From: Clostridium sp. Marseille-P299
GTDB taxonomy: Bacteria; Bacillota; Clostridia; Lachnospirales; Lachnospiraceae
Direction of reading: 5' to 3'
Assembly (NCBI RefSeq): GCF_900078195.1
Contig: NZ_FJVE01000005.1
Coordinates: 77,001 to 141,000 of the forward strand
DNA length: 64,000 nucleotides
Under the pieces are notes generated by a model. It was not told the origin of the DNA and did not search any database. It saw only the letters and a list, made by a program, of their open reading frames with translations. The position numbers and the translations under genes are program-made. Below, in pieces: positions 1 through 64,000 of the stretch; the stretch's first letter is position 1; the number at the start of each line of letters is the position of its first letter.

Positions 1-376
1 TTTCAGTCATTAATGGTAAATCACCCATGAATATATCATGCTCATTGATTTCATCGTTCTCTTTGTTGCGAAGTCTTACCTTCACCTTCAAAGGAGCAGC
101 ATAAGTAGCATCTCTTTCCTTGCACTCTTCAATCGAATACTTAACATCATCTTCACATAATTGAAAACTAACGAATTCCAAACTTAGATGATCACTGTAA
201 TCTTCGATTGGCGAAATGTCATCGAATACTTCGTTAAGACCTTCCTCTAAGAACCACTTATAGGAATCCTTTTGAACTTCAATGAGATTAGGCATTTCAA
301 GTACTTCTTTTTGCTTTGAATAGCTCATTCTTACGCCTTTACCAAGCTTAATTGGACGTATTCTGTTTTTATCCAT
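1..376 (-). CDS. rpoB: RNA polymerase beta subunit, N-terminal part (runs off the left edge)
   Basis: Reading leftwards from an ATG at 374-376 gives [14 protein letters not shown], then a stretch with [20 protein letters not shown], which is the characteristic start of bacterial RpoB (beta protrusion region). About 125 codons are present and the rest lies beyond base 1. An AAGGGGTG Shine-Dalgarno site sits about 8 bases before the ATG. In most bacteria rpoB directly follows rplL; here rplL is about 20.5 kb upstream on the same strand, and rpoB instead has its own promoter at 696-724 and a leader of about 310 nt. No frameshift is visible in the part present. Confidence 0.95.
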
Positions 377-695
377 TGACGTTTTCACCCCTTGAATTTT
401 TTTAGGTTTATATATATCATCGGCTAAACGTGTTACGAACATAATGTCGATTCACGCATACCGTAGCCCTGCTTCCAAGGCATTACCTTTAATGGCAAGC
501 ACTTTTTGGATGGTATAAACCATCTGACATCAACACATAATACAACTAAATAAGACGTATTAAGTATTGATTTTGGCATATATTGTGTATTCCACCAGCA
601 TTATAATAAATATTTTTAAAAACTCTTTGCAATTCCAATATTATGTGTTATAATTGATATGAGTGGGCACACAAAACCATAATAGTGCACATTTC

Positions 696-724
696 ATATT
701 ATCATAGTAAAGTCAAGCTGTCAA
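696..724 (-). promoter_or_regulatory. sigma-A promoter of rpoB
   Basis: On the minus strand TTGACA (719-724) and TAATAT (696-701) are 17 bp apart, and a TG one base before the -10 makes it an extended -10 promoter. Transcription would start near 689. The leader 377-689 holds no clear hairpin series or ORF. The strength fits rpoB being uncoupled from the ribosomal protein operon. Confidence 0.8.
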
Positions 725-912
725 TACCCAATTTGTACAGCTTTTTTTAAATTCTTTTAATTTTTTTTTGACGGATAATCTAAAATTGCATTAAAATGTA
801 AAGTATTATCTAAGTGTTTCCAGAATTGTCATAAATAATACAGGATTCATAAATAGATGAAATAAAACTATTATTTATACAAGTATATAAGAAGTTCATT
901 AGAAAAACATTT

Positions 913-938
913 GAAGGGGTTATGAAAATAACCCCTTC
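913..938 (-). terminator. terminator downstream of the MFS transporter gene
   Basis: A perfect 11-bp stem (GAAGGGGTTAT with its complement) closed by a GAAA tetraloop, followed on the minus strand by GTTTTTCT. It lies about 100 bp after the stop of the MFS gene. The remaining 740-910 stretch, back towards the rpoB promoter, is AT-rich with nothing recognisable. Confidence 0.75.
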
Positions 939-1040
939 CTTCTTATTTAATATCTCTTTATTTATCTCTTTATTTGTCTCTTTAATATTTCTCTATCTAA
1001 TACTTTTTAGATTTAATCATCCTTTTGACTAATATTCTTT

Positions 1041-2192
1041 TTATTCAATATTCTTTCTTTTATAATTAATAAACGCGAATATTACCATACATGTTGTGCT
1101 AATCGTAAGGATGCCAATCGCTCCAGTTAATCCAATAACATCTGCAACCACTCCAATGATTTTAGGGAATACGATTCCTCCAAGAGCTGCAATTGCTAGT
1201 AACATCGACATACCAGAAGACGAGCCTTTTATTATAGTACCTGCATTAGCAATACATGTTGGATAAATACCAGCAAAGAAAAATCCTAGCATAGCAATTG
1301 AAATGGAAATCACAGTTAAATTTTTTGTAGCTACAAGTAGAACAAAGAATATAGCTGTAAAGATACAGTTGATTAGTATTAAACTCTTTTTATTCATTTT
1401 CTTTGACAAACTAGCAGTAACAATTCGGCCGATCATTACAGCAACCCAAGTAATTGAAACTAAGTTAGTTGCAAAACTATCACTCATGATACCAGTACTT
1501 TTAAAATATGTAACAAACCATCCATTTACACAGTTTTCAAGTCCTAAATAAAAGAATAACACTAAGCCAATTACGTAGAAATCAACACTCTTTAAATAAG
1601 AACGATTTTCCTCGCTTTTTTGTTTTTGCTTACTTACTTGATTGTCATCATTGGATATATTAAATAATAAGAACAATGCTATTACTAATAATCCGATAAT
1701 TGTATAAACAATATGTCTCCATGTTAAACCAATATTAATATAAAGAGAGGTTAAGAATGGGGCTAAAAATGCTCCAATTGCAAATGACATATGTAAGAAG
1801 TTAAGTGCCGCATTTGAACCATTACTCTGTTCATTCACTACTGTGTTATTAAAAATACTAACTGTTCCTCTTCCTATTCCTAATAATACAAACAATAAAT
1901 ACAACAATAATACTGGTGGTAACAATGTAATTCCTAATAAACTAAGTGGAATTAAACTTGACAGACAAACAACCGTAAATTTACGTCCTAACCTTTCTAT
2001 AAAAAATGGATTCACAAAGCTTGCTAGAAAATTACCAATAGCAAAAGCCGACAATAATCCTCCTGCTACACCATAACTAAGACCTGCTTCAGTAATAAGA
2101 TAAGGCAGAATTGTTCCGACCTCAAGCACCATCATTCCATTTACGAGGAATGCAAAATAACATGGTAAAAAGATTTTCCACTTTCGATTCAT
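1041..2192 (-). CDS. MFS transporter
   Basis: 383 residues, overwhelmingly hydrophobic, with about 12 membrane segments. A short loop GRKFTV follows the second/third segment (MFS motif A region, FIERLGRK) and a charged central loop (about residues 185-200, KQKQKSEENR) separates the two halves. These are features of the major facilitator superfamily. Substrate is not evident. AAAGGG precedes the ATG. It is transcribed alone after a long leader (2193-2468) with a T-box-like sequence, which, if real, would point to an amino acid or related compound as substrate. It lies between rpoB and a sugar/pectin gene group, so a sugar substrate is the alternative. Confidence 0.8.
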   Translation of the reverse strand: MNRKWKIFLPCYFAFLVNGMMVLEVGTILPYLITEAGLSYGVAGGLLSAFAIGNFLASFVNPFFIERLGRKFTVVCLSSLIPLSLLGITLLPPVLLLYLLFVLLGIGRGTVSIFNNTVVNEQSNGSNAALNFLHMSFAIGAFLAPFLTSLYINIGLTWRHIVYTIIGLLVIALFLLFNISNDDNQVSKQKQKSEENRSYLKSVDFYVIGLVLFFYLGLENCVNGWFVTYFKSTGIMSDSFATNLVSITWVAVMIGRIVTASLSKKMNKKSLILINCIFTAIFFVLLVATKNLTVISISIAMLGFFFAGIYPTCIANAGTIIKGSSSGMSMLLAIAALGGIVFPKIIGVVADVIGLTGAIGILTISTTCMVIFAFINYKRKNIE

Positions 2193-2246
2193 AATTATTT
2201 CCCTTTCTCACTTGTATCATGGCAGAAGCACAAACTAAAAAAAATT

Positions 2247-2468
2247 CGTGTAATACCACCCTTAAAAGCCCCCATAAAAAAAGAAGCTTATCGCGCTATG
2301 AAATATTTAAATATCCTCACAGCGTGTCACGCTACATAAAAATTAATTGGATTTACTTTATCCATTGGGCATAAGAAAAACAATTATGCAACACAACATA
2401 ATTGCCACTTAATCTGCTCAATTTGATATTCAGAAGCAAAGTTATTTACTTCATTCCGCTCCATTATA
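2247..2468 (-). promoter_or_regulatory. promoter and long leader with a T-box-like sequence (uncertain)
   Basis: An extended -10 promoter (TGG then TATAAT, -10 at 2463-2468, weak -35) starts a leader of about 270 nt before the MFS gene. Near its 3' end AAGGGTGGTATTACACG (2247-2263) resembles the T-box antiterminator core AGGGTGGNACCGCG and is followed by eight Ts. An 8-bp stem (CGCTGTGA/TCATAGCG) sits upstream. The usual Stem I landmarks are not convincing and no standard terminator stem pairs into the core. It is therefore either a degenerate T-box or another structured leader. Confidence 0.35.
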
Positions 2469-2499
2469 CCACAGAGTAAAATATTTTAAAAGAGCAGAA

Positions 2500-2544
2500 A
2501 GTCAAGAGTACTACCAAGAAACAACCTTGATAATACTCTTGACT
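2500..2544 (-). terminator. terminator of the serine hydrolase gene
   Basis: Arms of 19 bases (2500-2518 and 2526-2544) pair with only two G-U pairs, with a 7-base loop, and are followed on the minus strand by TTCTGCTCTTTT. It ends transcripts from the gene stopping at 2575 and lies just upstream of the promoter of the next gene. Confidence 0.8.
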
Positions 2545-2574
2545 GTAAATCTCTTTCTTAAACCTATTGCTTTT

Positions 2575-3531
2575 TTAATTTAAAAGCGGAAATATCACAT
2601 CATAAAATGCTTGATGGATATACTTAATATCCTTAGAACGCTCTACCAAATCTGCATTGGTTATTAATATAAAATCATGTTTTGGATAGCATGCAGCAAG
2701 CTGACCACCGATACCATAGAAAGTAAAACCTCCATCTCGATTACCCCAAATCTGATATCCATAACCAAATTGCTCATCGTACGCTTCATAATGCGCAGTT
2801 GATACTAGAGCAGTCGTCATCTCTTTTAAATACTCTTTAGGAATCAATTGTTTTCCTTCATATATCCCCTGATTCATACATAAAGTCGCCACTGCTGCAA
2901 GGTCTCTTGTAGTGCAAGATAGCCCGTCTCCACCTCTTACAATTCCCGCATCATCCTTATCCCATGTTGCTGTTTTTGAAAATCCAATTGCATCAAGTAC
3001 CTTTTCACGCAGATAAGTAAACAAGTCCTTTCCTGAAAGTCTGGCAACCAAAGCAGATAATACATGCGTAGCAGAGGTATCATATGAGAATATAGTGCCT
3101 GGATGATAATCTGGTTCAACACAGAAAAAGGACTCTACCCAATCACCATCATAGAGCTTGTATGTGGTTGACTTATGGGCTGTTGTCATTGTTAGCAGAT
3201 GCTTAATCTTCATTTCTGCGATATAAGGATGTACACCATTCTTAGGAAGCTTATCTTTAAAATAATCACAGATTGGATCCTCCAAGCTAAGCTTTCCTTC
3301 CTCTTTTAAGAGACCTATTGCAATTGCAGTAAAACTTTTACCTACAGAATACATTCTGTGATTTTTCTCTGCATTCCAACCTTTAAAATAGTTCTCATAT
3401 ATCAAATTTCCTTTTGAAATCATCATAAGACTATCTAGTTCAACATTGTGTTTTTCTAATTCATTTAGAAACTCGTTAATTTTTTCCTCTGGTATCCCAA
3501 CCTCACTTGGGCAAATCCTATTCCACTGCAT
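2575..3531 (-). CDS. beta-lactamase-family (class C-like) serine hydrolase
   Basis: 318 residues from the chosen ATG (MQWNRIC), picked because GGGGG lies 5 bases before it; an in-frame ATG 12 bases upstream lacks a good site. It shows the class C/esterase pattern: SVGK (S62, K65) as the SxxK nucleophile pair, Y150 in FSYDTS as the second motif, and a C-terminal GIGGQ in the position of the third motif. No signal peptide, so cytoplasmic. Such proteins are usually esterases or amidases rather than true beta-lactamases. It directly follows the sugar importer genes, so it may deacylate an imported plant oligosaccharide; this is inference. Confidence 0.8.
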   Translation of the reverse strand: MQWNRICPSEVGIPEEKINEFLNELEKHNVELDSLMMISKGNLIYENYFKGWNAEKNHRMYSVGKSFTAIAIGLLKEEGKLSLEDPICDYFKDKLPKNGVHPYIAEMKIKHLLTMTTAHKSTTYKLYDGDWVESFFCVEPDYHPGTIFSYDTSATHVLSALVARLSGKDLFTYLREKVLDAIGFSKTATWDKDDAGIVRGGDGLSCTTRDLAAVATLCMNQGIYEGKQLIPKEYLKEMTTALVSTAHYEAYDEQFGYGYQIWGNRDGGFTFYGIGGQLAACYPKHDFILITNADLVERSKDIKYIHQAFYDVIFPLLN

Positions 3532-3573
3532 GTTATCCCCCATTAAAACATATTCTCTTATTATTACTTTAAT

Positions 3574-5085
3574 TTACTTTGCTAAAAACTCATCAAACTG
3601 CTTCTGAATTTCTGCAACATACTCATCCCAGCCTGCTGCTTTTAATTCTTTTATCAATTGATCAATGTTTTCATCATAATCCTTAATACCTGCTAGCATT
3701 GGATTTGCAAGTTCTGTCCAAATACTTTCAATTTGAGCTTTCTGAGTTTTTATTTTATCATAATTGATAGAAAATCCAAAAGAACAACTACGAATTGCTT
3801 CCTTGTCCCAATTACGGTATGTATCAATGAAATCGTCTGGGAAGCGTTCATCAAAATGAGATATGTTAACATTAAAGATCATCCATTGATAGAATAATTC
3901 ATCTGTGTTAATAGGTACAATCTTATCATTTTCAAGTGTATAGTCGGTTCCTTCAATACCGTAAATTAACATATCTGCAATTTCTGTATTCTTTTGCAAT
4001 AAGTTCACAAACAAAGCGACACGATCAGCTTTTTCAGAAGTTACAGGCACTTGAAATGCTGTACTTTCATAAGTTTTCTTATAGATTGGCTTATCTGGTC
4101 GTATATAATACTCTTTTGTGTAAGCATCCGGTACTACTTTCTTTAAGCTTGGTTCATTCTCAATAACTGTTGTTCCACAAGTACCACGGAATAAAGATAC
4201 CATACCTGCTTGAAATGGATTAGTAACAGTATTAGTAAGAATATCTTTCGGAATCAAATCATTCTTATACCATTCGTTATAAAGCTTAACTGCTTTTTCA
4301 AATTCTTCACTTTCTGCAAAACTTACAATTTCCTTCGTATCTTGTTCTACCCAAAGTCCTGTAGCAAGAGGTGTTAAATTTCTATCACTTGTACCACGAA
4401 TAATATATTCTGCTGATGCTAATTCATAAGTGGCATTTAATCCAAATTGTTCCTTAGCCTTTGTTACATACTCTGTTAAGTCATCAAGATTTTCAATTGT
4501 TTCCATTCCAATAGTATCCATAATATCTTGTCTTACACAAACAGTACTATAAACACCACCAGTTGGTTTGTTACCAATTGGAATCGCATAAATACGGCCA
4601 TCGTAAGTATATGGTTCAAAACTTACCTCATCCATATTATTTCTCCAGTCAGGAAGGTACTTTTCAATTGAGCTAGTAAGATCTTGTAAATATCCCTTAC
4701 TTACACTAGAAGCTGCCCAAGTTGGGTCAATAATTGCAGCATCAAACTCTTGTCCTGATGCTATCATTAAGTCTACTTTACCACCTGCACCATTTTCTGT
4801 CCAAGGTAAATACATAAGTTCTACTTTTGTATTTATTTCATCAATAAAGAGCTGTTGAAACTCATTATTCATTAACTCTGTCATTCTTGGTGATTCCTCG
4901 CCAAATAAAACAACTTTAATTGTATCTAACTCCTTTGGACGCAGTGAGTTTTCCTCAAGCTCTAACTCCTTTTTTTCTGTATCTGTGGGTGTTGTTGCTG
5001 TTTTCCCCGTACATCCTACAAATAACATGGAACAAGCCATCATTATTGCTGTTGCAGAAACCATTGTTTTTTTCCATTTTCTCAT
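3574..5085 (-). CDS. ABC sugar importer, extracellular solute-binding lipoprotein (LplA/YtcQ type)
   Basis: 503 residues with a lipoprotein signal peptide (MRKWKK, hydrophobic core, lipobox LFVGC with C25). The mature protein has the extended length of the binding proteins that work with LplB/LplC-type permeases for complex oligosaccharides. AGGAGG lies 9 bases before the ATG. Both permeases precede it in the same direction (5150-7048) and no ATPase is encoded nearby, so it probably uses a shared MsmX-like ATPase. The neighbouring pectin methylesterase and AraC sensor suggest a pectin or rhamnogalacturonan fragment as ligand; the sequence alone does not show this. Confidence 0.85.
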   Translation of the reverse strand: MRKWKKTMVSATAIMMACSMLFVGCTGKTATTPTDTEKKELELEENSLRPKELDTIKVVLFGEESPRMTELMNNEFQQLFIDEINTKVELMYLPWTENGAGGKVDLMIASGQEFDAAIIDPTWAASSVSKGYLQDLTSSIEKYLPDWRNNMDEVSFEPYTYDGRIYAIPIGNKPTGGVYSTVCVRQDIMDTIGMETIENLDDLTEYVTKAKEQFGLNATYELASAEYIIRGTSDRNLTPLATGLWVEQDTKEIVSFAESEEFEKAVKLYNEWYKNDLIPKDILTNTVTNPFQAGMVSLFRGTCGTTVIENEPSLKKVVPDAYTKEYYIRPDKPIYKKTYESTAFQVPVTSEKADRVALFVNLLQKNTEIADMLIYGIEGTDYTLENDKIVPINTDELFYQWMIFNVNISHFDERFPDDFIDTYRNWDKEAIRSCSFGFSINYDKIKTQKAQIESIWTELANPMLAGIKDYDENIDQLIKELKAAGWDEYVAEIQKQFDEFLAK

Positions 5086-5149
5086 AAATACTTTCCTCCT
5101 AAATTCTATTTTATTTAAAGTTCACTGATCTGTGAACCCCAAATCGACA

Positions 5150-6061
5150 TCAACCTTTTACAGCTCCAACTATTACTCCTTTTGTAAAATACTTTTGCGC
5201 GAATGGATATAGGCAAATAATAGGTCCAATAGTGATACAAATAGTTGCCATTTTAGTTGTTTCAAGTGGCGTATTTACTGTATAACCTAATGACTGATTC
5301 GCTTGGCTAGCCATGAATTGCGCATTTGATAACATATTATATAAATAATATTGAAGTGGATACAGTTTTTGTTTTGATATAAACATCAAAGCCAGATAAT
5401 AATCATTCCAATAACTTAATGCATAGAACATCCCAACCGTTACAAGTCCTACCTTAGCAAGTGGTAAATATATTTTGGAATAAATCTTTAAAAATCCTGC
5501 TCCATCAATTCTTGCTGCTTCTGCAATTTCTTCTGGAATTGACTTAAAGAAATTACGTAATAAGAAAACATTGAATGCACTAATACTACACGGAAGAATG
5601 AGAGCAAAAAACTTATCCGTTAGATGATAATATCTTGTACACATAATATACCAAGGTAATAAACCAGCTGAAAAAATCATTGGAATATATAAAAACAAGT
5701 TTAAAGCTCCTCTTGGTTTAAATTCATTTACAGAAAGTACATATGCAAATGAAGAAGAAACCAACAGCGAAAAAATTGTTCCAAATACCGTTACCATTAT
5801 TGTAACTTTATATGCATTAAAGATGTTCTTTCCTAATGATGTAAACACAAGTTTATACGCTTCTAAACTAAATTTCTTCGGGATAACCGTATATCCCTCT
5901 TTTACAACCGTGCTTTCATCAGAAAATGATACCCCCAGTGCTAATAACATCGGATAAAGACATGCAAAGGCAAAAGCAATAACAATTATATAAAATAACA
6001 CGCGAAGTATCTTATCACTCATAGTTCTTGACTTAATTTTATTCTTACTTTTTACAGACAC
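5150..6061 (-). CDS. ABC sugar importer permease (LplC/YtcP type)
   Basis: About 303 residues with six membrane segments. The EAA loop EIAEAARIDGAGFLKIY is the contact site for the ATPase in MalG-class permeases, and it ends with the typical KYFTKGVIVGAVKG tail. The AGGAGG overlaps the stop of the upstream permease. The GTG immediately adjacent to it is too close, so the GTG three codons later (8-base spacing) is chosen. It forms one operon with the other permease (12-bp gap) and the binding protein. Confidence 0.88.
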   Translation of the reverse strand: MSVKSKNKIKSRTMSDKILRVLFYIIVIAFAFACLYPMLLALGVSFSDESTVVKEGYTVIPKKFSLEAYKLVFTSLGKNIFNAYKVTIMVTVFGTIFSLLVSSSFAYVLSVNEFKPRGALNLFLYIPMIFSAGLLPWYIMCTRYYHLTDKFFALILPCSISAFNVFLLRNFFKSIPEEIAEAARIDGAGFLKIYSKIYLPLAKVGLVTVGMFYALSYWNDYYLALMFISKQKLYPLQYYLYNMLSNAQFMASQANQSLGYTVNTPLETTKMATICITIGPIICLYPFAQKYFTKGVIVGAVKG

Positions 6062-6073
6062 AGGGTTCACCTC

Positions 6074-7048
6074 CTAGAATAATTTATACTCTTTATCAAA
6101 TCTTCCCGCTAACCAATTGGAGAACAACACTAAAACAAATCCAAATAAGGATTGATATAAACCAATTGCCGAGCCCATTGTAAAATCGCCCATTCCAACA
6201 ACAGATCGATATACAAATGAATCAATAATATCTGTAGTTTCTAATAACATTGGTGAAAGATTCGTTAAAGACATCATCATTGTTAAATCACCGCTTAACA
6301 TCTTACCAACGGATAGTAGGAATAGAATAATAATCGTTGGCTTTAAAAGTGGTATTGTTATGTAGCGGATTTTTTGCCACATGGTCGCTCCGTCTACTTC
6401 TGCTGATTCATAATAAGCGGTATCAAAACCTGTGATTGTTGCAAAATAAATGATGGCACTATAGCCCGCACCCTTCCATATATTTGCTATGGTTAAAATA
6501 ACTCTCCAATACTTTGGATCATTGTAGAAATCAATTTTATCAAATCCAATTGCTTCTAATACTAAGTTAATGCTACCGCCATTATAACTTAATAATGCTC
6601 TTAAAATACCACCCGCAACTACCCATGAAATAAAATAAGGTAAAATTGATAATGACTGAGTTACTTTTAGAACTTTCTTATTACGTATCTCATTAAACAT
6701 GATTGCAAGTGCTACTGCAAAGGTGGTTCCGCAAACTGTATATAAAACATTTAATATCATTGTATTTTTAGTAGCTCTCCAAGCTTTCTCAAAATTAGCG
6801 AAGAAAAACTTAAAATTATCAAATCCTACCCATGGACTACCAAAGATACCATCTTTAAAGTTATACTGTTTAAATACGATTACTAAGCCACTCATTGGTA
6901 TGTATGCAAACATAAGTGTCAAAATAATTCCTGGCACTGCAAGCAGCCAAAGCGCCTTATACTTTTTAAAATGTTTTGTTAATCTCACACCCATTGATAA
7001 TTTCGAAGTTGGTGCTTGTCTAACAGGTACTTTCTTTATATCCTCCAC
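6074..7048 (-). CDS. ABC sugar importer permease (LplB/YteP type)
   Basis: 324 residues, first gene of the importer operon. A cytoplasmic N-terminus is followed by six membrane segments and the EAA-loop sequence YESAEVDGATMWQKIRYI of MalF-class permeases. GTG start with AGGGAGG 7 bases upstream. The preceding gap 7049-7305 is AT-rich and must hold the operon promoter, but no convincing -35/-10 pair could be fixed there. The AraC regulator upstream is the likely activator. Confidence 0.88.
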   Translation of the reverse strand: MEDIKKVPVRQAPTSKLSMGVRLTKHFKKYKALWLLAVPGIILTLMFAYIPMSGLVIVFKQYNFKDGIFGSPWVGFDNFKFFFANFEKAWRATKNTMILNVLYTVCGTTFAVALAIMFNEIRNKKVLKVTQSLSILPYFISWVVAGGILRALLSYNGGSINLVLEAIGFDKIDFYNDPKYWRVILTIANIWKGAGYSAIIYFATITGFDTAYYESAEVDGATMWQKIRYITIPLLKPTIIILFLLSVGKMLSGDLTMMMSLTNLSPMLLETTDIIDSFVYRSVVGMGDFTMGSAIGLYQSLFGFVLVLFSNWLAGRFDKEYKLF

Positions 7049-7305
7049 ACGAATTCCTCCCTTTCGGTTTCTTTTCTTGCATTATGAACTAACTTTTTAC
7101 TTCCTTCAATCCAAAAGAATTGACATACTATCAAAATCTGTAAAATAGCATTATTTCATTTTTGTACTATCATAAAATAATGAAAAAACATAAATATCAA
7201 ATTATTTTAAAGTATAAATATTTTGAACTAAGGCCTAAAACACTAGGACTTATCGTATTTTGAGATGATAAATACGTAATTTATATTGCGTCGTGTAAGC
7301 AATAT

Positions 7306-7360
7306 AAAAGCTGATGTATAAATAAAATCTATAACAAGACTTTATTACACATCAGCTTTT
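7306..7360 (-). terminator. terminator of the AraC sensor-regulator gene
   Basis: A 12-bp perfect inverted repeat (AAAAGCTGATGT and its complement at 7349-7360) begins 6 bases after the stop of the AraC gene and ends in a T-rich tract on the minus strand. It separates that gene from the importer operon. Confidence 0.8.
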
Positions 7361-7366
7361 ATAATT

Positions 7367-9661
7367 TTATTCGATTGCTGCAGCTCTATACTTACTTGGC
7401 GTGACACCATATTTTTTCTTAAACATTGCAGTAAAGTATGAAGAACTCGTATACCCGACTTCTTCGCATATTTGTTGGATGCTTTTATTTGGAGATTCAA
7501 TTAACATTTGCTTTGCTTTTTCTAAACGATATCCCGATAAGTAATCCGGAAATGCGCAAGTGCATATTTCATTAAAGATTCTACTAAAATACGATGGTGT
7601 AATATTGAACTTACTAGCTAAAAACTGCGCACTTATATTAACATCCATATAATGTTCTTCAATATAACGTATTGAGTTTGATACAATATCCGCACTACCA
7701 CTATTTTGAACTTTACTAACAGAATCAGAAATATTGACAAACAAGTCAATAAACCAGTTCGTAGCATCCTCAATATAATGAAACGACATGACTTCTTCTC
7801 GTATGGACTCAATTTTAGAAACTTTTATCTCTTTACTATGTTTTGTAATCTCATTATGATATTTATTCATGGCAATTGCCAATGAAATCAATATTTCATA
7901 TGCTACTTGAATGGAACAGCCTCGAAGTGACTTTGCCATTTCCTGATAGCACTGCTTAAACAACTCAAGATTTCTTGTTTTTACAGCCTCCATAATCTCT
8001 GTAGTATCTATATCTACTTTCCCTCCAAGTGCACTTCTTTGCATTTGTTCTTCACTAACAACAACTTTCATTCCATAAAGGAAACGATAACTTGTAGCTG
8101 CTCTAGCACTTTGATATGCTTCTCTTAAGTCACTTAAACGATTGCGTATTTGACTTAAACCTGCATCTAATTTTATTGAAAGCAAGTCATCCACTTGTTG
8201 CAAAAACTTATGAACTTCATCTTCTATTCGTATGTTATTGTTTTTGAGATCCTCTGGAAATAGAATCACAGCAATATATTCTTGATCTATTATGGTTGTT
8301 TTTATCTCTCCAAAATTATGCATTGCTTGAGCCATCATATTGGAAATGGTCTGCAATTGGAAATCAATTGCTTCTTTTGTATTGTTCATAACAAAGTCAT
8401 CAACATCGCAAATTCTTAGTACAATGACTTGGAAGTTACATTTATCTTCCCTGCCTTCATATGCCTCAGAAAAATATTCTGGCAATACAACATCCGCATT
8501 TTTACTTGTCAAATATTGAACAATTTCTTCTTGTTCTTTCTTTTCATAAAACTGGTTCAGTTGATTTATCATGGATGTCATTGTTTGAGAAATAATTGTT
8601 AATTCATTTTTTGTTCTACGCTTCCTACTTTCATATTCTTTTTTGTCATTACGATTTTGAAAAGTATCTACTACTTCATCAATTGGATGATAAACCCGTA
8701 ATGCTACTAAAAAGGATATCGTAAGCGCAGCAAAAGCCATAATAATACCTGTTACAATAACGATAAACCTAGTTTTTTGTATTGGCATTATAAAATTTTG
8801 ATATGGGATACTATGTATAATATAATAACCATCTTGCTTTGAGTAAAGATAGCTCACTGTATAAATCTTTCCGTCTTCTCCTTTTAGCTTCAAAGTGTTT
8901 TGCTCTCTATTATCGTTTTGAATTGCTTGTATCAACGAATTATTAGAAAGTGTATATTTAAATGAATAGTCTTCTCCTTTACATCCAATCACATTTAAAT
9001 AAGAGTCCACAATTAGATAATTCTCATTTTTACCAACTTCTGAAAATATCTCATCGGTAATGGATCCAATGTCTAGATTTACCATAACTCCATTAACAAA
9101 TTCTTTACTTTCCGTTGAAAATTCTCCCATAGATATGCTTAAAACTTCACGTTCTTTCCCATAAACATCATTATAAGCTAATAGATTATAATGTTTCATT
9201 GAAGAATTACGAAACAATTCTCTCATTTCATTATCTTGACTAATAGTTAATGGATATGAATGATTACTACTTTTTAATAAGATTTCTTGGTTACCGAAGA
9301 TATAAATAGAATGTAATCTTGGATTAACAGATACGGTATTTAATACATTATTTGCAACCACTGACATATTATCATTCCACGATAGATCACCACTAACTAT
9401 TAATCGTTTCACATAGACATTTTTATATAAAAGCTCTAAAGTATCTTGTGCAGAACTAATATAATTATCTAACACTAAAAAATAATTCGATAATTCTCTA
9501 CGTTCTCTTTCCATTAATTCAAGTTCACTTGATTTTTGAAACCAACCAAAACCTATCGTGCAAGAGATAATTATACACAACGCTGATATACCAAAACTAC
9601 CCATAAAAATACTTTGTAGAATTTTACGTTCCTTATACTTTTGTAATATCTTCTTATACAT
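7367..9661 (-). CDS. membrane-bound AraC-family sensor-regulator (YesS/YtdP type)
   Basis: 764 residues from ATG 9659-9661 (MYKKILQKYK), chosen because GGAGG lies 6 bases before it. Membrane segment 1 lies at about residues 15-40, followed by an extracellular sensor domain of about 250 residues, membrane segment 2, a HAMP-like coiled segment and a long cytoplasmic middle. The last 100 residues are an AraC double helix-turn-helix (ISAQFLASKFNITPSYFSRI and IQQICEEVGYTSSSYFTAMF). Single-protein regulators of this kind control pectin and rhamnogalacturonan genes in bacilli. It lies between the sugar importer and a divergent pectin methylesterase, so both are likely targets. Confidence 0.85.
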   Translation of the reverse strand: MYKKILQKYKERKILQSIFMGSFGISALCIIISCTIGFGWFQKSSELELMERERRELSNYFLVLDNYISSAQDTLELLYKNVYVKRLIVSGDLSWNDNMSVVANNVLNTVSVNPRLHSIYIFGNQEILLKSSNHSYPLTISQDNEMRELFRNSSMKHYNLLAYNDVYGKEREVLSISMGEFSTESKEFVNGVMVNLDIGSITDEIFSEVGKNENYLIVDSYLNVIGCKGEDYSFKYTLSNNSLIQAIQNDNREQNTLKLKGEDGKIYTVSYLYSKQDGYYIIHSIPYQNFIMPIQKTRFIVIVTGIIMAFAALTISFLVALRVYHPIDEVVDTFQNRNDKKEYESRKRRTKNELTIISQTMTSMINQLNQFYEKKEQEEIVQYLTSKNADVVLPEYFSEAYEGREDKCNFQVIVLRICDVDDFVMNNTKEAIDFQLQTISNMMAQAMHNFGEIKTTIIDQEYIAVILFPEDLKNNNIRIEDEVHKFLQQVDDLLSIKLDAGLSQIRNRLSDLREAYQSARAATSYRFLYGMKVVVSEEQMQRSALGGKVDIDTTEIMEAVKTRNLELFKQCYQEMAKSLRGCSIQVAYEILISLAIAMNKYHNEITKHSKEIKVSKIESIREEVMSFHYIEDATNWFIDLFVNISDSVSKVQNSGSADIVSNSIRYIEEHYMDVNISAQFLASKFNITPSYFSRIFNEICTCAFPDYLSGYRLEKAKQMLIESPNKSIQQICEEVGYTSSSYFTAMFKKKYGVTPSKYRAAAIE

Positions 9662-9970
9662 AGATAACCTCCAACCATCACTAAGAATCATAACTATTAT
9701 ATCTAAATCAACACAAAACCACAATATTTTTAGCAGTTTTGACTAATATTTATTATTTATAATAATTTGATAATATAATAATTCCACAATAAAAATAGTT
9801 TTTATAACATAAATAACAATTATTTTATATTATATAAATTTATTATTATTGAATATCCGTAACTGCTAAGTTACCATTAATTAGTATGCTTATTTACAAA
9901 CTAAAAATATTATGGTTGAAATTACTTTTAACCTTATGTACTTCTTACAAGTGCAAGATTGGAGGAAAAA
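9662..9970. other. divergent intergenic region, AraC regulator / pectin methylesterase
   Basis: About 310 bp of very AT-rich sequence between two divergent starts. It must contain both promoters, but no pair of boxes stands out and no repeat or ORF is supported. GGAGG at 9961-9965 belongs to the esterase gene. Confidence 0.6.
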
Positions 9971-10981
9971 ATGACAAATCAAACAATCGTAGTTTCAAAA
10001 GATGGTGATGCAGATTTTACTACATTACAAGACGCAATATTATCAATTGATGATAATCATGTAGAACAAATTACAATTTTAGTTAAGCCAGGTATATATG
10101 TTGAAAAGGTTTTTATTCGTAAAGAAAATATTCGCATCGTAGGGGAAGATTGTCATACAACTATTTTTCGATATAATGATGGTGCCAAAACACTAAGGGC
10201 AGATGGAAGTGAATACGGAACCTTTAATACTGCAACTATTTTATTTGCTGGAAACAATATTGAAGTTGAGAATATTACATTTGAAAATTTCGCTGGAATA
10301 GGGCGCATTGCAGGACAGGCATTAGCTACATATATTGCTTCAGATAGAACCAGTTTCTATCATTGTCGATTTCTAGGCTATCAAGATACTATTTTTACTG
10401 CAGATTCTACTGCACTACATATGGAACGTTTAATTTTACCAGAATGGTTCAAAAATTCCTCCGTTCCTATTGAACATCCTAATACCCGCATCTATTTTGA
10501 AGATTGTTATATTTGTGGAGATGTTGACTATATTTTTGGTCCAAGCACTGCATACTTTAATCATTGCGAGATTTTTACCCGTAAACTAGAAAGTGAAAAT
10601 GATTCCTTTATTACAGCTGCTAGTACACCATCAAATCAGGAATATGGATATGTATTTAATGAATGCTATTTAACAGGTGATGGCCGTGAAAATTCTGTTT
10701 ACTTGGGGCGCCCATGGAGGGATTATGCAAAGACCGCATTTATCAAATGTCATATGGAAAATCATATCAAACCAATCGGATGGCATAATTGGAATAAAGT
10801 AAACGCTGAAGTAACAACATCGTATGTAGAATTTAACAATGTAGGCTTAGGTGCAAGCCCATCCCAAAGAGCTACTTTTAGTAAGCAGCTTGATAATGAA
10901 GGATTATTAGAATATTACTCTGTAAAGAGCGTTCTTGCAGATAATGATAATTGGAATCCTAGTAGATATAACACTCTTTAA
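9971..10981 (+). CDS. pectin methylesterase, CE8 family, cytoplasmic
   Basis: 336 residues from ATG 9971 (GGAGG 5 bases upstream; an in-frame TTG at 9959 is less likely). The parallel beta-helix carries all CE8 signatures: GQALA (Q116), GYQDTIF (Q138 and the acid D139), DVDYIFG (nucleophile D186) and YLGRPW (R247). There is no signal peptide, unlike secreted plant-pathogen enzymes, so it should demethylate short imported oligogalacturonates. It is the only plus-strand gene between rpoB and rplL and is divergent from the AraC sensor-regulator. Confidence 0.92.
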   Translation: MTNQTIVVSKDGDADFTTLQDAILSIDDNHVEQITILVKPGIYVEKVFIRKENIRIVGEDCHTTIFRYNDGAKTLRADGSEYGTFNTATILFAGNNIEVENITFENFAGIGRIAGQALATYIASDRTSFYHCRFLGYQDTIFTADSTALHMERLILPEWFKNSSVPIEHPNTRIYFEDCYICGDVDYIFGPSTAYFNHCEIFTRKLESENDSFITAASTPSNQEYGYVFNECYLTGDGRENSVYLGRPWRDYAKTAFIKCHMENHIKPIGWHNWNKVNAEVTTSYVEFNNVGLGASPSQRATFSKQLDNEGLLEYYSVKSVLADNDNWNPSRYNTL

Positions 10982-11062
10982 TAAACGTAATCTATATTCT
11001 AGATTTGCAAAAAATTTGATTCTACATGTTTTATTTTTATATTGTTTTTAGTTTAAAAAGAT

Positions 11063-11129
11063 AAAGCTCTTTTTATAAGCCTTTCTTCTCATGCATTGGC
11101 AATGAAGATACACTTATAAAAAGAGCTTT
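11063..11129. terminator. bidirectional terminator between convergent genes
   Basis: A 17-bp perfect inverted repeat (11063-11079 and 11113-11129) containing AAAGCTCTTTTTATAAG, with T runs on either strand after the stem. It serves the pectin methylesterase (plus) and the CitMHS carrier (minus). Confidence 0.85.
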
Positions 11130-11157
11130 TTATTTTATGTACAAAAATATTTCATTA

Positions 11158-12522
11158 TTAATATGGGAGTGCACCGGATAGCCCATATACGATTAAATAA
11201 GTTATTAATATCCAAAAGAAATGCTTCGTATATTCTTTTTGAAAACTTACAAAGTTTTGATCTGTGTCACCACATAGTAAGTAAAGCGCTGGGATAACAG
11301 GGCTTATTAAACGGAACGATTGCCCAACCATGGATGCTACTGCTGCCTCCATTGGAGAAATTCCGAATTGTCCCATGACATTGCTTATTACAGATGCAAT
11401 ACCAAAGTAGAAAGCATCCTGTGGTAGGAAACAAATGGCTGGTGCGGCAATGACTGCATATACTGGAGCCATATGAGAACCAAGTCCTGTAGGAATGATA
11501 CTTGCCACAGAATCTGCTAATGCATTTGCCATACCAGTTCCTGATAATACACCTGAGAAAATACCTGCACCTAAGGTTGCTAAGGTTGTAGGTAGTGCAT
11601 CTGCTGCAAGCTCTTCAATACGTTCGTTACACTCTTTTACAGAACGATAGTTTACAACTAAAGCAACGGAGAAAGCTAGCATAAATACTACGGATCCATG
11701 CACATATCCTTTAATCAATACAAAAATAGCAATTCCTGTTATAAGTAAATTAAACCAATATAATTTAGGTCTCTTTAATTCTGGATCCTTATCACGTATC
11801 GCAGAAAGCATATTCTCCAAATGTTCCTTGGATACTTGACCAGCTGAGGAAGATACGTAATTTAATCTTTTTCTTTCTTTCATTCCAAGTACAGCTGTAA
11901 TAATAATAACTACAACCTGTGCAGCTAATAAACCTGGTAATAGATTAGCAAATAGTTCATTTAATTCTACACCAATTGCTGTAGCTGCAGCAATCGTAGG
12001 TCCACCCCAAGGTAGCTGATTCCATATACCAATCGGTGCAACAATAATTATTGCTAAGTAACTAAGCTTTAAATTTAATTGTTTGTAAAGATTTCTAAAA
12101 GCCGCAAGACAAATGATAATTGTAGTAGTTGTATCACCATTTAAAGCAACTACACTTGCAACCATAACGGTTGAAAGAAGTACCTTTAGAGGGTCCCCTT
12201 TTGCTTTCTTGATAAAAAATTCAGCGACAGGATCAAACAATCCTACATTTAACATTAAGTCAAAAAACAAGATTGAAAATAAGATTGTTATACCTGGTGA
12301 AATAACACCCCATGAAACTTTGCCAGTTGTAGCATTCTGTTTAAAGAAAACACTTTCTTTTATCCAATCAAATAAATCTAAAAAATTATTTCCGTTGATG
12401 AATACAGCGATAATACCAAAAAATAAAGGAACTAGTGTTAAGGCAACAAAAACAGATAATTTTTTCTTAGAGAGCAGTATTATAAATGTAGCAATCATGG
12501 CTAAAGCTAAAAAAGTTAACAT
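11158..12522 (-). CDS. CitMHS-family carboxylate transporter
   Basis: 454 residues, about 12 membrane segments, with NGDTTTTI and WGGPTIAAATAIG in the positions conserved in CitMHS citrate-metal:proton symporters. GGAGGAGA precedes the ATG. It is the last gene of the tartrate group, 28 bp after ttdB. The family imports citrate complexed with divalent metals. The adjacent tartrate dehydratase makes L-tartrate or a similar dicarboxylate the likely substrate here, which is inference from context. Confidence 0.82.
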   Translation of the reverse strand: MLTFLALAMIATFIILLSKKKLSVFVALTLVPLFFGIIAVFINGNNFLDLFDWIKESVFFKQNATTGKVSWGVISPGITILFSILFFDLMLNVGLFDPVAEFFIKKAKGDPLKVLLSTVMVASVVALNGDTTTTIIICLAAFRNLYKQLNLKLSYLAIIIVAPIGIWNQLPWGGPTIAAATAIGVELNELFANLLPGLLAAQVVVIIITAVLGMKERKRLNYVSSSAGQVSKEHLENMLSAIRDKDPELKRPKLYWFNLLITGIAIFVLIKGYVHGSVVFMLAFSVALVVNYRSVKECNERIEELAADALPTTLATLGAGIFSGVLSGTGMANALADSVASIIPTGLGSHMAPVYAVIAAPAICFLPQDAFYFGIASVISNVMGQFGISPMEAAVASMVGQSFRLISPVIPALYLLCGDTDQNFVSFQKEYTKHFFWILITYLIVYGLSGALPY

Positions 12523-12550
12523 AATTCTCCTCCGTCTACCTATCCCAATA

Positions 12551-13165
12551 TTATTTTATATAGTGTACTTTTGTATATAATTCCTCCAAAGCCTTATCTT
12601 TACGTTTATTAAACTCAACTTTATTTTGTTCAAAAATATTATTGCCTTCTGCATCAATCGATACAATAAGTGGTCCAAATTCCTTCACTCTACAAACCCA
12701 TAATGTTTCAGGCATTCCTAAGTCTTCCCAATGATATTCTTCAATCTCTTCTACACAAGTTGCTGCTACAACTGCACATCCTGCAGGGAAAACACAATGT
12801 ATTGCTTTATGTTCTCTACAGCCAGCTTCTGTATTAGGACCCATTCCGCCCTTACCAACGATCAATTTAACCCCTGTTTGTTCAATGAATTCTTTTTCAA
12901 ATTTCTCCATTCTCATACTTGTAGTTGGTCCAATAGAAACCATTTCAAATTTATTGTCTTCACCTTCAATTTTACGAACAATAGGGCCGGCATGAAAAAT
13001 AGCTCCACCTTTAATATCTACAGGTAACTCTCTTTTTAACTCTATTAATCTTCTATGAGCAACGTCTCTACATGTTACAATATGCCCATTAAGGTAAATT
13101 ACATCTCCAATTTTAATATCCTTTAAATCTTCATCTGAAATTGGTGTAGTTAGAATTTTCTTCAT
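12551..13165 (-). CDS. ttdB: L(+)-tartrate dehydratase beta subunit
   Basis: 204 residues, MKKILTTPI at the start, then [39 protein letters not shown] and VGKGGM, ending KVHYIK. These match the C-terminal domain of class I (iron-sulphur) fumarases. As remembered, the match is closer to E. coli TtdB (201 residues) than to clostridial FumB (about 185). With TtdA it would convert L-tartrate to oxaloacetate. The ATG overlaps the TGA of ttdA by 4 bp, indicating translational coupling. Fumarase activity cannot be excluded. Confidence 0.82.
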
Positions 13166-14061
13166 AGTTGTACCCCCTTATGTGTAATAGAATCATAGCT
13201 TAAATCACTATTAAATACAATTGTTCCACGTCTATGTGACCAGCATCCTACATTCACTGCGCAAGAGATAACGGATGGGTGACGAGCTGAGTTTACAATA
13301 TTTACTCCTAAAACAGACTTAGTACCTCTTAAACCTTGTGGCCCTAAACCAATTGAGTCAATTGCTTTTGTCATCTCATCTTCTAATTCAGCTGCCTTCG
13401 GGTTAGGATTATGACTACCTACTGGACGCATCAATGCTTTCTTAGCCATAAATGCAGCGGAGTCGATGGAAGTACCTATACCAACACCTACTAATAAAGG
13501 AGGACATGCATTAAGTCCATAAGAAGTCATAACATCCAATACAAATTTAACAACTCCTTCATAGCCTTCACCTGGCATTAATGTCTTTCCTTGTCCAGGA
13601 AGTGAACATCCTCCACCTGCCATATAAACATCTAATTCTAATTTATCACTCTCAGGAATGATATCCCAATATAACCATGGAGAATCAGTACCAACATTCG
13701 TGCCCGTATTCACTTCATCGAAAGTTTCTACCGTATTGTGGCGAAGAGGAGCTTCTTTTGTTGCTTTTGCAACAGCATCTTTTAGGAGCGGTTTCAAATT
13801 ATCAATATAAGGGAATTTCGTTCCAACTCTTACAAACATTTGTATCACGCCTGTATCCTGACAAGAAGGTCTGTTTAATAGTTCTGCTTGTTCTTGATTT
13901 TTCTCCATAGCCTCATAAATCATTTTTGCCATGGGCATTTCTTCACCTTCACTAAGCTCTTTTAACTTTGCAGTTACATCGTCTGGTAGCTTTTTCCCAA
14001 CCAATCCTACAAACGCTGCTATTTTGTCTCTTAGCAAATCCAAGGCTGCTTGTTTTTCCAT
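13162..14061 (-). CDS. ttdA: L(+)-tartrate dehydratase alpha subunit
   Basis: 299 residues of the class I hydro-lyase alpha fold. Cysteines for a [4Fe-4S] cluster appear in [17 protein letters not shown] and [10 protein letters not shown], and [16 protein letters not shown] marks the substrate region. Length and end ([12 protein letters not shown]) fit TtdA (303) better than two-subunit fumarase (about 280). AGGAGG lies before the ATG. A promoter and a TGGATACA operator are 100-145 bp upstream, so ttdA-ttdB-carrier form their own regulated operon. Confidence 0.83.
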
Positions 14062-14157
14062 AATGTATTCCTCCTTTTTTAATACAACAGATCATTAGAA
14101 AAGTAAATTTCTTTTCTTTACATAAAAAATTATATTGTTTAATTTTTTATATTTTAT

Positions 14158-14207
14158 ATTGTATCCATTTTTAAGTTTAATATATAGTAAAATTGCTTTA
14201 TAATCAA
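14158..14207 (-). promoter_or_regulatory. promoter and putative GntR operator of ttdAB
   Basis: On the minus strand TTGATT (14202-14207), a 17-bp spacer and TATATT (14179-14184) form a good sigma-A promoter. TGGATACAAT (14158-14167) follows about 11 bases after the -10, that is at the start of the transcript. The same octamer occurs at two other promoters of this module. Confidence 0.65.
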
Positions 14208-14257
14208 TGGTACCTTTACACAAATTTTGTGCATTATTATTGTTAATTATTTCTTAT

Positions 14258-14374
14258 CTATTTTATTTTCTTCTGCATTAGGGCTGTAATTATAGAGAGC
14301 AAACCTAACACTAAAAAGATTGCAGCCATTCCTTTCCACATTAAATCCAATGTGATAATAAAGTTCTCTAACAT
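14258..14374 (-). CDS. 38-residue OadG-like membrane protein
   Basis: A short ORF starting at ATG 14372-14374 with GGAGG 7 bases upstream, 14 bp after oadB and in the same direction. It encodes MLENFIITLDLMWKG, then one hydrophobic helix and the basic end MQKKIK. The pattern of a short polar N-terminus, M-x-x-GM, one membrane helix and a basic tail resembles the N-terminal half of OadG (gamma) chains, which anchor Na+-translocating decarboxylases. It is probably a small accessory subunit of the pump; no homologue could be checked. Confidence 0.65.
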   Translation of the reverse strand: MLENFIITLDLMWKGMAAIFLVLGLLSIITALMQKKIK

Positions 14375-14388
14375 AAAGTGGCCTCCTT

Positions 14389-15525
14389 CTACAAATACTG
14401 CGCCATCAAGCTTAATATAACTCCGCCGGCAACTACAGATCCTATTTGTCCAGATACATTCGCACCAATTGCATGCATGAGCAAGTGATTTGTTGAATCT
14501 TCTTTTAATCCCATCTTTTGCACTACTCTTGCAGACATAGGAAATGCTGAGATACCTGCAGCTCCAACCATAGGATTAATTTTTTCTTTGGAAAATAAAT
14601 TTAAAACCTTAGCAAATAACACGCCACCAATCGTATCAAACACAAAGGCAACGAGACCAATAAGCATAATAAATAATGTATTAACATTAACAAAATCTTC
14701 TGCTTTCATACTAAATGAAATCGTTATACCAAGAAGTAATGTTACAAGATTCGCCAAGTTGTCACTGGCTGTTTTAGATAAGTTCCCTAGCACTCCACAT
14801 TCACGTAGTAAATTACCAAACATTAAGAAGCCAACCAATGAAACTGATGCAGGGGCTACGAAGCCAGCAAGTAATGTTACGATAATGGGGAAGAATATTC
14901 TAGCTTTTTTTGAAACATTACCTGGGTTATAGTTCATACGTATTAATCGTTCTTTCTTAGTCGTTACCAAACGTATAGCAAGAGGCTGAACAATTGGAAC
15001 TAAAGCCATGTAAGAATATGCCGCAACTGCAATGGCACCTATGTACTTAGACTTTAGTATCTGAGAAACTAAAATTGCAGTAGGACCATCAGCCGCTCCA
15101 ATCACCCCAATAGAAGCCGCATCTTTTAAGTCGAAACCCAATAATGCTGCTACTGAAATAGAAAAAAAGATACCAAATTGAGCTGCCGCACCAAATAACA
15201 ACATTTTAGGATTTGCAAGTAAAGGTCCAAAATCAATCATTGCACCTATACCGATAAATAAAAGCAAAGGTAATGCTTCTGAAGCTTCGATTCCCACATT
15301 AAAAAGCCATTCGATGATTCCGTTTGTCTCACCAATTCCTGCTAATGTCTGATTAATAACACCACTGGCAGGTAAATTTACTAAAATAGCACCAAAACCC
15401 ATTGGTAGTAGCAGTGACGGTTCAAAATCTTTACAGATAGCTAGGTAAATTAATAAAATACCTACTCCGTACATAATTAATTGCTCCACTGTCACTGACA
15501 AAAATCCTGAAATAAGAAAATCCAT
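14389..15525 (-). CDS. oadB: Na+-translocating decarboxylase beta subunit
   Basis: 378 residues with about 9-10 membrane segments. GVIGAADGPTAI carries the conserved Asp used in Na+ translocation, and the end region has AAGISAFPMSARV. This is the membrane pump subunit shared by oxaloacetate, methylmalonyl-CoA and glutaconyl-CoA decarboxylases; it decarboxylates carboxybiotin and exports Na+. TAGGAGAGG precedes the ATG. It is downstream of oadA by 44 bp and followed by the OadG-like peptide. Confidence 0.92.
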   Translation of the reverse strand: MDFLISGFLSVTVEQLIMYGVGILLIYLAICKDFEPSLLLPMGFGAILVNLPASGVINQTLAGIGETNGIIEWLFNVGIEASEALPLLLFIGIGAMIDFGPLLANPKMLLFGAAAQFGIFFSISVAALLGFDLKDAASIGVIGAADGPTAILVSQILKSKYIGAIAVAAYSYMALVPIVQPLAIRLVTTKKERLIRMNYNPGNVSKKARIFFPIIVTLLAGFVAPASVSLVGFLMFGNLLRECGVLGNLSKTASDNLANLVTLLLGITISFSMKAEDFVNVNTLFIMLIGLVAFVFDTIGGVLFAKVLNLFSKEKINPMVGAAGISAFPMSARVVQKMGLKEDSTNHLLMHAIGANVSGQIGSVVAGGVILSLMAQYL

Positions 15526-15569
15526 AGTAATTCCTCTCCTATATAGCTAATATTCTGTCAAATTATTTT

Positions 15570-16958
15570 TTAAACTGGATATACTCCGGAATTTGCTAGA
15601 TTTATATCTATTTTATCTTGCTGTGCTTGTCTATATTGAAAAAATTCCGTAGCAACCTGTGGAAACATTACATAGGTCAACACATCTTCCTCTTGTTTTT
15701 TCCAAACTTCAATCTCTTTTTGTGCAGCTGGTAGTTCTGGCTCTAACAGGTCTGCAGGTCTACAAGTGATAACCTTTTTATTACCCAGAGCTTTTCTTTG
15801 AACCTCTTTGTTCATAGGTTTTACTGTTCTACCATACTCACCTCTAAGAAGTGCTTTACTTTCCTTGGTTACCATTTTATAACGTTCTCCTGATAATACA
15901 TTTAGTACTGCCTGTGTTCCCACAATTTGACTAGATGGAGTAACAAGTGGAGGTTCACCAAAATCTTGTCTTACATGAGGTATTTCCTTAAGTACCTCGT
16001 AAAATTTATCTTCCGCCTTTTGCTCCTTTAATTGAGATACTAAATTTGAAAGCATACCTCCTGGTACTTGATATAAAAGTGTTTTAATATCAACTCCCAG
16101 AATCTTTTGGTTCATTTGACCGCTCTCCAATGCTTTTTCCCTAATCGGTCTAAAATATTCGGCTATTTCAGAAAGAAGCTTTTGATCAAGTCCAGTATCA
16201 TAAGGAGTTCCTTTTAATGTTTCTACCATAACCTCTGTCGCTGGCTGACTTGTACCTAATGCAAGAGGGCTAATAGCACAATCAATAATATCTACTCCTG
16301 CCTCTACTGCTTTTAAATATGTCATGGATGCTACACCACTAGTATAATGAGTATGTAATTGTATAGGCAAAGAGATTTCTTTCTTTAATGCTTTAATTAA
16401 ATTCATTGCTTCATAAGGTAATAAAAGGCCAGCCATATCCTTAATACAAATGGAGTGAGCTCCCATCTCTTCTACTTCTTTTGCCTTTTTTACATAATAG
16501 TCTATGGTATAGCTATCACCCAACGTATAAGAAATCGCTACTTGAGCATGTCCACCTTCTTTTCTAACAGCTTTAATAGATGTTTTTAAATTCCTTACAT
16601 CATTTAATGCATCAAATACTCTAATAATATCAATACCATTGCTAATGGCCTTTTGCACAAAATACTCAACCACATCATCCGCATAATGACGATATCCTAG
16701 TAGATTTTGACCTCTTAAGAGCATTTGAAGCTTTGTATTTTTAAAGCCATCTCTTAATTTTCTAAGTCTTTCCCATGGATCCTCTTTTAAAAATCGAATG
16801 GATGCATCAAATGTTGCGCCTCCCCAGCATTCAACAGAATGGTAGCCTACCTGATCCATTTTCTCAATAATTGGTAGCATTTCTTCTGTTGATAACCTTG
16901 TTGCCATCAAGGATTGATGGGCATCACGAAAAACAGTTTCCGTAATTTTTATTGCCAT
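15570..16958 (-). CDS. oadA: oxaloacetate decarboxylase / transcarboxylase 5S carboxyltransferase
   Basis: 462 residues of the pyruvate carboxyltransferase family. FRDAHQSLMATR near the start, YRHYADD, ISYTLGDSYT, CIKDMAGLL and LHTHYTSG give the TIM barrel with its metal-binding Asp and His residues, and the PYC_OADA helical domain follows. It lacks the C-terminal biotin domain found in fused OadA, which is supplied by the separate carrier protein encoded immediately upstream (18 bp). It transfers CO2 from oxaloacetate to biotin, leaving pyruvate. Confidence 0.9.
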   Translation of the reverse strand: MAIKITETVFRDAHQSLMATRLSTEEMLPIIEKMDQVGYHSVECWGGATFDASIRFLKEDPWERLRKLRDGFKNTKLQMLLRGQNLLGYRHYADDVVEYFVQKAISNGIDIIRVFDALNDVRNLKTSIKAVRKEGGHAQVAISYTLGDSYTIDYYVKKAKEVEEMGAHSICIKDMAGLLLPYEAMNLIKALKKEISLPIQLHTHYTSGVASMTYLKAVEAGVDIIDCAISPLALGTSQPATEVMVETLKGTPYDTGLDQKLLSEIAEYFRPIREKALESGQMNQKILGVDIKTLLYQVPGGMLSNLVSQLKEQKAEDKFYEVLKEIPHVRQDFGEPPLVTPSSQIVGTQAVLNVLSGERYKMVTKESKALLRGEYGRTVKPMNKEVQRKALGNKKVITCRPADLLEPELPAAQKEIEVWKKQEEDVLTYVMFPQVATEFFQYRQAQQDKIDINLANSGVYPV

Positions 16959-16975
16959 CTTAACACCTCCTAAAC

Positions 16976-17407
16976 TTAATTAAACGTAGCGATGATTTGA
17001 CCTGGGTCTACCATATCACCCACAGATGTATTGATACTAACTACTACTCCATCTTCTGATGCAACAATTTCGTTCTCCATTTTCATAGCTTCTAACAATA
17101 CCACAACATCACCTTTCTTTACTGTGGCACCAACCGCCACTTTGATTGCTAATATTTTACCTGGCATAGGTGCCACAACTGAGATTCTTCCCTTCGCACC
17201 AGATGAAGTTGGCTCAGCAACTATCTTTGTTTCATTAACTGTAGGGGTTGATGCCACTGTCTCCTGATGCTGTACTGGTGTTGGTACATATACTGGTGTT
17301 GGCGCATTCATCGGTGCTGGTGCTTTAGCAGTAAAATTTCCTCCCATTACTTCTTCCACTGTGACATCATAAGCGTTACCATTTACAGTAACTCTAAAAT
17401 TTTTCAT
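16976..17407 (-). CDS. biotin carboxyl carrier protein of the decarboxylase
   Basis: 143 residues: an N-terminal 25-residue domain with NAYDVTVEEV, a Pro/Ala/Thr/Val-rich flexible linker (about residues 28-70) and a biotinyl domain (75-143) with EAMKMENEI, K109 being the biotinylated lysine. The layout matches the 1.3S/MmdC/GcdC carrier of transcarboxylases and Na+ pumps. A 148-bp gap without a recognised feature separates it from the upstream oadG. Confidence 0.92.
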   Translation of the reverse strand: MKNFRVTVNGNAYDVTVEEVMGGNFTAKAPAPMNAPTPVYVPTPVQHQETVASTPTVNETKIVAEPTSSGAKGRISVVAPMPGKILAIKVAVGATVKKGDVVVLLEAMKMENEIVASEDGVVVSINTSVGDMVDPGQIIATFN

Positions 17408-17555
17408 AATTATATCCTTTTAATACTATACCAATCATTGAATACAGTATTGCCACTATAAAAGGTTGAAAGAGTTAATCAGTGGCTTTCCTTTCTAAAA
17501 TTATTTCTTTCATCCCTTACCATGAGCTTGTGACTAACAACTCAAGTTTAAGTTA

Positions 17556-17840
17556 CTATCTAGTTTTTGGTATCCTTTTAATTGATTTTACAACTAAACC
17601 GTTACTATCTGTTCCCAAAGTACAAGCAATTGCTGCTGTAATGGCTGCAACTAATTCGTAGTCCTCAAATTGATTTAAGGTATTTTCTTGAATAGCCGGC
17701 ATTTCTTCATGAGTTACTTCAATTGCCTGATTAGTCTTATTAAGAAGCTTCCATATCAATACTACGAAAACGGCGATAATAACCCCACAGGGAATTAAAA
17801 GTTCCCTAACACTGAAAGTAATATCAAGTATTTCATTCAT
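17556..17840 (-). CDS. oadG: OadG-family gamma subunit
   Basis: 94 residues: one membrane helix (about 11-33), an acidic hydrophilic stretch, then YELVAAITAAIACTLG and a basic end VKSIKRIPKTR, which is the usual C-terminal pattern of OadG chains. It lies 21 bp after the carboxyltransferase gene. The gamma chain assembles the cytoplasmic transferase with OadB. The 38-residue protein at 14258 would be a second, shorter gamma-like chain in the same cluster. Confidence 0.8.
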   Translation of the reverse strand: MNEILDITFSVRELLIPCGVIIAVFVVLIWKLLNKTNQAIEVTHEEMPAIQENTLNQFEDYELVAAITAAIACTLGTDSNGLVVKSIKRIPKTR

Positions 17841-17861
17841 AAATTATTACCTCTGCATTCA

Positions 17862-19232
17862 TTATTGTATAATGTGTTTCTTCTTTGGCCTTGCCTCTTC
17901 TTTGTAATAAAGCATTTCCATTGCAGCTATAATTCTTTGTCTAGTTTCCTGAGGTTTGATAATATCATCGATATAGCCTTTTCCTGCAGAATACTTTGTG
18001 TTATTTTGTTGATTGCTATACTTTTCTTCTGCTTCTATTAATTGTGATAATTCCTTTTCACCTTTACAAAATACCTTAGCTGCATGTTCTGAAGAAATAA
18101 CTCCTATTTTACTTCCTTCCCAAGCTAACACCACGTCAGCACCTATATGCTTACTATTAAGTACCAAATAAGTGCTTCCAATTCCACGTCCTACAATAAC
18201 ATTAATTTTCGGAATATCACTATGTATTAATACTTTCGTTAATAATCCAGCGGCTCTTCCTACAATAGCCTCTTCTTCAAGTGTATTTTTAAATTCCAAA
18301 ACATTAATAAGAGTTACCAAAGGTATATCAAAAGCATTTAAGAAAGCGATAAATTCTCTTGCTTTATTACATCCACCTGAGGTAAGTTCAGTACCACATA
18401 CTGCAATTGCACCGGTAGTAACTCCATTTAGCTTAATAAATCCAGTAACAACTTCCTCATTCTGCATTGCCTTCACTTCTAAGAATAAGTTACTATCACT
18501 AATTGCAGTCACTAACTTTCTTCCATCCTCTTTATATTCCTCAATATCAGGAATCATACGATTTAAATCATCATCCGTTTTTAATATTTCCGCATCTTCT
18601 TTGTTACTAGCCGGTAAAATATCAATTAACTCTCTGATTTTACCAATGATCTCAGATTCACATCCTATGCCATCCGCTTGTTGATTCATAGGGAAAAAGT
18701 CAAAATCTTTGTTATGTTCAACTACCGCAGGTGGGTTCATATATAATTTTCCCTTACCCGCCTCTAGAAAAGTAAAATCTGCCATTGCGTTCATAAGAGA
18801 AAGCCCACCACCACAATTACCAAATACTCCAAGTATCTGTGGAATGATGCCTGAGGCCATTGTTTGTTGAATAAAAATGTTGCCTAGTTCCTCCATTCCA
18901 TCCAACCCTTCACTGATACGGAGGCCGCCACAATCCATTAAACCTATTACTGGAGATTTTGACTTTAATGCCAATGCATATAATTTACTGATTTTTCTTC
19001 CATGCATTTTACCAATACTGCCCTTTAAAACAGAAGAATCTTGGCTAAATACATAAACCAACTTCCCATTTACAAGGCCATATCCAGTTATTACACCATC
19101 CCCTCTATTTTCAGTTGGTTCAGGATTAAAATCAGTTTTTTCACCTAGTATATGTTTTCCTATCTCAACAAAACTATCGGCGTCTAGCAAAGCATTAATT
19201 CTCATTTTTGCTTCATTTTCTGCAATATCCAT
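17862..19232 (-). CDS. biotin-dependent acyl-CoA-type carboxyltransferase (MmdA/12S-like)
   Basis: 456 residues. RINALLDADSFVEIG at the N-terminus, DCGGLRISEGLDGMEELGNI and GNCGGGLSLMNAMADF in the N-half, and LINVLEFKNTLEEEAIVGRA and GIGSTYLVLNSKHIGADVV in the C-half are the two crotonase-fold halves of carboxyltransferases. It is shorter than usual MmdA (about 510). First gene of the decarboxylase operon, with a promoter and operator just upstream. Together with a 5S-type OadA, a 1.3S-type carrier and OadB/G it makes a mixed transcarboxylase/Na+-pump set; the acyl-CoA substrate is unknown. Confidence 0.8.
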   Translation of the reverse strand: MDIAENEAKMRINALLDADSFVEIGKHILGEKTDFNPEPTENRGDGVITGYGLVNGKLVYVFSQDSSVLKGSIGKMHGRKISKLYALALKSKSPVIGLMDCGGLRISEGLDGMEELGNIFIQQTMASGIIPQILGVFGNCGGGLSLMNAMADFTFLEAGKGKLYMNPPAVVEHNKDFDFFPMNQQADGIGCESEIIGKIRELIDILPASNKEDAEILKTDDDLNRMIPDIEEYKEDGRKLVTAISDSNLFLEVKAMQNEEVVTGFIKLNGVTTGAIAVCGTELTSGGCNKAREFIAFLNAFDIPLVTLINVLEFKNTLEEEAIVGRAAGLLTKVLIHSDIPKINVIVGRGIGSTYLVLNSKHIGADVVLAWEGSKIGVISSEHAAKVFCKGEKELSQLIEAEEKYSNQQNNTKYSAGKGYIDDIIKPQETRQRIIAAMEMLYYKEEARPKKKHIIQ

Positions 19233-19270
19233 AATTTACTCCTGCATGATTTATATTTTATATTTAATAA

Positions 19271-19311
19271 TGTATCCATTTATATAATAACACCTTCAAT
19301 AAATATGTCAA
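19271..19311 (-). promoter_or_regulatory. promoter and putative GntR operator of the decarboxylase operon
   Basis: TTGACA (19306-19311), a 16-bp spacer and TATTAT (19284-19289) on the minus strand, with the octamer TGGATACA (19271-19278) about 5 bases after the -10, covering the expected start site. This placement would suit repression by one of the adjacent GntR proteins. Confidence 0.68.
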
Positions 19312-19401
19312 TTACTTTGTATAATTTGGGCAATTTATATATAATATTGTCATTATTTTTATATAAGTTGACCAACTCTTCAATTATTTAATTATATAAA
19401 C

Positions 19402-19430
19402 AAAAAAAGCACTGCTTTTAAGCAGTGTCT
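19402..19430 (-). terminator. terminator of the GntR pair
   Basis: CACTGC and GCAGTG arms around TTTTAA at about 19410-19427, followed on the minus strand by CTTTTTTT. It lies about 35 bp after the stop of the second GntR gene. Confidence 0.8.
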
Positions 19431-19463
19431 TTTCATAGTTCTTATCGTTTATATTTGTGCGAT

Positions 19464-20108
19464 TTATTTATTATAATGAGTTAATATATTTTCTAAACTT
19501 CTCTTTATGTGGTTACACATAATTAGCTTTGCTTTATCCGCATCACGTTCCTTTAATGCCTCTACAATCTGTCTATGCTCATTTATAGAAATCTTAGCAT
19601 ATTCCTCTACTTTCACATTACTTCCCATAGACAAACCATTCCACATTGAAGAAAGAAGAGATCTAATTTTATCATTTCCTCCTGCTGTCCAAAGTTCATA
19701 ATGGAAAGACTGGTTATACTTTGAGTAGTCACTAAAATTATTTTCTTTTAAAGATTGAACTGCATTTTCATATGCCTCTAATACCTTGGATATATCAGCA
19801 TTGTTTTTACATATCTTGTAAACAACTTCACTTTCCAAAATTCCTCGGGTTTCATAATGATCTATAATGGCTTTTTCATCAATTCCTAGTACTATAGCAC
19901 CTTTATTAGGTCGTAATTTAATAAGGTTTTCATTGGCAAGGATTTGAAAAGCCTCTCTTACAGGTGTAATAGAAAGCCCAAGCTGCTTTGAAATTCCATC
20001 TAAAGTTATAATTGTACCTGCTTCTAATTCTTTCGCTAAAATAGCTTTACGTAAGGAAGAGGCTGCCTGTTCTCTAGCAGGCATTAATTTTATTTGTTTT
20101 AAAGTCAT
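19464..20108 (-). CDS. GntR-family regulator, FCD type (second of pair)
   Basis: 214 residues: winged helix-turn-helix at about 10-75 (TLDGISKQLGLSITPVREAF, then LRPNKGAIV) and an all-helical FCD ligand domain from about 80, with the metal-ligand-type His residues in YNQSFHYELW and SINEHRQIVEAL. FCD regulators respond to carboxylic acids such as those handled here. The ATG follows the stop of the upstream regulator by one base, so the pair is co-translated. Confidence 0.88.
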   Translation of the reverse strand: MTLKQIKLMPAREQAASSLRKAILAKELEAGTIITLDGISKQLGLSITPVREAFQILANENLIKLRPNKGAIVLGIDEKAIIDHYETRGILESEVVYKICKNNADISKVLEAYENAVQSLKENNFSDYSKYNQSFHYELWTAGGNDKIRSLLSSMWNGLSMGSNVKVEEYAKISINEHRQIVEALKERDADKAKLIMCNHIKRSLENILTHYNK

Positions 20109-20109
20109 C

Positions 20110-20721
20110 TCATAGCACCTTTTCTACCATTTTATTAGTCAAACACAAATAATAATGTTTAAATAACTCACTTAGTTTCTCTTCATCTTTCGTTCTAATT
20201 GCTTCTGCGACGTCATCCCAAATCTGTATTTCCTCTGCCCCTGATAACTCCAAGTCTTTTAAAACAAAAAATACATATATATCTAATAATTTTTTGTGAA
20301 GTTGTTGTATGTAATAATTCTCAACTTCCTCACTAAAAAATCTATGCAATTTTATTTCATTCATAGAATTGCATTTATACTCGTTATAAACTTTTTGAAA
20401 GTGTTCATAATATTCTTCCTTTGTATGAATGACATTCTTAATAAATCCAATTTGAATATCACAAATAAATGAGAATATTTCATGTATCCCTTGTTTCGTA
20501 ATCCCTTTTACTATCACATGACGATTTGGGAGCCTCTTTAAAAAGCCTTCTAATTCCAAAATCTGAAATGCTTCTCTTACCGGCATTCTAGACACCCCTA
20601 ACTGATTAGAAACGACTTCCTGAATCAGTTCCTCACCATCTTTAAGATGGTTTAGAAGGATTTCTTTTCTTAATAAATCGGCAATATGATCTTTTGTCTG
20701 TACTCTTTTGATTAAATCCAT
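20110..20721 (-). CDS. GntR-family regulator, FCD type (first of pair, probably autoregulated)
   Basis: About 203 residues from ATG 20719-20721 (MDLIKRVQTK), preceded by AAGGATGGTGG. The open frame extends 17 codons further, but its -10 element lies inside that extension, so the longer start is not possible from this promoter. Winged HTH with VVSNQLGVSRMPVREAFQIL (about residues 37-56), then LPNRHVIVKGI and a diverged FCD domain. The promoter contains the shared TTGGATACAA sequence over the -10, suggesting autoregulation. Confidence 0.82.
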   Translation of the reverse strand: MDLIKRVQTKDHIADLLRKEILLNHLKDGEELIQEVVSNQLGVSRMPVREAFQILELEGFLKRLPNRHVIVKGITKQGIHEIFSFICDIQIGFIKNVIHTKEEYYEHFQKVYNEYKCNSMNEIKLHRFFSEEVENYYIQQLHKKLLDIYVFFVLKDLELSGAEEIQIWDDVAEAIRTKDEEKLSELFKHYYLCLTNKMVEKVL

Positions 20722-20743
20722 ATCCACCATCCTTGTCCACATT

Positions 20744-20772
20744 ATTGTATCCAATTTTTTATACAAAGTCAA
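20744..20772 (-). promoter_or_regulatory. promoter of the GntR pair with overlapping operator
   Basis: TTGACT (20767-20772), 17 bp, TACAAT (20744-20749). The spacer and -10 form an inverted repeat, TTGTAT ... ATACAA, and contain TTGGATACAAT, the same octamer found at the ttdA and decarboxylase promoters. A repressor bound here would cover the -10. Confidence 0.68.
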
Positions 20773-20847
20773 CTATGGCGCATTTAGGTGAACGCAATCT
20801 CGCAGTGTCTAATTGATAAGGCACTGCATTTATACTTTCTTTATAAA

Positions 20848-20892
20848 TCAAAAAAACCTCTGAAAGGCTGTATACACAACCTTCAGAGGTTT
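20848..20892 (-). terminator. strong terminator after rplL
   Basis: 11-bp perfect stem AAACCTCTGAA (20854-20864) with its complement (20882-20892), with a T run on the minus strand at 20848-20853. It starts 14 bp after the rplL stop and would prevent ribosomal-protein transcripts from entering the catabolic island. Confidence 0.88.
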
Positions 20893-20906
20893 TATTAAGG
20901 CAATAA

Positions 20907-21269
20907 TTACTTAAGAGTAACTTTTGCACCTTCAGCTTCAAGTTTAGTCTTGATATCTTCAGCTTCTTCTTTGGAAGCAGCTTCTTTAAGCATCTTAGGA
21001 GCTCCATCAACAAGATCTTTAGCTTCTTTTAAGCCTAATCCAGTTACTTCACGAACTACTTTGATAACTTTAACTTTGTTTGCTCCAACGTCTGTTAATT
21101 CAACGTCGAATTCAGTTTTTTCTTCAGCTGCTTCAGCTGCACCAGCTGCTGCAACTACAACACCTGCTGCTGCACTTACACCAAATTCTTCTTCACATGC
21201 TTTTACTAAATCGTTTAATTCTAACACAGTCATGCCCTTAATAGCATCGATAAATTCTTGAGTTGTCAT
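20907..21269 (-). CDS. rplL: ribosomal protein L7/L12
   Basis: 120 residues: N-terminal dimerisation domain ([20 protein letters not shown]), Ala/Gly-rich hinge (about 34-50) and the globular C-domain ending [14 protein letters not shown], with [15 protein letters not shown] as the factor-binding signature. TGGAGG precedes the ATG. It is followed by a terminator rather than by rpoB. The 130-bp gap to rplJ holds only a small AT-rich inverted repeat. Confidence 0.97.
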
Positions 21270-21399
21270 TATAATTTACCTCCATATAAATTTAATATGA
21301 TTCGTTTTAATTGCTTGCATACTTATTATGCAGCACATTGTTTCTCAACGTTATTTAGAAAACTATTATTTTCTAAACTTCTTACAAATCCCAAATGGA

Positions 21400-21894
21400 T
21401 TATGCTACATCGCCATTCTTTTCTGCGATTTGTTTGATAACACGAGCAAAATTTGTAATTGGGGATTGTAAGCTTCCAAGTAACTTGGAAATAAGAACAT
21501 CTTTTGAAGGAATAGTTGCAATAACTTGGATTCCTTTAGCATCATAATATGTTCCTTCTACAACACCAGCTTTGAACTCTAAAGCTTCTGCTGTTTTTGC
21601 AACTTCTGCTAATACTCTAGCAGGAGCTGTTGCATCTTCAATACCAAATGCGATTGCAGATGGTCCTTCAAGATGACCATTTAACTGAGCGAAATCAGTT
21701 CCTTCGAAAGCCATCTTAAGATAAGTGTTTTTGTATACTTTGTATACAACACCAGCTTCTCTTAACTTCTTACGAAGAATTGTATCCTGCTCAACTGTAA
21801 GACCACGGTAATCTACTAATACTGCAGATTTAGCATCTGCAACGTAACCCTTGATTTCGTCAATGATAGGTTTTTTCATTTCAACCTTTGCCAT
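21400..21894 (-). CDS. rplJ: ribosomal protein L10
   Basis: 164 residues from ATG 21892-21894 (MAKVEMKKPI), with AGGAGG 8-9 bases upstream. The open frame runs 79 codons further back through the leader RNA, which is not protein-like. It shows DYRGLTVEQDTILRKKLREA and YKNTYLKMAFEG of the L10 RNA-binding domain and a C-terminal L7/L12-binding helix. Expression is probably under L10 leader control (see 22163-22215). Confidence 0.96.
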   Translation of the reverse strand: MAKVEMKKPIIDEIKGYVADAKSAVLVDYRGLTVEQDTILRKKLREAGVVYKVYKNTYLKMAFEGTDFAQLNGHLEGPSAIAFGIEDATAPARVLAEVAKTAEALEFKAGVVEGTYYDAKGIQVIATIPSKDVLISKLLGSLQSPITNFARVIKQIAEKNGDVA

Positions 21895-22093
21895 TTGAGT
21901 ACACCTCCTTATAGATTCTTTGTGACTGTACACATCATTTGATGTGTTATGGCACTTACGTGCCAGATATACACGCTTTTCACGAACAAGATGTATATCG
22001 TTGCCTTGGAACAATGTGTCCTGTCTTATAGGACGATTGTTAAAAATGCTTCTTGCAAAAGACATATGAAATGTCCCCTGCAAAAAGTAAGGA

Positions 22094-22126
22094 GAAAAAA
22101 AGCCTCCCGCAAAAGACAGGAGGCTT
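22094..22126 (-). terminator. attenuator hairpin in the rplJL leader
   Basis: AAGCCTCC (22100-22107) pairs with GGAGGCTT (22119-22126) and is followed on the minus strand by seven Ts. It lies between the L10 leader and rplJ, about 200 nt before the gene, so it acts as an attenuator rather than a gene end. Confidence 0.85.
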
Positions 22127-22162
22127 AACAATTAGTCTAGCATAATGCTTGAATAACATCAT

Positions 22163-22215
22163 TCCTCGGTAGGCGGGTTCTCCTTATGCCATTACGGCAC
22201 CTACTGTCTTCGGCA
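22163..22215 (-). ncRNA. L10 leader (ribosomal protein autoregulatory element)
   Basis: On the minus strand the leader reads GCCGAAGACAGTAGGTGCCG, then ATGGCATAAGGAGAACC and CGCCTACCGAGG, which is the typical Firmicute L10-leader core bound by the L10-(L12)4 complex. It sits between the rplJ promoter and the attenuator hairpin, as expected. Confidence 0.88.
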
Positions 22216-22268
22216 ATTATTTATATGTTATAATGCGAATTGTAATCACATTTACAACAAGCTTTTTG

Positions 22269-22297
22269 AGTATAACATAAATCTATTAGTGTGTCAA
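22269..22297 (-). promoter_or_regulatory. promoter of rplJ-rplL
   Basis: TTGACA (22292-22297), 17 bp, TATACT (22269-22274), located between the rplA stop and the L10 leader. Start site near 22262. Confidence 0.85.
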
Positions 22298-22337
22298 CCA
22301 CAAAGTAAAACTTTTCTTCTAACACTTTTTACTAAAA

Positions 22338-23030
22338 TTAAGATAATTTTACAGTGTTAAGCTTAATTCCAGGGCCCATAGTAGAAGCTACAGTTACACT
22401 TCTTAAATATTGTCCCTTTGCAGAAGCTGGTTTTGCTTTAATGATTGCACCCATAAGGGCTTGGAAGTTGTCTGCGAGTTGCTCCTCAGTAAAGGATGCT
22501 TTACCAACTGGCACGTGGATAATGTTTGTTTTATCTAATCTATATTCAATCTTACCAGCTTTAATATCGTTAACAGCCTTTGTAACATCCATAGTTACTG
22601 TACCAGCCTTAGGGTTTGGCATTAAGCCCTTAGGTCCAAGTACACGACCAAGACGACCAACAACACCCATCATATCTGGAGTTGCAACAACAACGTCAAA
22701 TTCAAACCAACCATCGTTTTGAATCTTTGGAATTAATTCCTCGCCGCCTACGTAATCTGCACCAGCTGCTTCTGCTTCGGCTACTTTATCACCTTTTGCA
22801 AAAACAAGTACTCTTACTTTTTTACCTGTTCCGTGTGGTAATACTACTGCACCACGAACCTGTTGGTCAGCGTGACGTCCGTCAACACCAAGTCTGATAT
22901 GCGCTTCAATAGTCTCATCGAATTTTGCTACTGCTGATTTTTTAACTAAGCTGATAGCTTCATTCACATCATATTGAACTGATCTATCAATAAGTTTTAC
23001 AGAATCAGTATATTTCTTTCCTCTTTTCAT
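22338..23030 (-). CDS. rplA: ribosomal protein L1
   Basis: 230 residues. It starts [17 protein letters not shown] and carries [20 protein letters not shown] and [12 protein letters not shown], the L1 RNA-binding signature. Full length for the family. AGGAGG before the ATG, 63 bp after rplK. It binds 23S rRNA at the L1 stalk. Confidence 0.97.
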
Positions 23031-23093
23031 GATTTAACCTCCTAGTGGTATTATCGGGATTGCCCTCCCACATGTAAACATCTACATTTACAA

Positions 23094-23522
23094 TTAATCT
23101 TCAACTACAGTGATTCCCATACTTCTTGCAGTACCAGCAATCATGCTAGTTGCTGTTTCAATATTAGCTGCATTTAAGTCAGGCATTTTTAATTCAGCGA
23201 TCTTAACAACTTCAGATTTCTTGATTGTAGCAACCTTAGTTTTGTTAGGAACAGCGGAACCTGATTTTAAATTACAAGCTTTCTTAAGTAATACTGCTGC
23301 AGGAGGAGTTTTAGTAATAAAGCTAAAGCTTCTGTCCTGATATACAGTGATTACTACTGGAATAATCATTCCTTCTTGATTTGCAGTTCTAGCATTGAAT
23401 TCTTTTGTAAACTGTACGATATTTACGCCGTGCTGACCAAGTGCAGGACCAACAGGTGGTGCTGGTGTTGCCTTTGCAGCAGGAATCTGTAATTTAATAT
23501 AACCTGTAACTTTCTTTGCCAT
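23094..23522 (-). CDS. rplK: ribosomal protein L11
   Basis: 142 residues with [20 protein letters not shown] at the N-terminus and the C-terminal rRNA-binding domain ending [11 protein letters not shown]. Normal length; AGGAGG upstream. It lies between nusG and rplA as in most bacteria. Confidence 0.97.
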
Positions 23523-23630
23523 GATAGCATACCTCCTAAAAATGTGGTTTTACCGGGAGTAATTAACCATCGTTAACTTACCCTCCCACTGTTCACTCAC
23601 TCGTGAACTTAGTTAACATTCTGCTTATCT

Positions 23631-24149
23631 TTACTTTTCAACTTTCACATCAGAAAAACTAATCTCAACAGGTGTCTCACGACCAAACATGTCAATGTTT
23701 ATTGTAATAATTTGTTTGTGAGGATTAATCGCTTTAATAATGCCCTGTGTGTTCTCCCATACGCCTGAGATTACAGTAACAGTATCGCCGATTTCGAAGT
23801 CAATTATCACTTCATCCTTTTTAATTCCCATGCTCTTCATCTCATATTCAGTGAGTGGAACAGGTTTCGATCCAGGTCCTACAAATCCTGTAACACCTCT
23901 TGTATTACGTACCACGTACCAAGTATCATCATTCATAATCATGTTAAGTAGTACATATCCAGGGAACAATTTCTTTTGAACCTTTTTCTTAACACCATTC
24001 TTAACCTCAATAACATCTTGAAGAGGCACAGAAACCTCTAATATTTGGTCTTGAAGTTTTCTATTTTCGATTGTTTTTTCAATGTTGGCTTTTACCTTGT
24101 TCTCGTAACCCGAGTAGGTATGAACAACGTACCAATTAGCGTCTGACAT
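23631..24149 (-). CDS. nusG: transcription elongation/termination factor NusG
   Basis: 172 residues: NGN domain (WYVVHTYSGYENKVKANIEK ... LFPGYVLLNM ... NTRGVTGFVGP) and a C-terminal KOW domain (about 120-170, GDTVTVISGVWENTQGIIKAI). Normal length, 19 bp after secE. Confidence 0.96.
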   Translation of the reverse strand: MSDANWYVVHTYSGYENKVKANIEKTIENRKLQDQILEVSVPLQDVIEVKNGVKKKVQKKLFPGYVLLNMIMNDDTWYVVRNTRGVTGFVGPGSKPVPLTEYEMKSMGIKKDEVIIDFEIGDTVTVISGVWENTQGIIKAINPHKQIITINIDMFGRETPVEISFSDVKVEK

Positions 24150-24168
24150 ATTATCACCCTTATCCTAG

Positions 24169-24375
24169 CTAAATTATAACATTAATTCCTGCTTTGATCG
24201 CCGCATCAAGTAAAGCTATAATTATGCCTAATATAATGGTTGTGACAATGACAGCGAATGACTGTTTCGTAACTGTTTCTTTATCTGGCCAAATTATTTT
24301 TTTGAACTCAGCTTTAAGACCCTTGAACCAGCTTTTCTTTGGAGCTTTTTCAGTAGCGTTTGCAGTTTCTCCCAT
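24169..24375 (-). CDS. secE: preprotein translocase subunit SecE
   Basis: 68 residues from ATG 24373-24375 (MGETANATEK). The open frame extends 21 codons upstream, but that part (MASNYNYCYGR) is not SecE-like and AAGGAAAAG lies ahead of the chosen start. It has the cytoplasmic KKIIWPDKETVTKQS motif and one C-terminal membrane helix, the standard single-helix SecE. Confidence 0.92.
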   Translation of the reverse strand: MGETANATEKAPKKSWFKGLKAEFKKIIWPDKETVTKQSFAVIVTTIILGIIIALLDAAIKAGINVII

Positions 24376-24456
24376 AATTTCACTTTTCCTTCCTTGTCTT
24401 TCCATTCGGCCGTAGCAGTAATTATAATTACTTGCCACAAAGCGTATTAGACATAA

Positions 24457-24606
24457 TTATTTTGTTTCTTTGTGTAATGTGTGTGATTTACAGAATTTGC
24501 AGTATTTTTTTGTTTCCATTCTGTCCGGATGATTTTTCTTTTCCTTTGTAGTGTTGTAATTACGCTGCTTACATTCTGTACATGCCAATGTAATCTTTAC
24601 TCGCAC
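24457..24606 (-). CDS. rpmG: ribosomal protein L33
   Basis: 49 residues from a GTG at 24604-24606 with GGAGG 8 bases upstream: [17 protein letters not shown], then [20 protein letters not shown]. Two CxxC pairs mark the zinc-binding type of L33. It is the first gene of the rpmG-secE-nusG group. Confidence 0.94.
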
Positions 24607-24784
24607 AACTTCCACCTCCGTCATTATTCTGTGGTGAATAAAGTTTTCTTATCTAGATTTGCCTTATCTAGCCTACCTTATTCTTGTGTTAACATGTAGC
24701 CACCGCCTATTAAGAATAGTGGCGATTTATACAGGTCTTCACTGTTTTTAAGCATAAAAAAAAGACCTCTTCCATAGCTAGTTT

Positions 24785-24814
24785 ACTATATCATACTGTA
24801 GGTCTGTTCGTCAA
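24785..24814 (-). promoter_or_regulatory. promoter of rpmG-secE-nusG
   Basis: TTGACG (24809-24814), 18 bp, TATAGT (24785-24790) with TG before the -10. The leader 24607-24780 contains a possible hairpin around 24700-24727 (GCCAC/GTGGC) but no ORF. Confidence 0.7.
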
Positions 24815-25119
24815 CTATTTTTTCTTTATCATAAGTAAAATAAAAAATATATGCAATAGCATATATATATTGGTTTCTAGATAATTTATAACAAATCGAT
24901 TCTCAGTATAACATGATTCCATCATATTGTCTAGCCCAAATTATCTTTTATATTCATTATTCTAAAAAGCTTTTTTAAATTTTAACACTATGCTCTTACG
25001 CACTAGTTTAAAACATCCATTATATAAATTTCTCATCTTTTGAATTCATTCACTCCTAATATGGTGATTGAATCCATAAAACACTTTTACTATGAATCAT
25101 TTCATATTTTTAAAATTAA

Positions 25120-25171
25120 ATACGAGTATCAAAAGCACTCTAAAAAGTTGAGATACTTCGGATACTCGTAT
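25120..25171 (-). terminator. probable terminator of the AraC-type gene; intergenic 24815-25247
   Basis: An 11-bp perfect inverted repeat (ATACGAGTATC at 25120-25130, complement at 25161-25171) lies 77 bp after the AraC stop, followed by a T-rich tract on the minus strand. The rest of 24815-25119 is AT-rich with no supported gene. Confidence 0.6.
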
Positions 25172-25247
25172 TCATACATTTTTATATTCTTAGTTCCAAA
25201 TAAGGGCTATCATGTCACCCCTTGGCACTCCTATTTAATATCACTAA

Positions 25248-26810
25248 TCATCGAACACGTTTCTCCATATATTCCTTCGGACTTAAGCCTGTTATCTTTT
25301 TAAAAACTCTACTAAAATAATTCGGGTCTTTGTAACCAACATCATAGCATATCTCCTGAATCGTTTTATCTGAATATTTTAACAATTCAACAGCTTTATT
25401 GATCCTTACTTTCGTAAGGTAATCAACATATGTCATTCCCATTTTTTCTCGGAACAAACGACTAAAATATTGTGGACTTACATTCGCTAAACTAGCAATT
25501 TCTTGTAAAGATAATTCTTCATTAAAGTGAGTTTCAATATATTTTAATACATTTCTATTGATACCAAAAGAATGCTCCTCACTATTTTCTTTGATGCTAT
25601 GTATAATATAGGTCAACTCTCGAATAGCCCAAGCATTTAATTCTTGCATCTCAATCTTTTCTAAGGCCTTTACCATTTGCATATAGTTTATGGAATCTAA
25701 GGTACTTGGTCCATTCTTTTTCGATTCATATGTAGATAAAATAAGTAATTCTAAAATCTTGCTTTTTTTATCCTCAGGTTTATAGTCATCCATAATACCA
25801 AGTATTGTTGTAAAACTTTCCAATGCATTTAAGTCTTTATTACCAACATCCTGAAGCATCCTTGATTCTAGCTCCATATAATATTGGCCTTTCATATATT
25901 TACCTAATGCTATGTCTTCAATATGAGATATTACGCTATTTCTCTCAATTTGCATACTTCTTAAAGCTTCTTCATATGAAATAGCTAATTTATCTATGCT
26001 ACGTTCGCTTCCGATACCAATCGCAATTCGAATTTGAAATGCGGATAGGAAAAATTTACGAATTGCTTCTGCAAACTTTAGTTGTTGCATCTTCCTTGAC
26101 TTTTCATCTAGCGAATTTTCCCTAGTCTCCATAACAAACATAACAATTTGTTTTTCCATCGTTGCAGCCATAATACAACGATATCCATATGGCGCATTTT
26201 TATTAATAGCCTTATTATACTCTTCATAAGGTATAAAGTCTGTTTTTTCACAAGGCATGATGTTTAAACTCATTACATAACCCTTATTTCGTGTTTGGAA
26301 AATACTTTGAAGTTCCTTCCAAGGATTTTTCGTATTCCCACTAAATAAGACGGAATATATAAATCCAAATTCTAACGCCTCTTTCCCCTTTTTTAAAACA
26401 AGTTCACTGTTTTTATTCATTTCCAATTCTTTTTTAGATTTTTGTACTTGTTCTTCTATTTTAATTAAGGAGGGAATTAAATTATGTTTTGTTACTGGAG
26501 CAAGTATAAAATCACTCAACCTAAGCTCTAAGGATCTCTTCAAATCGTTCATGCACTCTTCCAAAGAATATAAGATGATAGGCAAATTAAAATGACTTTT
26601 TCGAATTTCCTCAACAATAGAAAACCCTGATTCATATTCAAGTTCTTTTGATATGATAATTACCTCAGGATTGCACTCTTCTATATTGATAAGCGTATTT
26701 CTTCTGTCACTGGCATAACCAGTAATTTCTACATGTTTCATATTTCGTTTTATAATATTGGTTATACGTTTTATTTCATTTGCATTTTTATCAACTATTA
26801 GTACTTTCAC
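25248..26810 (-). CDS. AraC-type response-regulator-like protein with degenerate receiver
   Basis: 520 residues. The N-terminal 115 residues have a receiver fold (MKVLIVDKNANEIKRI), but the acidic pocket is D7-K8, the phosphoacceptor position is S54 (in PEVIIISKEL) and the usual Lys before Pro is A104 (DFILAPV). This should not accept phosphate by the normal chemistry. A YesN-like middle region follows, then a C-terminal AraC double HTH (SLQEIASLANVSPQYFSRLF, TIQEICYDVGYKDPNYFSRV). No histidine kinase is adjacent. It is divergent from a secreted subtilisin. Confidence 0.85.
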   Translation of the reverse strand: MKVLIVDKNANEIKRITNIIKRNMKHVEITGYASDRRNTLINIEECNPEVIIISKELEYESGFSIVEEIRKSHFNLPIILYSLEECMNDLKRSLELRLSDFILAPVTKHNLIPSLIKIEEQVQKSKKELEMNKNSELVLKKGKEALEFGFIYSVLFSGNTKNPWKELQSIFQTRNKGYVMSLNIMPCEKTDFIPYEEYNKAINKNAPYGYRCIMAATMEKQIVMFVMETRENSLDEKSRKMQQLKFAEAIRKFFLSAFQIRIAIGIGSERSIDKLAISYEEALRSMQIERNSVISHIEDIALGKYMKGQYYMELESRMLQDVGNKDLNALESFTTILGIMDDYKPEDKKSKILELLILSTYESKKNGPSTLDSINYMQMVKALEKIEMQELNAWAIRELTYIIHSIKENSEEHSFGINRNVLKYIETHFNEELSLQEIASLANVSPQYFSRLFREKMGMTYVDYLTKVRINKAVELLKYSDKTIQEICYDVGYKDPNYFSRVFKKITGLSPKEYMEKRVR

Positions 26811-27040
26811 TGAACCACCAATCCTTACCTTACAGTTATCAGAATTTTTTCATTGTTTAGTAAAGCATCTCCCTTTGCTTTCATTTTTTCCCTACTATAT
26901 TTGCTATTATAACAGAAATTTTAAGATTGTGTAGTTGCTATCCAAATATACCACAAATTATCACATTTGTAATTTTTTTGACATAATACTGACATTTCTT
27001 AAAGCTATATTTTAAAAAAAAGCAAGGGAGGCGTATTATT

Positions 27041-29263
27041 TTGGTTTTTCTAAGAAATATAAGTGATAATATTCGTCTACGGCTGCTTTGTCTCTTATGT
27101 TTAACGTTTCTGTTAATTCCTGTTTCTACGGTAAGTGCCCAAAACAAACCTTCTCAAAATAATTTATTAGATGAAATTATTATTATATTTAAATCTGATA
27201 TGAGTTTGACAGAGCAAAATCAAATTTTAGACATCTACCAAAATGATGTTACTGTTTTAGAGCAAATAGAAGACTATGCTCTATGCAAATTAAATAATAC
27301 TAAGGACACATCAAATATATTAAAGTCTCTTAATGAGAATCCGTGCATACTAGTTGCTGAATCAAACTCTGAGATTGAACTGCAAGGCATCACCAATGAT
27401 TCATACTCGGATTCACAGTGGCCTTTAAAAAACAATGGATATTATTATCATGTAAACAACTCTAATACAAGTATAATAAGCTCAACTCAAGACATTGATT
27501 TAAACATTCCTAAAGCTTGGTCTATTTATTCGTCAAAGAATATGAAAGAAAAAGAAGTTGTCATCGCCATTTTAGATACTGGCGTTGATATTAATCATCC
27601 TGATTTAGTTGGTCGTATCTGGATAAACCAGGGTGAGATTCCAGGTGACGGTATCGATAACGATAACAATGGTTACATTGATGATATGGTAGGATGGGAC
27701 TTTTATAATAATGACGACACCGTTTGTCATTATCAATATAACTCCTCTAAAAATATGGATTTAGCTTCACCAAAAGATAACGATGACCACGGTACACATA
27801 TCGCAGGTATCATAGCTGCTAATGCAAATAATAAAATCGGTATTGCAGGGGTTGCCTCCAATATCAATGTTAAAATTATGTCCCTTAAAATCCATGGAGG
27901 CGCAAACGGTAAAGGAACTGTTGCAAATGCAATCAAGGCCATCAAATATGCGACTATGATGGGGGCTGATATATGCAATATGAGCTGGGGTTCCACAAGC
28001 TATAGTGCTGCTTTAGAAACAGCAATGCAAGAATCTACAATGCTTTTTGTTACAGCTGCAGGAAATAGTGGAACAAATAATGACACCACTCCTTTATATC
28101 CAGCGAGTTATAATTTAGATAACCAAATTTCTGTTTCATTTATTGATGCAGACGGAGCATTATCTAAGGATTCTAATTATGGAAAACAAACAGTAGATAT
28201 TGCAGCACCAGGTACAAACATTATTAGTACAACGGTTGGAAGCTATGGTACAATGAGTGGCTCTTCTATGGCCGCACCTCATGTTAGTGCAATTGCCGCC
28301 ATGTTATATACTTATAGCGACAACCTCTATGCTTCCGATGTTAAAAACATAATTGTAAACAATATAAAATACATGGAAGGCTTAGAAAATTTCACAAAAA
28401 ACCCTGGAATTCCTAATGCCGCTGCCATTGTTGCATCAATGGAAGAATTGCAACCAGATAATACCTTGCCTGATTTGCAGCTTTCTACAAGATATGAGAA
28501 AGACCGTATTTTAATTGATATAAACGCAGATGACTTTGACGGTTCAGGAATTAGAACCATAAGGTATATTATTGGTGAACGCTCAACTGATTATTTTAAA
28601 CGTGGGACCATTGGACTTGGAATATCCGATAATATACTCTCTTTAGCAAAGGCCGGTACTTATACCTTTTATATAAGTGACTATGCTGGAAATGAAACAT
28701 CCCAAATTTATGAGGTACTTGATGATATGGAAGCTCCAACCATCAATTCAAGCTATAAAGTTTCGGGTGATTATTCATCTATTACGATTACCGCTTCAAT
28801 CACTGATTTAGGAAGTGGAGTCAAGACTGCAAAGTATTTAACAGGCGTTAAAACAATTGATGATTTTCGTTCCATTAATTCCGGAACAGCTATAAAGCTA
28901 GAAAATGATACCGGTGTTTTTGAAGTAACTACCCCAGGCAGATATACCATTTATGCTCAAGATTACCGAGGTAATAAAGTTATATCATACGTTAATGCAA
29001 AAATTATAAAGTCAACAGCTTTATCATTAAATCGTTTAAATAAAACCCTTGGTGTCGGAAAGTTCTTCCGATTATGGCCTTCATTAGGTCCAGATAATAG
29101 TACAGATCAAGTAACTTATGTAAGTTCAAATCCTTCCGTTGTTACCGTAAGTAAATGGGGATTACTAAAGGGAATCTCCCCTGGGAAGGCTACTATAACA
29201 GCTACAACCTCAAGCGGTATAAAGAGAACATGCGTCGTTACAGTAAAGTATCCTAAGGAATAA
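27041..29263 (+). CDS. secreted subtilisin-family (S8) protease with C-terminal Ig-like domains
   Basis: 740 residues from a TTG with GGGAGG 9 bases upstream; there is no ATG alternative that keeps the signal peptide. The signal peptide is about 1-33 (basic start, LLCLLCLTFLLIP core, cut after VSA). A propeptide of about 80 residues precedes the S8 domain: D179 in AILDTGVD, H250 in DDHGTHIAG, oxyanion N342 in AAGNSG and S409 in SGSSMAAPH. Two related repeats (about 480-560 and 570-655, each ending in YxxYxxDYxGN) and a Big_2-like domain (about 660-738, PSVVTVSKWGLLKGISPGKA) follow. No cell-wall anchor, so released or noncovalently bound. Confidence 0.9.
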   Translation: MVFLRNISDNIRLRLLCLLCLTFLLIPVSTVSAQNKPSQNNLLDEIIIIFKSDMSLTEQNQILDIYQNDVTVLEQIEDYALCKLNNTKDTSNILKSLNENPCILVAESNSEIELQGITNDSYSDSQWPLKNNGYYYHVNNSNTSIISSTQDIDLNIPKAWSIYSSKNMKEKEVVIAILDTGVDINHPDLVGRIWINQGEIPGDGIDNDNNGYIDDMVGWDFYNNDDTVCHYQYNSSKNMDLASPKDNDDHGTHIAGIIAANANNKIGIAGVASNINVKIMSLKIHGGANGKGTVANAIKAIKYATMMGADICNMSWGSTSYSAALETAMQESTMLFVTAAGNSGTNNDTTPLYPASYNLDNQISVSFIDADGALSKDSNYGKQTVDIAAPGTNIISTTVGSYGTMSGSSMAAPHVSAIAAMLYTYSDNLYASDVKNIIVNNIKYMEGLENFTKNPGIPNAAAIVASMEELQPDNTLPDLQLSTRYEKDRILIDINADDFDGSGIRTIRYIIGERSTDYFKRGTIGLGISDNILSLAKAGTYTFYISDYAGNETSQIYEVLDDMEAPTINSSYKVSGDYSSITITASITDLGSGVKTAKYLTGVKTIDDFRSINSGTAIKLENDTGVFEVTTPGRYTIYAQDYRGNKVISYVNAKIIKSTALSLNRLNKTLGVGKFFRLWPSLGPDNSTDQVTYVSSNPSVVTVSKWGLLKGISPGKATITATTSSGIKRTCVVTVKYPKE

Positions 29264-29400
29264 TTTCCTTATGGTCTTATACTATTAATTATGATTTCGT
29301 GTTATTAGCTAAGGTTTTATGTTATTAATTATGTTTTTGCACAATAAAAGACTAGGTATGCATTAAATCATAAGACAAAGAACAAATTTTTATAATAAAC

Positions 29401-29454
29401 AAAAGGGTCTGCTACAAAATAGAATTTTACTTCCATTTTGCGGCAGACCCTTTT
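29401..29454. terminator. bidirectional long-stem terminator
   Basis: Arms AAAAGGGTCTGC (29401-29412) and GCAGACCCTTTT (29443-29454) with CAAAATAGAATT in between. It serves the S8 protease (plus) and pepF (minus). Related hairpins occur at 34082-34132 and 59167-59213. Confidence 0.85.
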
Positions 29455-29472
29455 ATTAGTTTCTAATAGTTA

Positions 29473-31269
29473 TTACGCTAATAATTCTTCCATTTCATCG
29501 ATTAATTTTCCGAACACTTCAAGTGCTTCCTTAATTGGTGTCGCTGTTGACATATCAACACCTGCAATTTTTAACAATGAAATTGGATCATAAGAGGAAC
29601 CGCTGCTTAAGAATTTAAGATAATCTTTTACCGCTGGTTCACCCTCTGTTAAGATACGATTTGATAATGCAATAGCAGCTGAATATCCTGTAGCATATTG
29701 ATATACATAATAGTTGTAATAAAAATGAGGAATTCTTGCCCATTCTACGTCAATTTCATGATCAACTACGATATCTTCTCCAAAATATTTTACATTTAAG
29801 TCATGATAAGCATCGCATAAAACATCTGCTGTTAAACTTACCCCTTGTTCAACCATACGATTGATAAGTAACTCAAACTCTGCAAACATTGTCTGTCTAA
29901 ATAATGTACCTCTAAACTTCTCTAAGAAATGATTGATTAAATAAGCTCTTTGCATTTTATCTGTTGTGTTCTTTAATAAATATTGCATTAATAAAGATTC
30001 ATTGCATGTAGATGCAACTTCAGCAACAAATATTTTATAATCAGAATATATGGTAGGTTGTGTTGCATTTGATAGGTAAGAATGTAGGGCATGACCCATC
30101 TCATGAGCAAGTGTAAACTCGCTATCTAATGTATCTGCATAGTTCATTAATACATATGGATGCACTTTTGCACCTGCTGAATAAGCACCACTTCGTTTTC
30201 CTTCATTTTCATAAATATCAACCCAACGATTATTAAAACCATTCTTTAAGATTTCTAAATACTCCTTACCTAATGGTTCTAACGCCTTGATAATTGTGTC
30301 TTTTGCTTCCTCATAAGGAATCTCAACATCCATATTAGGTACTACTGGTGCATAAAGGTCATACATATGCAACTCATCTAAGTTCATTAATTTTTTGCGA
30401 AGCTTTACATAGCGATGCATATAAGACATATTGTCATTTACAGCGTCAACTAAATTATAATAAACGTCAACTGGAACTTCTGTTTCATCCAAAGCTGCAT
30501 GTAAAGAAGATTCATATTTTCTTGCATTTGCAAAGAACTGAAGCTGTTTTACTTGTGCATTTAAAATAGCTGCTGTTGTATTCTTATACTGTCCATAAAC
30601 AGAATATAATGCCTGAAATGCCTCTTTACGAACTTCTCTATTAGAACTTTCCATAAACGGTATATAATTACCATGTGTTAGACGCACTTTCTTACCATCT
30701 TTATCTGTTATTTCTGGGAATACTAAGTCCGCATTGTTAAATACTCCAAAAATATCAGCAGCGGAGTTCGCTACTTCACCAACTTCTGCAAGTATCTTTT
30801 CTTCTTTCTCTGATAAAGTATGTTCCATCTTTCTACGTTTTCTTAAAATATCAAGTTCATAAAGACGTAATTCTTCATTTTCCTTAAAGAATGATTGTAA
30901 TGTATCTTCCGGTATTTCAATAATTTCAGGACCTTCAAAGGACGCTGCCCCTGAGATTTCAACATACAAGGACATAACGGATCCATACATTGATTGATAA
31001 GTTGAGTTCTTTGTATCCTCATCCTTTTTTCTTGCTGCATAATTCAATAAATTATCTAATTCAAGTGATACTTCATCGCTTAAACGGTAGTAATCTAATA
31101 ATGTATTTGCTGAACTACCTAATTTACCTTTAAATTCTTGCAATTCTTTTGGAAATCTTTTTGCTGCATTATACGCCTCATAAAATGCTTCATCACTTAT
31201 AAATAAATCCTTTAAGTTCCAAGTAAATTGTTCTTCTACCTCAGAACGTTTTTTTAATTCTTTTGCCAT
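29473..31269 (-). CDS. pepF: oligoendopeptidase F (M3 family)
   Basis: 598 residues, normal length. HEMGH in TLAHEMGHALHSYLS supplies the zinc ligands and catalytic Glu, and AEVASTCNESLL contains the third ligand Glu. Cytoplasmic zinc metallopeptidase cutting peptides of about 7-17 residues. AGGAAAGGAA precedes the ATG. It is the last gene of a same-strand run (Gx protein, LacI, HD-GYP, pepF) with gaps of 15-51 bp. Confidence 0.95.
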   Translation of the reverse strand: MAKELKKRSEVEEQFTWNLKDLFISDEAFYEAYNAAKRFPKELQEFKGKLGSSANTLLDYYRLSDEVSLELDNLLNYAARKKDEDTKNSTYQSMYGSVMSLYVEISGAASFEGPEIIEIPEDTLQSFFKENEELRLYELDILRKRRKMEHTLSEKEEKILAEVGEVANSAADIFGVFNNADLVFPEITDKDGKKVRLTHGNYIPFMESSNREVRKEAFQALYSVYGQYKNTTAAILNAQVKQLQFFANARKYESSLHAALDETEVPVDVYYNLVDAVNDNMSYMHRYVKLRKKLMNLDELHMYDLYAPVVPNMDVEIPYEEAKDTIIKALEPLGKEYLEILKNGFNNRWVDIYENEGKRSGAYSAGAKVHPYVLMNYADTLDSEFTLAHEMGHALHSYLSNATQPTIYSDYKIFVAEVASTCNESLLMQYLLKNTTDKMQRAYLINHFLEKFRGTLFRQTMFAEFELLINRMVEQGVSLTADVLCDAYHDLNVKYFGEDIVVDHEIDVEWARIPHFYYNYYVYQYATGYSAAIALSNRILTEGEPAVKDYLKFLSSGSSYDPISLLKIAGVDMSTATPIKEALEVFGKLIDEMEELLA

Positions 31270-31320
31270 ATTCTTACCATTCCTTTCCTTAATCGTAGTC
31301 TAATATATATGATATCTATA

Positions 31321-32409
31321 CTACTCGTCTTTTTTATGTAGTTTTCTCTTTATTTCTAATTCAGATTCAATAATCGTAATATTTAATTCTTTCATCAGAT
31401 CAATCTCATATGGTGTAACCTTATTGCCGTTTTCATCCGTAATAATACGAACAATTGGACGCAGTGGTACGTTTTGATTTTGATCCTTAATGATTGCAAG
31501 CATTCGATTCGATAATAAAACCAGTGACCCATTAGGGTAGATTGCAATTTGCCTAATGAATAATTGCACTAATTCAGGTGCAAAAAAGGTTCCTGATTTT
31601 TCGATTAGATAATCGACCGCTTTATTGGTCGGCCATCTTTCTCGATAACATCGATCCGTTGTTAAGGCATCATACACATCTGCAATAGCAACGATTTTAG
31701 AAAACTCATGCAATTGATTTTCCTTTAATCCAAAAGGATAACCTGAACCATCTAGCCTTTCATGATGTGTAATTGCTATCTTTCGTGATATTTCAGGAAG
31801 TGCAGCCCCACGCTGGAGTATTTGATATCCTGCCTCCACATGTTGCTTCACATATTCATATTCATCATCTGTTAATTTCTCTTTTTTATATAAAATTTTT
31901 GCATCCAATGCAACTTTACCAATGTCATGCAATAAAGTTCCAATGGCTAATTGTTGCATTGCAGCTCTACTATAGTTTAGCGCTCTTCCTATCAACAAGG
32001 AATATACACAAACACTTACCGAATGATAATATGTATACTCATCGCTTGCTCCGATATCATTCAAACTCACTTGTACATCCTTATTTCGAATTACCTCTAC
32101 TATAATATCATCAACACTATCCGATAAGCTTGATAAACTCATTGATTTTTTTTCTAAACAACTTTCAATGGTGTTCCTAAGAACTAATTTACAAGTTGTT
32201 CTTGTTTGTTCTGTTATTGCATCTGGAATTTCTATTCCCTTGCTCTGTTCATCTTCTACATATACGTAACGTATTCCCATACGCTCTAGATTCGGTATAA
32301 ATCTACTTATACCTCGGCTACCGGCCTTTAAAACAAGTGCATCCCTTTGATATACAGAGCGCGCTAGAACCATGTCAGGTTTCAACATCTCAATGGATAC
32401 CAATCTCAT
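31321..32409 (-). CDS. HD-GYP domain protein, probable cyclic di-GMP phosphodiesterase
   Basis: 362 residues. A short N-terminal domain (1-110) is followed by an HD-GYP domain: LLHDIGKVALDAK (metal-binding HD), then ITHHERLDGSGYPFGLKENQ and VAIADVYDALTTDRCYR, all motifs intact. A C-terminal region of about 70 residues (RPIVRIITDENGNKVTP) is common in clostridial members. No membrane segment or receiver, so its input signal is unknown. AAGAGAGG before the ATG; 15 bp after the LacI gene. Confidence 0.9.
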   Translation of the reverse strand: MRLVSIEMLKPDMVLARSVYQRDALVLKAGSRGISRFIPNLERMGIRYVYVEDEQSKGIEIPDAITEQTRTTCKLVLRNTIESCLEKKSMSLSSLSDSVDDIIVEVIRNKDVQVSLNDIGASDEYTYYHSVSVCVYSLLIGRALNYSRAAMQQLAIGTLLHDIGKVALDAKILYKKEKLTDDEYEYVKQHVEAGYQILQRGAALPEISRKIAITHHERLDGSGYPFGLKENQLHEFSKIVAIADVYDALTTDRCYRERWPTNKAVDYLIEKSGTFFAPELVQLFIRQIAIYPNGSLVLLSNRMLAIIKDQNQNVPLRPIVRIITDENGNKVTPYEIDLMKELNITIIESELEIKRKLHKKDE

Positions 32410-32424
32410 CCGTTTACCTCTCTT

Positions 32425-33435
32425 TTAATTCAAATCTTTTATAGACTCTCCCTCATATAGTTCGACATCCATAGTGACATGTTCAATCATTGTTGCCATT
32501 GGATTTTCCATTAAATTTATTAATTTTATTGCTGCCAATTCTCCAATTTTATCTGTATCTTGCTTGATTGTAGTTAACTTAGGTTCTAATGCCTGAGAAA
32601 TTGAAATACCATCATAGCCTGCTACAGAGATATCTTTTGGCATACTTAACCCACGACGTTTGATTGCTTTTATAACTCCTAATGCCGCATAATCATCAGG
32701 AGCTATAATGCAAGTTGGTCGATCGCTTAAATCTAATAGTTCGTTTGTAAGTTCCTCTGCTAGCTTATCACTACGATACTCACTTTGCTTATAATAATAT
32801 TCAGGTATTGAAATATTATGTTCCATTAAAACTTGATTAAAGGAAGCTAAGCGATTATGCGTAACCGTTGATTTTGTTCCATGAATATAAGCAATCTTTT
32901 TATGACCTTTTGATATAATATACTCTGTTAACTTCCTCATTCCCTTAGCATTATCCGATAAAATACTAATTGCATTGCTAAAGGAATGATCAATTGTAAC
33001 AACAGAGAAATCACTGTTTATTACTTCAATCACTTCTGGGTTTGTAAAATCCGCACATACAATGCAAACTCCATCAAAATCTCTATATTTGCAATGCTCC
33101 AAAAATGTCATTTTACGATTCCCAATATTATTCTCGATAAAAGTAATGTCATAACCTCTTTTGCTAGCTTCCTCTCGAAACGATGCTAGTATATACGCGA
33201 AATACTCATTTTTTAACCCATAAGATGCTAAGGTGTCAAATAAAACACCTATATTATAAGACTTTTTAAGCTTTAGTTGTCTAGCATATGCATTCGGCAC
33301 ATAACCTAATTCTTCTGCAACTCTTAATACTTCTTTTTTTGTTTCTTCTCCTATTTCACGATATCCGTTTAATACCTTACTAACCGTTGAAACAGATACA
33401 CCACACTTTAATGAAATATCTCTTATCGTAACCAT
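32425..33435 (-). CDS. LacI-family transcriptional regulator
   Basis: 336 residues: N-terminal HTH (TIRDISLKCGVSVSTVSKVL), hinge with NAYARQLKLKK, and a periplasmic-binding-like ligand domain (DRPTCIIAPDDYAALGVIKA, DISVAGYDGI, LTTIKQD). The ligand is usually a sugar. No sugar gene is adjacent, so the target is not evident. It lies 21 bp after the Gx-type membrane protein and may be co-transcribed with it. Confidence 0.92.
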   Translation of the reverse strand: MVTIRDISLKCGVSVSTVSKVLNGYREIGEETKKEVLRVAEELGYVPNAYARQLKLKKSYNIGVLFDTLASYGLKNEYFAYILASFREEASKRGYDITFIENNIGNRKMTFLEHCKYRDFDGVCIVCADFTNPEVIEVINSDFSVVTIDHSFSNAISILSDNAKGMRKLTEYIISKGHKKIAYIHGTKSTVTHNRLASFNQVLMEHNISIPEYYYKQSEYRSDKLAEELTNELLDLSDRPTCIIAPDDYAALGVIKAIKRRGLSMPKDISVAGYDGISISQALEPKLTTIKQDTDKIGELAAIKLINLMENPMATMIEHVTMDVELYEGESIKDLN

Positions 33436-33456
33436 CGTTTTCTCTCCGTAAACTCA

Positions 33457-33963
33457 TCAATCCATTTTAACTGCCCTTTTTATCTGTTTATATACTAATC
33501 CACCTAAAATCCCAATTAGTATTCCAGTAATGATTCCACCCACCATTAAAAATGGAAAGTAATACATCATCCCTCTGCCAAGTACATACATTGCCACCAT
33601 AACTTGTCCCATATTATGGGCAACACCTCCAGAAACGCTGACCCCAACAATGCTAAATGCCTTACTCTTCTTTAGAACAACCATAACAATATAACTAAGT
33701 ATCGCCCCTGCTAAACTATACCAAAGACTATACAAATTACCGAATGTAAAGCTTACTAGCACGACACGTATTACGGATAAAACCAATGCTGACTTTGCAT
33801 CCAATAGATAAAGTGCTAGTAATACTACTAAATTAGCAAGCCCTAACTTTATTCCTGGTACTACAAAATGAAAGGAGATGACACTTTCAACATAACTTAA
33901 GATAAATGCTAAGGCGATCAACATTCCAAAAATAGCTACTTTTTTTGTTTGATTTTTTTGCAT
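33457..33963 (-). CDS. Gx transporter / heptaprenyl diphosphate synthase component I-like membrane protein
   Basis: 168 residues from ATG 33961-33963 (MQKNQTKKVA), with GGAAAGG upstream; a start 15 codons earlier has no site. Five or six hydrophobic segments, with GIKLGLANLVVL, FGNLYSLWYSLAGA and GGVAHNMGQV, which are typical of the Hpre_diP_synt_I/Gx family. These are ECF-S-like membrane proteins often found next to electron-transport or FMN-transfer genes, which are absent here. Function is not settled. Confidence 0.8.
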   Translation of the reverse strand: MQKNQTKKVAIFGMLIALAFILSYVESVISFHFVVPGIKLGLANLVVLLALYLLDAKSALVLSVIRVVLVSFTFGNLYSLWYSLAGAILSYIVMVVLKKSKAFSIVGVSVSGGVAHNMGQVMVAMYVLGRGMMYYFPFLMVGGIITGILIGILGGLVYKQIKRAVKMD

Positions 33964-34081
33964 GAAACACAAGCCTTTCCAAATTCTATTGTAGGAACCA
34001 TTTAACATACGAAATGCGAATGTTTACTAGATTATATAACAATATTCCCCGTTTCACAATAGTTTACTAAGAAATGAAAGA

Positions 34082-34132
34082 ACTGTCGCAAAATAGAATT
34101 CGTACATATCTAAAACTCTACCTTGCGACAGT
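34082..34132 (-). terminator. terminator of the MacB-like ABC operon
   Basis: ACTGTCGCAA (34082-34091) pairs with TTGCGACAGT (34123-34132) around a long loop containing AATAGAATT. It lies 18 bp after the stop of the permease gene and resembles the hairpin at 29401. Confidence 0.8.
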
Positions 34133-34149
34133 CCCTTTTAAAGAGATTT

Positions 34150-35481
34150 TTAATTTTCAGTTTTCATCGCTTCAATTGCACTTATTTTTGTTGCACGTCT
34201 AGCTGGAAAATAACCAGAAATTACGCCAACGAGAATTGAGAAAAGTGCCGCTACAAATGGAAGCCATATTGGTATTTGAGAGAATTGTGCACCTGAATTA
34301 TCACCGTACATTCCACCATTTCCCACTAAACTTCCTAGTAAGCTTCCTCCATATTTATTTATAAAGTAAGACGCTAAGTAGCTAAAGCCAATTCCGATAA
34401 TACCACCAATTAATCCAATGATACCTGCTTCAAATAAAAACAACTTTTTAACATCTTTCACAAGACAACCAAGCACCTTCATGATACCTATTTCCTTGGT
34501 TCTTTCGTAAATAGACATAACCATAGTATTTGCTATATTAATTGCAGAAACTAACATGGCAATACCACCTATGGCACCTAATACCATTTGAAGCATATCT
34601 GCTGTTTCAAGATACCCTTCTAGATATTGCATGTCACTTGTTGTTTTATATCCCATTGCTTCAATTTCATCTTGTACCTGAGTAACATTCTTCATACTAT
34701 CTACGTTAATTTGTATTGTTTGGTAGTTTTCCAAAGAAGCCATTGCTTTCTTTCGGTCTTCTATCTTTAATGTAGATGCGTATTTTTTATAAATACTCTT
34801 GTAGTATTCGATATCCATATAAATATTGTAATTATATTGCCAGTTTGTACTTTCTTGTAAAAGTCCATACTTATCCACCTTTACATTAAGTGGCTTTTTC
34901 TTATCATTGACTTGATAGTCCTGGAAACTAAATGTCAACTTATCTTTTCCAAGCTCAACCGTCTTTGTCTTACGTGTTCTTCCTGAATAATATGAAAACT
35001 CGTATAATGATTGTGAACCAAATATAATTACATTATTCTCCTCTGGTGTAATCATTGTCCCTTCTGAAATCTCTGGCATTCCAAAGTCTTTAAAAGTGCT
35101 TGAATCCATTGCAATAATATTTCCCCAAGAATAATATTTACCACTCATAAATTGGACTCCTGCTTGGTAAATTGGCGAAACACTCTTAACATGTTTTATA
35201 CCTTTTATCTGCTCAACTACACTATCATCTAATTTCTGCTCCTTAGATGCCCAATTTCCGTCTTCTGTTTCATAGTATTGATTTTTAGAAATGGTAATTA
35301 TTGTCATACTTCCATTTTGAATAATTGCATCATTGAAGCTCTTATTCACACCAATACCAATAGAAACCATTACTACGATAGAAATCGTACCAATCACCAT
35401 ACCAATGACCGTTAGTGAAGTTCTAGCTTTTCTACGACCGAGATTTCTAAGACCCATTTTAATTAAGTCACTAATCCTCAT
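34150..35481 (-). CDS. MacB/FtsX-type ABC transporter permease
   Basis: 443 residues from ATG 35479-35481 (MRISDLIKMG), with AAAGGA 10 bases upstream. N-terminal membrane helix (about 20-42) with KARTSLTVIGMVIGTISIVV, a large extracytoplasmic MacB core domain (about 45-285), then three C-terminal helices with YERTKEIGIMKVLGC and the ending GYFPARRATKISAIEAM, all hallmarks of the family. It overlaps the small upstream gene by 11 bp. Partner ATPase at 38384. Confidence 0.93.
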   Translation of the reverse strand: MRISDLIKMGLRNLGRRKARTSLTVIGMVIGTISIVVMVSIGIGVNKSFNDAIIQNGSMTIITISKNQYYETEDGNWASKEQKLDDSVVEQIKGIKHVKSVSPIYQAGVQFMSGKYYSWGNIIAMDSSTFKDFGMPEISEGTMITPEENNVIIFGSQSLYEFSYYSGRTRKTKTVELGKDKLTFSFQDYQVNDKKKPLNVKVDKYGLLQESTNWQYNYNIYMDIEYYKSIYKKYASTLKIEDRKKAMASLENYQTIQINVDSMKNVTQVQDEIEAMGYKTTSDMQYLEGYLETADMLQMVLGAIGGIAMLVSAINIANTMVMSIYERTKEIGIMKVLGCLVKDVKKLFLFEAGIIGLIGGIIGIGFSYLASYFINKYGGSLLGSLVGNGGMYGDNSGAQFSQIPIWLPFVAALFSILVGVISGYFPARRATKISAIEAMKTEN

Positions 35482-35767
35482 ATAAATCAAATCCTTTTTT
35501 GATTCTCTTCTTAGCCAATAAGATACCTAACACAATACTAACGATTAAAGTTGCCCCTGTAATACCTCCGACAAATCCCCAAGAGCTTAGTACGGAACCT
35601 CCGTTATCAGAAGGCATCCCTTCTCCCATATCTCCGGCATCAATTCCAGATCCACCGCCCATCATTACACTGGTACTATCGGCGCTAACTGCCACATTAT
35701 TTATTACATTAAACCCACTATTAAGTATTACTGTTGTGTCAAACGCTTCATTCATTATAATCTGCAT
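35471..35767 (-). CDS. small single-span membrane protein of the ABC operon
   Basis: 98 residues from ATG 35765-35767 (MQIIMNEAFD), with AGAGG 5 bases upstream. A Ser/Gly/Asp/Met-rich region (about 30-60, VMMGGGSGIDAGDMGEGMPS) precedes one membrane helix (about 62-85) and a basic end (KKRIKKGFDLYED). Without a signal peptide the likely topology is N-out/C-in. It lies between the CARDB-type exported protein and the permease and is translationally linked to the permease. No family recognised; probably an accessory part of this transporter. Confidence 0.6.
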   Translation of the reverse strand: MQIIMNEAFDTTVILNSGFNVINNVAVSADSTSVMMGGGSGIDAGDMGEGMPSDNGGSVLSSWGFVGGITGATLIVSIVLGILLAKKRIKKGFDLYED

Positions 35768-35902
35768 AATAACCTCTTTCTGCAGTATTTGATCTACTAC
35801 CCTAGCAATCAAATACTGCTAATTATGAAATTCAAAACCTCTTTTCAACCACATATTTTAAACTTCTTTTAAGAAAAAATATTTAATTTAAGGTCCTATC
35901 AT

Positions 35903-38365
35903 TTATAATTTTTCTTCTGCCTTCTCCATCTTACGTTTGTGCATCTTAATGATTATAATACGAACTACAGGTACGACTACACAAACGATAGCTACTTGAA
36001 TAAGAATGAATGCCCATAATGGCACGATATCTTTTTTAGCAACTACTACATCGCCGCCATTCACTGGTAAATCATCACCGCCATTAAAGTCTGGATCTGG
36101 CATCATTTGTCCTTGTATATATGTCTCAGGCATTTCTTTATTCACAGTAACTTCTTCCCCATTACTATCTTCGAAGTGAATAACAATTGTCCCTTTTGCC
36201 ATTCCTTCAACCAATGGAATTAAACTTACTTCAATAAACTCAGAGTTTCCAGCTTCCATAGATCCTTGTATATACTTTTCACCAGTATCTAATTGATAAT
36301 CTCCTTCAAAAGTAAAATACACATTACTTAATGTTGATTTTCCCATATTATAAAATTCAAAACTAACACTTGTTGCTTGATTTACCGTTGGTACGTCATA
36401 GGAACCGATGGCAATATTCTCAATTACAGGTCTCGCATTTTCAACCGCTTGTAATCGTAAAACATTTTCTTCTTTCACTCCACCAGCTTCTTCATCAACC
36501 TTTGACATATCATCGTATTCATATTCTACTGAAATATTAAGTTCATAAGCTCCTGTTGCTGTATCAGCCTTTACTTTCATTGGCATTGTACTTGTAACTG
36601 TTTCTCCTGGTTTAATCTGCTCAATATAAAAGCTGTTTGTTCCCTTACTTGCAGAGAATACATTATCTTTTTGAGAGATTGTTACCTTAATGTTTCTTGC
36701 TGATTTAGAAGAGTGTGTATTCTTTAAATCAAATGTAAAATTAAACTCTGAACCCGCACGTAATTCTTCTGGATCTGTGCTAGAATCACTTACTATTAAC
36801 TTAGGTTTGCTATTACCACTATTTGTTATGTTTAATATGTAAACTGTAGTTTCAAGGCTTTGTGCCTTTCCGCTGCTATCTTTAAAAGTACTACCGAGTT
36901 TTAATTGATTTAATCCCTCGGATGCTCCATTTGCGATTTTAAATTGTAAGGAAACACTTTTCTTTTCACCTGCAGTAAGTTTACCTATATTCACTTCTGG
37001 TTCAGGTGTAACAGGCTCTATCCCCGTACCAGCCGCCAAATCTTTCGGTCCAACTTTAACATCCGTTACTGTTTTGTTTCCCTTATTCTGTATCATAAAA
37101 GATAAAGTTACCGTATCTCCAACCTTAGGTTCAGAAGGACTTTGAGTAACGTTTGATATTTCAACTTCACTTGTGGTTTCTTCTGCATCTGGTTGCACTA
37201 CAGTAATATAGTACTTAGAAACTACGGAGTGACTCTCTCCTGCACTATCAACAAAATCTACTTGAACAGCTATTTCATTTAATCCGGCTTTTGCTGTCTT
37301 TGATACTACAAGTGGTACCTTAAATTCTGCATTTTTTCCAGCTGCAATATCATTTACGCTAATTCCATCAGACTTAAAGCTTGCTATGATACCACTTTCA
37401 ACACCTAATCCACTAGGAACTGTTATCTTTATTTTTTTAGCCGCTTGTTTTCCGATGTTTTCTATCGTACCACTTAAATCTATTTCTGAACCTGCTAAAA
37501 CTTCTTTATTTAACGCAGTGCTTCCTAGAACTAAGCTGGCATCATCTGTGGAGGCGACACTTGTGGCCTTAATATTAACATAGATATTTTTTTCTACGGA
37601 ACTTTCCACACCATCTGCATCTTTATATGTAATTTTAGCTGTTAAGGTAATAAAACCTTCCTTCGCAGTTGGAAGAACCTTAATAGGAAGGGTCATTTTT
37701 TGTTTTCCGCCTGCTTTTAAGTCACCAACTTTAATGTTATCTACCGCATAACCTGGTGCTAAACCAGTTTCAGCATAGTTTATTGTTAGGTATGTATTTA
37801 ATGCACCAATTTGGCCTTCATTGCTTATATCAAAGTTAAGATCAAAGGTATTTCCTACAGCAGCACTTCCCTCATCATATTGAATATTACTTATTGCAAT
37901 TTGTGTAGGATTTTTCTCAAATGGAACACGAATACTTAGTTTATGTTCTTCTGTTATTTGTGTAACTGTTTCCTCCAAATAATCATAAGTAAACTTGATT
38001 CCTAAATCATAATTACCGATTTTTGCACTATCCTTCATATATACATCAAACTCAACATAAGTGTAGTCAGAATTACCAATTAATGAAGTATCCTGATCAT
38101 GTTGTGTGAGTTTAACATTACTTGTTGTAAACGGAGCTTTGTCATCATATGTCGTTACAACAATCGGATTATATGCATAGCTACTCACCGCCATAAATGG
38201 TACTTTTACATGTACTGTAGCACCTGGCTCAGCTTCTATTACTCTTGAATATTTACTATCGATTAAAAGATTGGCGGTATCTGCCTTTGCTACATTTACC
38301 CCACTAAGGCCCGTTAGTATTAATGCAAGTGCAAGCAATAATGCAAAGATTCTTTTTCTTTTCAT
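35903..38365 (-). CDS. exported membrane-anchored protein with CARDB/NEW3-like repeats
   Basis: 820 residues. Signal peptide (MKRKRIFALLLALALILTG, cut near ADT at about 29) and a C-terminal membrane helix (about 785-808) followed by a basic tail, so most of it is outside the cell. At least five repeats of about 110-120 residues share the pattern VGxxxxLxFxIxNxGxxxxxxVxV (for example VGDTVTLSFMIQNKGNKTV and AGSEFNFTFDLKNTH), typical of CARDB/NEW3 beta-sandwich modules. It lies between the ATPase and permease of a MacB-like transporter and may act as its extracytoplasmic partner. Confidence 0.8.
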   Translation of the reverse strand: MKRKRIFALLLALALILTGLSGVNVAKADTANLLIDSKYSRVIEAEPGATVHVKVPFMAVSSYAYNPIVVTTYDDKAPFTTSNVKLTQHDQDTSLIGNSDYTYVEFDVYMKDSAKIGNYDLGIKFTYDYLEETVTQITEEHKLSIRVPFEKNPTQIAISNIQYDEGSAAVGNTFDLNFDISNEGQIGALNTYLTINYAETGLAPGYAVDNIKVGDLKAGGKQKMTLPIKVLPTAKEGFITLTAKITYKDADGVESSVEKNIYVNIKATSVASTDDASLVLGSTALNKEVLAGSEIDLSGTIENIGKQAAKKIKITVPSGLGVESGIIASFKSDGISVNDIAAGKNAEFKVPLVVSKTAKAGLNEIAVQVDFVDSAGESHSVVSKYYITVVQPDAEETTSEVEISNVTQSPSEPKVGDTVTLSFMIQNKGNKTVTDVKVGPKDLAAGTGIEPVTPEPEVNIGKLTAGEKKSVSLQFKIANGASEGLNQLKLGSTFKDSSGKAQSLETTVYILNITNSGNSKPKLIVSDSSTDPEELRAGSEFNFTFDLKNTHSSKSARNIKVTISQKDNVFSASKGTNSFYIEQIKPGETVTSTMPMKVKADTATGAYELNISVEYEYDDMSKVDEEAGGVKEENVLRLQAVENARPVIENIAIGSYDVPTVNQATSVSFEFYNMGKSTLSNVYFTFEGDYQLDTGEKYIQGSMEAGNSEFIEVSLIPLVEGMAKGTIVIHFEDSNGEEVTVNKEMPETYIQGQMMPDPDFNGGDDLPVNGGDVVVAKKDIVPLWAFILIQVAIVCVVVPVVRIIIIKMHKRKMEKAEEKL

Positions 38366-38383
38366 TCTTTTACCCTCTTCTTT

Positions 38384-39361
38384 CTACACGTTTTCCTCAG
38401 GACTCTGAGGTAATTCTTCTTTGTTTTTGCTTTCATTTGTATTTGCAGCTGTAATTATAGATTCCTCATCCGTTACAGCTATATCTGCTTTTTCATCCAT
38501 AGCATTGCTATTTGCAATGCTATTTGCAATGCCATTAGTACTGTTATCATCGGTGTCAACAGTTATACTATTATCTATACTAATAGTACTTGTATCACCA
38601 TTGGCATCGATATTAATATCGCTATCAACATCACTATTATCTATATCTTCCATAGATACTTCGTGGACAATTTCAATGCTTTGAATCTTACCATCTAAAA
38701 TATGTATAATTTTATCAGCAAACTCTGCCAAACGTTTATCATGTGTAACCATTACAATTGTCTGATGGTTATCCCTTGCCATGTCCTTAATCAATTCCAT
38801 AACTTCCATCGTAGTTTTCGTATCCAAATTTCCTGTTGGCTCATCTGCAAACACAATTTCTGGCTTAGAAACAAACGCTCTTGCGATACCAACTCTTTGT
38901 TGCTGACCACCACTCATTTCTTTTGGCTTATGCTTAAGTCTAGTACCTAATCCAACTTTTACTAACATATCCTTTGCCATCTTTTTTCTTCGCTTTAGTG
39001 GAACTCTTTTAAAGACCAATGGAAATTCAACATTCTCAAGTGCCGTCATAGAGTTTATTAGATTATATGATTGAAATACAAAACCTAAATATTTCTGTCT
39101 AAACTTAGCAAGTTTATTCTCATTCATTTTATGAATGTTACGGCCTTTTATAATGATTTCACCTGCTGAGGCCTTTTCAATCCCTGCCATTAGGTTTAGT
39201 AATGTAGATTTACCGGAGCCTGAAGTACCAAGTAGACAACAAAATTCACCTTTATTAATTTCAAAACTTACGTCATCTACCGCACTTATGCGCTCTGAGC
39301 CCATGCGATATATCTTTTTCACATGTCGTACTTCAATTATAGGTTTAACCTCATTTTTCAC
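38384..39361 (-). CDS. ABC transporter ATPase (MacB/LolD type) with a low-complexity tail
   Basis: About 325 residues from a GTG at 39359-39361 (spacing 8 from AGAGG); the open frame begins 13 codons earlier. Residues 5-225 are a complete ATPase: Walker A GTSGSGKST, Q-loop FVFQSYNLI, signature MSGGQQQRVG, Walker B IVFADEPTGNLD and a switch His in MVTHDKR. The last 90 or so residues are an unusual Asp/Asn/Ser/Thr/Ile-rich tail (DNSDVDSDINIDANGDTST and similar), absent from normal members. First gene of the four-gene operon. Confidence 0.9.
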   Translation of the reverse strand: MKNEVKPIIEVRHVKKIYRMGSERISAVDDVSFEINKGEFCCLLGTSGSGKSTLLNLMAGIEKASAGEIIIKGRNIHKMNENKLAKFRQKYLGFVFQSYNLINSMTALENVEFPLVFKRVPLKRRKKMAKDMLVKVGLGTRLKHKPKEMSGGQQQRVGIARAFVSKPEIVFADEPTGNLDTKTTMEVMELIKDMARDNHQTIVMVTHDKRLAEFADKIIHILDGKIQSIEIVHEVSMEDIDNSDVDSDINIDANGDTSTISIDNSITVDTDDNSTNGIANSIANSNAMDEKADIAVTDEESIITAANTNESKNKEELPQSPEENV

Positions 39362-39506
39362 CCTCACACCCTCTTTCCAACCTTTATTGATTAAACGCAA
39401 ACCAAGTATATACTAACTTAAAAATGTTAAATTAATGATAAATTATTCTTAATTTTTCCTTACGTTTTGTACAAATTACCAGCTACTTTTCCAATAAGCG
39501 CTAAAA

Positions 39507-39586
39507 AGGTTGTCTTAATACACTAACTCCTTAGAAGAATAAATCTAAAACATACTCTTCCTTGAAAAAATGTATTAAGACAACCT
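39507..39586 (-). terminator. long-stem terminator after the kinase-like gene
   Basis: A 16-bp perfect inverted repeat (39507-39522 and 39571-39586, AGGTTGTCTTAATACA) lies 15 bp after the stop of the cytidylate-kinase-like gene; the loop is about 48 nt. 39362-39506 contains the ABC operon leader. Confidence 0.7.
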
Positions 39587-39601
39587 AATAATTTATTACG
39601 T

Positions 39602-40231
39602 TTATTTAGTCAAATTATTTGTGTCACTTTCAACGAACATCTTAATCAGATCGACGCAATTATCAATTCCTATGGAATTGCTTTGTAATGCCAATTGATA
39701 ATTTTCAATTCTTCCCCACTTTTCACTTGCATGATAGTTATAGTAGTTCGCTCTTCTTTTGTCAATTTTTGCTATTTGCTCTTCCGCTTTATTTGGTGAT
39801 AAATTATCTGTACGAATTGCTCGTTCAACTCTAAACTTCATATCTGCCCAAATGAATACATTCACTACATTTGGTACATCTCTTAAAACATAGTTTGCAC
39901 AACGTCCTACAATAACACATGGTCCTTCTGCTGCAACCTTACGTATTACATCCGACTGTGCTAAATAAATTCTATCATCAAGTGATAGATGTGAAAATCC
40001 AAGATCTTGATTACCATAAGAATTCATACCCATTGCTATGGAATATAATAAACTATTTGTTGCTTTATTTTCTGCATTTTCAAAAGCTGCTTCAGCAAAT
40101 CCACTTTCTTTTGCTGCTCTAGTTATTAGCTCCTTATCATAGAATGGTATATTCAACTTTGCTGCCAGCTTTGCACCAATTTCTCTGCCGCCACTGCCAT
40201 ATTGCCTGCTGATAGTAATTATTTTATTCAT
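39602..40231 (-). CDS. cytidylate-kinase-like protein
   Basis: 209 residues from ATG 40229-40231 (MNKIITISRQYGSGG), with GGAGG 7 bases upstream. The P-loop region is SRQYGSGGREIGAKLAAKLN, the form seen in the cytidylate kinase-like family (AAA_26) rather than the GxxGxGKS of true Cmk. Other markers are IPFYDKELITRAAKESG, CVIVGRCANYVL and DKRRANYYNYHASEKWG. Widespread in Lachnospiraceae; substrate unknown. Confidence 0.87.
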   Translation of the reverse strand: MNKIITISRQYGSGGREIGAKLAAKLNIPFYDKELITRAAKESGFAEAAFENAENKATNSLLYSIAMGMNSYGNQDLGFSHLSLDDRIYLAQSDVIRKVAAEGPCVIVGRCANYVLRDVPNVVNVFIWADMKFRVERAIRTDNLSPNKAEEQIAKIDKRRANYYNYHASEKWGRIENYQLALQSNSIGIDNCVDLIKMFVESDTNNLTK

Positions 40232-40367
40232 ATCAGTACCTCCATTCTTATGACCCACGGTAACAACAATTGATTTTCAAAAGTAACAAAACCCGTTACC
40301 AGCTTGTCACTGCGAGTCTTTTATATAAATAATTATATCACAGAATTTAGAAAAAATGAATAACTAT

Positions 40368-43085
40368 TTATAGAATATTCCAGTATTTAATATAGAATTG
40401 ACGTATTTTTTTAAACTGTTTGTAAAATGACTCTCTAAATTCGATAAAATACGACAATATCTCTTCAAATTCTTCCTTAGTAATTCTTTGATTCGAAAAG
40501 CGAGCTTTTAATAATAATGCTAAGACCTTTTCATACCCCTCTGGCAATGACTCATATTCATCTTTCAACCGTTCAAAAAACTGTTCATAAGTTTCGCTCT
40601 CCATTTTTTGAAACTTTAGAATCTTTAACATCTTTTCAATTTGACTGTATAAATACAGCGCTGATTCATTACGATGAAATGCATCATAACTATTTTTTTC
40701 TCTAAAATACCGTAATACCAGATAACGTAACCAACAAAGGCTTAGTAATAACAAGACCATACATAAGATAAAGATAATGTCTTTTAAAATGCTCGTACCA
40801 AATTTATCGTATTCTCCCGAGTTTGCTCCCCCAGTTATACTTGGGTTTGGACTAACTTCAGATTCTGTCGGATTAATACCTGTGGTTGGTGTTGGAGCAT
40901 TGGTTGCTGTAACCTCTGGTTTTTCCGTTGGCTTTGGTGTATTCGTTGGCAAAGGTGTCGGCGATGGTATATTGGAAACTTCATTTTGTATCGTATTATT
41001 TATTGAATTTATTCCATTCATTGAGTAGCCGGCAGTTACTTCAATTGGCAACCAGCCAACACCATCCATATAAACTTCTACCCAAGCATGTGCATTGGTA
41101 TCATGGATCTCAACGGTTCTATTCCTCGTCTGATACAGCCTTTCGTTTCCGTTGTTGTCATACATTTGAAAAGACGTAATATCTCCAGCTCTCCCATGAT
41201 TAATATCATTTTCCGTAACAATATAACCCTCCACATATCTAGCAGGCACTCCATAATATCGTAAAAGCATAACAGCTGCAGATGCATAATGAGCGCAATA
41301 TCCTCTTCTCGAATCAAATAAGAAATATTCAATGTAATCTTGACCTTTGGGAAGTGCTCCTGGTGATAATGTATATGAGGTAGTATTCGATAAATAACTT
41401 GTTACCATATTAACAACTCTAATCATAGAATCGGTATCATATGCTTTTGGCACGCCCAGCTCAATCTTCGTAAGTCTTTGAAATTTATCTACTGGAATAC
41501 CTACATATGTTTCATATACAAATTTTCTATAGTTTTCTTCAAATTCTAAAAATTGTGAATACCTATAATCATCTTGAATGGAGATATAATCCTGTAAATT
41601 CTTGAATTTATAGAGATTATCAGCTAGAGTGTCCACCATTGTTAATTTATAATATGAATAATTATAAAATGATTTATTTCTCATTGGTTTCGCATATAAA
41701 TCAGAAATTGATAAAAAATCTCCCGTTGGTAACTCCCCTAGAAAATAAGGTGCATACATAAAATTTTCATTTGCATTCACATAGTCAATGTCTAAAGTAA
41801 AACGCTTTAATAAACCAAATGGATTTGCATCAGCACCCTCTAATTTGTTCGTCGAAAATGATATTACACCATTAAGGAATAAGTTTAAGTACTCATTACT
41901 TAAATTTTCTCCAGTAAAAGCTCCACCACCATAAGTTTCTACAATGGATCTATATTTCTTTTCTGCATCCCTATTTAAATCCTCCCATGATGTTCCTGTA
42001 TAGGTGGCACCTGCAAATCCCTTTAAATATAAACTGCCCGATTCTGCAGGCATCGTTAATTTAAACACCGTCTTATTTGTAAATTCCACCTTAGGCGTCG
42101 CTGATAATTTACCTCCTGACAAGCCTCCACCCATTGTTCCAGTACCTTTAAAAGCACCTTCATTATTAAATAAATTTAACTGTTCAAATTTTTTACTTAC
42201 ATCATTGACGAAATCTTCAAAAGAAAAATTCATAAGTGTTGATTGTATATTGATTTTTGTTTCTGTAAAGTCAACATATTTGCTATATGTTTTTGGAGAA
42301 AACAAAATTAAAATAACAATTGTAATTATGCCTAAAAGCCCTCCTACTACAGCACCAACTTTTAATCGTACAATTTGCTTATATTCAACTTTAGTATCCT
42401 TCATTGATGTCTCGTGACGCTTTGGTTCAATCTTTTTACGAAATGCCCGGATATCCATTGCAAATATAGTATAAACAAATAGTATATACATTACTAAAGC
42501 ATAAGGATTCGGTATTACACCAACGAAAAATCCAGACAACACAAAAAGAAGAGATACAAAGATATATACACTTTTTCTCTTCTCTCTTACAATTAATAAA
42601 GAGAGTAAAATTCCAAGAAGTTGCATAATAACAATAAGTAAAAGGGTTAAACAAAGTACCTTTGAAAGCTCAGTTTTATATTTTACTACTGACATATTAA
42701 AATAATAATTTAACTTATCAATGATTGCATTCTCTAGATGATAAAATCCATTTAGTAAGTATGCTTTATATTTAATGATTAGATAAATAATTACAACTGC
42801 AGTAATTGGTATCGAATATTTTAAGTATTGATAAAAATAAAAGATAAACCAATAGAAAACAGTTGTAGCTATGCTAGCTAATATAATTACATCTTTCATA
42901 TAGCTTAAATCAAAACTACTGGCAAAACATATGATTGGTGTGTAGATTCCAAGCCAAACAAGAAATAACTGTAAGATATAAAACCAAGTAAAGTCCTTGT
43001 AATTTGTAACAGATGTTACCTTAATACTTTTCCCCAGTGAGATACTATCGATTTGAAATTTTTGTTTTTTATTTTTCTTTCCCAT
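40368..43085 (-). CDS. membrane transglutaminase-like protein (TgpA type)
   Basis: 905 residues: about six membrane helices in residues 30-265, an extracytoplasmic part with the transglutaminase core at about 580-690, one more helix (about 765-785) and a cytoplasmic DUF4129-like tail. Core residues: C597 in RRGYCAHYASA, H666 in TNAHAWVEVYM, and E682 (WLPIEVTAG) where papain-like triads usually have Asp. A Pro/Thr-rich segment (about 705-745) links core and last helix. Last gene of the MoxR-DUF58-TgpA operon, a common trio of unknown cell-envelope function. Confidence 0.88.
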   Translation of the reverse strand: MGKKNKKQKFQIDSISLGKSIKVTSVTNYKDFTWFYILQLFLVWLGIYTPIICFASSFDLSYMKDVIILASIATTVFYWFIFYFYQYLKYSIPITAVVIIYLIIKYKAYLLNGFYHLENAIIDKLNYYFNMSVVKYKTELSKVLCLTLLLIVIMQLLGILLSLLIVREKRKSVYIFVSLLFVLSGFFVGVIPNPYALVMYILFVYTIFAMDIRAFRKKIEPKRHETSMKDTKVEYKQIVRLKVGAVVGGLLGIITIVILILFSPKTYSKYVDFTETKINIQSTLMNFSFEDFVNDVSKKFEQLNLFNNEGAFKGTGTMGGGLSGGKLSATPKVEFTNKTVFKLTMPAESGSLYLKGFAGATYTGTSWEDLNRDAEKKYRSIVETYGGGAFTGENLSNEYLNLFLNGVISFSTNKLEGADANPFGLLKRFTLDIDYVNANENFMYAPYFLGELPTGDFLSISDLYAKPMRNKSFYNYSYYKLTMVDTLADNLYKFKNLQDYISIQDDYRYSQFLEFEENYRKFVYETYVGIPVDKFQRLTKIELGVPKAYDTDSMIRVVNMVTSYLSNTTSYTLSPGALPKGQDYIEYFLFDSRRGYCAHYASAAVMLLRYYGVPARYVEGYIVTENDINHGRAGDITSFQMYDNNGNERLYQTRNRTVEIHDTNAHAWVEVYMDGVGWLPIEVTAGYSMNGINSINNTIQNEVSNIPSPTPLPTNTPKPTEKPEVTATNAPTPTTGINPTESEVSPNPSITGGANSGEYDKFGTSILKDIIFILCMVLLLLSLCWLRYLVLRYFREKNSYDAFHRNESALYLYSQIEKMLKILKFQKMESETYEQFFERLKDEYESLPEGYEKVLALLLKARFSNQRITKEEFEEILSYFIEFRESFYKQFKKIRQFYIKYWNIL

Positions 43086-43099
43086 GATCTCACCGTCCT

Positions 43100-44275
43100 T
43101 TACGAGTGGAATAACTCGTCTGGATTTATGAAATTAAAACCAGTACTTGTAATCCAGTTATGCTCTACACTCTCAGTAAGTTGTGACTCTTTTGAAATCG
43201 CTATGATATGACACCAGGCATTTCTTTTGCAAGCTTCTAGCTCTTGTAAGGCAATCTCTGTTAGCACTGGTGTAACATAAAAGATGTTTGTATATCCTTC
43301 TTTTTCAAATTCTGCAGCATGAAAACGAACAACCGCATCAGAAAATACATATAATTTACTTTGAAATATATATGAGAATGTTTCATACAAATCCTCTTCC
43401 TTCTCGATTTTACTTCTCTTACATATTCCATCATAATTGTCATACCACGCGATAAAATGTTGTTGTTTACTTAATATCATGGAAAAAGATAAGGACAGTA
43501 CAGCTTGAAGAGCAGCATCCACCTCTTTTAGCGTATTTTTATTATTTGCACAAAGTTCAAGCAAAATCACCACGGAACAATCAATTGGAAGTCCAAACTC
43601 TTTTACCATAAGTGCATCTTCCTTTAAGCTTAACTTCCAATGGATGTGATTCATTCGATCTCCTTCTTTATATTCATGAATTGAAAAAATTTCAGAGGAA
43701 TCATCACCACTTTTTATTGTGGAATAAATATCACTTTGCAATAAAACATTTGGATTCTCCCAAACTAACTTTCCTTCAATTATATAAAACTCCGGTATAA
43801 TTGAAATCGTAAGTTCCTTAGATATCTGTTTTTTAAATGAAAATATATTCAAATAGTCATATAAGCGTATGGTTTCCACAGCAAACGTTATATTTCCACA
43901 ATACATACTGGAAAAATGTACTGTTAGCTTTTGTTCATTGCTTGCATCAACGAAACTAGTTAAGTTTTCTTTTTTTGTAGCCTCCTCATAGTGATGGCCA
44001 TATTTTGTCTTTACAACTAGCCTTGCCACTGGAAATATTGTGGGATTTTTAATTAATATCTCAACTTCTATTTCTTTATTTTTCTTTTCAATTTTCGATG
44101 CACTAGCCACAGAAACTTGTAATTTACTCCTTACGTACCACGCAATTGCTGCCAACACAACCGGAAATAACACTGCAACCAAAAAAATAAGGCTCATTAC
44201 ATAAGAATCATAAAGAATTGACAGGAACCCCAAAATAATGAGCAGTAGTAAATAAATTATCTTCCGTCGTAACAT
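43100..44275 (-). CDS. DUF58-domain membrane protein
   Basis: 391 residues. Two N-terminal helices (about 5-45) and a long soluble part with the DUF58 signature GDDSSEIFSIHEYKEGDRMN, then HIHWKLSLKEDALMVKEFG. This is a von Willebrand A-like fold in which the metal site is partly degenerate. It lies 14 bp from tgpA and 16 bp from moxR. The family is thought to work with MoxR AAA+ chaperones. Confidence 0.9.
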   Translation of the reverse strand: MLRRKIIYLLLLIILGFLSILYDSYVMSLIFLVAVLFPVVLAAIAWYVRSKLQVSVASASKIEKKNKEIEVEILIKNPTIFPVARLVVKTKYGHHYEEATKKENLTSFVDASNEQKLTVHFSSMYCGNITFAVETIRLYDYLNIFSFKKQISKELTISIIPEFYIIEGKLVWENPNVLLQSDIYSTIKSGDDSSEIFSIHEYKEGDRMNHIHWKLSLKEDALMVKEFGLPIDCSVVILLELCANNKNTLKEVDAALQAVLSLSFSMILSKQQHFIAWYDNYDGICKRSKIEKEEDLYETFSYIFQSKLYVFSDAVVRFHAAEFEKEGYTNIFYVTPVLTEIALQELEACKRNAWCHIIAISKESQLTESVEHNWITSTGFNFINPDELFHS

Positions 44276-44291
44276 AATTTCACCCTTACTC

Positions 44292-45239
44292 CTATTTTAG
44301 AATCAATCTTGGAGCAGGTACCTGTTCCAAAATGTTGTCAATTAAATCATATATGGTTACATGATTCACCCTCGCTTTTGGCTGTAATATCATACGGTGT
44401 GCTGTAACATCCTTAAATACACTAGCTACGTCATCTGGTATTACATAACTTCTTCCTTTTAAAAACGCATTTGCTTTTGCCATACTAGTTAATGCTAAGG
44501 TGCCTCTTGGGCTTACGCCAAGTGCTATTAATTCCTGTTCTCTTGTTGCTAAAACAAGTTTTGCTATATACTCATAAACAGCATCGTGCACATATATATT
44601 ATCCACCATTTCTTGAATAAATAATAACTCTTCTCTACTAACAACACCATTGACGTTAGAAAGGGGCTCATTTGCTTGTCGTCCCTTTAATATTTCAATT
44701 TCACTTAAAATATCTGGATACCCCATACTAAGTCTTACCATAAAACGATCCAACTGCGATTCAGGTAGCATTTGCGTTCCTACCGAGCCAATGGGATTTT
44801 GTGTTGCAATGACGGTAAATGGTTTTGGAATTTCCATCGTAACACTATCTACCGTCACTTTTCCTTCCTCCATTACTTCTAGCAGCGCTGATTGTGTCTT
44901 TGAGGAAGTTCGATTGATTTCATCTGCTAAAAACATATTACATATAATACTGCCAGGTTTATATACGGGATCTCCACCATCTTTGCTATACATATGAAAT
45001 CCAACAACATCGGATGGAAGAACATCCGGTGTAAATTGCAAACGATGATATTCTAGCTCCATTGCTTTAGAAAATGCTAGTGCTAGGGTCGTTTTACCAA
45101 CTCCAGGAATATCTTCAATTAATATATGCCCCTTTGCAAGAATTGCGGTCAATACTTTATGAATAACTTCATCCTTACCTATCACTACTTTTTTTATTTC
45201 TTGTTTAATTAAATTCGCTTTTGCAACATGCTGTTCCAT
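44292..45239 (-). CDS. MoxR-family AAA+ ATPase
   Basis: 315 residues from ATG 45237-45239 (MEQHVAKANL) with AGAGG upstream; the frame is open 7 codons further. Walker A is IEDIPGVGKTTLA, Walker B is MFLADEINRTSSKTQSALLE, followed by sensor 1 ATQNPIGSVGTQMLPESQLD and ASPRGT-type GVSPRGTLAL sensor 2. First gene of the MoxR-DUF58-TgpA operon; its promoter is at 45323-45351, downstream of a separate T-box leader. Confidence 0.94.
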   Translation of the reverse strand: MEQHVAKANLIKQEIKKVVIGKDEVIHKVLTAILAKGHILIEDIPGVGKTTLALAFSKAMELEYHRLQFTPDVLPSDVVGFHMYSKDGGDPVYKPGSIICNMFLADEINRTSSKTQSALLEVMEEGKVTVDSVTMEIPKPFTVIATQNPIGSVGTQMLPESQLDRFMVRLSMGYPDILSEIEILKGRQANEPLSNVNGVVSREELLFIQEMVDNIYVHDAVYEYIAKLVLATREQELIALGVSPRGTLALTSMAKANAFLKGRSYVIPDDVASVFKDVTAHRMILQPKARVNHVTIYDLIDNILEQVPAPRLILK

Positions 45240-45322
45240 AATTACCTCTTTTCCGCTCAATCCTTCTCATCTATTTAAATCTAGTTATCTTCATCTCATT
45301 AGTATCTGTTTCTTTCTAGATA

Positions 45323-45351
45323 AATATACCTTATTTAGGATAAAATGACAA
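45323..45351 (-). promoter_or_regulatory. promoter of the MoxR operon
   Basis: TTGTCA (45346-45351), 17 bp, TATATT (45323-45328) on the minus strand, beginning about 90 bp after the T-box terminator and about 85 bp before moxR. It gives the operon a start independent of the T-box. Confidence 0.65.
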
Positions 45352-45443
45352 GTTTTTCATAATTATAGAAGGCATGTTGCATAATTAAAATCGAGACTAA
45401 AATTAAGCTTCTTCATTTAAGAATTGCGTTGTAAAAAAGGGTA

Positions 45444-45750
45444 TAAAAAAACACCTCCTACAATAAATTGTAGGGGCGAGAATATTCGCGGTACCACCCT
45501 ATTTTATTAATATGTCACCATATTAACCTCATCAAGTACAAATCATACTCTAGTTCTGTAACGGGAACACACGTCATAGCATCACCTACCTGCGCTTTAA
45601 GAAATATCATTCATTAATTGGCCGATAAGATCCGTATGCTGCTCCAAGACTTGTTTCATAAAAGCATCCATTATTCCCTCTCAGCATCCAGGAATTTCTC
45701 TGTAAATTTCTTCTTTTATTACTCTTCTCTTCATCGCATTTCATAATTTT
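45444..45750 (-). ncRNA. T-box leader without a cognate downstream gene
   Basis: A full T-box: AGTA and GAA elements flanking the specifier stem, an apical CAGAGA ... TGCTGAGAGGGA in Stem I, the exact core AGGGTGGTACCGCG (45487-45500), and a terminator (CCTACAA/TTGTAGG at 45457-45474 with seven Ts). The specifier loop reads GAAACAAG; ACA (Thr) or AAC (Asn) are possible codons but could not be settled. The next gene is moxR, about 205 bp away and with its own promoter, so no tRNA synthetase or amino acid gene is under evident control. Confidence 0.88.
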
Positions 45751-45754
45751 TCAC

Positions 45755-45783
45755 ATTATAATTCAATTTACTATATTTGTCAA
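45755..45783 (-). promoter_or_regulatory. consensus promoter of the T-box leader
   Basis: TTGACA (45778-45783), 17 bp, TATAAT (45755-45760): both hexamers perfect. The leader is therefore likely still transcribed. Confidence 0.85.
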
Positions 45784-45813
45784 CCAGTTAAATCACTTAT
45801 TCAATAATAAACC

Positions 45814-45860
45814 TAAAGCAGCATTACTTTTTTTAATATAAAGCAGCATTACTTTTTTAA
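45814..45860. repeat. direct repeat of about 21 bp
   Basis: TAAAGCAGCATTACTTTTTT occurs at 45814-45833 and 45839-45858, with a diverged third copy (AAAGCTAATGCATCATTACC) at 45859-45878. It lies upstream of the T-box promoter. No function evident. Confidence 0.7.
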
Positions 45861-45988
45861 AGCTAATGCATCATTACCTATTTAACTGTAAAACGCTCAT
45901 AACTTAGTCTTCTATGCTCTTTAAGCAACTGGAACAACTCACAGCTTATAAATGCTTTTACTTTCATCAACACTCTAATATATAAATA

Positions 45989-46062
45989 AAAGAAAAATGG
46001 AACCATTATCGTTACATCCTTTCTATATATGTTTGTTTTAAAGTATTACCATTTTTCTTTTT
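45989..46062. terminator. inverted repeat resembling a bidirectional terminator, no gene attached
   Basis: A 13-bp perfect inverted repeat (AAAAGAAAAATGG and CCATTTTTCTTTT) with T tracts on both sides. No supported gene ends here in either direction, in the gap 45879-46135. Confidence 0.5.
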
Positions 46063-46135
46063 TCTACATACAAATTATGAGTTTTATTATACAAATACAT
46101 CAACTATACTTTATTTTTCCATTTGAATCATTCTG

Positions 46136-46164
46136 TTGACAACAATTCATCAATACGCTATAAT
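46136..46164 (+). promoter_or_regulatory. consensus promoter of mntP
   Basis: TTGACA (46136-46141), 17 bp, TATAAT (46159-46164), starting a leader of about 160 nt before mntP. Confidence 0.85.
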
Positions 46165-46171
46165 CGTAATA

Positions 46172-46294
46172 CAAATAAGGGAGTAGTTAGCACTCTGAGT
46201 GTAATAAAGTCAACATAATGATACGAAATTTCTATCTGGCTTTATTTTAAATAGCGAGACTTATCTGTGGTACGCCACAGATAGGTCTTTTTTT
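46172..46294 (+). ncRNA. yybP-ykoY manganese riboswitch
   Basis: The leader has AAGGGAGTAG near its start and AGCGAGAC before a terminator stem (ATCTGTGG/CCACAGAT, 46263-46282, then seven Ts), the order expected for yybP-ykoY riboswitches. It precedes mntP, a classic partner. High Mn2+ would stabilise the aptamer and allow read-through. Confidence 0.85.
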
Positions 46295-46332
46295 ATGTCT
46301 GCACTAAAATTAAATACGAAAGGGAAATTATT

Positions 46333-46899
46333 ATGAGTTCTTTGGAATTATTTATTTTAGCAATTGGCCTATCGATGGATGCTTTTGCTGTTGCGGTCTG
46401 TAAGGGCCTATCTATGAAAAAATTTAGTTTAAAGAAAGCTGGAATTGTTGGTTTGTACTTCGGCTTTTTACAAGCATTTATGCCTTTGATTGGCTTTCTT
46501 CTTGGGGTTAATTTCCGTGAAAAAATTGAATCCGTAGACCACTGGATTGCATTTATTCTATTACTTTTAATTGGTGGTAATATGATAAAAGAATCCTTTA
46601 GTAAAGATAACGAGACATCAAATGATTCCGTATCTTTTTCTAATATGATAGTTCTTGCAATTGCAACAAGCATTGATGCATTAGCCGTTGGTATCACTTT
46701 TGCATGCCTAACAGTAAATGTTCCAATCGCTGTGGCCTTCATTGGCGTTATAACATTTTCCTTATCTACACTTGGGGTAAAAATCGGGAATGTTTTTGGT
46801 GCAGTTTACAAATCAAAAGCTGAATTTGCCGGTGGTTTTATCTTAATTTTATTAGGCAGTAAAATACTATTAGAGCATTTAGGATTTCTATCTTTTTAA
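46333..46899 (+). CDS. mntP: manganese efflux pump MntP
   Basis: 188 residues, six membrane helices in two related halves: [20 protein letters not shown] in the first and [17 protein letters not shown] in the second, each with the membrane Asp of this family. AAAGGG before the ATG. Exports Mn2+ under control of the upstream riboswitch. Its transcript may end at the hairpin at 47044, about 145 bp downstream. Confidence 0.94.
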
Positions 46900-46986
46900 A
46901 CCTTATATGAAGCATTGGTATATTGAACATAAGATGACGATACATTAAAGCTGTGTTAAGATTTCGCTAATTTTTACATTTATTGG

Positions 46987-47015
46987 TTGATTTTTTTGGG
47001 ATAGTGAAATATGAT
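46987..47015 (+). promoter_or_regulatory. probable amtB promoter
   Basis: TTGATT (46987-46992), 17 bp, TATGAT (47010-47015). A transcript from here would meet two hairpins before amtB. No sigma-54 type site was seen. Confidence 0.5.
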
Positions 47016-47043
47016 AGCATAAGTTAAGTAAAAGACAAAAACA

Positions 47044-47080
47044 AAGGCGTTCAGAATTTTTTCTGTACGCCTTCTTTTTT
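47044..47080 (+). terminator. hairpin 1 upstream of amtB (terminator or attenuator)
   Basis: AAGGCGT/ACGCCTT (47044-47050, 47067-47073) extended by CAGA/TCTG, followed by CTTTTTTG. It may end mntP transcripts or attenuate those starting near 47022. Confidence 0.75.
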
Positions 47081-47146
47081 GTTTAAAATTCACCTTTGTG
47101 TGACTCTATCTTACTTAGCATAAAATAAAATAACCTAATACAACAA

Positions 47147-47173
47147 AGACGTGTAGATATTATCTACGCGTCT
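47147..47173 (+). terminator. hairpin 2 in the amtB leader
   Basis: AGACGTGTAGAT pairs with ATCTACGCGTCT (one G-U), followed by ATTTTGTT, only about 17 bases before the amtB Shine-Dalgarno site. Position suggests an attenuator. Confidence 0.6.
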
Positions 47174-47204
47174 ATTTTGTTATTAGGGCAAGGGAGGATC
47201 ATTT

Positions 47205-48572
47205 ATGGATTTTAAAGTAACAGTGGACACCTTATGGGTAATTTTAGCGGCAATGCTTGTGTTTTTTATGAATTTAGGGTTTGCCGCAGTGGAAAGTGGC
47301 TTTGCAAGAGCAAAAAACACAGTAAATATCTTATCGAAAAACTTTATTGTATTTGCTGTATCATCCTTAGGCTACCTTCTCTTAGGTTGGGGACTCATGT
47401 ACGGCGATGGAAATGGTTTTGTAGGATTAAAAGGATTATTTATGTTATCTGGCGCTGATAATTCACCAGCTGTTGGTGAAGCATACGAGGGTGTTTATTC
47501 TGCAATCTCATGGACTGGAATTCCATTCTATGCAAAATTTTTCTTTCAATTAGTATTCTGTGGAACAGCAGCCACAATTGTATCGGGGGCCGTTGCAGAG
47601 CGTATTAAGTATATTTCCTTTATTGTGTTCTCATTTTTCCTCACCTTAATCATTTACCCAATCGTGGGTCACTGGATCTGGGGTGGTGGATTCTTATCAA
47701 AACTTGGTATGTTTGATTTTGCAGGATGTAGCGTTGTGCACTCCGTAGGTGGATGGGCAGCCCTTGCTGGAGTATTAGTTCTTGGTCCTAGAGTTGGCAA
47801 ATATACTAAAGACGGAAAGATAAATCCAATCCCTGGTCATAATTTAAGCCTTGCAACTATAGGATTATTTATACTTTGGTTAGGCTGGTTTGGATTTAAT
47901 CCTGGTTCTACAATGGAAGCAAATCCTGCCTCAATCTCACATATCTTAATGACAACGAACACCTCTGCTATCGTTGCTGTTCTTACCTCAACTGCAACTG
48001 CTTGGATTGTTATTGGCAAACCAGATTTAGGTATGACGATTAATGGATGTCTTGCTGGTTTAGTAGGTATTACTGCTTCCTGTGCTTATGTTAGCGTTAC
48101 AAGTTCCATTATTATTGGAGCAATCTGTGGAATCTTAGTTGTATTTGCAGTTATTTTAATTGATCGTGCTAAGATTGACGATCCAGTTGGTGCGATAGCT
48201 GTCCACTTAGTAAATGGTATCCTTGGAACTATTTTTGTTGGTCTCTTTGCAGAGGATGGTATTACAGGCGTAGCTACAGGCAATGGTTTATTTTACGGCG
48301 GAGGATTCGAACTTTTAGGAAAACAGCTACTCGGGATTATTTGTGTTGGTGCTTTTGTATTTACAGCATCATTAATTACATGGATTATTATTAAAAAAAC
48401 TATTGGTCTTAGAGTTCCATTACATGAGGAGATAGAAGGTCTTGATATGAATGAACATGGTAATCAAGCTTACCCTGAATTTTTGACTAGAAAACCATCA
48501 TACACACTTATTATGCAAGACTATCAATATGATAATAAAAAGCAAAATAACGAGGAGGGTAAAAAGCAATGA
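47205..48572 (+). CDS. amtB: ammonium transporter
   Basis: 455 residues with 11 predicted helices. MNLGFAAVESGFARAKNTVN is the Amt signature, WGGGFLSKLGMFDFAGCSVVHSVGG carries the twin-His region, and GWFGFNPGSTM and DDPVGAIAVHLVNGILGT are also conserved. The C-terminal cytoplasmic tail (about 400-455) is longer than in E. coli AmtB. GGGAGG before the ATG. It overlaps glnK by 4 bp (ATGA), the usual pairing of channel and PII regulator. Confidence 0.97.
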   Translation: MDFKVTVDTLWVILAAMLVFFMNLGFAAVESGFARAKNTVNILSKNFIVFAVSSLGYLLLGWGLMYGDGNGFVGLKGLFMLSGADNSPAVGEAYEGVYSAISWTGIPFYAKFFFQLVFCGTAATIVSGAVAERIKYISFIVFSFFLTLIIYPIVGHWIWGGGFLSKLGMFDFAGCSVVHSVGGWAALAGVLVLGPRVGKYTKDGKINPIPGHNLSLATIGLFILWLGWFGFNPGSTMEANPASISHILMTTNTSAIVAVLTSTATAWIVIGKPDLGMTINGCLAGLVGITASCAYVSVTSSIIIGAICGILVVFAVILIDRAKIDDPVGAIAVHLVNGILGTIFVGLFAEDGITGVATGNGLFYGGGFELLGKQLLGIICVGAFVFTASLITWIIIKKTIGLRVPLHEEIEGLDMNEHGNQAYPEFLTRKPSYTLIMQDYQYDNKKQNNEEGKKQ

Positions 48573-48910
48573 AACATATCAAAGCAATCATCCAACCAGA
48601 CAGATTAAATGCAGTACGACAAGCATTAGAGCAAACAGAAAGTTATCGTGGAATTATCGTTACAGATGTTATGGGGCAGGGGAATCAAAAAGGTATTATT
48701 CAAGCTTGGCGTGGTGAAAAATTTCAAATGGATTTAATTCCAAAAGTTATGATTGATTTGGTTATAAAAGATACAGAGCTTGAGAAGGTTAAAAATATAA
48801 TATTGAATGCAGCCAGATCAGGAGAAATTGGTGACGGTAAAATATTTGTTTATCAAGTTGAAGAAGTTATAAGGATACGCACCGGTGAAAAAGGAGAAGA
48901 TGCCTTATAG
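48569..48910 (+). CDS. glnK: PII nitrogen regulatory protein
   Basis: 113 residues. The T-loop region GQGNQKGIIQAWRGEKFQMD retains the Q39-type contacts, but the uridylylated Tyr of E. coli PII (Y51 in RGAEY) is F52, and the preceding YRG is WRG. The end has IGDGKIFVYQVEEVIRIRTG, the ATP/2-oxoglutarate site. It probably plugs AmtB in response to ATP/ADP and 2-oxoglutarate without covalent modification. Translationally coupled to amtB. Confidence 0.95.
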   Translation: MKHIKAIIQPDRLNAVRQALEQTESYRGIIVTDVMGQGNQKGIIQAWRGEKFQMDLIPKVMIDLVIKDTELEKVKNIILNAARSGEIGDGKIFVYQVEEVIRIRTGEKGEDAL

Positions 48911-48918
48911 TAATTCAT

Positions 48919-48980
48919 AAAAAGGCTGTTGTCATATAGTTATTTAAAGTATTTAATAACTATATGGCAACAGCTTTTTT
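48919..48980. terminator. bidirectional terminator glnK / S8-like gene
   Basis: AAAGGCTGTTG... (48919 on) pairs with ...CAACAGCTTT ending near 48976, with a further matched ATATAGTTATT/AATAACTATAT inside and long T runs on both sides. Confidence 0.85.
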
Positions 48981-48995
48981 TTACTTTAATTATTA

Positions 48996-50675
48996 TTAAG
49001 GCCTTAGGGCTTCAAAAGCACCATACACATCAATTTTACCATACCCCCAAACATTATTAATTGAATTATCCGGATTTTTTTGTGCCCCACGAATAAGCAT
49101 TGTTCGAATTTCTATCCCATCAATTCCCGTATTATTACCTTTTAGTATTCCCCATTCAAGTAACATTGCATTAATTCCTGCTGCTTGAGCAGCGGCTGCC
49201 CCTGTTCCAGTAATCAATCCATACGAGTCCTTACTATTAAATGTAGGACATACAATATCAACACCCGGTGCAGCCAACTCTGGTTTTATTTGTCCCAATC
49301 TAGTTAATCCCCTACTGGCATTGTTATAGATACTATTTGTCTCTACATTATAAGCTGTTATGGTTGTAGCAAATCTAGAATTGCCTGGAGAAGTAATCGT
49401 AGTATCAGGATTCGGATTTATAAAGTAGGTTTCATCCGAAATCATACCATTTGCTGGAAGCCATACGTGATAATCAGATGTTTCTTTATCAAGATTATAA
49501 ATACGAAATCTCCATAATCCTTCTGTTGGTAAATTAAATCGTACTAAAATCAATTGATCTCCAGTTGTCCCTTCAGAAATAATATTATTTAGCCAAATTG
49601 TTGTAGGCTCAAAAATAAATCGAAACACCCGGCAATCTCGTAATGTGGGATATACCTGCGCTATATATTCCCCCGTTGGAGAAGTAATATCAATAGATAC
49701 CCTAAACGGCGTACTTTTCCATAATTCCATTGCAAATCCTGGTTCATTACTCCCTACTCTAACTTGAAATTCACTAAACTCATTACTCGCATCAAGCATT
49801 CCATAGTAGTGTCTTCGTGCAAGTCCCTCATTACCAGCAGAGACTGCTACTGCCAAACCTGCCTGATTCGATATCTCTGATATATAACTACTTAGTACTC
49901 CTCTGCCATCATGGCTTCCTTGACTTGATCCAACTGCAAGACATATAGAGAGAGGTTTTCTTAAAATATTTGCTTGTTGCATTACATAATTTAAAGCAAA
50001 TAATATATCTGTTTCTTGATAACATACTGACTCTAGAGGAATACAAAACATTTCCTTAGTAATATTCTTTGCCTGCTTTAATTTTACAACTATAAACTCG
50101 GCATCTGTGACCACTCCACTAAAATCAGCATTTATTTTCTCATTTCCTCCAATAATTCCAGCAATTGCTGTACCATGTCCGGTATCATCTGTGCTAGGTA
50201 CAATATCAAGGGGATTTTCAGAATTTAATGCAGAATCTATCATATCTCTAGTATAAACCGTACCATATAGAACATCATTCGATATAGCATTCGAGTCATT
50301 TATCGTTTGATCCCATATAGAAGTAATTCTAGTAGTATTATCTCGGTTAATAAAAGCCTCATGAAGATAATTGACTCCGGTATCGATAACTGCAACTAAA
50401 ATTCCCTGCCCCCTCATTCCAAGGTTAGGATTTCTTTGTACCTCAGTTACTCCTGAAGCATTCAGACTTAAACTAGCTTCAGTAGTATAACAAAATGGAA
50501 ATCCATGATAACCAAATTGCTCTATACTACATCTATTAATTAAATTGACTGGTATATTAATCATGGAATAACTGCTGTTAATGGGAATTACCTCATACGT
50601 CGATAGATATGGTTGCAAAAGACGATTTTCAACAATTATGTCTGCATAATCCTCACTCACTATTTTATTATCCAT
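48996..50675 (-). CDS. Csp-like subtilisin-family pseudoprotease
   Basis: 559 residues without signal peptide. Asp (D98, AVIDTG), His (H167, TGHGTAIAG) and oxyanion Asn (N282, SAGNEG) are present, but the nucleophile motif GTSxAAP reads GTGAAAA, so the Ser is G492. A large insert (about 295-415) between the Asn and Ser motifs is the jelly-roll seen in clostridial Csp germination proteases. Csp proteins process the spore cortex lytic enzyme, and C. difficile CspC is a Ser-to-Gly pseudoprotease that senses germinants. This gene may be a CspC-like member or another inactive S8 protein. Confidence 0.8.
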   Translation of the reverse strand: MDNKIVSEDYADIIVENRLLQPYLSTYEVIPINSSYSMINIPVNLINRCSIEQFGYHGFPFCYTTEASLSLNASGVTEVQRNPNLGMRGQGILVAVIDTGVNYLHEAFINRDNTTRITSIWDQTINDSNAISNDVLYGTVYTRDMIDSALNSENPLDIVPSTDDTGHGTAIAGIIGGNEKINADFSGVVTDAEFIVVKLKQAKNITKEMFCIPLESVCYQETDILFALNYVMQQANILRKPLSICLAVGSSQGSHDGRGVLSSYISEISNQAGLAVAVSAGNEGLARRHYYGMLDASNEFSEFQVRVGSNEPGFAMELWKSTPFRVSIDITSPTGEYIAQVYPTLRDCRVFRFIFEPTTIWLNNIISEGTTGDQLILVRFNLPTEGLWRFRIYNLDKETSDYHVWLPANGMISDETYFINPNPDTTITSPGNSRFATTITAYNVETNSIYNNASRGLTRLGQIKPELAAPGVDIVCPTFNSKDSYGLITGTGAAAAQAAGINAMLLEWGILKGNNTGIDGIEIRTMLIRGAQKNPDNSINNVWGYGKIDVYGAFEALRP

Positions 50676-50765
50676 ACTTAAGCCTCTGCATTCTTTTTCT
50701 TCTTATATAAATATGATATATCTTAGTGGTCAGTGACAATTTTTAATTATTTCTAAAAATCTAAA

Positions 50766-50789
50766 AAACACCATCAACCGATGGTGTTT
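50766..50789 (-). terminator. terminator of the DtxR gene
   Basis: AAACACCATC, loop AACC, GATGGTGTTT: a 10-bp perfect stem 5 bp after the dtxR-family stop, followed by T-rich sequence on the minus strand. Confidence 0.88.
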
Positions 50790-50793
50790 CTTA

Positions 50794-51435
50794 TTAAATC
50801 ACATATAACTCCGTTGCAATTTTATAACTTAATTGAACATTCCTTTCATCATTGACTAAAGTAAACATTCCTTCAAATGGTCCAATCTCCTTAATAACAT
50901 ATTCATCACCAATGGATATGCCAACCTGATAAAGATAATCTAGTATCTCCTTATCCTCAGGGACGCCCATGATTTTACAAGTCTGACCAACCATACACGT
51001 ACTTAGTGGAAATAACTTAGTCGTATACTCCTCATCGTTATCTCTAGGTATTTTACCGCCATGTGGACATACCTCGGGATAATTTAAAAATTGATCCAAT
51101 CGTTCTATCATTTTGTCTGAAGTTACATGCTCTAATTGTTCCGCTTCTTCATGTACTTCTGACCAAGTATATCCTAAATGTTGCATTAAAAAGACTTCCC
51201 ACAGTTTATGCTTTCTCACTAATGAAGCAGCCTCTTTTATGCCTTTCTTAGTTATTACAATATTGTGATATGGAATGTATTCCACATAACCTTCTTTTTC
51301 TAATTTCTTTAACATCTCACTTACAGAAGCCGCGCTGACACCTAATTCTTTCATTATATATTTGTTATTCACTTCTTCATTCCTTAGATCAGCTTCATAT
51401 ATAATTTTTAAATAATCTTCTTTGCTCTGTGTCAT
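50794..51435 (-). CDS. DtxR/MntR-family metal-dependent repressor
   Basis: 213 residues: HTH (NNKYIMKELGVSAASVSEML), dimerisation/metal domain with EVHEEAEQLEHV and CPHGGKIP supplying His/Glu ligands, and a C-terminal FeoA/SH3-like domain (about 140-213). The length with the SH3 domain is nearer iron regulators (IdeR/DtxR) than the shorter MntR. AAGGAG precedes the ATG. A palindrome TTAGGCATGCCTTAA in its own promoter region suggests autoregulation. The metal (Fe or Mn) is not decided; mntP and a Mn riboswitch lie nearby but are separate. Confidence 0.92.
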   Translation of the reverse strand: MTQSKEDYLKIIYEADLRNEEVNNKYIMKELGVSAASVSEMLKKLEKEGYVEYIPYHNIVITKKGIKEAASLVRKHKLWEVFLMQHLGYTWSEVHEEAEQLEHVTSDKMIERLDQFLNYPEVCPHGGKIPRDNDEEYTTKLFPLSTCMVGQTCKIMGVPEDKEILDYLYQVGISIGDEYVIKEIGPFEGMFTLVNDERNVQLSYKIATELYVI

Positions 51436-51495
51436 TGTTTGTTACTCCTTTTGGTATAGCTCTTCGTAAGTTTAATTTTATCTGATTGTTTTAAT

Positions 51496-51573
51496 CTAAA
51501 CAACTAAAGTTGCGATCATCAAAACACTTAATACTTCTAGTAAAACAATTAATTTTCTTTTTAATAAATTCAT
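51496..51573 (-). CDS. 25-residue membrane peptide in the dtxR transcript
   Basis: ATG 51571-51573 with GGAGG 8 bases upstream; it encodes MNLLKRKLIVLLEVLSV then LMIATLVV and a TAG stop. One basic N-terminus and a single hydrophobic helix. It lies 60 bp before the dtxR-family gene and downstream of the shared promoter. The strong ribosome binding site argues it is translated. No known family recognised; it could be a small membrane regulator or a leader peptide. Confidence 0.5.
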   Translation of the reverse strand: MNLLKRKLIVLLEVLSVLMIATLVV

Positions 51574-51683
51574 AATTACATCCTCCATCCGTTTTAATAT
51601 TAATATCTATATCCACGTTTCATTTAAATTTATATTAGTTTGTTCTAAATACATCTTTTTTAATTATCAGATGCTTAGTTTTC

Positions 51684-51755
51684 TTTTAGTAATTTTAGTA
51701 ATTTTAGTAATTTTAGTAATTTTATTAATTTTATTAATTTTATTAATTTTATTAA
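51684..51755. repeat. 9-bp minisatellite, eight copies
   Basis: Four perfect copies of TTTTAGTAA (51684-51719) followed by four of TTTTATTAA (51720-51755), then TTTTT. All frames have stops, so it is not coding. It lies in the 5' leader between the DtxR operator and the 25-residue ORF. Confidence 0.95.
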
Positions 51756-51785
51756 TTTTTATGGATTAATGTATGTCTAATTTAA

Positions 51786-51842
51786 TTTTTAGGCATGCCT
51801 TAATCTTATTTATAATATACCTTAAAATTTACATTTCGTCAA
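51786..51842 (-). promoter_or_regulatory. promoter and DtxR-type operator of the dtxR transcript
   Basis: TTGACG (51837-51842), 17 bp, TATATT (51814-51819) on the minus strand. The palindrome TTTTTAGGCATGCCTTAAT (51786-51804) lies at the expected start of transcription and resembles the TTAGGCATGCCTAA boxes of clostridial DtxR-family repressors. Confidence 0.75.
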
Positions 51843-51975
51843 TAGATAGAACACAAAAACATTTTATTTTTAATGAGCAAGAATAAATTCTGAGCACGAT
51901 GATAGCAAACCTTACAATTCTCTAATTCTTTTGTTAAAAACCATACAATTATAACTTTATAATTATATAATTTGT

Positions 51976-52004
51976 TTGACACATATACTTTATTTTGATA
52001 TAGT
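51976..52004 (+). promoter_or_regulatory. promoter of the fluoride riboswitch-antiporter unit
   Basis: TTGACA (51976-51981), 17 bp, TATAGT (51999-52004). The stretch 51843-51975 between the two divergent promoters holds no gene. Confidence 0.82.
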
Positions 52005-52007
52005 ACC

Positions 52008-52102
52008 CATTAGGGAATGAAGTTCTCCCATGGCTTAGACCTAAACCGCACATATGCTGATGACTTCTGTGATACATATCGCAGGACTCATCAGCTTTTT
52101 TT
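52008..52102 (+). ncRNA. fluoride (crcB) riboswitch
   Basis: AGGGAATGAAGTTCTCCC, then AAACCGC and GCTGATGACTTCTG follow in the order of the crcB aptamer. GCTGATGA (52056-52063) pairs with TCATCAGC (52088-52095) before seven Ts, forming the intrinsic terminator that fluoride binding would disrupt. Confidence 0.9.
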
Positions 52103-52150
52103 GTGTCTTTGATTATGAGAATTTTATTCATCATCTAATTGGAGGTTTTT

Positions 52151-53332
52151 ATGTTAACTAGTTTAGCTCTTATTTTTTTACTAGGATTATTTCTAAGCTC
52201 GATTTTTAAGAAATTAAAATTACCTGGTTTACTTGGCATGATAATTACAGGAATGCTTTTAAGTCCTTATGCTTTTAACTTACTGGATGATTCGATTCTA
52301 GGAATTTCACCTGATTTACGCCAGTTTGCATTAGTTATTATCTTGACTCGTGCCGGTTTATCCCTAGACATTAGCGATTTAAAAAAAGTCGGACGTCCCG
52401 CAATATTAATGTGCTTTGTGCCAGCATGCTTTGAAATGTTCGGAGTTATTGTCCTTGCACCGAAACTTCTAAATGTAACTATACTAGAAGCAGCAATTAT
52501 TGGTGCTACCATTGCGGCTGTCTCTCCTGCGGTTATTGTACCAAGAATGCTAAAGTTACTTGATGAAGGATATGGTAAGGAACATAGTATTCCTCAGCTA
52601 ATTTTAGCAGGGGCTTCTGTTGATGATGTATTTGTAATTGTTATGTTTACCGCTTTTACATCACTAGCAAATGGACAACAGCTTAATGTAACTAGCTTTG
52701 TACAAATACCTATTTCAATTATTATGGGAATCATCGTTGGTATAATATGTGGTCTTATCCTTACACGTTTTTTTAAAGCCTACCATATGAGGGATACCAT
52801 AAAGGTATTAGTTCTCCTTGGTATATCCTTTTTATTAATTGAATGTGAGAGCCGTCTTTCTGGAATTTTACCGATGTCTGGCTTATTGGCTATTATGAGT
52901 ACAGGAATCGTTATTTACCAACAAAATCATAATGTAGCCAAACGCTTATCCACAAAGTATAACAAGCTATGGGTTGCTGCCGAAGTATTACTTTTTGTAC
53001 TAGTAGGTGCAACTGTGGATTTAAATTATGCAATTAAGTCTGGCGCCTCCGCAATTCTTATCGTTCTTGGTGCGATGCTATTTCGAATGTTTGGTGTGGC
53101 TATTTGCTTATTTAAAACAAAACTAACAAAAAATGAACGTATTTTTTGTATGATTGCTTATACGCCAAAAGCAACCGTTCAAGCTGCTATAGGCGCAATT
53201 CCGTTGGCAATGGGACTTCCTTGTGGCCAGACTGTTTTAACAGTTGCGGTATTATCCATTCTTATAACAGCACCTTTTGGCGCAATCTGTGTGGATCGTT
53301 TTTATAAAAAGCTTTTAATCAAGACAGAATAA
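52151..53332 (+). CDS. cation/proton antiporter (fluoride-riboswitch associated)
   Basis: 393 residues from ATG 52151, with GGAGG 5 bases upstream (an in-frame TTG at 52139 precedes the site and is rejected). About 11-12 helices. LPGLLGMIITGMLLSP, LTRAGLSLD and LAGASVDDVFVIV, with the paired Asp, are typical of CPA-type Na+/H+ exchangers. The fluoride riboswitch in its leader implies a role in fluoride stress, either exporting fluoride or correcting cytoplasmic pH/ions; the ion is unknown. Confidence 0.88.
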   Translation: MLTSLALIFLLGLFLSSIFKKLKLPGLLGMIITGMLLSPYAFNLLDDSILGISPDLRQFALVIILTRAGLSLDISDLKKVGRPAILMCFVPACFEMFGVIVLAPKLLNVTILEAAIIGATIAAVSPAVIVPRMLKLLDEGYGKEHSIPQLILAGASVDDVFVIVMFTAFTSLANGQQLNVTSFVQIPISIIMGIIVGIICGLILTRFFKAYHMRDTIKVLVLLGISFLLIECESRLSGILPMSGLLAIMSTGIVIYQQNHNVAKRLSTKYNKLWVAAEVLLFVLVGATVDLNYAIKSGASAILIVLGAMLFRMFGVAICLFKTKLTKNERIFCMIAYTPKATVQAAIGAIPLAMGLPCGQTVLTVAVLSILITAPFGAICVDRFYKKLLIKTE

Positions 53333-53375
53333 GCCTTAATTAAAACCTGCTGTTTCTACATTTAAAATAAAATGA

Positions 53376-53422
53376 CAGACTAAAAATAGTTAGATTTTAT
53401 ATAAATCTCTATTCTTAGTCTG
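53376..53422. terminator. terminator after the antiporter (possibly bidirectional)
   Basis: CAGACTAA (53376-53383) pairs with TTAGTCTG (53415-53422), with further pairing AATAG/CTATT inside. It is 43 bp after the antiporter stop and about 80 bp from the stop of the convergent response regulator. Confidence 0.65.
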
Positions 53423-53505
53423 CCTCTTAGACAATATCATTCATTAAATTTGATTCTTACATTCAGATAATATAGATGTTAAAACACATGGGATGTCTCT
53501 AAACG

Positions 53506-54126
53506 CTAATTGTTTTTATAATAGAAAATAGCCAATTGAGTTCTATCTCTTAACACCAATTTTTCAAGTATGATACTTAGATAATTACGAACGGTTCCTT
53601 CACTTAAGAATAATTTTTCTGCTATTTCTTTATTACTTAATCCTTCAGCCACCCATTCAATCAGTTCATATTCCTTCTCTGAAATACCATATTTTTTATA
53701 ATTAAAGTTTTTTGTATTTTGCATTAAAAGTGGTAATTTATCTACTACATCTCCATCAAAAACACTCTGATTTATGTTTACTGCTTTCAGTGCTGGTATT
53801 ATGCTTTCATAATCTTGTTTTAAAATAAAACCTTTTGCACCTATTTTTAACGCTTTTACAATGTATTCATCGTCTGAGAATGTTGTCAAAAATAATATTT
53901 TTGCGAATTTATGTTTCTTTAAGATCTTCTCTGCTGCCTCTAATCCAGAAATAAGTCCCATACGGATATCCATTAACAATACATCTGGATGATGTACCTC
54001 ATAAAGCTTAATTGCATCACTACCATCATGGCCAACTGCAATTACCTCAATTTCTGCATCTGTCTCTAAGATTATTTTAAGTGAACTACAAACTAATTTA
54101 TCATCATCAACAATAACTACTCTCAT
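53506..54126 (-). CDS. NarL/LuxR-family response regulator
   Basis: 206 residues: receiver with VDDDK, phosphoacceptor D53 (VLLMDIRM) and the switch/Lys segment GAKGFILKQD, then a LuxR HTH (EYELIEWVAEGLSNKEIAEK, LSEGTVRNYL). All catalytic residues intact. Its ATG overlaps the stop of the kinase by 4 bp. Likely target: the divergent ABC-2 exporter. Confidence 0.94.
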   Translation of the reverse strand: MRVVIVDDDKLVCSSLKIILETDAEIEVIAVGHDGSDAIKLYEVHHPDVLLMDIRMGLISGLEAAEKILKKHKFAKILFLTTFSDDEYIVKALKIGAKGFILKQDYESIIPALKAVNINQSVFDGDVVDKLPLLMQNTKNFNYKKYGISEKEYELIEWVAEGLSNKEIAEKLFLSEGTVRNYLSIILEKLVLRDRTQLAIFYYKNN

Positions 54127-55193
54127 ACAACCCCCTGTTTTGGAACAGATATAAAGATACGGAACCCTTTTTCATCTGAAATAAAGATCGTTCCTTTTAA
54201 ACTTGATATTCGCTCTTTCATATTAACAATACCAATGCCTTCTTCTTTAGTTTTTATTTTTTTAGTTCCATTATCATGAATTAAAAGCTGATAAATTCCC
54301 GGATGTTCCCTTACAATAATGTGAACCTTTGTTGCATTGCTATGTTTCATAACATTTGATAAGGCTTCTTTTATAATAGCAATAAAACAGTATTTTAATA
54401 TTCGATTTCCTACAAGCTCCATGTCGTATTCGTAAGTAACCTCACAAAAACTAAAATCGTTTACCAAACGCTTTATCTCAGTTTCCAAATCAATTGATTC
54501 ATCATGTAAATCATGCACACTTTGCCTTATATTGTCCATTGCATTTGATAAAGTTGTTTTAATTACTTCTAAGGAATCATCCAAAGATTTATCCCTATTC
54601 ATAGCGGTAATTGCACCCATCATTAAAATAGTTCGTGATAGTAAATGTCCTACATTGTCATGAATTTCTCTTGCAATTCGATTTCTCTCTTTTAAAGTAG
54701 CTACATGTATTTCATAGTCCTGTTTTTCAATTAAATCCCGATTCTTACTTTCTAGCAATAAACTAAGTTCTTTGCTGGTATCTCTAAGTTTCTTGTATTC
54801 CGTAAGTAATTTTACATTACGTTTCGTTTTAGTCATAAGTATGTAAGATATGACCGTAAAAAATAACAAGAGGAAAACATCTATTGATTCTTTATTTATG
54901 AAATACCTTAATAACAATACCACTAGTAAACCACTTATAAAGTATTCTTTAAACATAAGCGTATCGTAAAAAATAAGTGGTAGAAATACGCTAAACAATG
55001 GTTCAATTACACATAACGCTACATAAATAATGCATAGTATTTTTACGAAATGTGATTCTTCATAAACTAGATTCAATGCACTAACAGACATTGCAATAAG
55101 CAATACAATAACGCTTGTAATTGTAATTGGTTCTAATATTAAAATTAAAACGCAACCTAAAAAAAGTATGAAACGATCAGATAACGTCTCCAT
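54123..55193 (-). CDS. HPK7-type sensor histidine kinase (DesK/LnrJ-like)
   Basis: 356 residues: about five N-terminal membrane helices (10-120) with almost no extracellular part, a coiled segment (130-165), HisKA_3 with H178 in AREIHDNVGHLL, and an ATPase domain (EALSNVMKHSNATKV, GIGIVNMKERI). Such intramembrane-sensing kinases respond to membrane stress or lipophilic antibiotics. Pair partner of the following response regulator; divergent from the exporter genes. Confidence 0.92.
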   Translation of the reverse strand: METLSDRFILFLGCVLILILEPITITSVIVLLIAMSVSALNLVYEESHFVKILCIIYVALCVIEPLFSVFLPLIFYDTLMFKEYFISGLLVVLLLRYFINKESIDVFLLLFFTVISYILMTKTKRNVKLLTEYKKLRDTSKELSLLLESKNRDLIEKQDYEIHVATLKERNRIAREIHDNVGHLLSRTILMMGAITAMNRDKSLDDSLEVIKTTLSNAMDNIRQSVHDLHDESIDLETEIKRLVNDFSFCEVTYEYDMELVGNRILKYCFIAIIKEALSNVMKHSNATKVHIIVREHPGIYQLLIHDNGTKKIKTKEEGIGIVNMKERISSLKGTIFISDEKGFRIFISVPKQGVV

Positions 55194-55698
55194 AGTTATT
55201 TCCGCTTAACCTTCCTTACTATATTTTTCTTGATACAAATTCTAAAAGGTCATTATTATGTAAAAACACTGGTTTACATTACTGCTTCCCTTCTTCTGCC
55301 TTTCATTATATATGATGATACTTTCTTTCGTCTATAAAATATAGAAAATAATGTTAAATTTATCCATATTAATTTAAGAAATACTGTTACTCCCACTCCT
55401 AAGAATACTTAAAATTCTAATTACACGGATAGCGCTTTGTTTTATGATTTACCCATTAATGAATGAATTAAACTCACCAATATGAATTTTTACTACTAGG
55501 ATGTGACATTTGTCATTTAAAATATTGACTCCCCTCACTAACAAGTGATATTTAAACCGTTTATACTATGCTTACAAACTTAACATATGACTTGAAGATC
55601 TAAAGTAAGTACAATAATCGGTAAAGACAATAGATCGTTTAATCATTATTTTAACGTTAAATCAATTTTTATTGAAATCTTTATATAATAAACTTTTA
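55194..55698. other. intergenic region between the kinase and the exporter
   Basis: About 500 bp of AT-rich DNA before the 14-bp repeat array. It must contain the two divergent promoters. No ORF, riboswitch or clear terminator was recognised. Confidence 0.5.
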
Positions 55699-55796
55699 CG
55701 CGAAATCTTTTAAGTGAAACCTTTTAAGTAAAATCTTTTATGAAAAATCTTTTATGAGAATTTTTTAATGCGAAATCTTTATACGAATTTTTTATG
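55699..55796 (+). repeat. seven contiguous degenerate 14-bp repeats upstream of the exporter
   Basis: Units of exactly 14 bp: CGCGAAATCTTTTA, AGTGAAACCTTTTA, AGTAAAATCTTTTA, TGAAAAATCTTTTA, TGAGAATTTTTTAA, TGCGAAATCTTTAT, ACGAATTTTTTATG. The consensus is roughly NGNGAAATCTTTTA. It ends 36 bp before the ABC ATPase start. Confidence 0.85.
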
Positions 55797-55831
55797 TTAA
55801 ATCAATTAAATAAAAAAGAAAGGGAACGTAT

Positions 55832-56764
55832 ATGATTGTACAAGTAAATAACTTAGTAAAACGTTATAAAGAGCTAGTTGCCCTAGATCATCTAACCTTA
55901 GAGATTAAAGAAGGGGAAATATTTGGTCTACTAGGTCCAAACGGTTCCGGCAAATCCACAGCAATTAGCTGTATCTTATCTTTACTTACCTATGACAAGG
56001 GAACTATTGAAGTATTTGGCAAGCCTATGAGACCAGATAGCTATGATAGTAAACGAAGAATTGGAGTAGTACTTCAAAATGTCGCAGTTTTTGATGAACT
56101 TACGGTCTACGAAAACATTGATTATTTCTGTGGTTTATATATAAAAGATAAAAAGGTTCGAAAACAATATGTAGCAGAAGCAATTGCTTTTGTAGGGCTA
56201 GAAGATTTCACGAAATTTTATCCAAAAAAATTATCTGGTGGACTTTTACGTAGATTAAACATAGCATGTGGAATTGCACATAAGCCTGATTTAATCATTC
56301 TTGATGAACCAACCGTTGCAGTCGACCCACAAAGCCGCAATAAAATCTTAGAGGGCATTATGGAATTAAATCGTCGTGGTGCTACCATCATTTATACCAC
56401 TCATTATATGGAGGAAGTAGAACAAATCTGCTCCCGTATCGCCATTATTGATAAAGGTAAGAACATTGCAGTGGGTACAAAAGAAGAGCTAAAAGCACTG
56501 ATAAAAACAGGTGAAACAATCACTATGGAAGTCTTGCAAATCGATGATGAACACATTCATAACTTAAAGGAACTTCCCCACGTTTATAAGGTTTCCTATG
56601 AAAATAATGTATTAAAACTTGAATTTAGCGGTGGAAAACATAATTTAATTCGAGTTCTTGATTACCTTAAAGAACACTCAATATCTTTTGGTAGAGTCTA
56701 CTCTGAATTACCAACTTTAAATGACGTTTTCCTTGAGATCACAGGAAAAGAATTAAGAGATTAG
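55832..56764 (+). CDS. ABC exporter ATPase (LnrL-like)
   Basis: 310 residues: Walker A GPNGSGKSTA, signature LSGGLLRRL, Walker B LIILDEPTVAVD, switch His in YTTHYMEE. A C-terminal domain of about 90 residues (MEVLQIDDEHIHNLKE onwards) is typical of drug-exporter ATPases. AAAGGG before the ATG. First gene of a three-gene operon with two ABC-2 permeases; size and gene order match B. subtilis LnrLMN (linearmycin resistance). Confidence 0.92.
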   Translation: MIVQVNNLVKRYKELVALDHLTLEIKEGEIFGLLGPNGSGKSTAISCILSLLTYDKGTIEVFGKPMRPDSYDSKRRIGVVLQNVAVFDELTVYENIDYFCGLYIKDKKVRKQYVAEAIAFVGLEDFTKFYPKKLSGGLLRRLNIACGIAHKPDLIILDEPTVAVDPQSRNKILEGIMELNRRGATIIYTTHYMEEVEQICSRIAIIDKGKNIAVGTKEELKALIKTGETITMEVLQIDDEHIHNLKELPHVYKVSYENNVLKLEFSGGKHNLIRVLDYLKEHSISFGRVYSELPTLNDVFLEITGKELRD

Positions 56765-56773
56765 GAGGCTATT

Positions 56774-57910
56774 ATGTTCTTTCATTTATATATAACTAGA
56801 ATCAAATGTCTAGCCAAAAATAAATCGTTGTTCTTTTGGTCTTTGTGCTATCCAATCATACTTGGTACACTATTCTTCGCTGGGTTTGGAAATACAATGG
56901 ACTTAGACGAAAGCTTTCAAACGATTCCTGTTGCTTTAGTAACTGAAACAGACACACCAAGTGACTTTTTAGAAATTCTAAATGCTGTATCTGATGAAAA
57001 TAATCAGAAATTATTTCATGTAACTGAAACCGATAAAGAAGCAGCAATGGCTATGCTTAATGAAAAAGAAGTGGATGGAATCATCCTATTATCAGAAAAT
57101 CCCACCCTAATAGTAAAATCATCCGGTATGAACCAAAGTATTTTAAAAAGCTTTATGGATCAATATCAACAAAGCACAAAGATTATTAGCGAAATATCCA
57201 CAACTAAGCCTGAATCATTAACAAGTGTCATTGAATCACTAAACACGTCTAGCTCCGTGCTTAATGAAGTGAACTTAAATGGAATTTCTACCAATGCTTT
57301 AATTCAATATTATTATGCTTTGATGGCAATGACTTGCATGCTTGGTTGTTATTACGGTTTAAAAAACACGCAAGAAACACAAGCGAATCAATCAACCATC
57401 GCTGCTAGAAGAGCGATTACACCTACCCATAAAATGTTCCTAATCATAACCGAGACATTGGCTGCAATTACTATACATTACTCCGAAATTGTTCTAGTTT
57501 TTTTATACCTTCGTTTTGTACTTCGTATTCCAATTGGAGATCAACCTGTACTATTTTTACTTTGTTGTTTTGTTGGTTGCCTTATTGGCGTTTGCCTTGG
57601 TCAATTTCTTGGCGCAATTGTAAAAGGCGGAGAGCAATTAAAAACTACTTTACTCACAGCTATCACCCTAATTCTTAGTTTTCTAAGTGGTTTAATGATT
57701 GCAACAATACCAAATGCTATTGAGAAAAACATCCCAGTTATTAATCGAATCAATCCGACCACTTTACTCACAGATGCTTTTTATTGTCTCACTGTTTACA
57801 ATGACTATAATCGTTTTTTTAGGAATTTACTCTCTTTGGTGATCATGGCAATCTTTTTTAGCATCGCATGTTTTATAGTAACTAGGAGGGAAAAGTATGC
57901 CAGTATTTAA
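56774..57910 (+). CDS. ABC-2 type permease (LnrM-like)
   Basis: 378 residues: one N-terminal helix (about 22-40), an extracytoplasmic loop of about 130 residues, then five or six helices from about 175 on (YYYALMAMTCMLGCYYGLKN ... LILSFLSGLMIATIPNAI ... INPTTLLTDAFY). This is the ABC2_membrane_3 layout. AGGAGG before the ATG. Its end overlaps the next permease by 14 bp. Confidence 0.88.
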   Translation: MFFHLYITRIKCLAKNKSLFFWSLCYPIILGTLFFAGFGNTMDLDESFQTIPVALVTETDTPSDFLEILNAVSDENNQKLFHVTETDKEAAMAMLNEKEVDGIILLSENPTLIVKSSGMNQSILKSFMDQYQQSTKIISEISTTKPESLTSVIESLNTSSSVLNEVNLNGISTNALIQYYYALMAMTCMLGCYYGLKNTQETQANQSTIAARRAITPTHKMFLIITETLAAITIHYSEIVLVFLYLRFVLRIPIGDQPVLFLLCCFVGCLIGVCLGQFLGAIVKGGEQLKTTLLTAITLILSFLSGLMIATIPNAIEKNIPVINRINPTTLLTDAFYCLTVYNDYNRFFRNLLSLVIMAIFFSIACFIVTRREKYASI

Positions 57911-59057
57911 GACAAATATCAGAATTGTAAAACAGAATTTAATCGCAGTTTTATTATATGTAGGTATATTTATAGGTCTTGCTATCATTATGGCTAATAG
58001 CGCAAAAGCAACCGATGATTCAGCATTTAAAGCCACCTCTATCTCCTTAGGTATTGTTGATCGTGATTTAAGTTCCACAAGCAAAGGGATTATTGATTAT
58101 TTATCCGAATATCACAAGGTCGTTTCTCTTGCCGATGATAAAGAATTGATGCAAGATGAATTATACTATCGAAATGTAGAATATATCTTAATTATTCCTT
58201 CAGAATTTGAGATTTCACTATTTAATGGCGCTGATCTCTCTCTTGATTGTATTAAAATCCCTAACTCGGATAGTGGATTATATGTAGACCTTCAAATTGA
58301 ACAGCTATTAAGGACCTTACGTAGCTTTTTAAGTGCAGGCTATGACGTATCCACTGCCATGGCAAAGACAAAAGAAGTATTAGCAACAGAAACAAAAGTA
58401 AGCTTATCACTTGATAAAGAAGCGTCAGTATCTACACCAAAGTATTATTATTACTACAAATTTCTACCCTATATACTAATCGCACTCATGATTCAAACAA
58501 TTAGTACTACTTTGTTTGTTTTTAATAAAACAGATGTCCGAAAAAGAAATATCTGCTCTTCTCAGTCCCTAAAGAGCCGTAATTTCCAATTAGTACTTGG
58601 TAGCTTTTTTGTGTCCACTTGTATATATTTATTGGTAACTGTGGTTGGTTTTATTTTATATCGCAAAGAAATATCTAACTCTGCAACCATTCCTTATTAT
58701 CTGCTTAATAGTTTTATTTTTTTAATTGTTAGCATCAGCTTGGGATATCTAATCGGAATTATCGGCCATAACCTTGAGGCAATCTCTGCATATGGTACCG
58801 TACTTTCACTTGCCTTAGCTTTTCTTGGCGGTGTATTTGTTCCCCTATCCGTCATGTCTGAGAATGTGAAATCTTTTTCTAGATTTGTACCAACGTACTG
58901 GTACACTAAGACAAATGATCTTTTAATGAATATTTCCGAAGTTTCAGGTAAACTTCGTTCAGAAATATTTAATGGATACTTTGTCCAACTCTGTTTTGCA
59001 TTCGCTATTTTTTGCATTGCTTTGGTTTTTAGTAAGAAAAAATTACAAGAAAACTAG
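57897..59057 (+). CDS. ABC-2 type permease (LnrN-like)
   Basis: 386 residues with the same layout as its neighbour: N-terminal helix (about 18-35), a loop with SISLGIVDRDLSSTSKGIID, then helices from about 180 to 380 (LALAFLGGVFVPLSVMSENV, FVPTYWYTKTND). AGGAGGG lies about 10 bases before the ATG, inside the preceding gene. The two permeases presumably form a heterodimer with the ATPase. Confidence 0.88.
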   Translation: MPVFKTNIRIVKQNLIAVLLYVGIFIGLAIIMANSAKATDDSAFKATSISLGIVDRDLSSTSKGIIDYLSEYHKVVSLADDKELMQDELYYRNVEYILIIPSEFEISLFNGADLSLDCIKIPNSDSGLYVDLQIEQLLRTLRSFLSAGYDVSTAMAKTKEVLATETKVSLSLDKEASVSTPKYYYYYKFLPYILIALMIQTISTTLFVFNKTDVRKRNICSSQSLKSRNFQLVLGSFFVSTCIYLLVTVVGFILYRKEISNSATIPYYLLNSFIFLIVSISLGYLIGIIGHNLEAISAYGTVLSLALAFLGGVFVPLSVMSENVKSFSRFVPTYWYTKTNDLLMNISEVSGKLRSEIFNGYFVQLCFAFAIFCIALVFSKKKLQEN

Positions 59058-59166
59058 CAGCATTTAAAATCACGACCACCGAAATTTAAAATGCCCCCTT
59101 TCGTTTTTTTCTCGAGCAAAAGAGACTGCACTAAGGTAGCCAGTGAATTATTATTACGATATAGCA

Positions 59167-59213
59167 AGGGTCTGCCACTGAATAGATTTGTTCTCTATTT
59201 TGTGCCAGACCCT
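59167..59213. terminator. long-stem terminator between exporter and queuine genes
   Basis: AGGGTCTG...CAC pairs with GTG...CAGACCCT (59167-59178, 59202-59213) with one C-C mismatch and AATAGA/TCTATT inside. Convergent genes end on both sides. Same style as 29401 and 34082. Confidence 0.8.
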
Positions 59214-59247
59214 GTTTGTAAAATACTTAAATCATATATTTTACAGA

Positions 59248-59937
59248 TTAATCACCTACACCGAAATCAACATTATTATAAAGTACCTCTATTGTAGGAT
59301 CATTGTCTAAGTAACGATATTTTGTTGTAAACCACTCTACTAACTCTTCATCTCTCTTAATGTCAGTCGTATTATTAACATAAACATTAATAGTACCTAA
59401 TTTAAAATGGCTCTGTAATATACTGATATCTCGATCAATCATTTCCTTTGTCTGACCTTTAATTCCCACCATAAGACATGGAGAATCAAAATACTTCGAC
59501 ACTTCCTCTGGTGTTGTAAAATTCGCATGTTTGTTTAATACCTCTTGGCGGAAATGATGATCAAAGCTTTCAACACCGATTTTAAATACAATTGGTATGC
59601 CCATAAACTCTTTCATTTCCTGCAATTTATTACGGTATATCCAATGGCTTTCAAAAAACAATTTCTTAATGTTCTTCTCTTTAATAATATCACGAATTAA
59701 TTGTAGTGTTTTCTTTGGTAGTTCAAAACAACTTCCAGAATTAATTACTTCAAGCACTCCAAATTCGCCAGTTACATTGGATAACACTTCTTCATTTAAT
59801 AAAACCATCTCTTCTTCATTGGTTGAATTATCGTCTGTATAATCACAGAAGGAACATTTTCCCCAAGCACATGGAAAGGCCTTTAATAGTACAATCTCTC
59901 TGCAATTTTTATTTGTAATTTTACTGTATCGATTCAT
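59248..59937 (-). CDS. queL: radical SAM enzyme, probable queuine lyase QueL
   Basis: 229 residues, short for a radical SAM protein. Cluster cysteines are in PCAWGKCSFCDYTDD (C-x4-C-x2-C rather than the standard C-x3-C-x2-C). INSGSCFELP and KIGVESFDHHFRQEVLNKH are SAM-binding elements. It overlaps the S-component gene by 17 bp and shares an operon with a nucleoside hydrolase. This trio matches the queuine salvage pathway described in C. difficile, where QueL converts queuine to preQ1. Assignment rests on context and family type. Confidence 0.72.
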   Translation of the reverse strand: MNRYSKITNKNCREIVLLKAFPCAWGKCSFCDYTDDNSTNEEEMVLLNEEVLSNVTGEFGVLEVINSGSCFELPKKTLQLIRDIIKEKNIKKLFFESHWIYRNKLQEMKEFMGIPIVFKIGVESFDHHFRQEVLNKHANFTTPEEVSKYFDSPCLMVGIKGQTKEMIDRDISILQSHFKLGTINVYVNNTTDIKRDEELVEWFTTKYRYLDNDPTIEVLYNNVDFGVGD

Positions 59938-60496
59938 AACTTGTCCCCTTTACTCTAATAATTATGTCCTTTGGCAAGATGGATACTAAGAAAAGTACGA
60001 TAGCAACAGCAATCATTCGATCCAAATAATCCGTTGCGATTTGTACGATAAATACACTAGCTATCTCATTAAATCCAATTTTTCTTAATATCATTACAAT
60101 TAATGATGATCCAGAAGAGGTAACCCCTCCAAATAAAAAAGCACTAATCATTGAAGCAACTAAAGTTCCTGGAATCGATACTAAAAATGCACCAAACAGA
60201 ACTCTTTTATTTTTCATCCATTTTGTTTTAAAGATAAGACCTGCCATTATACCTGTTATTATTTGTACTGGCAAAAAATATAAAGAAAATATATCAGTAC
60301 TAATTCCTGTAAGCAATCCACTTAGTAACCCTGGAAATATACCATAAAATGGGCCTAAGATTGCAGCGGTGAAGATAGTCCCAATCATATCAAGATAAAC
60401 TGGTAGCTTTAACATTAATGCGATTTGCGCACCAACGATATTAATGACTGCTGACAAAGCAATTGTTGTAATTTTTATTGTAGAAACTCGTTTCAT
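59921..60496 (-). CDS. ECF transporter S component, probable queuine/queuosine uptake (QrtT-like)
   Basis: 191 residues, six hydrophobic segments, with KLPVYLDMIGTIFTAAILGP and a loop FYGIFPGLLSGLLTGI, the pattern of ECF substrate-binding (S) components. No ATPase or T component is near, so it would use the shared ECF module. Located between the nucleoside hydrolase (80-bp gap) and the radical SAM gene (17-bp overlap), which points to a 7-deazaguanine substrate. Confidence 0.72.
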   Translation of the reverse strand: MKRVSTIKITTIALSAVINIVGAQIALMLKLPVYLDMIGTIFTAAILGPFYGIFPGLLSGLLTGISTDIFSLYFLPVQIITGIMAGLIFKTKWMKNKRVLFGAFLVSIPGTLVASMISAFLFGGVTSSGSSLIVMILRKIGFNEIASVFIVQIATDYLDRMIAVAIVLFLVSILPKDIIIRVKGTSYESIQ

Positions 60497-60576
60497 TTTA
60501 TTTACCTCTCTAACATACTTCTTGTAAATACATTCTGACTAATTTTATTGTCAGACGTGGCGTAAATATCAAACTA

Positions 60577-61566
60577 TTATTTAATACCTATGGATGTAAG
60601 TATCTCTTTCGTTAGAGCATGATCTCCCCCAAAGATTCTATTGATAAACATTTCAAAAAAGGCTCTTGCATTAACTTCTGTTAACACTACGCTATTTTTA
60701 TTCCTCTTCCAAAAGTCCATGGAATCTACTACGGATTGACCAATACATATCCCTTTCGTTTCTACTGTAGTAAAGGCCTCAAAACCATTACATATCATAG
60801 GGTCTATAAAATAAGCAACTGCTAATGGATCATTAATTACACAGCCAATAATTTTTTCATACTCCCAATGAAAATCAAAATAAAACTGTACAATGTTCTC
60901 TACAAAACTACCTCTCTCTTCATCAATTCTTTTTATATATGATAATAAACTAGGAGTTAATACAATTTGGCGGGTAACATCTAAGCCCACCATATGAACT
61001 TTCTTCTCTAGTTTCTCAAATTCTTCAAATACCATCTTTGCTGCATCCGGATCACACCAATAGTTATATTCAGCAACTGGCGAACAATTTCCATGGCTTT
61101 TAAAGTTTCCTCCCATGGAAACAAAGGTATCTAGTCGCTTAAATATCTCCTTATCTTTTGAAAGTGCCACAGCAATATTCGTTAATGGACCTAAGGCGAT
61201 AATGGATAGTTGCGCCTGCTCCTTTAAAGCACGAATTATAAATTCTGGTGCATTCTCCTTAACATTACCTTTTAATACTTTTTGATAATTGGTTTCTCCA
61301 AGCCCATCCATACCATGAGTATCCTGAGCGCTAACATATTCACGCACTAAGGGCTTTTCTTCTCCAAAGTATACTGGAATGTCCAAACGGTTCATAAGAT
61401 TAAGCACCTTTAGAGCATTCTCAACTCCAAGATTTGTAGGTGCATTACCACAAACCACGGTAATACCCACAACCTCCAATTCTGGTGACGAAAGCGCTAG
61501 CATTAAAGCTAAACTATCATCAATCCCTGGGTCACAATCAATAATGACTTTTCTCTTTTCTAACAT
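60577..61566 (-). CDS. queK: nucleoside hydrolase, probable queuosine nucleosidase QueK
   Basis: 329 residues with the IUNH signatures: VIIDCDPGIDDSLALMLAL (Ca2+-binding DxDxxxDD), VVCGNAPTNLGVENALKVL, SIIALGPLTNIAVAL, and YNYWCDPDAAKMVFE with NDPLAVAYFID near the C-terminal active site. AAGGAG before the ATG. First gene of the operon with the S component and radical SAM enzyme; there it would release queuine from queuosine. A general purine/pyrimidine hydrolase is the alternative. Confidence 0.75.
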   Translation of the reverse strand: MLEKRKVIIDCDPGIDDSLALMLALSSPELEVVGITVVCGNAPTNLGVENALKVLNLMNRLDIPVYFGEEKPLVREYVSAQDTHGMDGLGETNYQKVLKGNVKENAPEFIIRALKEQAQLSIIALGPLTNIAVALSKDKEIFKRLDTFVSMGGNFKSHGNCSPVAEYNYWCDPDAAKMVFEEFEKLEKKVHMVGLDVTRQIVLTPSLLSYIKRIDEERGSFVENIVQFYFDFHWEYEKIIGCVINDPLAVAYFIDPMICNGFEAFTTVETKGICIGQSVVDSMDFWKRNKNSVVLTEVNARAFFEMFINRIFGGDHALTKEILTSIGIK

Positions 61567-61687
61567 TTTTTAATTCTCCTTCATATGATTTTGAAAATTC
61601 ATAATGTAAGGATCAGAAAGAGGCTGACCTTTTCTTGCATTGCTAACCTGAAATTAACGGAACAAAGTGTCTACGACACTCTCAACT

Positions 61688-61727
61688 CCCCTGGCCCCTC
61701 AATCATGAGGGGAAGGGGTTTCTTTTT
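61688..61727 (+). terminator. hairpin just upstream of the IS91-type transposase
   Basis: CCCC, then CCCCTCA, ATCA, TGAGGGG, and GGGG form a GC-rich two-part stem (61688-61718) followed by TTTCTTTTTTCTT. It is a strong intrinsic terminator on the plus strand only about 30 bp before the transposase ORF. 61567-61687 holds the queK ribosome binding site but no clear promoter or preQ1 riboswitch. Confidence 0.75.
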
Positions 61728-61753
61728 TCTTAAACTTCCTTCATAATAGTATC

Positions 61754-62878
61754 ATGAGTAGATTAAAAGAGATTTTTAAAGAACATTATGAAGAGATACT
61801 ATATATTTTACATCCACGTAAGTCTGTCATTGAAAATGTAAATAAGATGATAGACTGTGGTGATTCATCTAAGGGTGGTGCCTTTTGGGGCTGCCCTGAT
61901 TGTGGTGAGCTTAAGTTTGTTCCTTATACCTGCAAAAGCCGTTTTTGTCCTTCTTGTGGAAACATGTATAATCAAAAACGATCTTTTCGCATATCATCTA
62001 AGCTTATTTCTTGTGTACACAGACATTGCGTTTTTACTATCCCCGAAGAACTGCGTGCATTCTTTCTAAACGAACGCACTCTTCTTGGTGAACTTTTTCA
62101 TTCAGTCCGTGATGCAATTCTTCGTATGTTTTCTAAATTGAATAAATCTGAAAACTTTACTCCTGGTATTGTTTGTGTTCTTCATACCTTTGGTCGAGAT
62201 TTGAAGTGGAATCCTCATATCCATGCTCTTATCTCTGAAGGTGGAGCTGGCAACCATACTCCCTGGCGTATTGTTAAACACTTTGATTATCACTTTCTAC
62301 GGAAAGCTTTTCGAAAAGTTCTTTTGGATCGCTTAACGAATCGTATCGGTCCTTCTTTTCGTAAAATAAAAAATGAAATGTATACGCTACATTCTGATGG
62401 GTTTTACGTTCGTGCAAAGCCGAATGATTGTACTCCTGATCAGACTGTGAAATATATCACTCGCTACCTTGGCAGACCAGTAATCGCTTCCTCACGTATT
62501 GATCACTATGATGGTGAACAAGTTACTTTCCATTATAAAAAACATGAAGATAATTCTCTTGTAACCGAAACAATTCCTGCACTTGATTTCATCAAGCGCC
62601 TGATTATACATATACCTGAAAAACACTTTAAAATGGTGCGATACTACGGTATTTATGCCAAGCATCACAAGCAGGAAAAACATCTTTTTAAATATCTTTC
62701 TGATGAAAAACGTAAGTTCTTAAAATCCCTGCTTGATTGGAGACAATCAATTCTTTTAAACTTCGGATATGATCCTTTAAAATGTTCGAAGTGTGGCTCT
62801 TCTATGTTGGTTCTAGAAGTTTACCACAAAAAAACTGCACTATTTGAACAATATCGAAAGGCAATGGGATATGGATAA
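61754..62878 (+). mobile_element. IS91-type (HUH/Y-transposase) insertion sequence, transposase gene
   Basis: 374 residues. The N-terminal zinc-binding domain has CPDC, CKSRFCPSCG (about residues 48-69). The HUH motif is WNPHIHALI and the Tyr region is VKYITRYLGRPV, followed by a C-terminal zinc-like CSKCGSS. These are the features of IS91/IS801 rolling-circle transposases. The ATG lacks a Shine-Dalgarno site and a terminator lies just upstream, suggesting weak expression. Intact reading frame. It is head to head with queK. The element ends could not be fixed, and no target duplication is expected for this family. Confidence 0.88.
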
Positions 62879-62958
62879 ATCCAATCTCTAATTTCTTTCT
62901 CAAACGTCAAATAATGCAGTTCGAACCAAAAACAAAAAACATCATAATCAAAGTCATC

Positions 62959-62976
62959 GCGAAGTCCGCACTTCGC
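62959..62976 (+). terminator. hairpin after the transposase
   Basis: GCGAAGT, loop CCGC, ACTTCGC followed by TCTTTTG, 80 bp after the transposase stop. It could be a terminator or part of the element's end structure. Confidence 0.65.
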
Positions 62977-63050
62977 TCTTTTGTCATGCAATTTTTTATT
63001 TCTATTCTATTATACACTATTTTTCAGATTTGAGAAGTTTCCTAATAATC

Positions 63051-63082
63051 AAAAAACGCCATATCCTAAGGATACGACGTGT
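63051..63082 (-). terminator. probable terminator on the minus strand
   Basis: TATCCTTAGGATA core extended by ACG/CGT with bulges, followed on the minus strand by TTTTTTG. It could terminate transcripts from the GH32 gene some 400 bp upstream. Confidence 0.5.
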
Positions 63083-63329
63083 TTTAAGTCAGCAAAAATA
63101 CACCTTTAAAGGTAGTTTTTCAACTACATTCCCTTAAACGTGATTTTTAATCTTTTACTTTTCAATCCTTAGTTTTTTATACTGGGAAGTTTTCGAACCA
63201 GTCTAGGTAAATTACCTAAGTTTTAATACCTTGGTAGTATAACATCTTTCATCCAATTAGTAAATAAATTCGTTTATTTTTAAACTGGGAATCAAATGGC
63301 TCCTTAAGCTTCAACTTCTTCTTAAATTT

Positions 63330-63475
63330 AAACATAATAAATCCCAAATACCTATTAATTTAAACATTCCATAATTTCATATATCCTATAAATCTTAAAT
63401 TCCAATCAATCTGAAACATCCATAATTTCAAGCATCCAATAAAGCTCAAACACTCCATAAATCTCAATTGCCTAG
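63330..63475. repeat. degenerate AAACATCCATAATTTCAA-like repeats after the GH32 gene
   Basis: Between 63330 and 63475 the plus strand repeats variations of AAACATTCCATAATTTCA, AAACATCCATAATTTCAAG and AAACACTCCATAAATCTCAA with spacings of about 20-45 bp. All frames contain stops. The region 63083-63329 before it is AT-rich with no supported gene. Confidence 0.5.
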
Positions 63476-64000
63476 TTAGATTTCAATATCCCACCATTTC
63501 AAGCTTGCAGAATTACTTCTAACCTTTACCACATATTCTTTTTCTCTTTTAAAAATCCTAGTAGTTAATACCTCTTCCCCATCATTTAAAAATATCTCGG
63601 CAGAGGAGGAATCTAGTAAAATACGTATTTCACTTAAATGCTTTAATCGGATTTCTCGTTTTGACCTTCCATAGCCCATTCCACCTACAAATTTCATTGA
63701 GAATTTTTGTTTCTTTCTATCATAGATAAGTTTCAATATATTATTAATGTCAACGTTACATTCTCTACTCTCTTTTGCGTATGAAAGTATGATTTCAGAA
63801 GTATTTTTAAGTATTACTTCTAATTCTTCTTTAATAATTTCTGACTGGCCATTTTTTCGAAGCATTTCAAATTCCTTAATAGGGCTTTGAAATAGCTTTC
63901 CCTCCTTAAGAGCTAATTCCCTGGGTATTGTTAAGCAATGCTGCCATCCAAGTTCCTTCGTCGGGTTTATATACAGATTATTAGGTATCCCCATTAAAGC
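63476..64000 (-). CDS. GH32 beta-fructosidase (sucrose-6-phosphate hydrolase type), C-terminal part
   Basis: The last 174 residues of a gene that continues past the right edge; the frame stays open to base 64000 (ALMGIPNN at the edge). GWQHCLTIPRELALKEGKL is the conserved sequence joining the GH32 propeller to its beta-sandwich. IRILLDSSSAEIFLNDGEEV is the C-terminal sandwich signature (the SSxEIFxNDG motif), and it ends LKWWDIEI. Catalytic Asp/Glu residues lie outside the window. Probably sucrose or fructan use; neighbours are not visible. Confidence 0.88.
   Translation of the reverse strand, partial: ALMGIPNNLYINPTKELGWQHCLTIPRELALKEGKLFQSPIKEFEMLRKNGQSEIIKEELEVILKNTSEIILSYAKESRECNVDINNILKLIYDRKKQKFSMKFVGGMGYGRSKREIRLKHLSEIRILLDSSSAEIFLNDGEEVLTTRIFKREKEYVVKVRSNSASLKWWDIEI

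Follow-up and report, generated by a model that had tools for sequence, protein, structure and literature searches.

The window, our term for the whole 64,000-nucleotide stretch of Clostridium sp. Marseille-P299 (Lachnospiraceae) analyzed here, carries rplL (21269–20907) and rpoB (ATG at 376) on the minus strand, with 20,530 bp and 17 genes between them. The flank beyond rplL (rplJ, rplA, rplK, nusG, secE) keeps the normal order, with the L10/L12 feedback element (RF00557) present upstream of rplJ; the rpoB side is seen in the window through its first 125 codons only, and this segment is 97–98% identical to rpoB of four relatives (G001, G002, G006, G007). A preliminary description, made from the sequence alone, had reported that metabolic, transport and regulatory genes split rplL from rpoB, that the ribosomal flank was in standard order, and that all inserted genes but one were co-oriented with rpoB. 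Coordinates, open reading frames (ORFs) and family matches agree with this account (16/17 genes co-oriented; the exception is a pectinesterase gene on the plus strand). The features are as follows (bit scores are given against curated cut-offs).

1–376, minus: rpoB, first 125 codons, identified by translation; the gene exceeds the window
666–689, minus: conserved box at the predicted start of the rpoB transcript (TGCACTATTATGG...TGTGCC)
696–724, minus: predicted rpoB promoter TTGACA-17-TAATAT with extended -10 TG, conserved in relatives
903–938, minus: terminator-like hairpin past the MFS gene, ahead of the rpoB promoter (11-pair stem, T-rich tail)
1041–2192, minus: MFS transporter (MFS_1)
2575–3543, minus: beta-lactamase-fold serine hydrolase, esterase-like (PF00144)
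3574–5085, minus: ABC solute-binding protein with DUF3502 (PF12010, PF01547)
5150–6070, minus: ABC permease (PF00528)
6074–7048, minus: ABC permease (PF00528)
7367–9724, minus: AraC-type regulator (PF12833)
9959–10981, plus: pectinesterase (PF01095, 202.9 bits)
11158–12522, minus: CitMHS-type transporter (TIGR00784, 303.1 bits vs 259.7)
12551–13165, minus: ttdB, L(+)-tartrate dehydratase beta subunit (NF006082, 393.1 bits vs 264)
13162–14061, minus: ttdA, L(+)-tartrate dehydratase alpha subunit (NF006084, 506.3 bits vs 365)
14157–14167, minus: predicted operator TGGATACAATA upstream of ttdA, an exact TGGATACAWTA site
14389–15525, minus: oadB, Na+-translocating decarboxylase beta subunit (TIGR01109, 424 bits vs 190.6)
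15570–16958, minus: oadA, oxaloacetate decarboxylase alpha subunit (NF008985, 778.8 bits vs 718)
16976–17407, minus: biotin carrier protein (PF00364)
17556–17840, minus: small membrane-like protein whose position fits the decarboxylase gamma subunit
17862–19232, minus: mmdA-like carboxyltransferase (PF01039)
19268–19278, minus: predicted operator TGGATACATTA, immediately past the -10 of mmdA
19464–20108, minus: GntR/FCD regulator (PF00392, PF07729)
20110–20721, minus: GntR regulator, 203 aa if ATG 20721 is the start (PF00392)
20743–20753, minus: predicted operator TGGATACAATA overlapping the -10 of the GntR promoter
20850–20890, minus: hairpin of the rplL terminator, then a T run, from direct sequence reading
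20907–21269, minus: rplL (TIGR00855, NCBIfam L12, 152.7 bits vs 84.4)
22087–22231, minus: L10 leader upstream of rplJ (RF00557, 84.9 bits vs 44)

Gene content between rplL and rpoB

The interval had been described as one catabolic island. This does not hold: the block comprises at least three groups (an L-tartrate regulon, an ABC/AraC/hydrolase group and the pectinesterase) plus the MFS gene, which is probably an older occupant, as its sequence relationships suggest. Its two best relatives among 61 genomes searched (65–66% identity) lie in the rplL–rpoB interval of G007 and adjoining rplL in G001; the third-best (62%) is at another location in G076. G008 groups with G001 and G007 in a six-protein tree (support 0.77) yet has no MFS match, so that an older occupancy needs loss or parallel gain. 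The hydrolase weakly matches 3-succinylated cholic acid synthase (150 bits; cut-off 800). Judged by eye from the translations, the AraC-type regulator has a long N-terminal region that includes a membrane-like segment, and no signal peptide is apparent in the pectinesterase.

In the tartrate unit, five proteins score above curated cut-offs (TtdA, TtdB, OadA, OadB and CitMHS). The mmdA-like protein reaches 302.1 bits on TIGR01117, under its cut-off of 998.8, and profile searches gave no family match for the small membrane-like protein, whose assignment as gamma subunit follows from position only. TtdAB would convert tartrate, taken up via the CitMHS-type transporter (the presumed tartrate carrier), to oxaloacetate, and OadAB with the biotin carrier would convert oxaloacetate to pyruvate with Na+ export. 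TGGATACAWTA has exactly three exact sites in the window, all at tartrate-unit promoters, and the adjacent GntR proteins may repress the tartrate genes through it. The five proteins are shared with known L(+)-tartrate dehydratase/Na+ oxaloacetate decarboxylase sets, from which the window differs in gene order, paired GntR regulators and location between rplL and rpoB. Close ttdA relatives (59–63% identity) were detected in 7 of 116 relatives searched and not in G001, G002, G006, G007 or G008; window TtdA is 90% identical to that of Anaerobium and 88% to that of Lacrimispora. In G095, ttdAB is followed by mmdA, the biotin carrier, oadB and oadA; in six of the seven relatives, the 11–18 kb examined around ttdAB showed no oad relative. 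GC content was uninformative as a mark of foreign origin, the tartrate block (0.352) not standing out from the window (0.334).

The rplL–rpoB junction in relatives

Among the 116 relatives, 66 genomes carried rplL and rpoB on one contig. The gap was below 450 bp in 37 and 0.46–100 kb in 26, and three were rearranged; hence 29/66 were split (≥463 bp) or rearranged, four of them at 20–28 kb. The preliminary description had placed this junction among the best conserved in bacteria; the counts do not support its being near-inviolable in this group. Comparison of the interval across relatives told against a split peculiar to this genome and bore out a difference in occupancy: an unsplit relative exists (G032, empty junction, gap of 313 bp), and the cargo is unrelated to the operon and differs between lineages. 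It consists of an MFS transporter and a P-type cation ATPase in G007 (similar in G001, but spread over two contigs), a putative adhesin-like ORF in G002 and G006, TetR and amylase pieces in G008, and an Rce1-like protease in G062; ordinary chromosomal genes (UvrA, RF3, MurT, pyruvate kinase) also occur. Across 13 filled intervals of relatives, 53/61 ORFs were co-oriented with rpoB, so the co-orientation of the window block is not special; G002 and G006 each have a single ORF there, running opposite to rpoB, and the ORFs of G008 are of mixed orientation. A plasmid search for the junction returned two records, both with rplL similarity only.

Promoter, terminators and a conserved box upstream of rpoB

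The separate rpoB promoter of the preliminary description was located at 724–696. Its score (10.3; shuffle mean 9.7, largest 11.3) could, taken alone, fall within the chance range; it rises above chance because the promoter is conserved upstream of rpoB in relatives. The motif was detected at rpoB in 31/32 empty, 18/18 filled (including the window) and 15/15 unknown-gap loci, with ~0.3 expected per set (65 of 68 loci counted; L002, L012 and L036 were left out for rpoB identity <75%). L070 was the sole empty-junction locus without the strict motif. It was also present at rpoB in 35 of 40 further relatives (1.1 expected), taken from 105 with an rpoB match and with mostly more distant rpoB. A terminator-like hairpin follows rplL in 19/33 empty and 22/36 filled junctions, where single-base shuffles predict 0.2, the filled set including at least three Bacilli (L054, L060, L064); promoter and terminator sets hold related loci, partly from the same genomes, and are non-independent. 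The hairpin rule called no terminator in 14/33 empty and 14/36 filled junctions, the window among the latter. There, the hairpin at 20890–20850 is absent from the output of the rule-based scans, presumably because of its loop length, and present on direct reading, which upholds the reported terminator after rplL. Our search of open-licence PMC papers found none on a Lachnospiraceae rplL–rpoB operon or a Clostridia rpoB promoter, and the main text of the C. phytofermentans TSS paper (PMC5171806) mentions neither rpoB nor rplL.

Downstream of the promoter, the predicted transcript begins with ~24 bases (TGCACTATTRTGG-N5-TATGC) that show strong conservation across 62 aligned leaders, although the three TGC positions are conserved by construction, the alignment being anchored on them (62/63 leaders; L141 was not anchorable, and L038 was left out for a second promoter-like match). 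The only exact match to TGCACTATTRTGG in the window is at the rpoB box. A strict promoter-plus-box pattern occurs once per genome in 43/116 genomes, and all 43 sites lie 52–366 bp before rpoB. Relaxing the pattern for a class-wide search (TGCNNTATTNTG) yielded 14 sites in 291 genomes, ten of them at rpoB (G001, G030, L205–L207, L248–L252); the sequence pieces around the other four (L203, L204, L253, L254) have no rpoB match. Sites with TGCACTATTRTG were at rpoB in 7/7 cases.

Several candidate functions of the box were considered. Firmicutes have a conserved Lacto-rpoB RNA motif ahead of rpoB. The leader analyzed here differs from it: searched against Rfam at a permissive threshold, it gave two sub-threshold matches, both on the other strand, and none credible. 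RNAalifold found no common fold in 63 rpoB leaders; the fold in the six nearest was weak and nothing emerged on widening to 13, and we rejected a common RNA structure. A palindromic operator (CAC-TATT-GTG) is not favored either. Twelve of the 62 boxes, including that of the window, carry an A at position 10 in place of the G required by the dyad, and these mostly lack a compensating partner change (ten keep C, one has the matching T). The elemental pause consensus (G-10 Y-1 G+1) fits 59/62 boxes at one register and 40/62 at a second, a weak result, given that shuffling the 24-base consensus produces at least two such matches in 18% of cases. If transcription starts at the G of TGC, on which the leaders were aligned, the rpoB promoter with its good -10 would have a purine between pyrimidines 6–7 nt past the -10, as in E. 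coli sigma-dependent promoter-proximal pause promoters. A figure legend in that study places the -10-like hexamer around -1 to +2 (PMC7876045). In most rpoB leaders the -10-like TATTRT of the box begins 11 bp past the -10 end, the conserved distance for such a hexamer, but relative to the register in this legend it lies farther downstream.

Origin of the split and consequences for rpoB

We consider it very likely that the split marks the boundary of two transcription units, a recurrent landing and rearrangement site at which the MFS gene and later blocks were inserted. The rplJL genes (own L10 leader, often a terminator) and rpoB (own promoter) would form separate units, and relatives often carry other genes at this position probably because rpoB has its own old promoter. 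In the lineage of the window, an older MFS gene would have been joined later by at least two blocks, chiefly the L-tartrate regulon, between the rplL terminator and the rpoB promoter, this order of gains being suggested by comparison with relatives. The predicted promoter would drive rpoB, and the insertion may have left its expression largely unchanged.

Genes inserted at rplL have a published precedent in Bacilli. Brandis 2021 (PMC8046335) describes insertion and later disconnection within the secE–rpoBC cluster of Gammaproteobacteria and Bacilli, such as nrdHEF between rplL and rsmC in Lactobacillaceae. As in those cases, insertion here lies just after rplL; there, full separation followed in some descendants. 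The junctions examined here differ in their many different cargoes and in the proposed cause, a pre-existing rpoB promoter; the main text of that paper contains neither "Clostridia" nor "promoter".

The island might instead have recently broken a coupled rplL–rpoB operon and changed RNA polymerase regulation, as the preliminary description implied in stating that coupling would be lost. The gene order clearly departs from the textbook arrangement, but the empty junctions already have the promoter (31/32) and often the terminator-like hairpin (19/33), and in five of six close relatives (G001, G002, G006, G007 and G008, not G032) this position is occupied by other genes. We therefore regard a recent loss of coupling as improbable. 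Given what the empty junctions already hold, the insertion probably broke no rplL–rpoB coupling, judging from these sequences, and read-through into rpoB could still occur. A misassembly or mixed metagenomic bin is very improbable: in two other assemblies, the sequences closest to the MFS gene among 61 genomes follow rplL directly, the TtdA encoded in the window occurs on 13 contigs of up to 514 kb, and the cluster of the rplL-adjoining GntR protein (P0001, 203 aa) on 14 contigs of up to 370 kb, evidence that bears on single parts of the block and not on both junctions together. Equally hard to credit is a site-specific mobile element (integrative element or transposon), which variable cargo at one site would suit: the 17 genes gave no integrase or transposase match, no tRNA was found in the window, no repeat pair joins the block ends (20 of 29 direct-repeat families and 21 inverted pairs), so that the block shows neither recombinase gene nor terminal repeats, and the relatives' cargo includes ordinary chromosomal genes.

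Beyond the two-unit boundary, we tentatively propose, as a possibility we hold to be rather less than even, that rpoB in Lachnospiraceae, and more loosely in other Clostridia, has a dedicated promoter with a near-fixed ~24-base box acting as a built-in control site for self-supply. Control through the box might be exerted by RNA polymerase (initial pausing or sigma retention) or by another factor. If so, rpoB would be freed from the ribosomal operon, leaving the rplL–rpoB gap a tolerated landing site.

The rplL–rpoB junction, commonly regarded as fixed, breaks frequently in a major family of bacteria, and the proposed reason, that rpoB was independent beforehand, is open to test. Adjacency of rplL and rpoB calls for caution when it serves to check assemblies of Clostridia. 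Through the rpoB box, control of the RNA polymerase level in these bacteria can be tested directly.

A gene block between rplL and rpoB

Family searches bore out the preliminary description of the split. Between the start of rpoB (376, minus strand) and the end of rplL (20907, minus strand), the ORF list and family searches gave 17 ORFs, all but one (a pectinesterase) co-oriented with rpoB as described. The far flank of rplL is normal and in the standard order claimed: rplJ with an L10 leader, rplA, rplK, nusG, and secE.

Genes of the block, counted from rplL
ORFs 1–4: GntR, GntR, mmdA-like carboxyltransferase, small membrane-like ORF without a family match
ORFs 5–10: biotin carrier protein, oadA, oadB, ttdA, ttdB, CitMHS transporter
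ORFs 11–14: pectinesterase (plus strand), AraC-type regulator, ABC permease, ABC permease
ORFs 15–17: DUF3502 solute-binding protein, beta-lactamase-fold hydrolase, MFS transporter

Other features of the window
25248–26810, minus: AraC-type response regulator beyond secE
45469–45743, minus: T-box leader
52004–52076, plus: fluoride riboswitch
63163–63207, minus: PreQ1 riboswitch

The closest rplL in the species collection (98%) belongs to a Lachnoclostridium phytofermentans MAG (genome G001), and by this sequence comparison the organism is near that species. A six-protein tree grouped the window with relatives G008, G001, and G007, split from the others with support of 0.93; these three formed a trio with support of 0.77. 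All three genomes likewise have AraC-type ORFs on the far side of nusG, a recurrence consistent with conserved gene order on the secE/nusG side.

Split junctions and their cargo in relatives

We compared 116 relatives of G001, a set broader than one family, as rpoB identities reached down to 50%. rpoB was found in 105, rplL in 106, and both in 100, on one contig in 66. Among these 66, the gap was below 450 bp in 37 and 463–100,281 bp in normal order in 26 (above 1 kb in 23), and the genes were rearranged in three (G096, G054, and G013). With 29/66 widened or rearranged, the proposal that this junction is among the best conserved is not supported in this set. Four relatives had gaps of 20–28 kb (G075, G065, G047, and G043). 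rplL and rpoB lay on separate contigs in 34/100 genomes, with rpoB on the plus strand in 18. In nine of the latter, true separation is likely, because rpoB lies 20–64 kb into its contig with no rplL ahead of it; the remaining separate-contig cases may be mere assembly fragmentation.

Cargo varies even among near relatives. G007 carries an MFS gene and a P-type cation ATPase; G001 has an MFS gene, then an ATPase start (by eye the same as in G007) at the contig end, with rpoB on another contig. G002 and G006 each hold one putative adhesin-like ORF opposite to rpoB, G008 a TetR gene and alpha-amylase pieces in mixed orientations, and G062 an Rce1-like protease; the G032 junction is empty (313 bp). 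More distant relatives carry pyruvate kinase and a sugar kinase (G046), polyphosphate kinase (G098), or alpha-mannosidase (G011). The G065 block, 20.5 kb long, encodes a sugar kinase, an ABC transporter, a sugar-binding protein, and a sub-threshold fucose-isomerase match. The G075 block, including UvrA, RF3, and MurT, is more suggestive of chromosomal rearrangement than of insertion. Across 13 filled intervals of relatives, 53/61 ORFs were co-oriented with rpoB.

Contig C114 of G008 (paired with C201 as loci L148/L149) stops within rplL and C201 just past it; the two seem to overlap there. Two adjacent ORFs on C114 match different parts of the alpha-amylase profile, and this gene may be broken.

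The rpoB promoter and its conserved box

666–724, minus: rpoB promoter and strongly conserved, predicted initially transcribed box, also upstream of rpoB in relatives

The window's block sits between the rplL terminator and the rpoB promoter, with an extra terminator-like hairpin (938–903, minus) between the MFS gene and that promoter. We searched upstream of rpoB for TTGACN-17/18-TANNNT in 65/68 loci with rpoB identity ≥75%, taking expectations from dinucleotide shuffling. The pattern occurred in 31/32 empty junctions, 18/18 filled junctions (window included), and 15/15 loci without rplL in the fetched piece (~0.3 expected in each), and in 35 of 40 further relatives (1.1 expected) picked from the 105 with rpoB, mostly with more divergent rpoB. 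Terminator-like hairpins followed rplL in 19/33 empty junctions and in 22/36 filled ones, a set containing at least three Bacilli (0.2 expected in each, single-base shuffles); under this strict rule the window's own rplL terminator, which is read directly in the sequence, went undetected. Because empty junctions already have the promoter and often the hairpin, rplL and rpoB look like separate units even in genomes without an insertion, and the block probably did not break an existing coupling between them, contrary to what had been proposed.

In a 62-leader alignment, anchored on TGC with the following positions independent, leaders after the -10 share TGCACTATTRTGG-N5-TATGC (T6 61/62, A7 60/62, T8 59/62, T9 60/62, T11 58/62, G12 59/62, G22 51/62, C23 51/62). 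The strict promoter-plus-box pattern occurred once each in 43/116 genomes, always 52–366 bp before rpoB, and no genome searched had it anywhere else; the reversed control gave zero matches. The box with its second half, promoter not required, appeared once each in 12/61 genomes, 12/12 at 63–355 bp upstream of rpoB. When the pattern was loosened and run class-wide, 291 genomes yielded 14 sites; 10 of them lie at rpoB and 4 do not, and all seven with TGCACTATTRTG belong to the rpoB set. With a looser box, TGC or TGT stood at the matching place before rpoB in 27/40 other relatives (0.1 expected).

Y-1 G+1 motifs are reported to influence pausing during initial transcription (PMC5902446). The box is similar to the region around the start of sigma-dependent pause promoters (PMC7876045). 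Its -10-like part, however, is spaced differently, and the fit of the box to the pause consensus is statistically weak. That the box is a built-in site setting RNA polymerase supply is a tentative idea, which we consider rather unlikely.

Assembly and origin of the block

14157–14167, 19268–19278, and 20743–20753, minus: predicted GntR operator TGGATACAWTA (exact matches, tartrate-unit promoters)

TtdA, TtdB, CitMHS, OadA, and OadB all scored above curated cut-offs in family searches, and the tartrate part looks self-contained. Three exact copies of TGGATACAWTA are present in the 64 kb, one each at the promoters preceding gntR, mmdA, and ttdA; at gntR and mmdA it overlaps the -10 or sits just downstream, as would a repressor site. 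Allowing one mismatch gave 10 sites against 5.2 expected, a marginal excess over chance that 5/100 shuffles also reached, so the predicted operator stands on the exact sites and their positions. Between ttdA and oadB, a 38-codon ORF (14258–14374, minus) with a membrane-like segment by eye could be a small decarboxylase subunit under the ORF-list size limit.

Close ttdA relatives (59–63%) occurred in 7/116 relatives; none was found in G001, G002, G006, G007, or G008 in this search. The top named match of the window's TtdA is from Anaerobium (90%). Three GntR matches in other organisms lie on contigs equal in size to those with TtdA matches, which suggests that regulator and enzyme genes may move together. 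The MFS gene is probably an older occupant of the gap, since its best matches among 61 genomes (65–66%) come immediately after rplL in G007 and G001; the next-best, in G076 (62%), is located elsewhere. The tartrate and ABC groups would have been added later, between the MFS gene and rplL. The same search found no MFS match in G008, so this order of gains needs a loss or a parallel gain.

Brandis 2021 (PMC8046335) describes an insertion of nrdHEF behind rplL in Lactobacillaceae; separation is complete in two of five species, and insertions are proposed to relax selection on gene order. The window is a further instance of this pattern, from a different class, and points to a probable cause.
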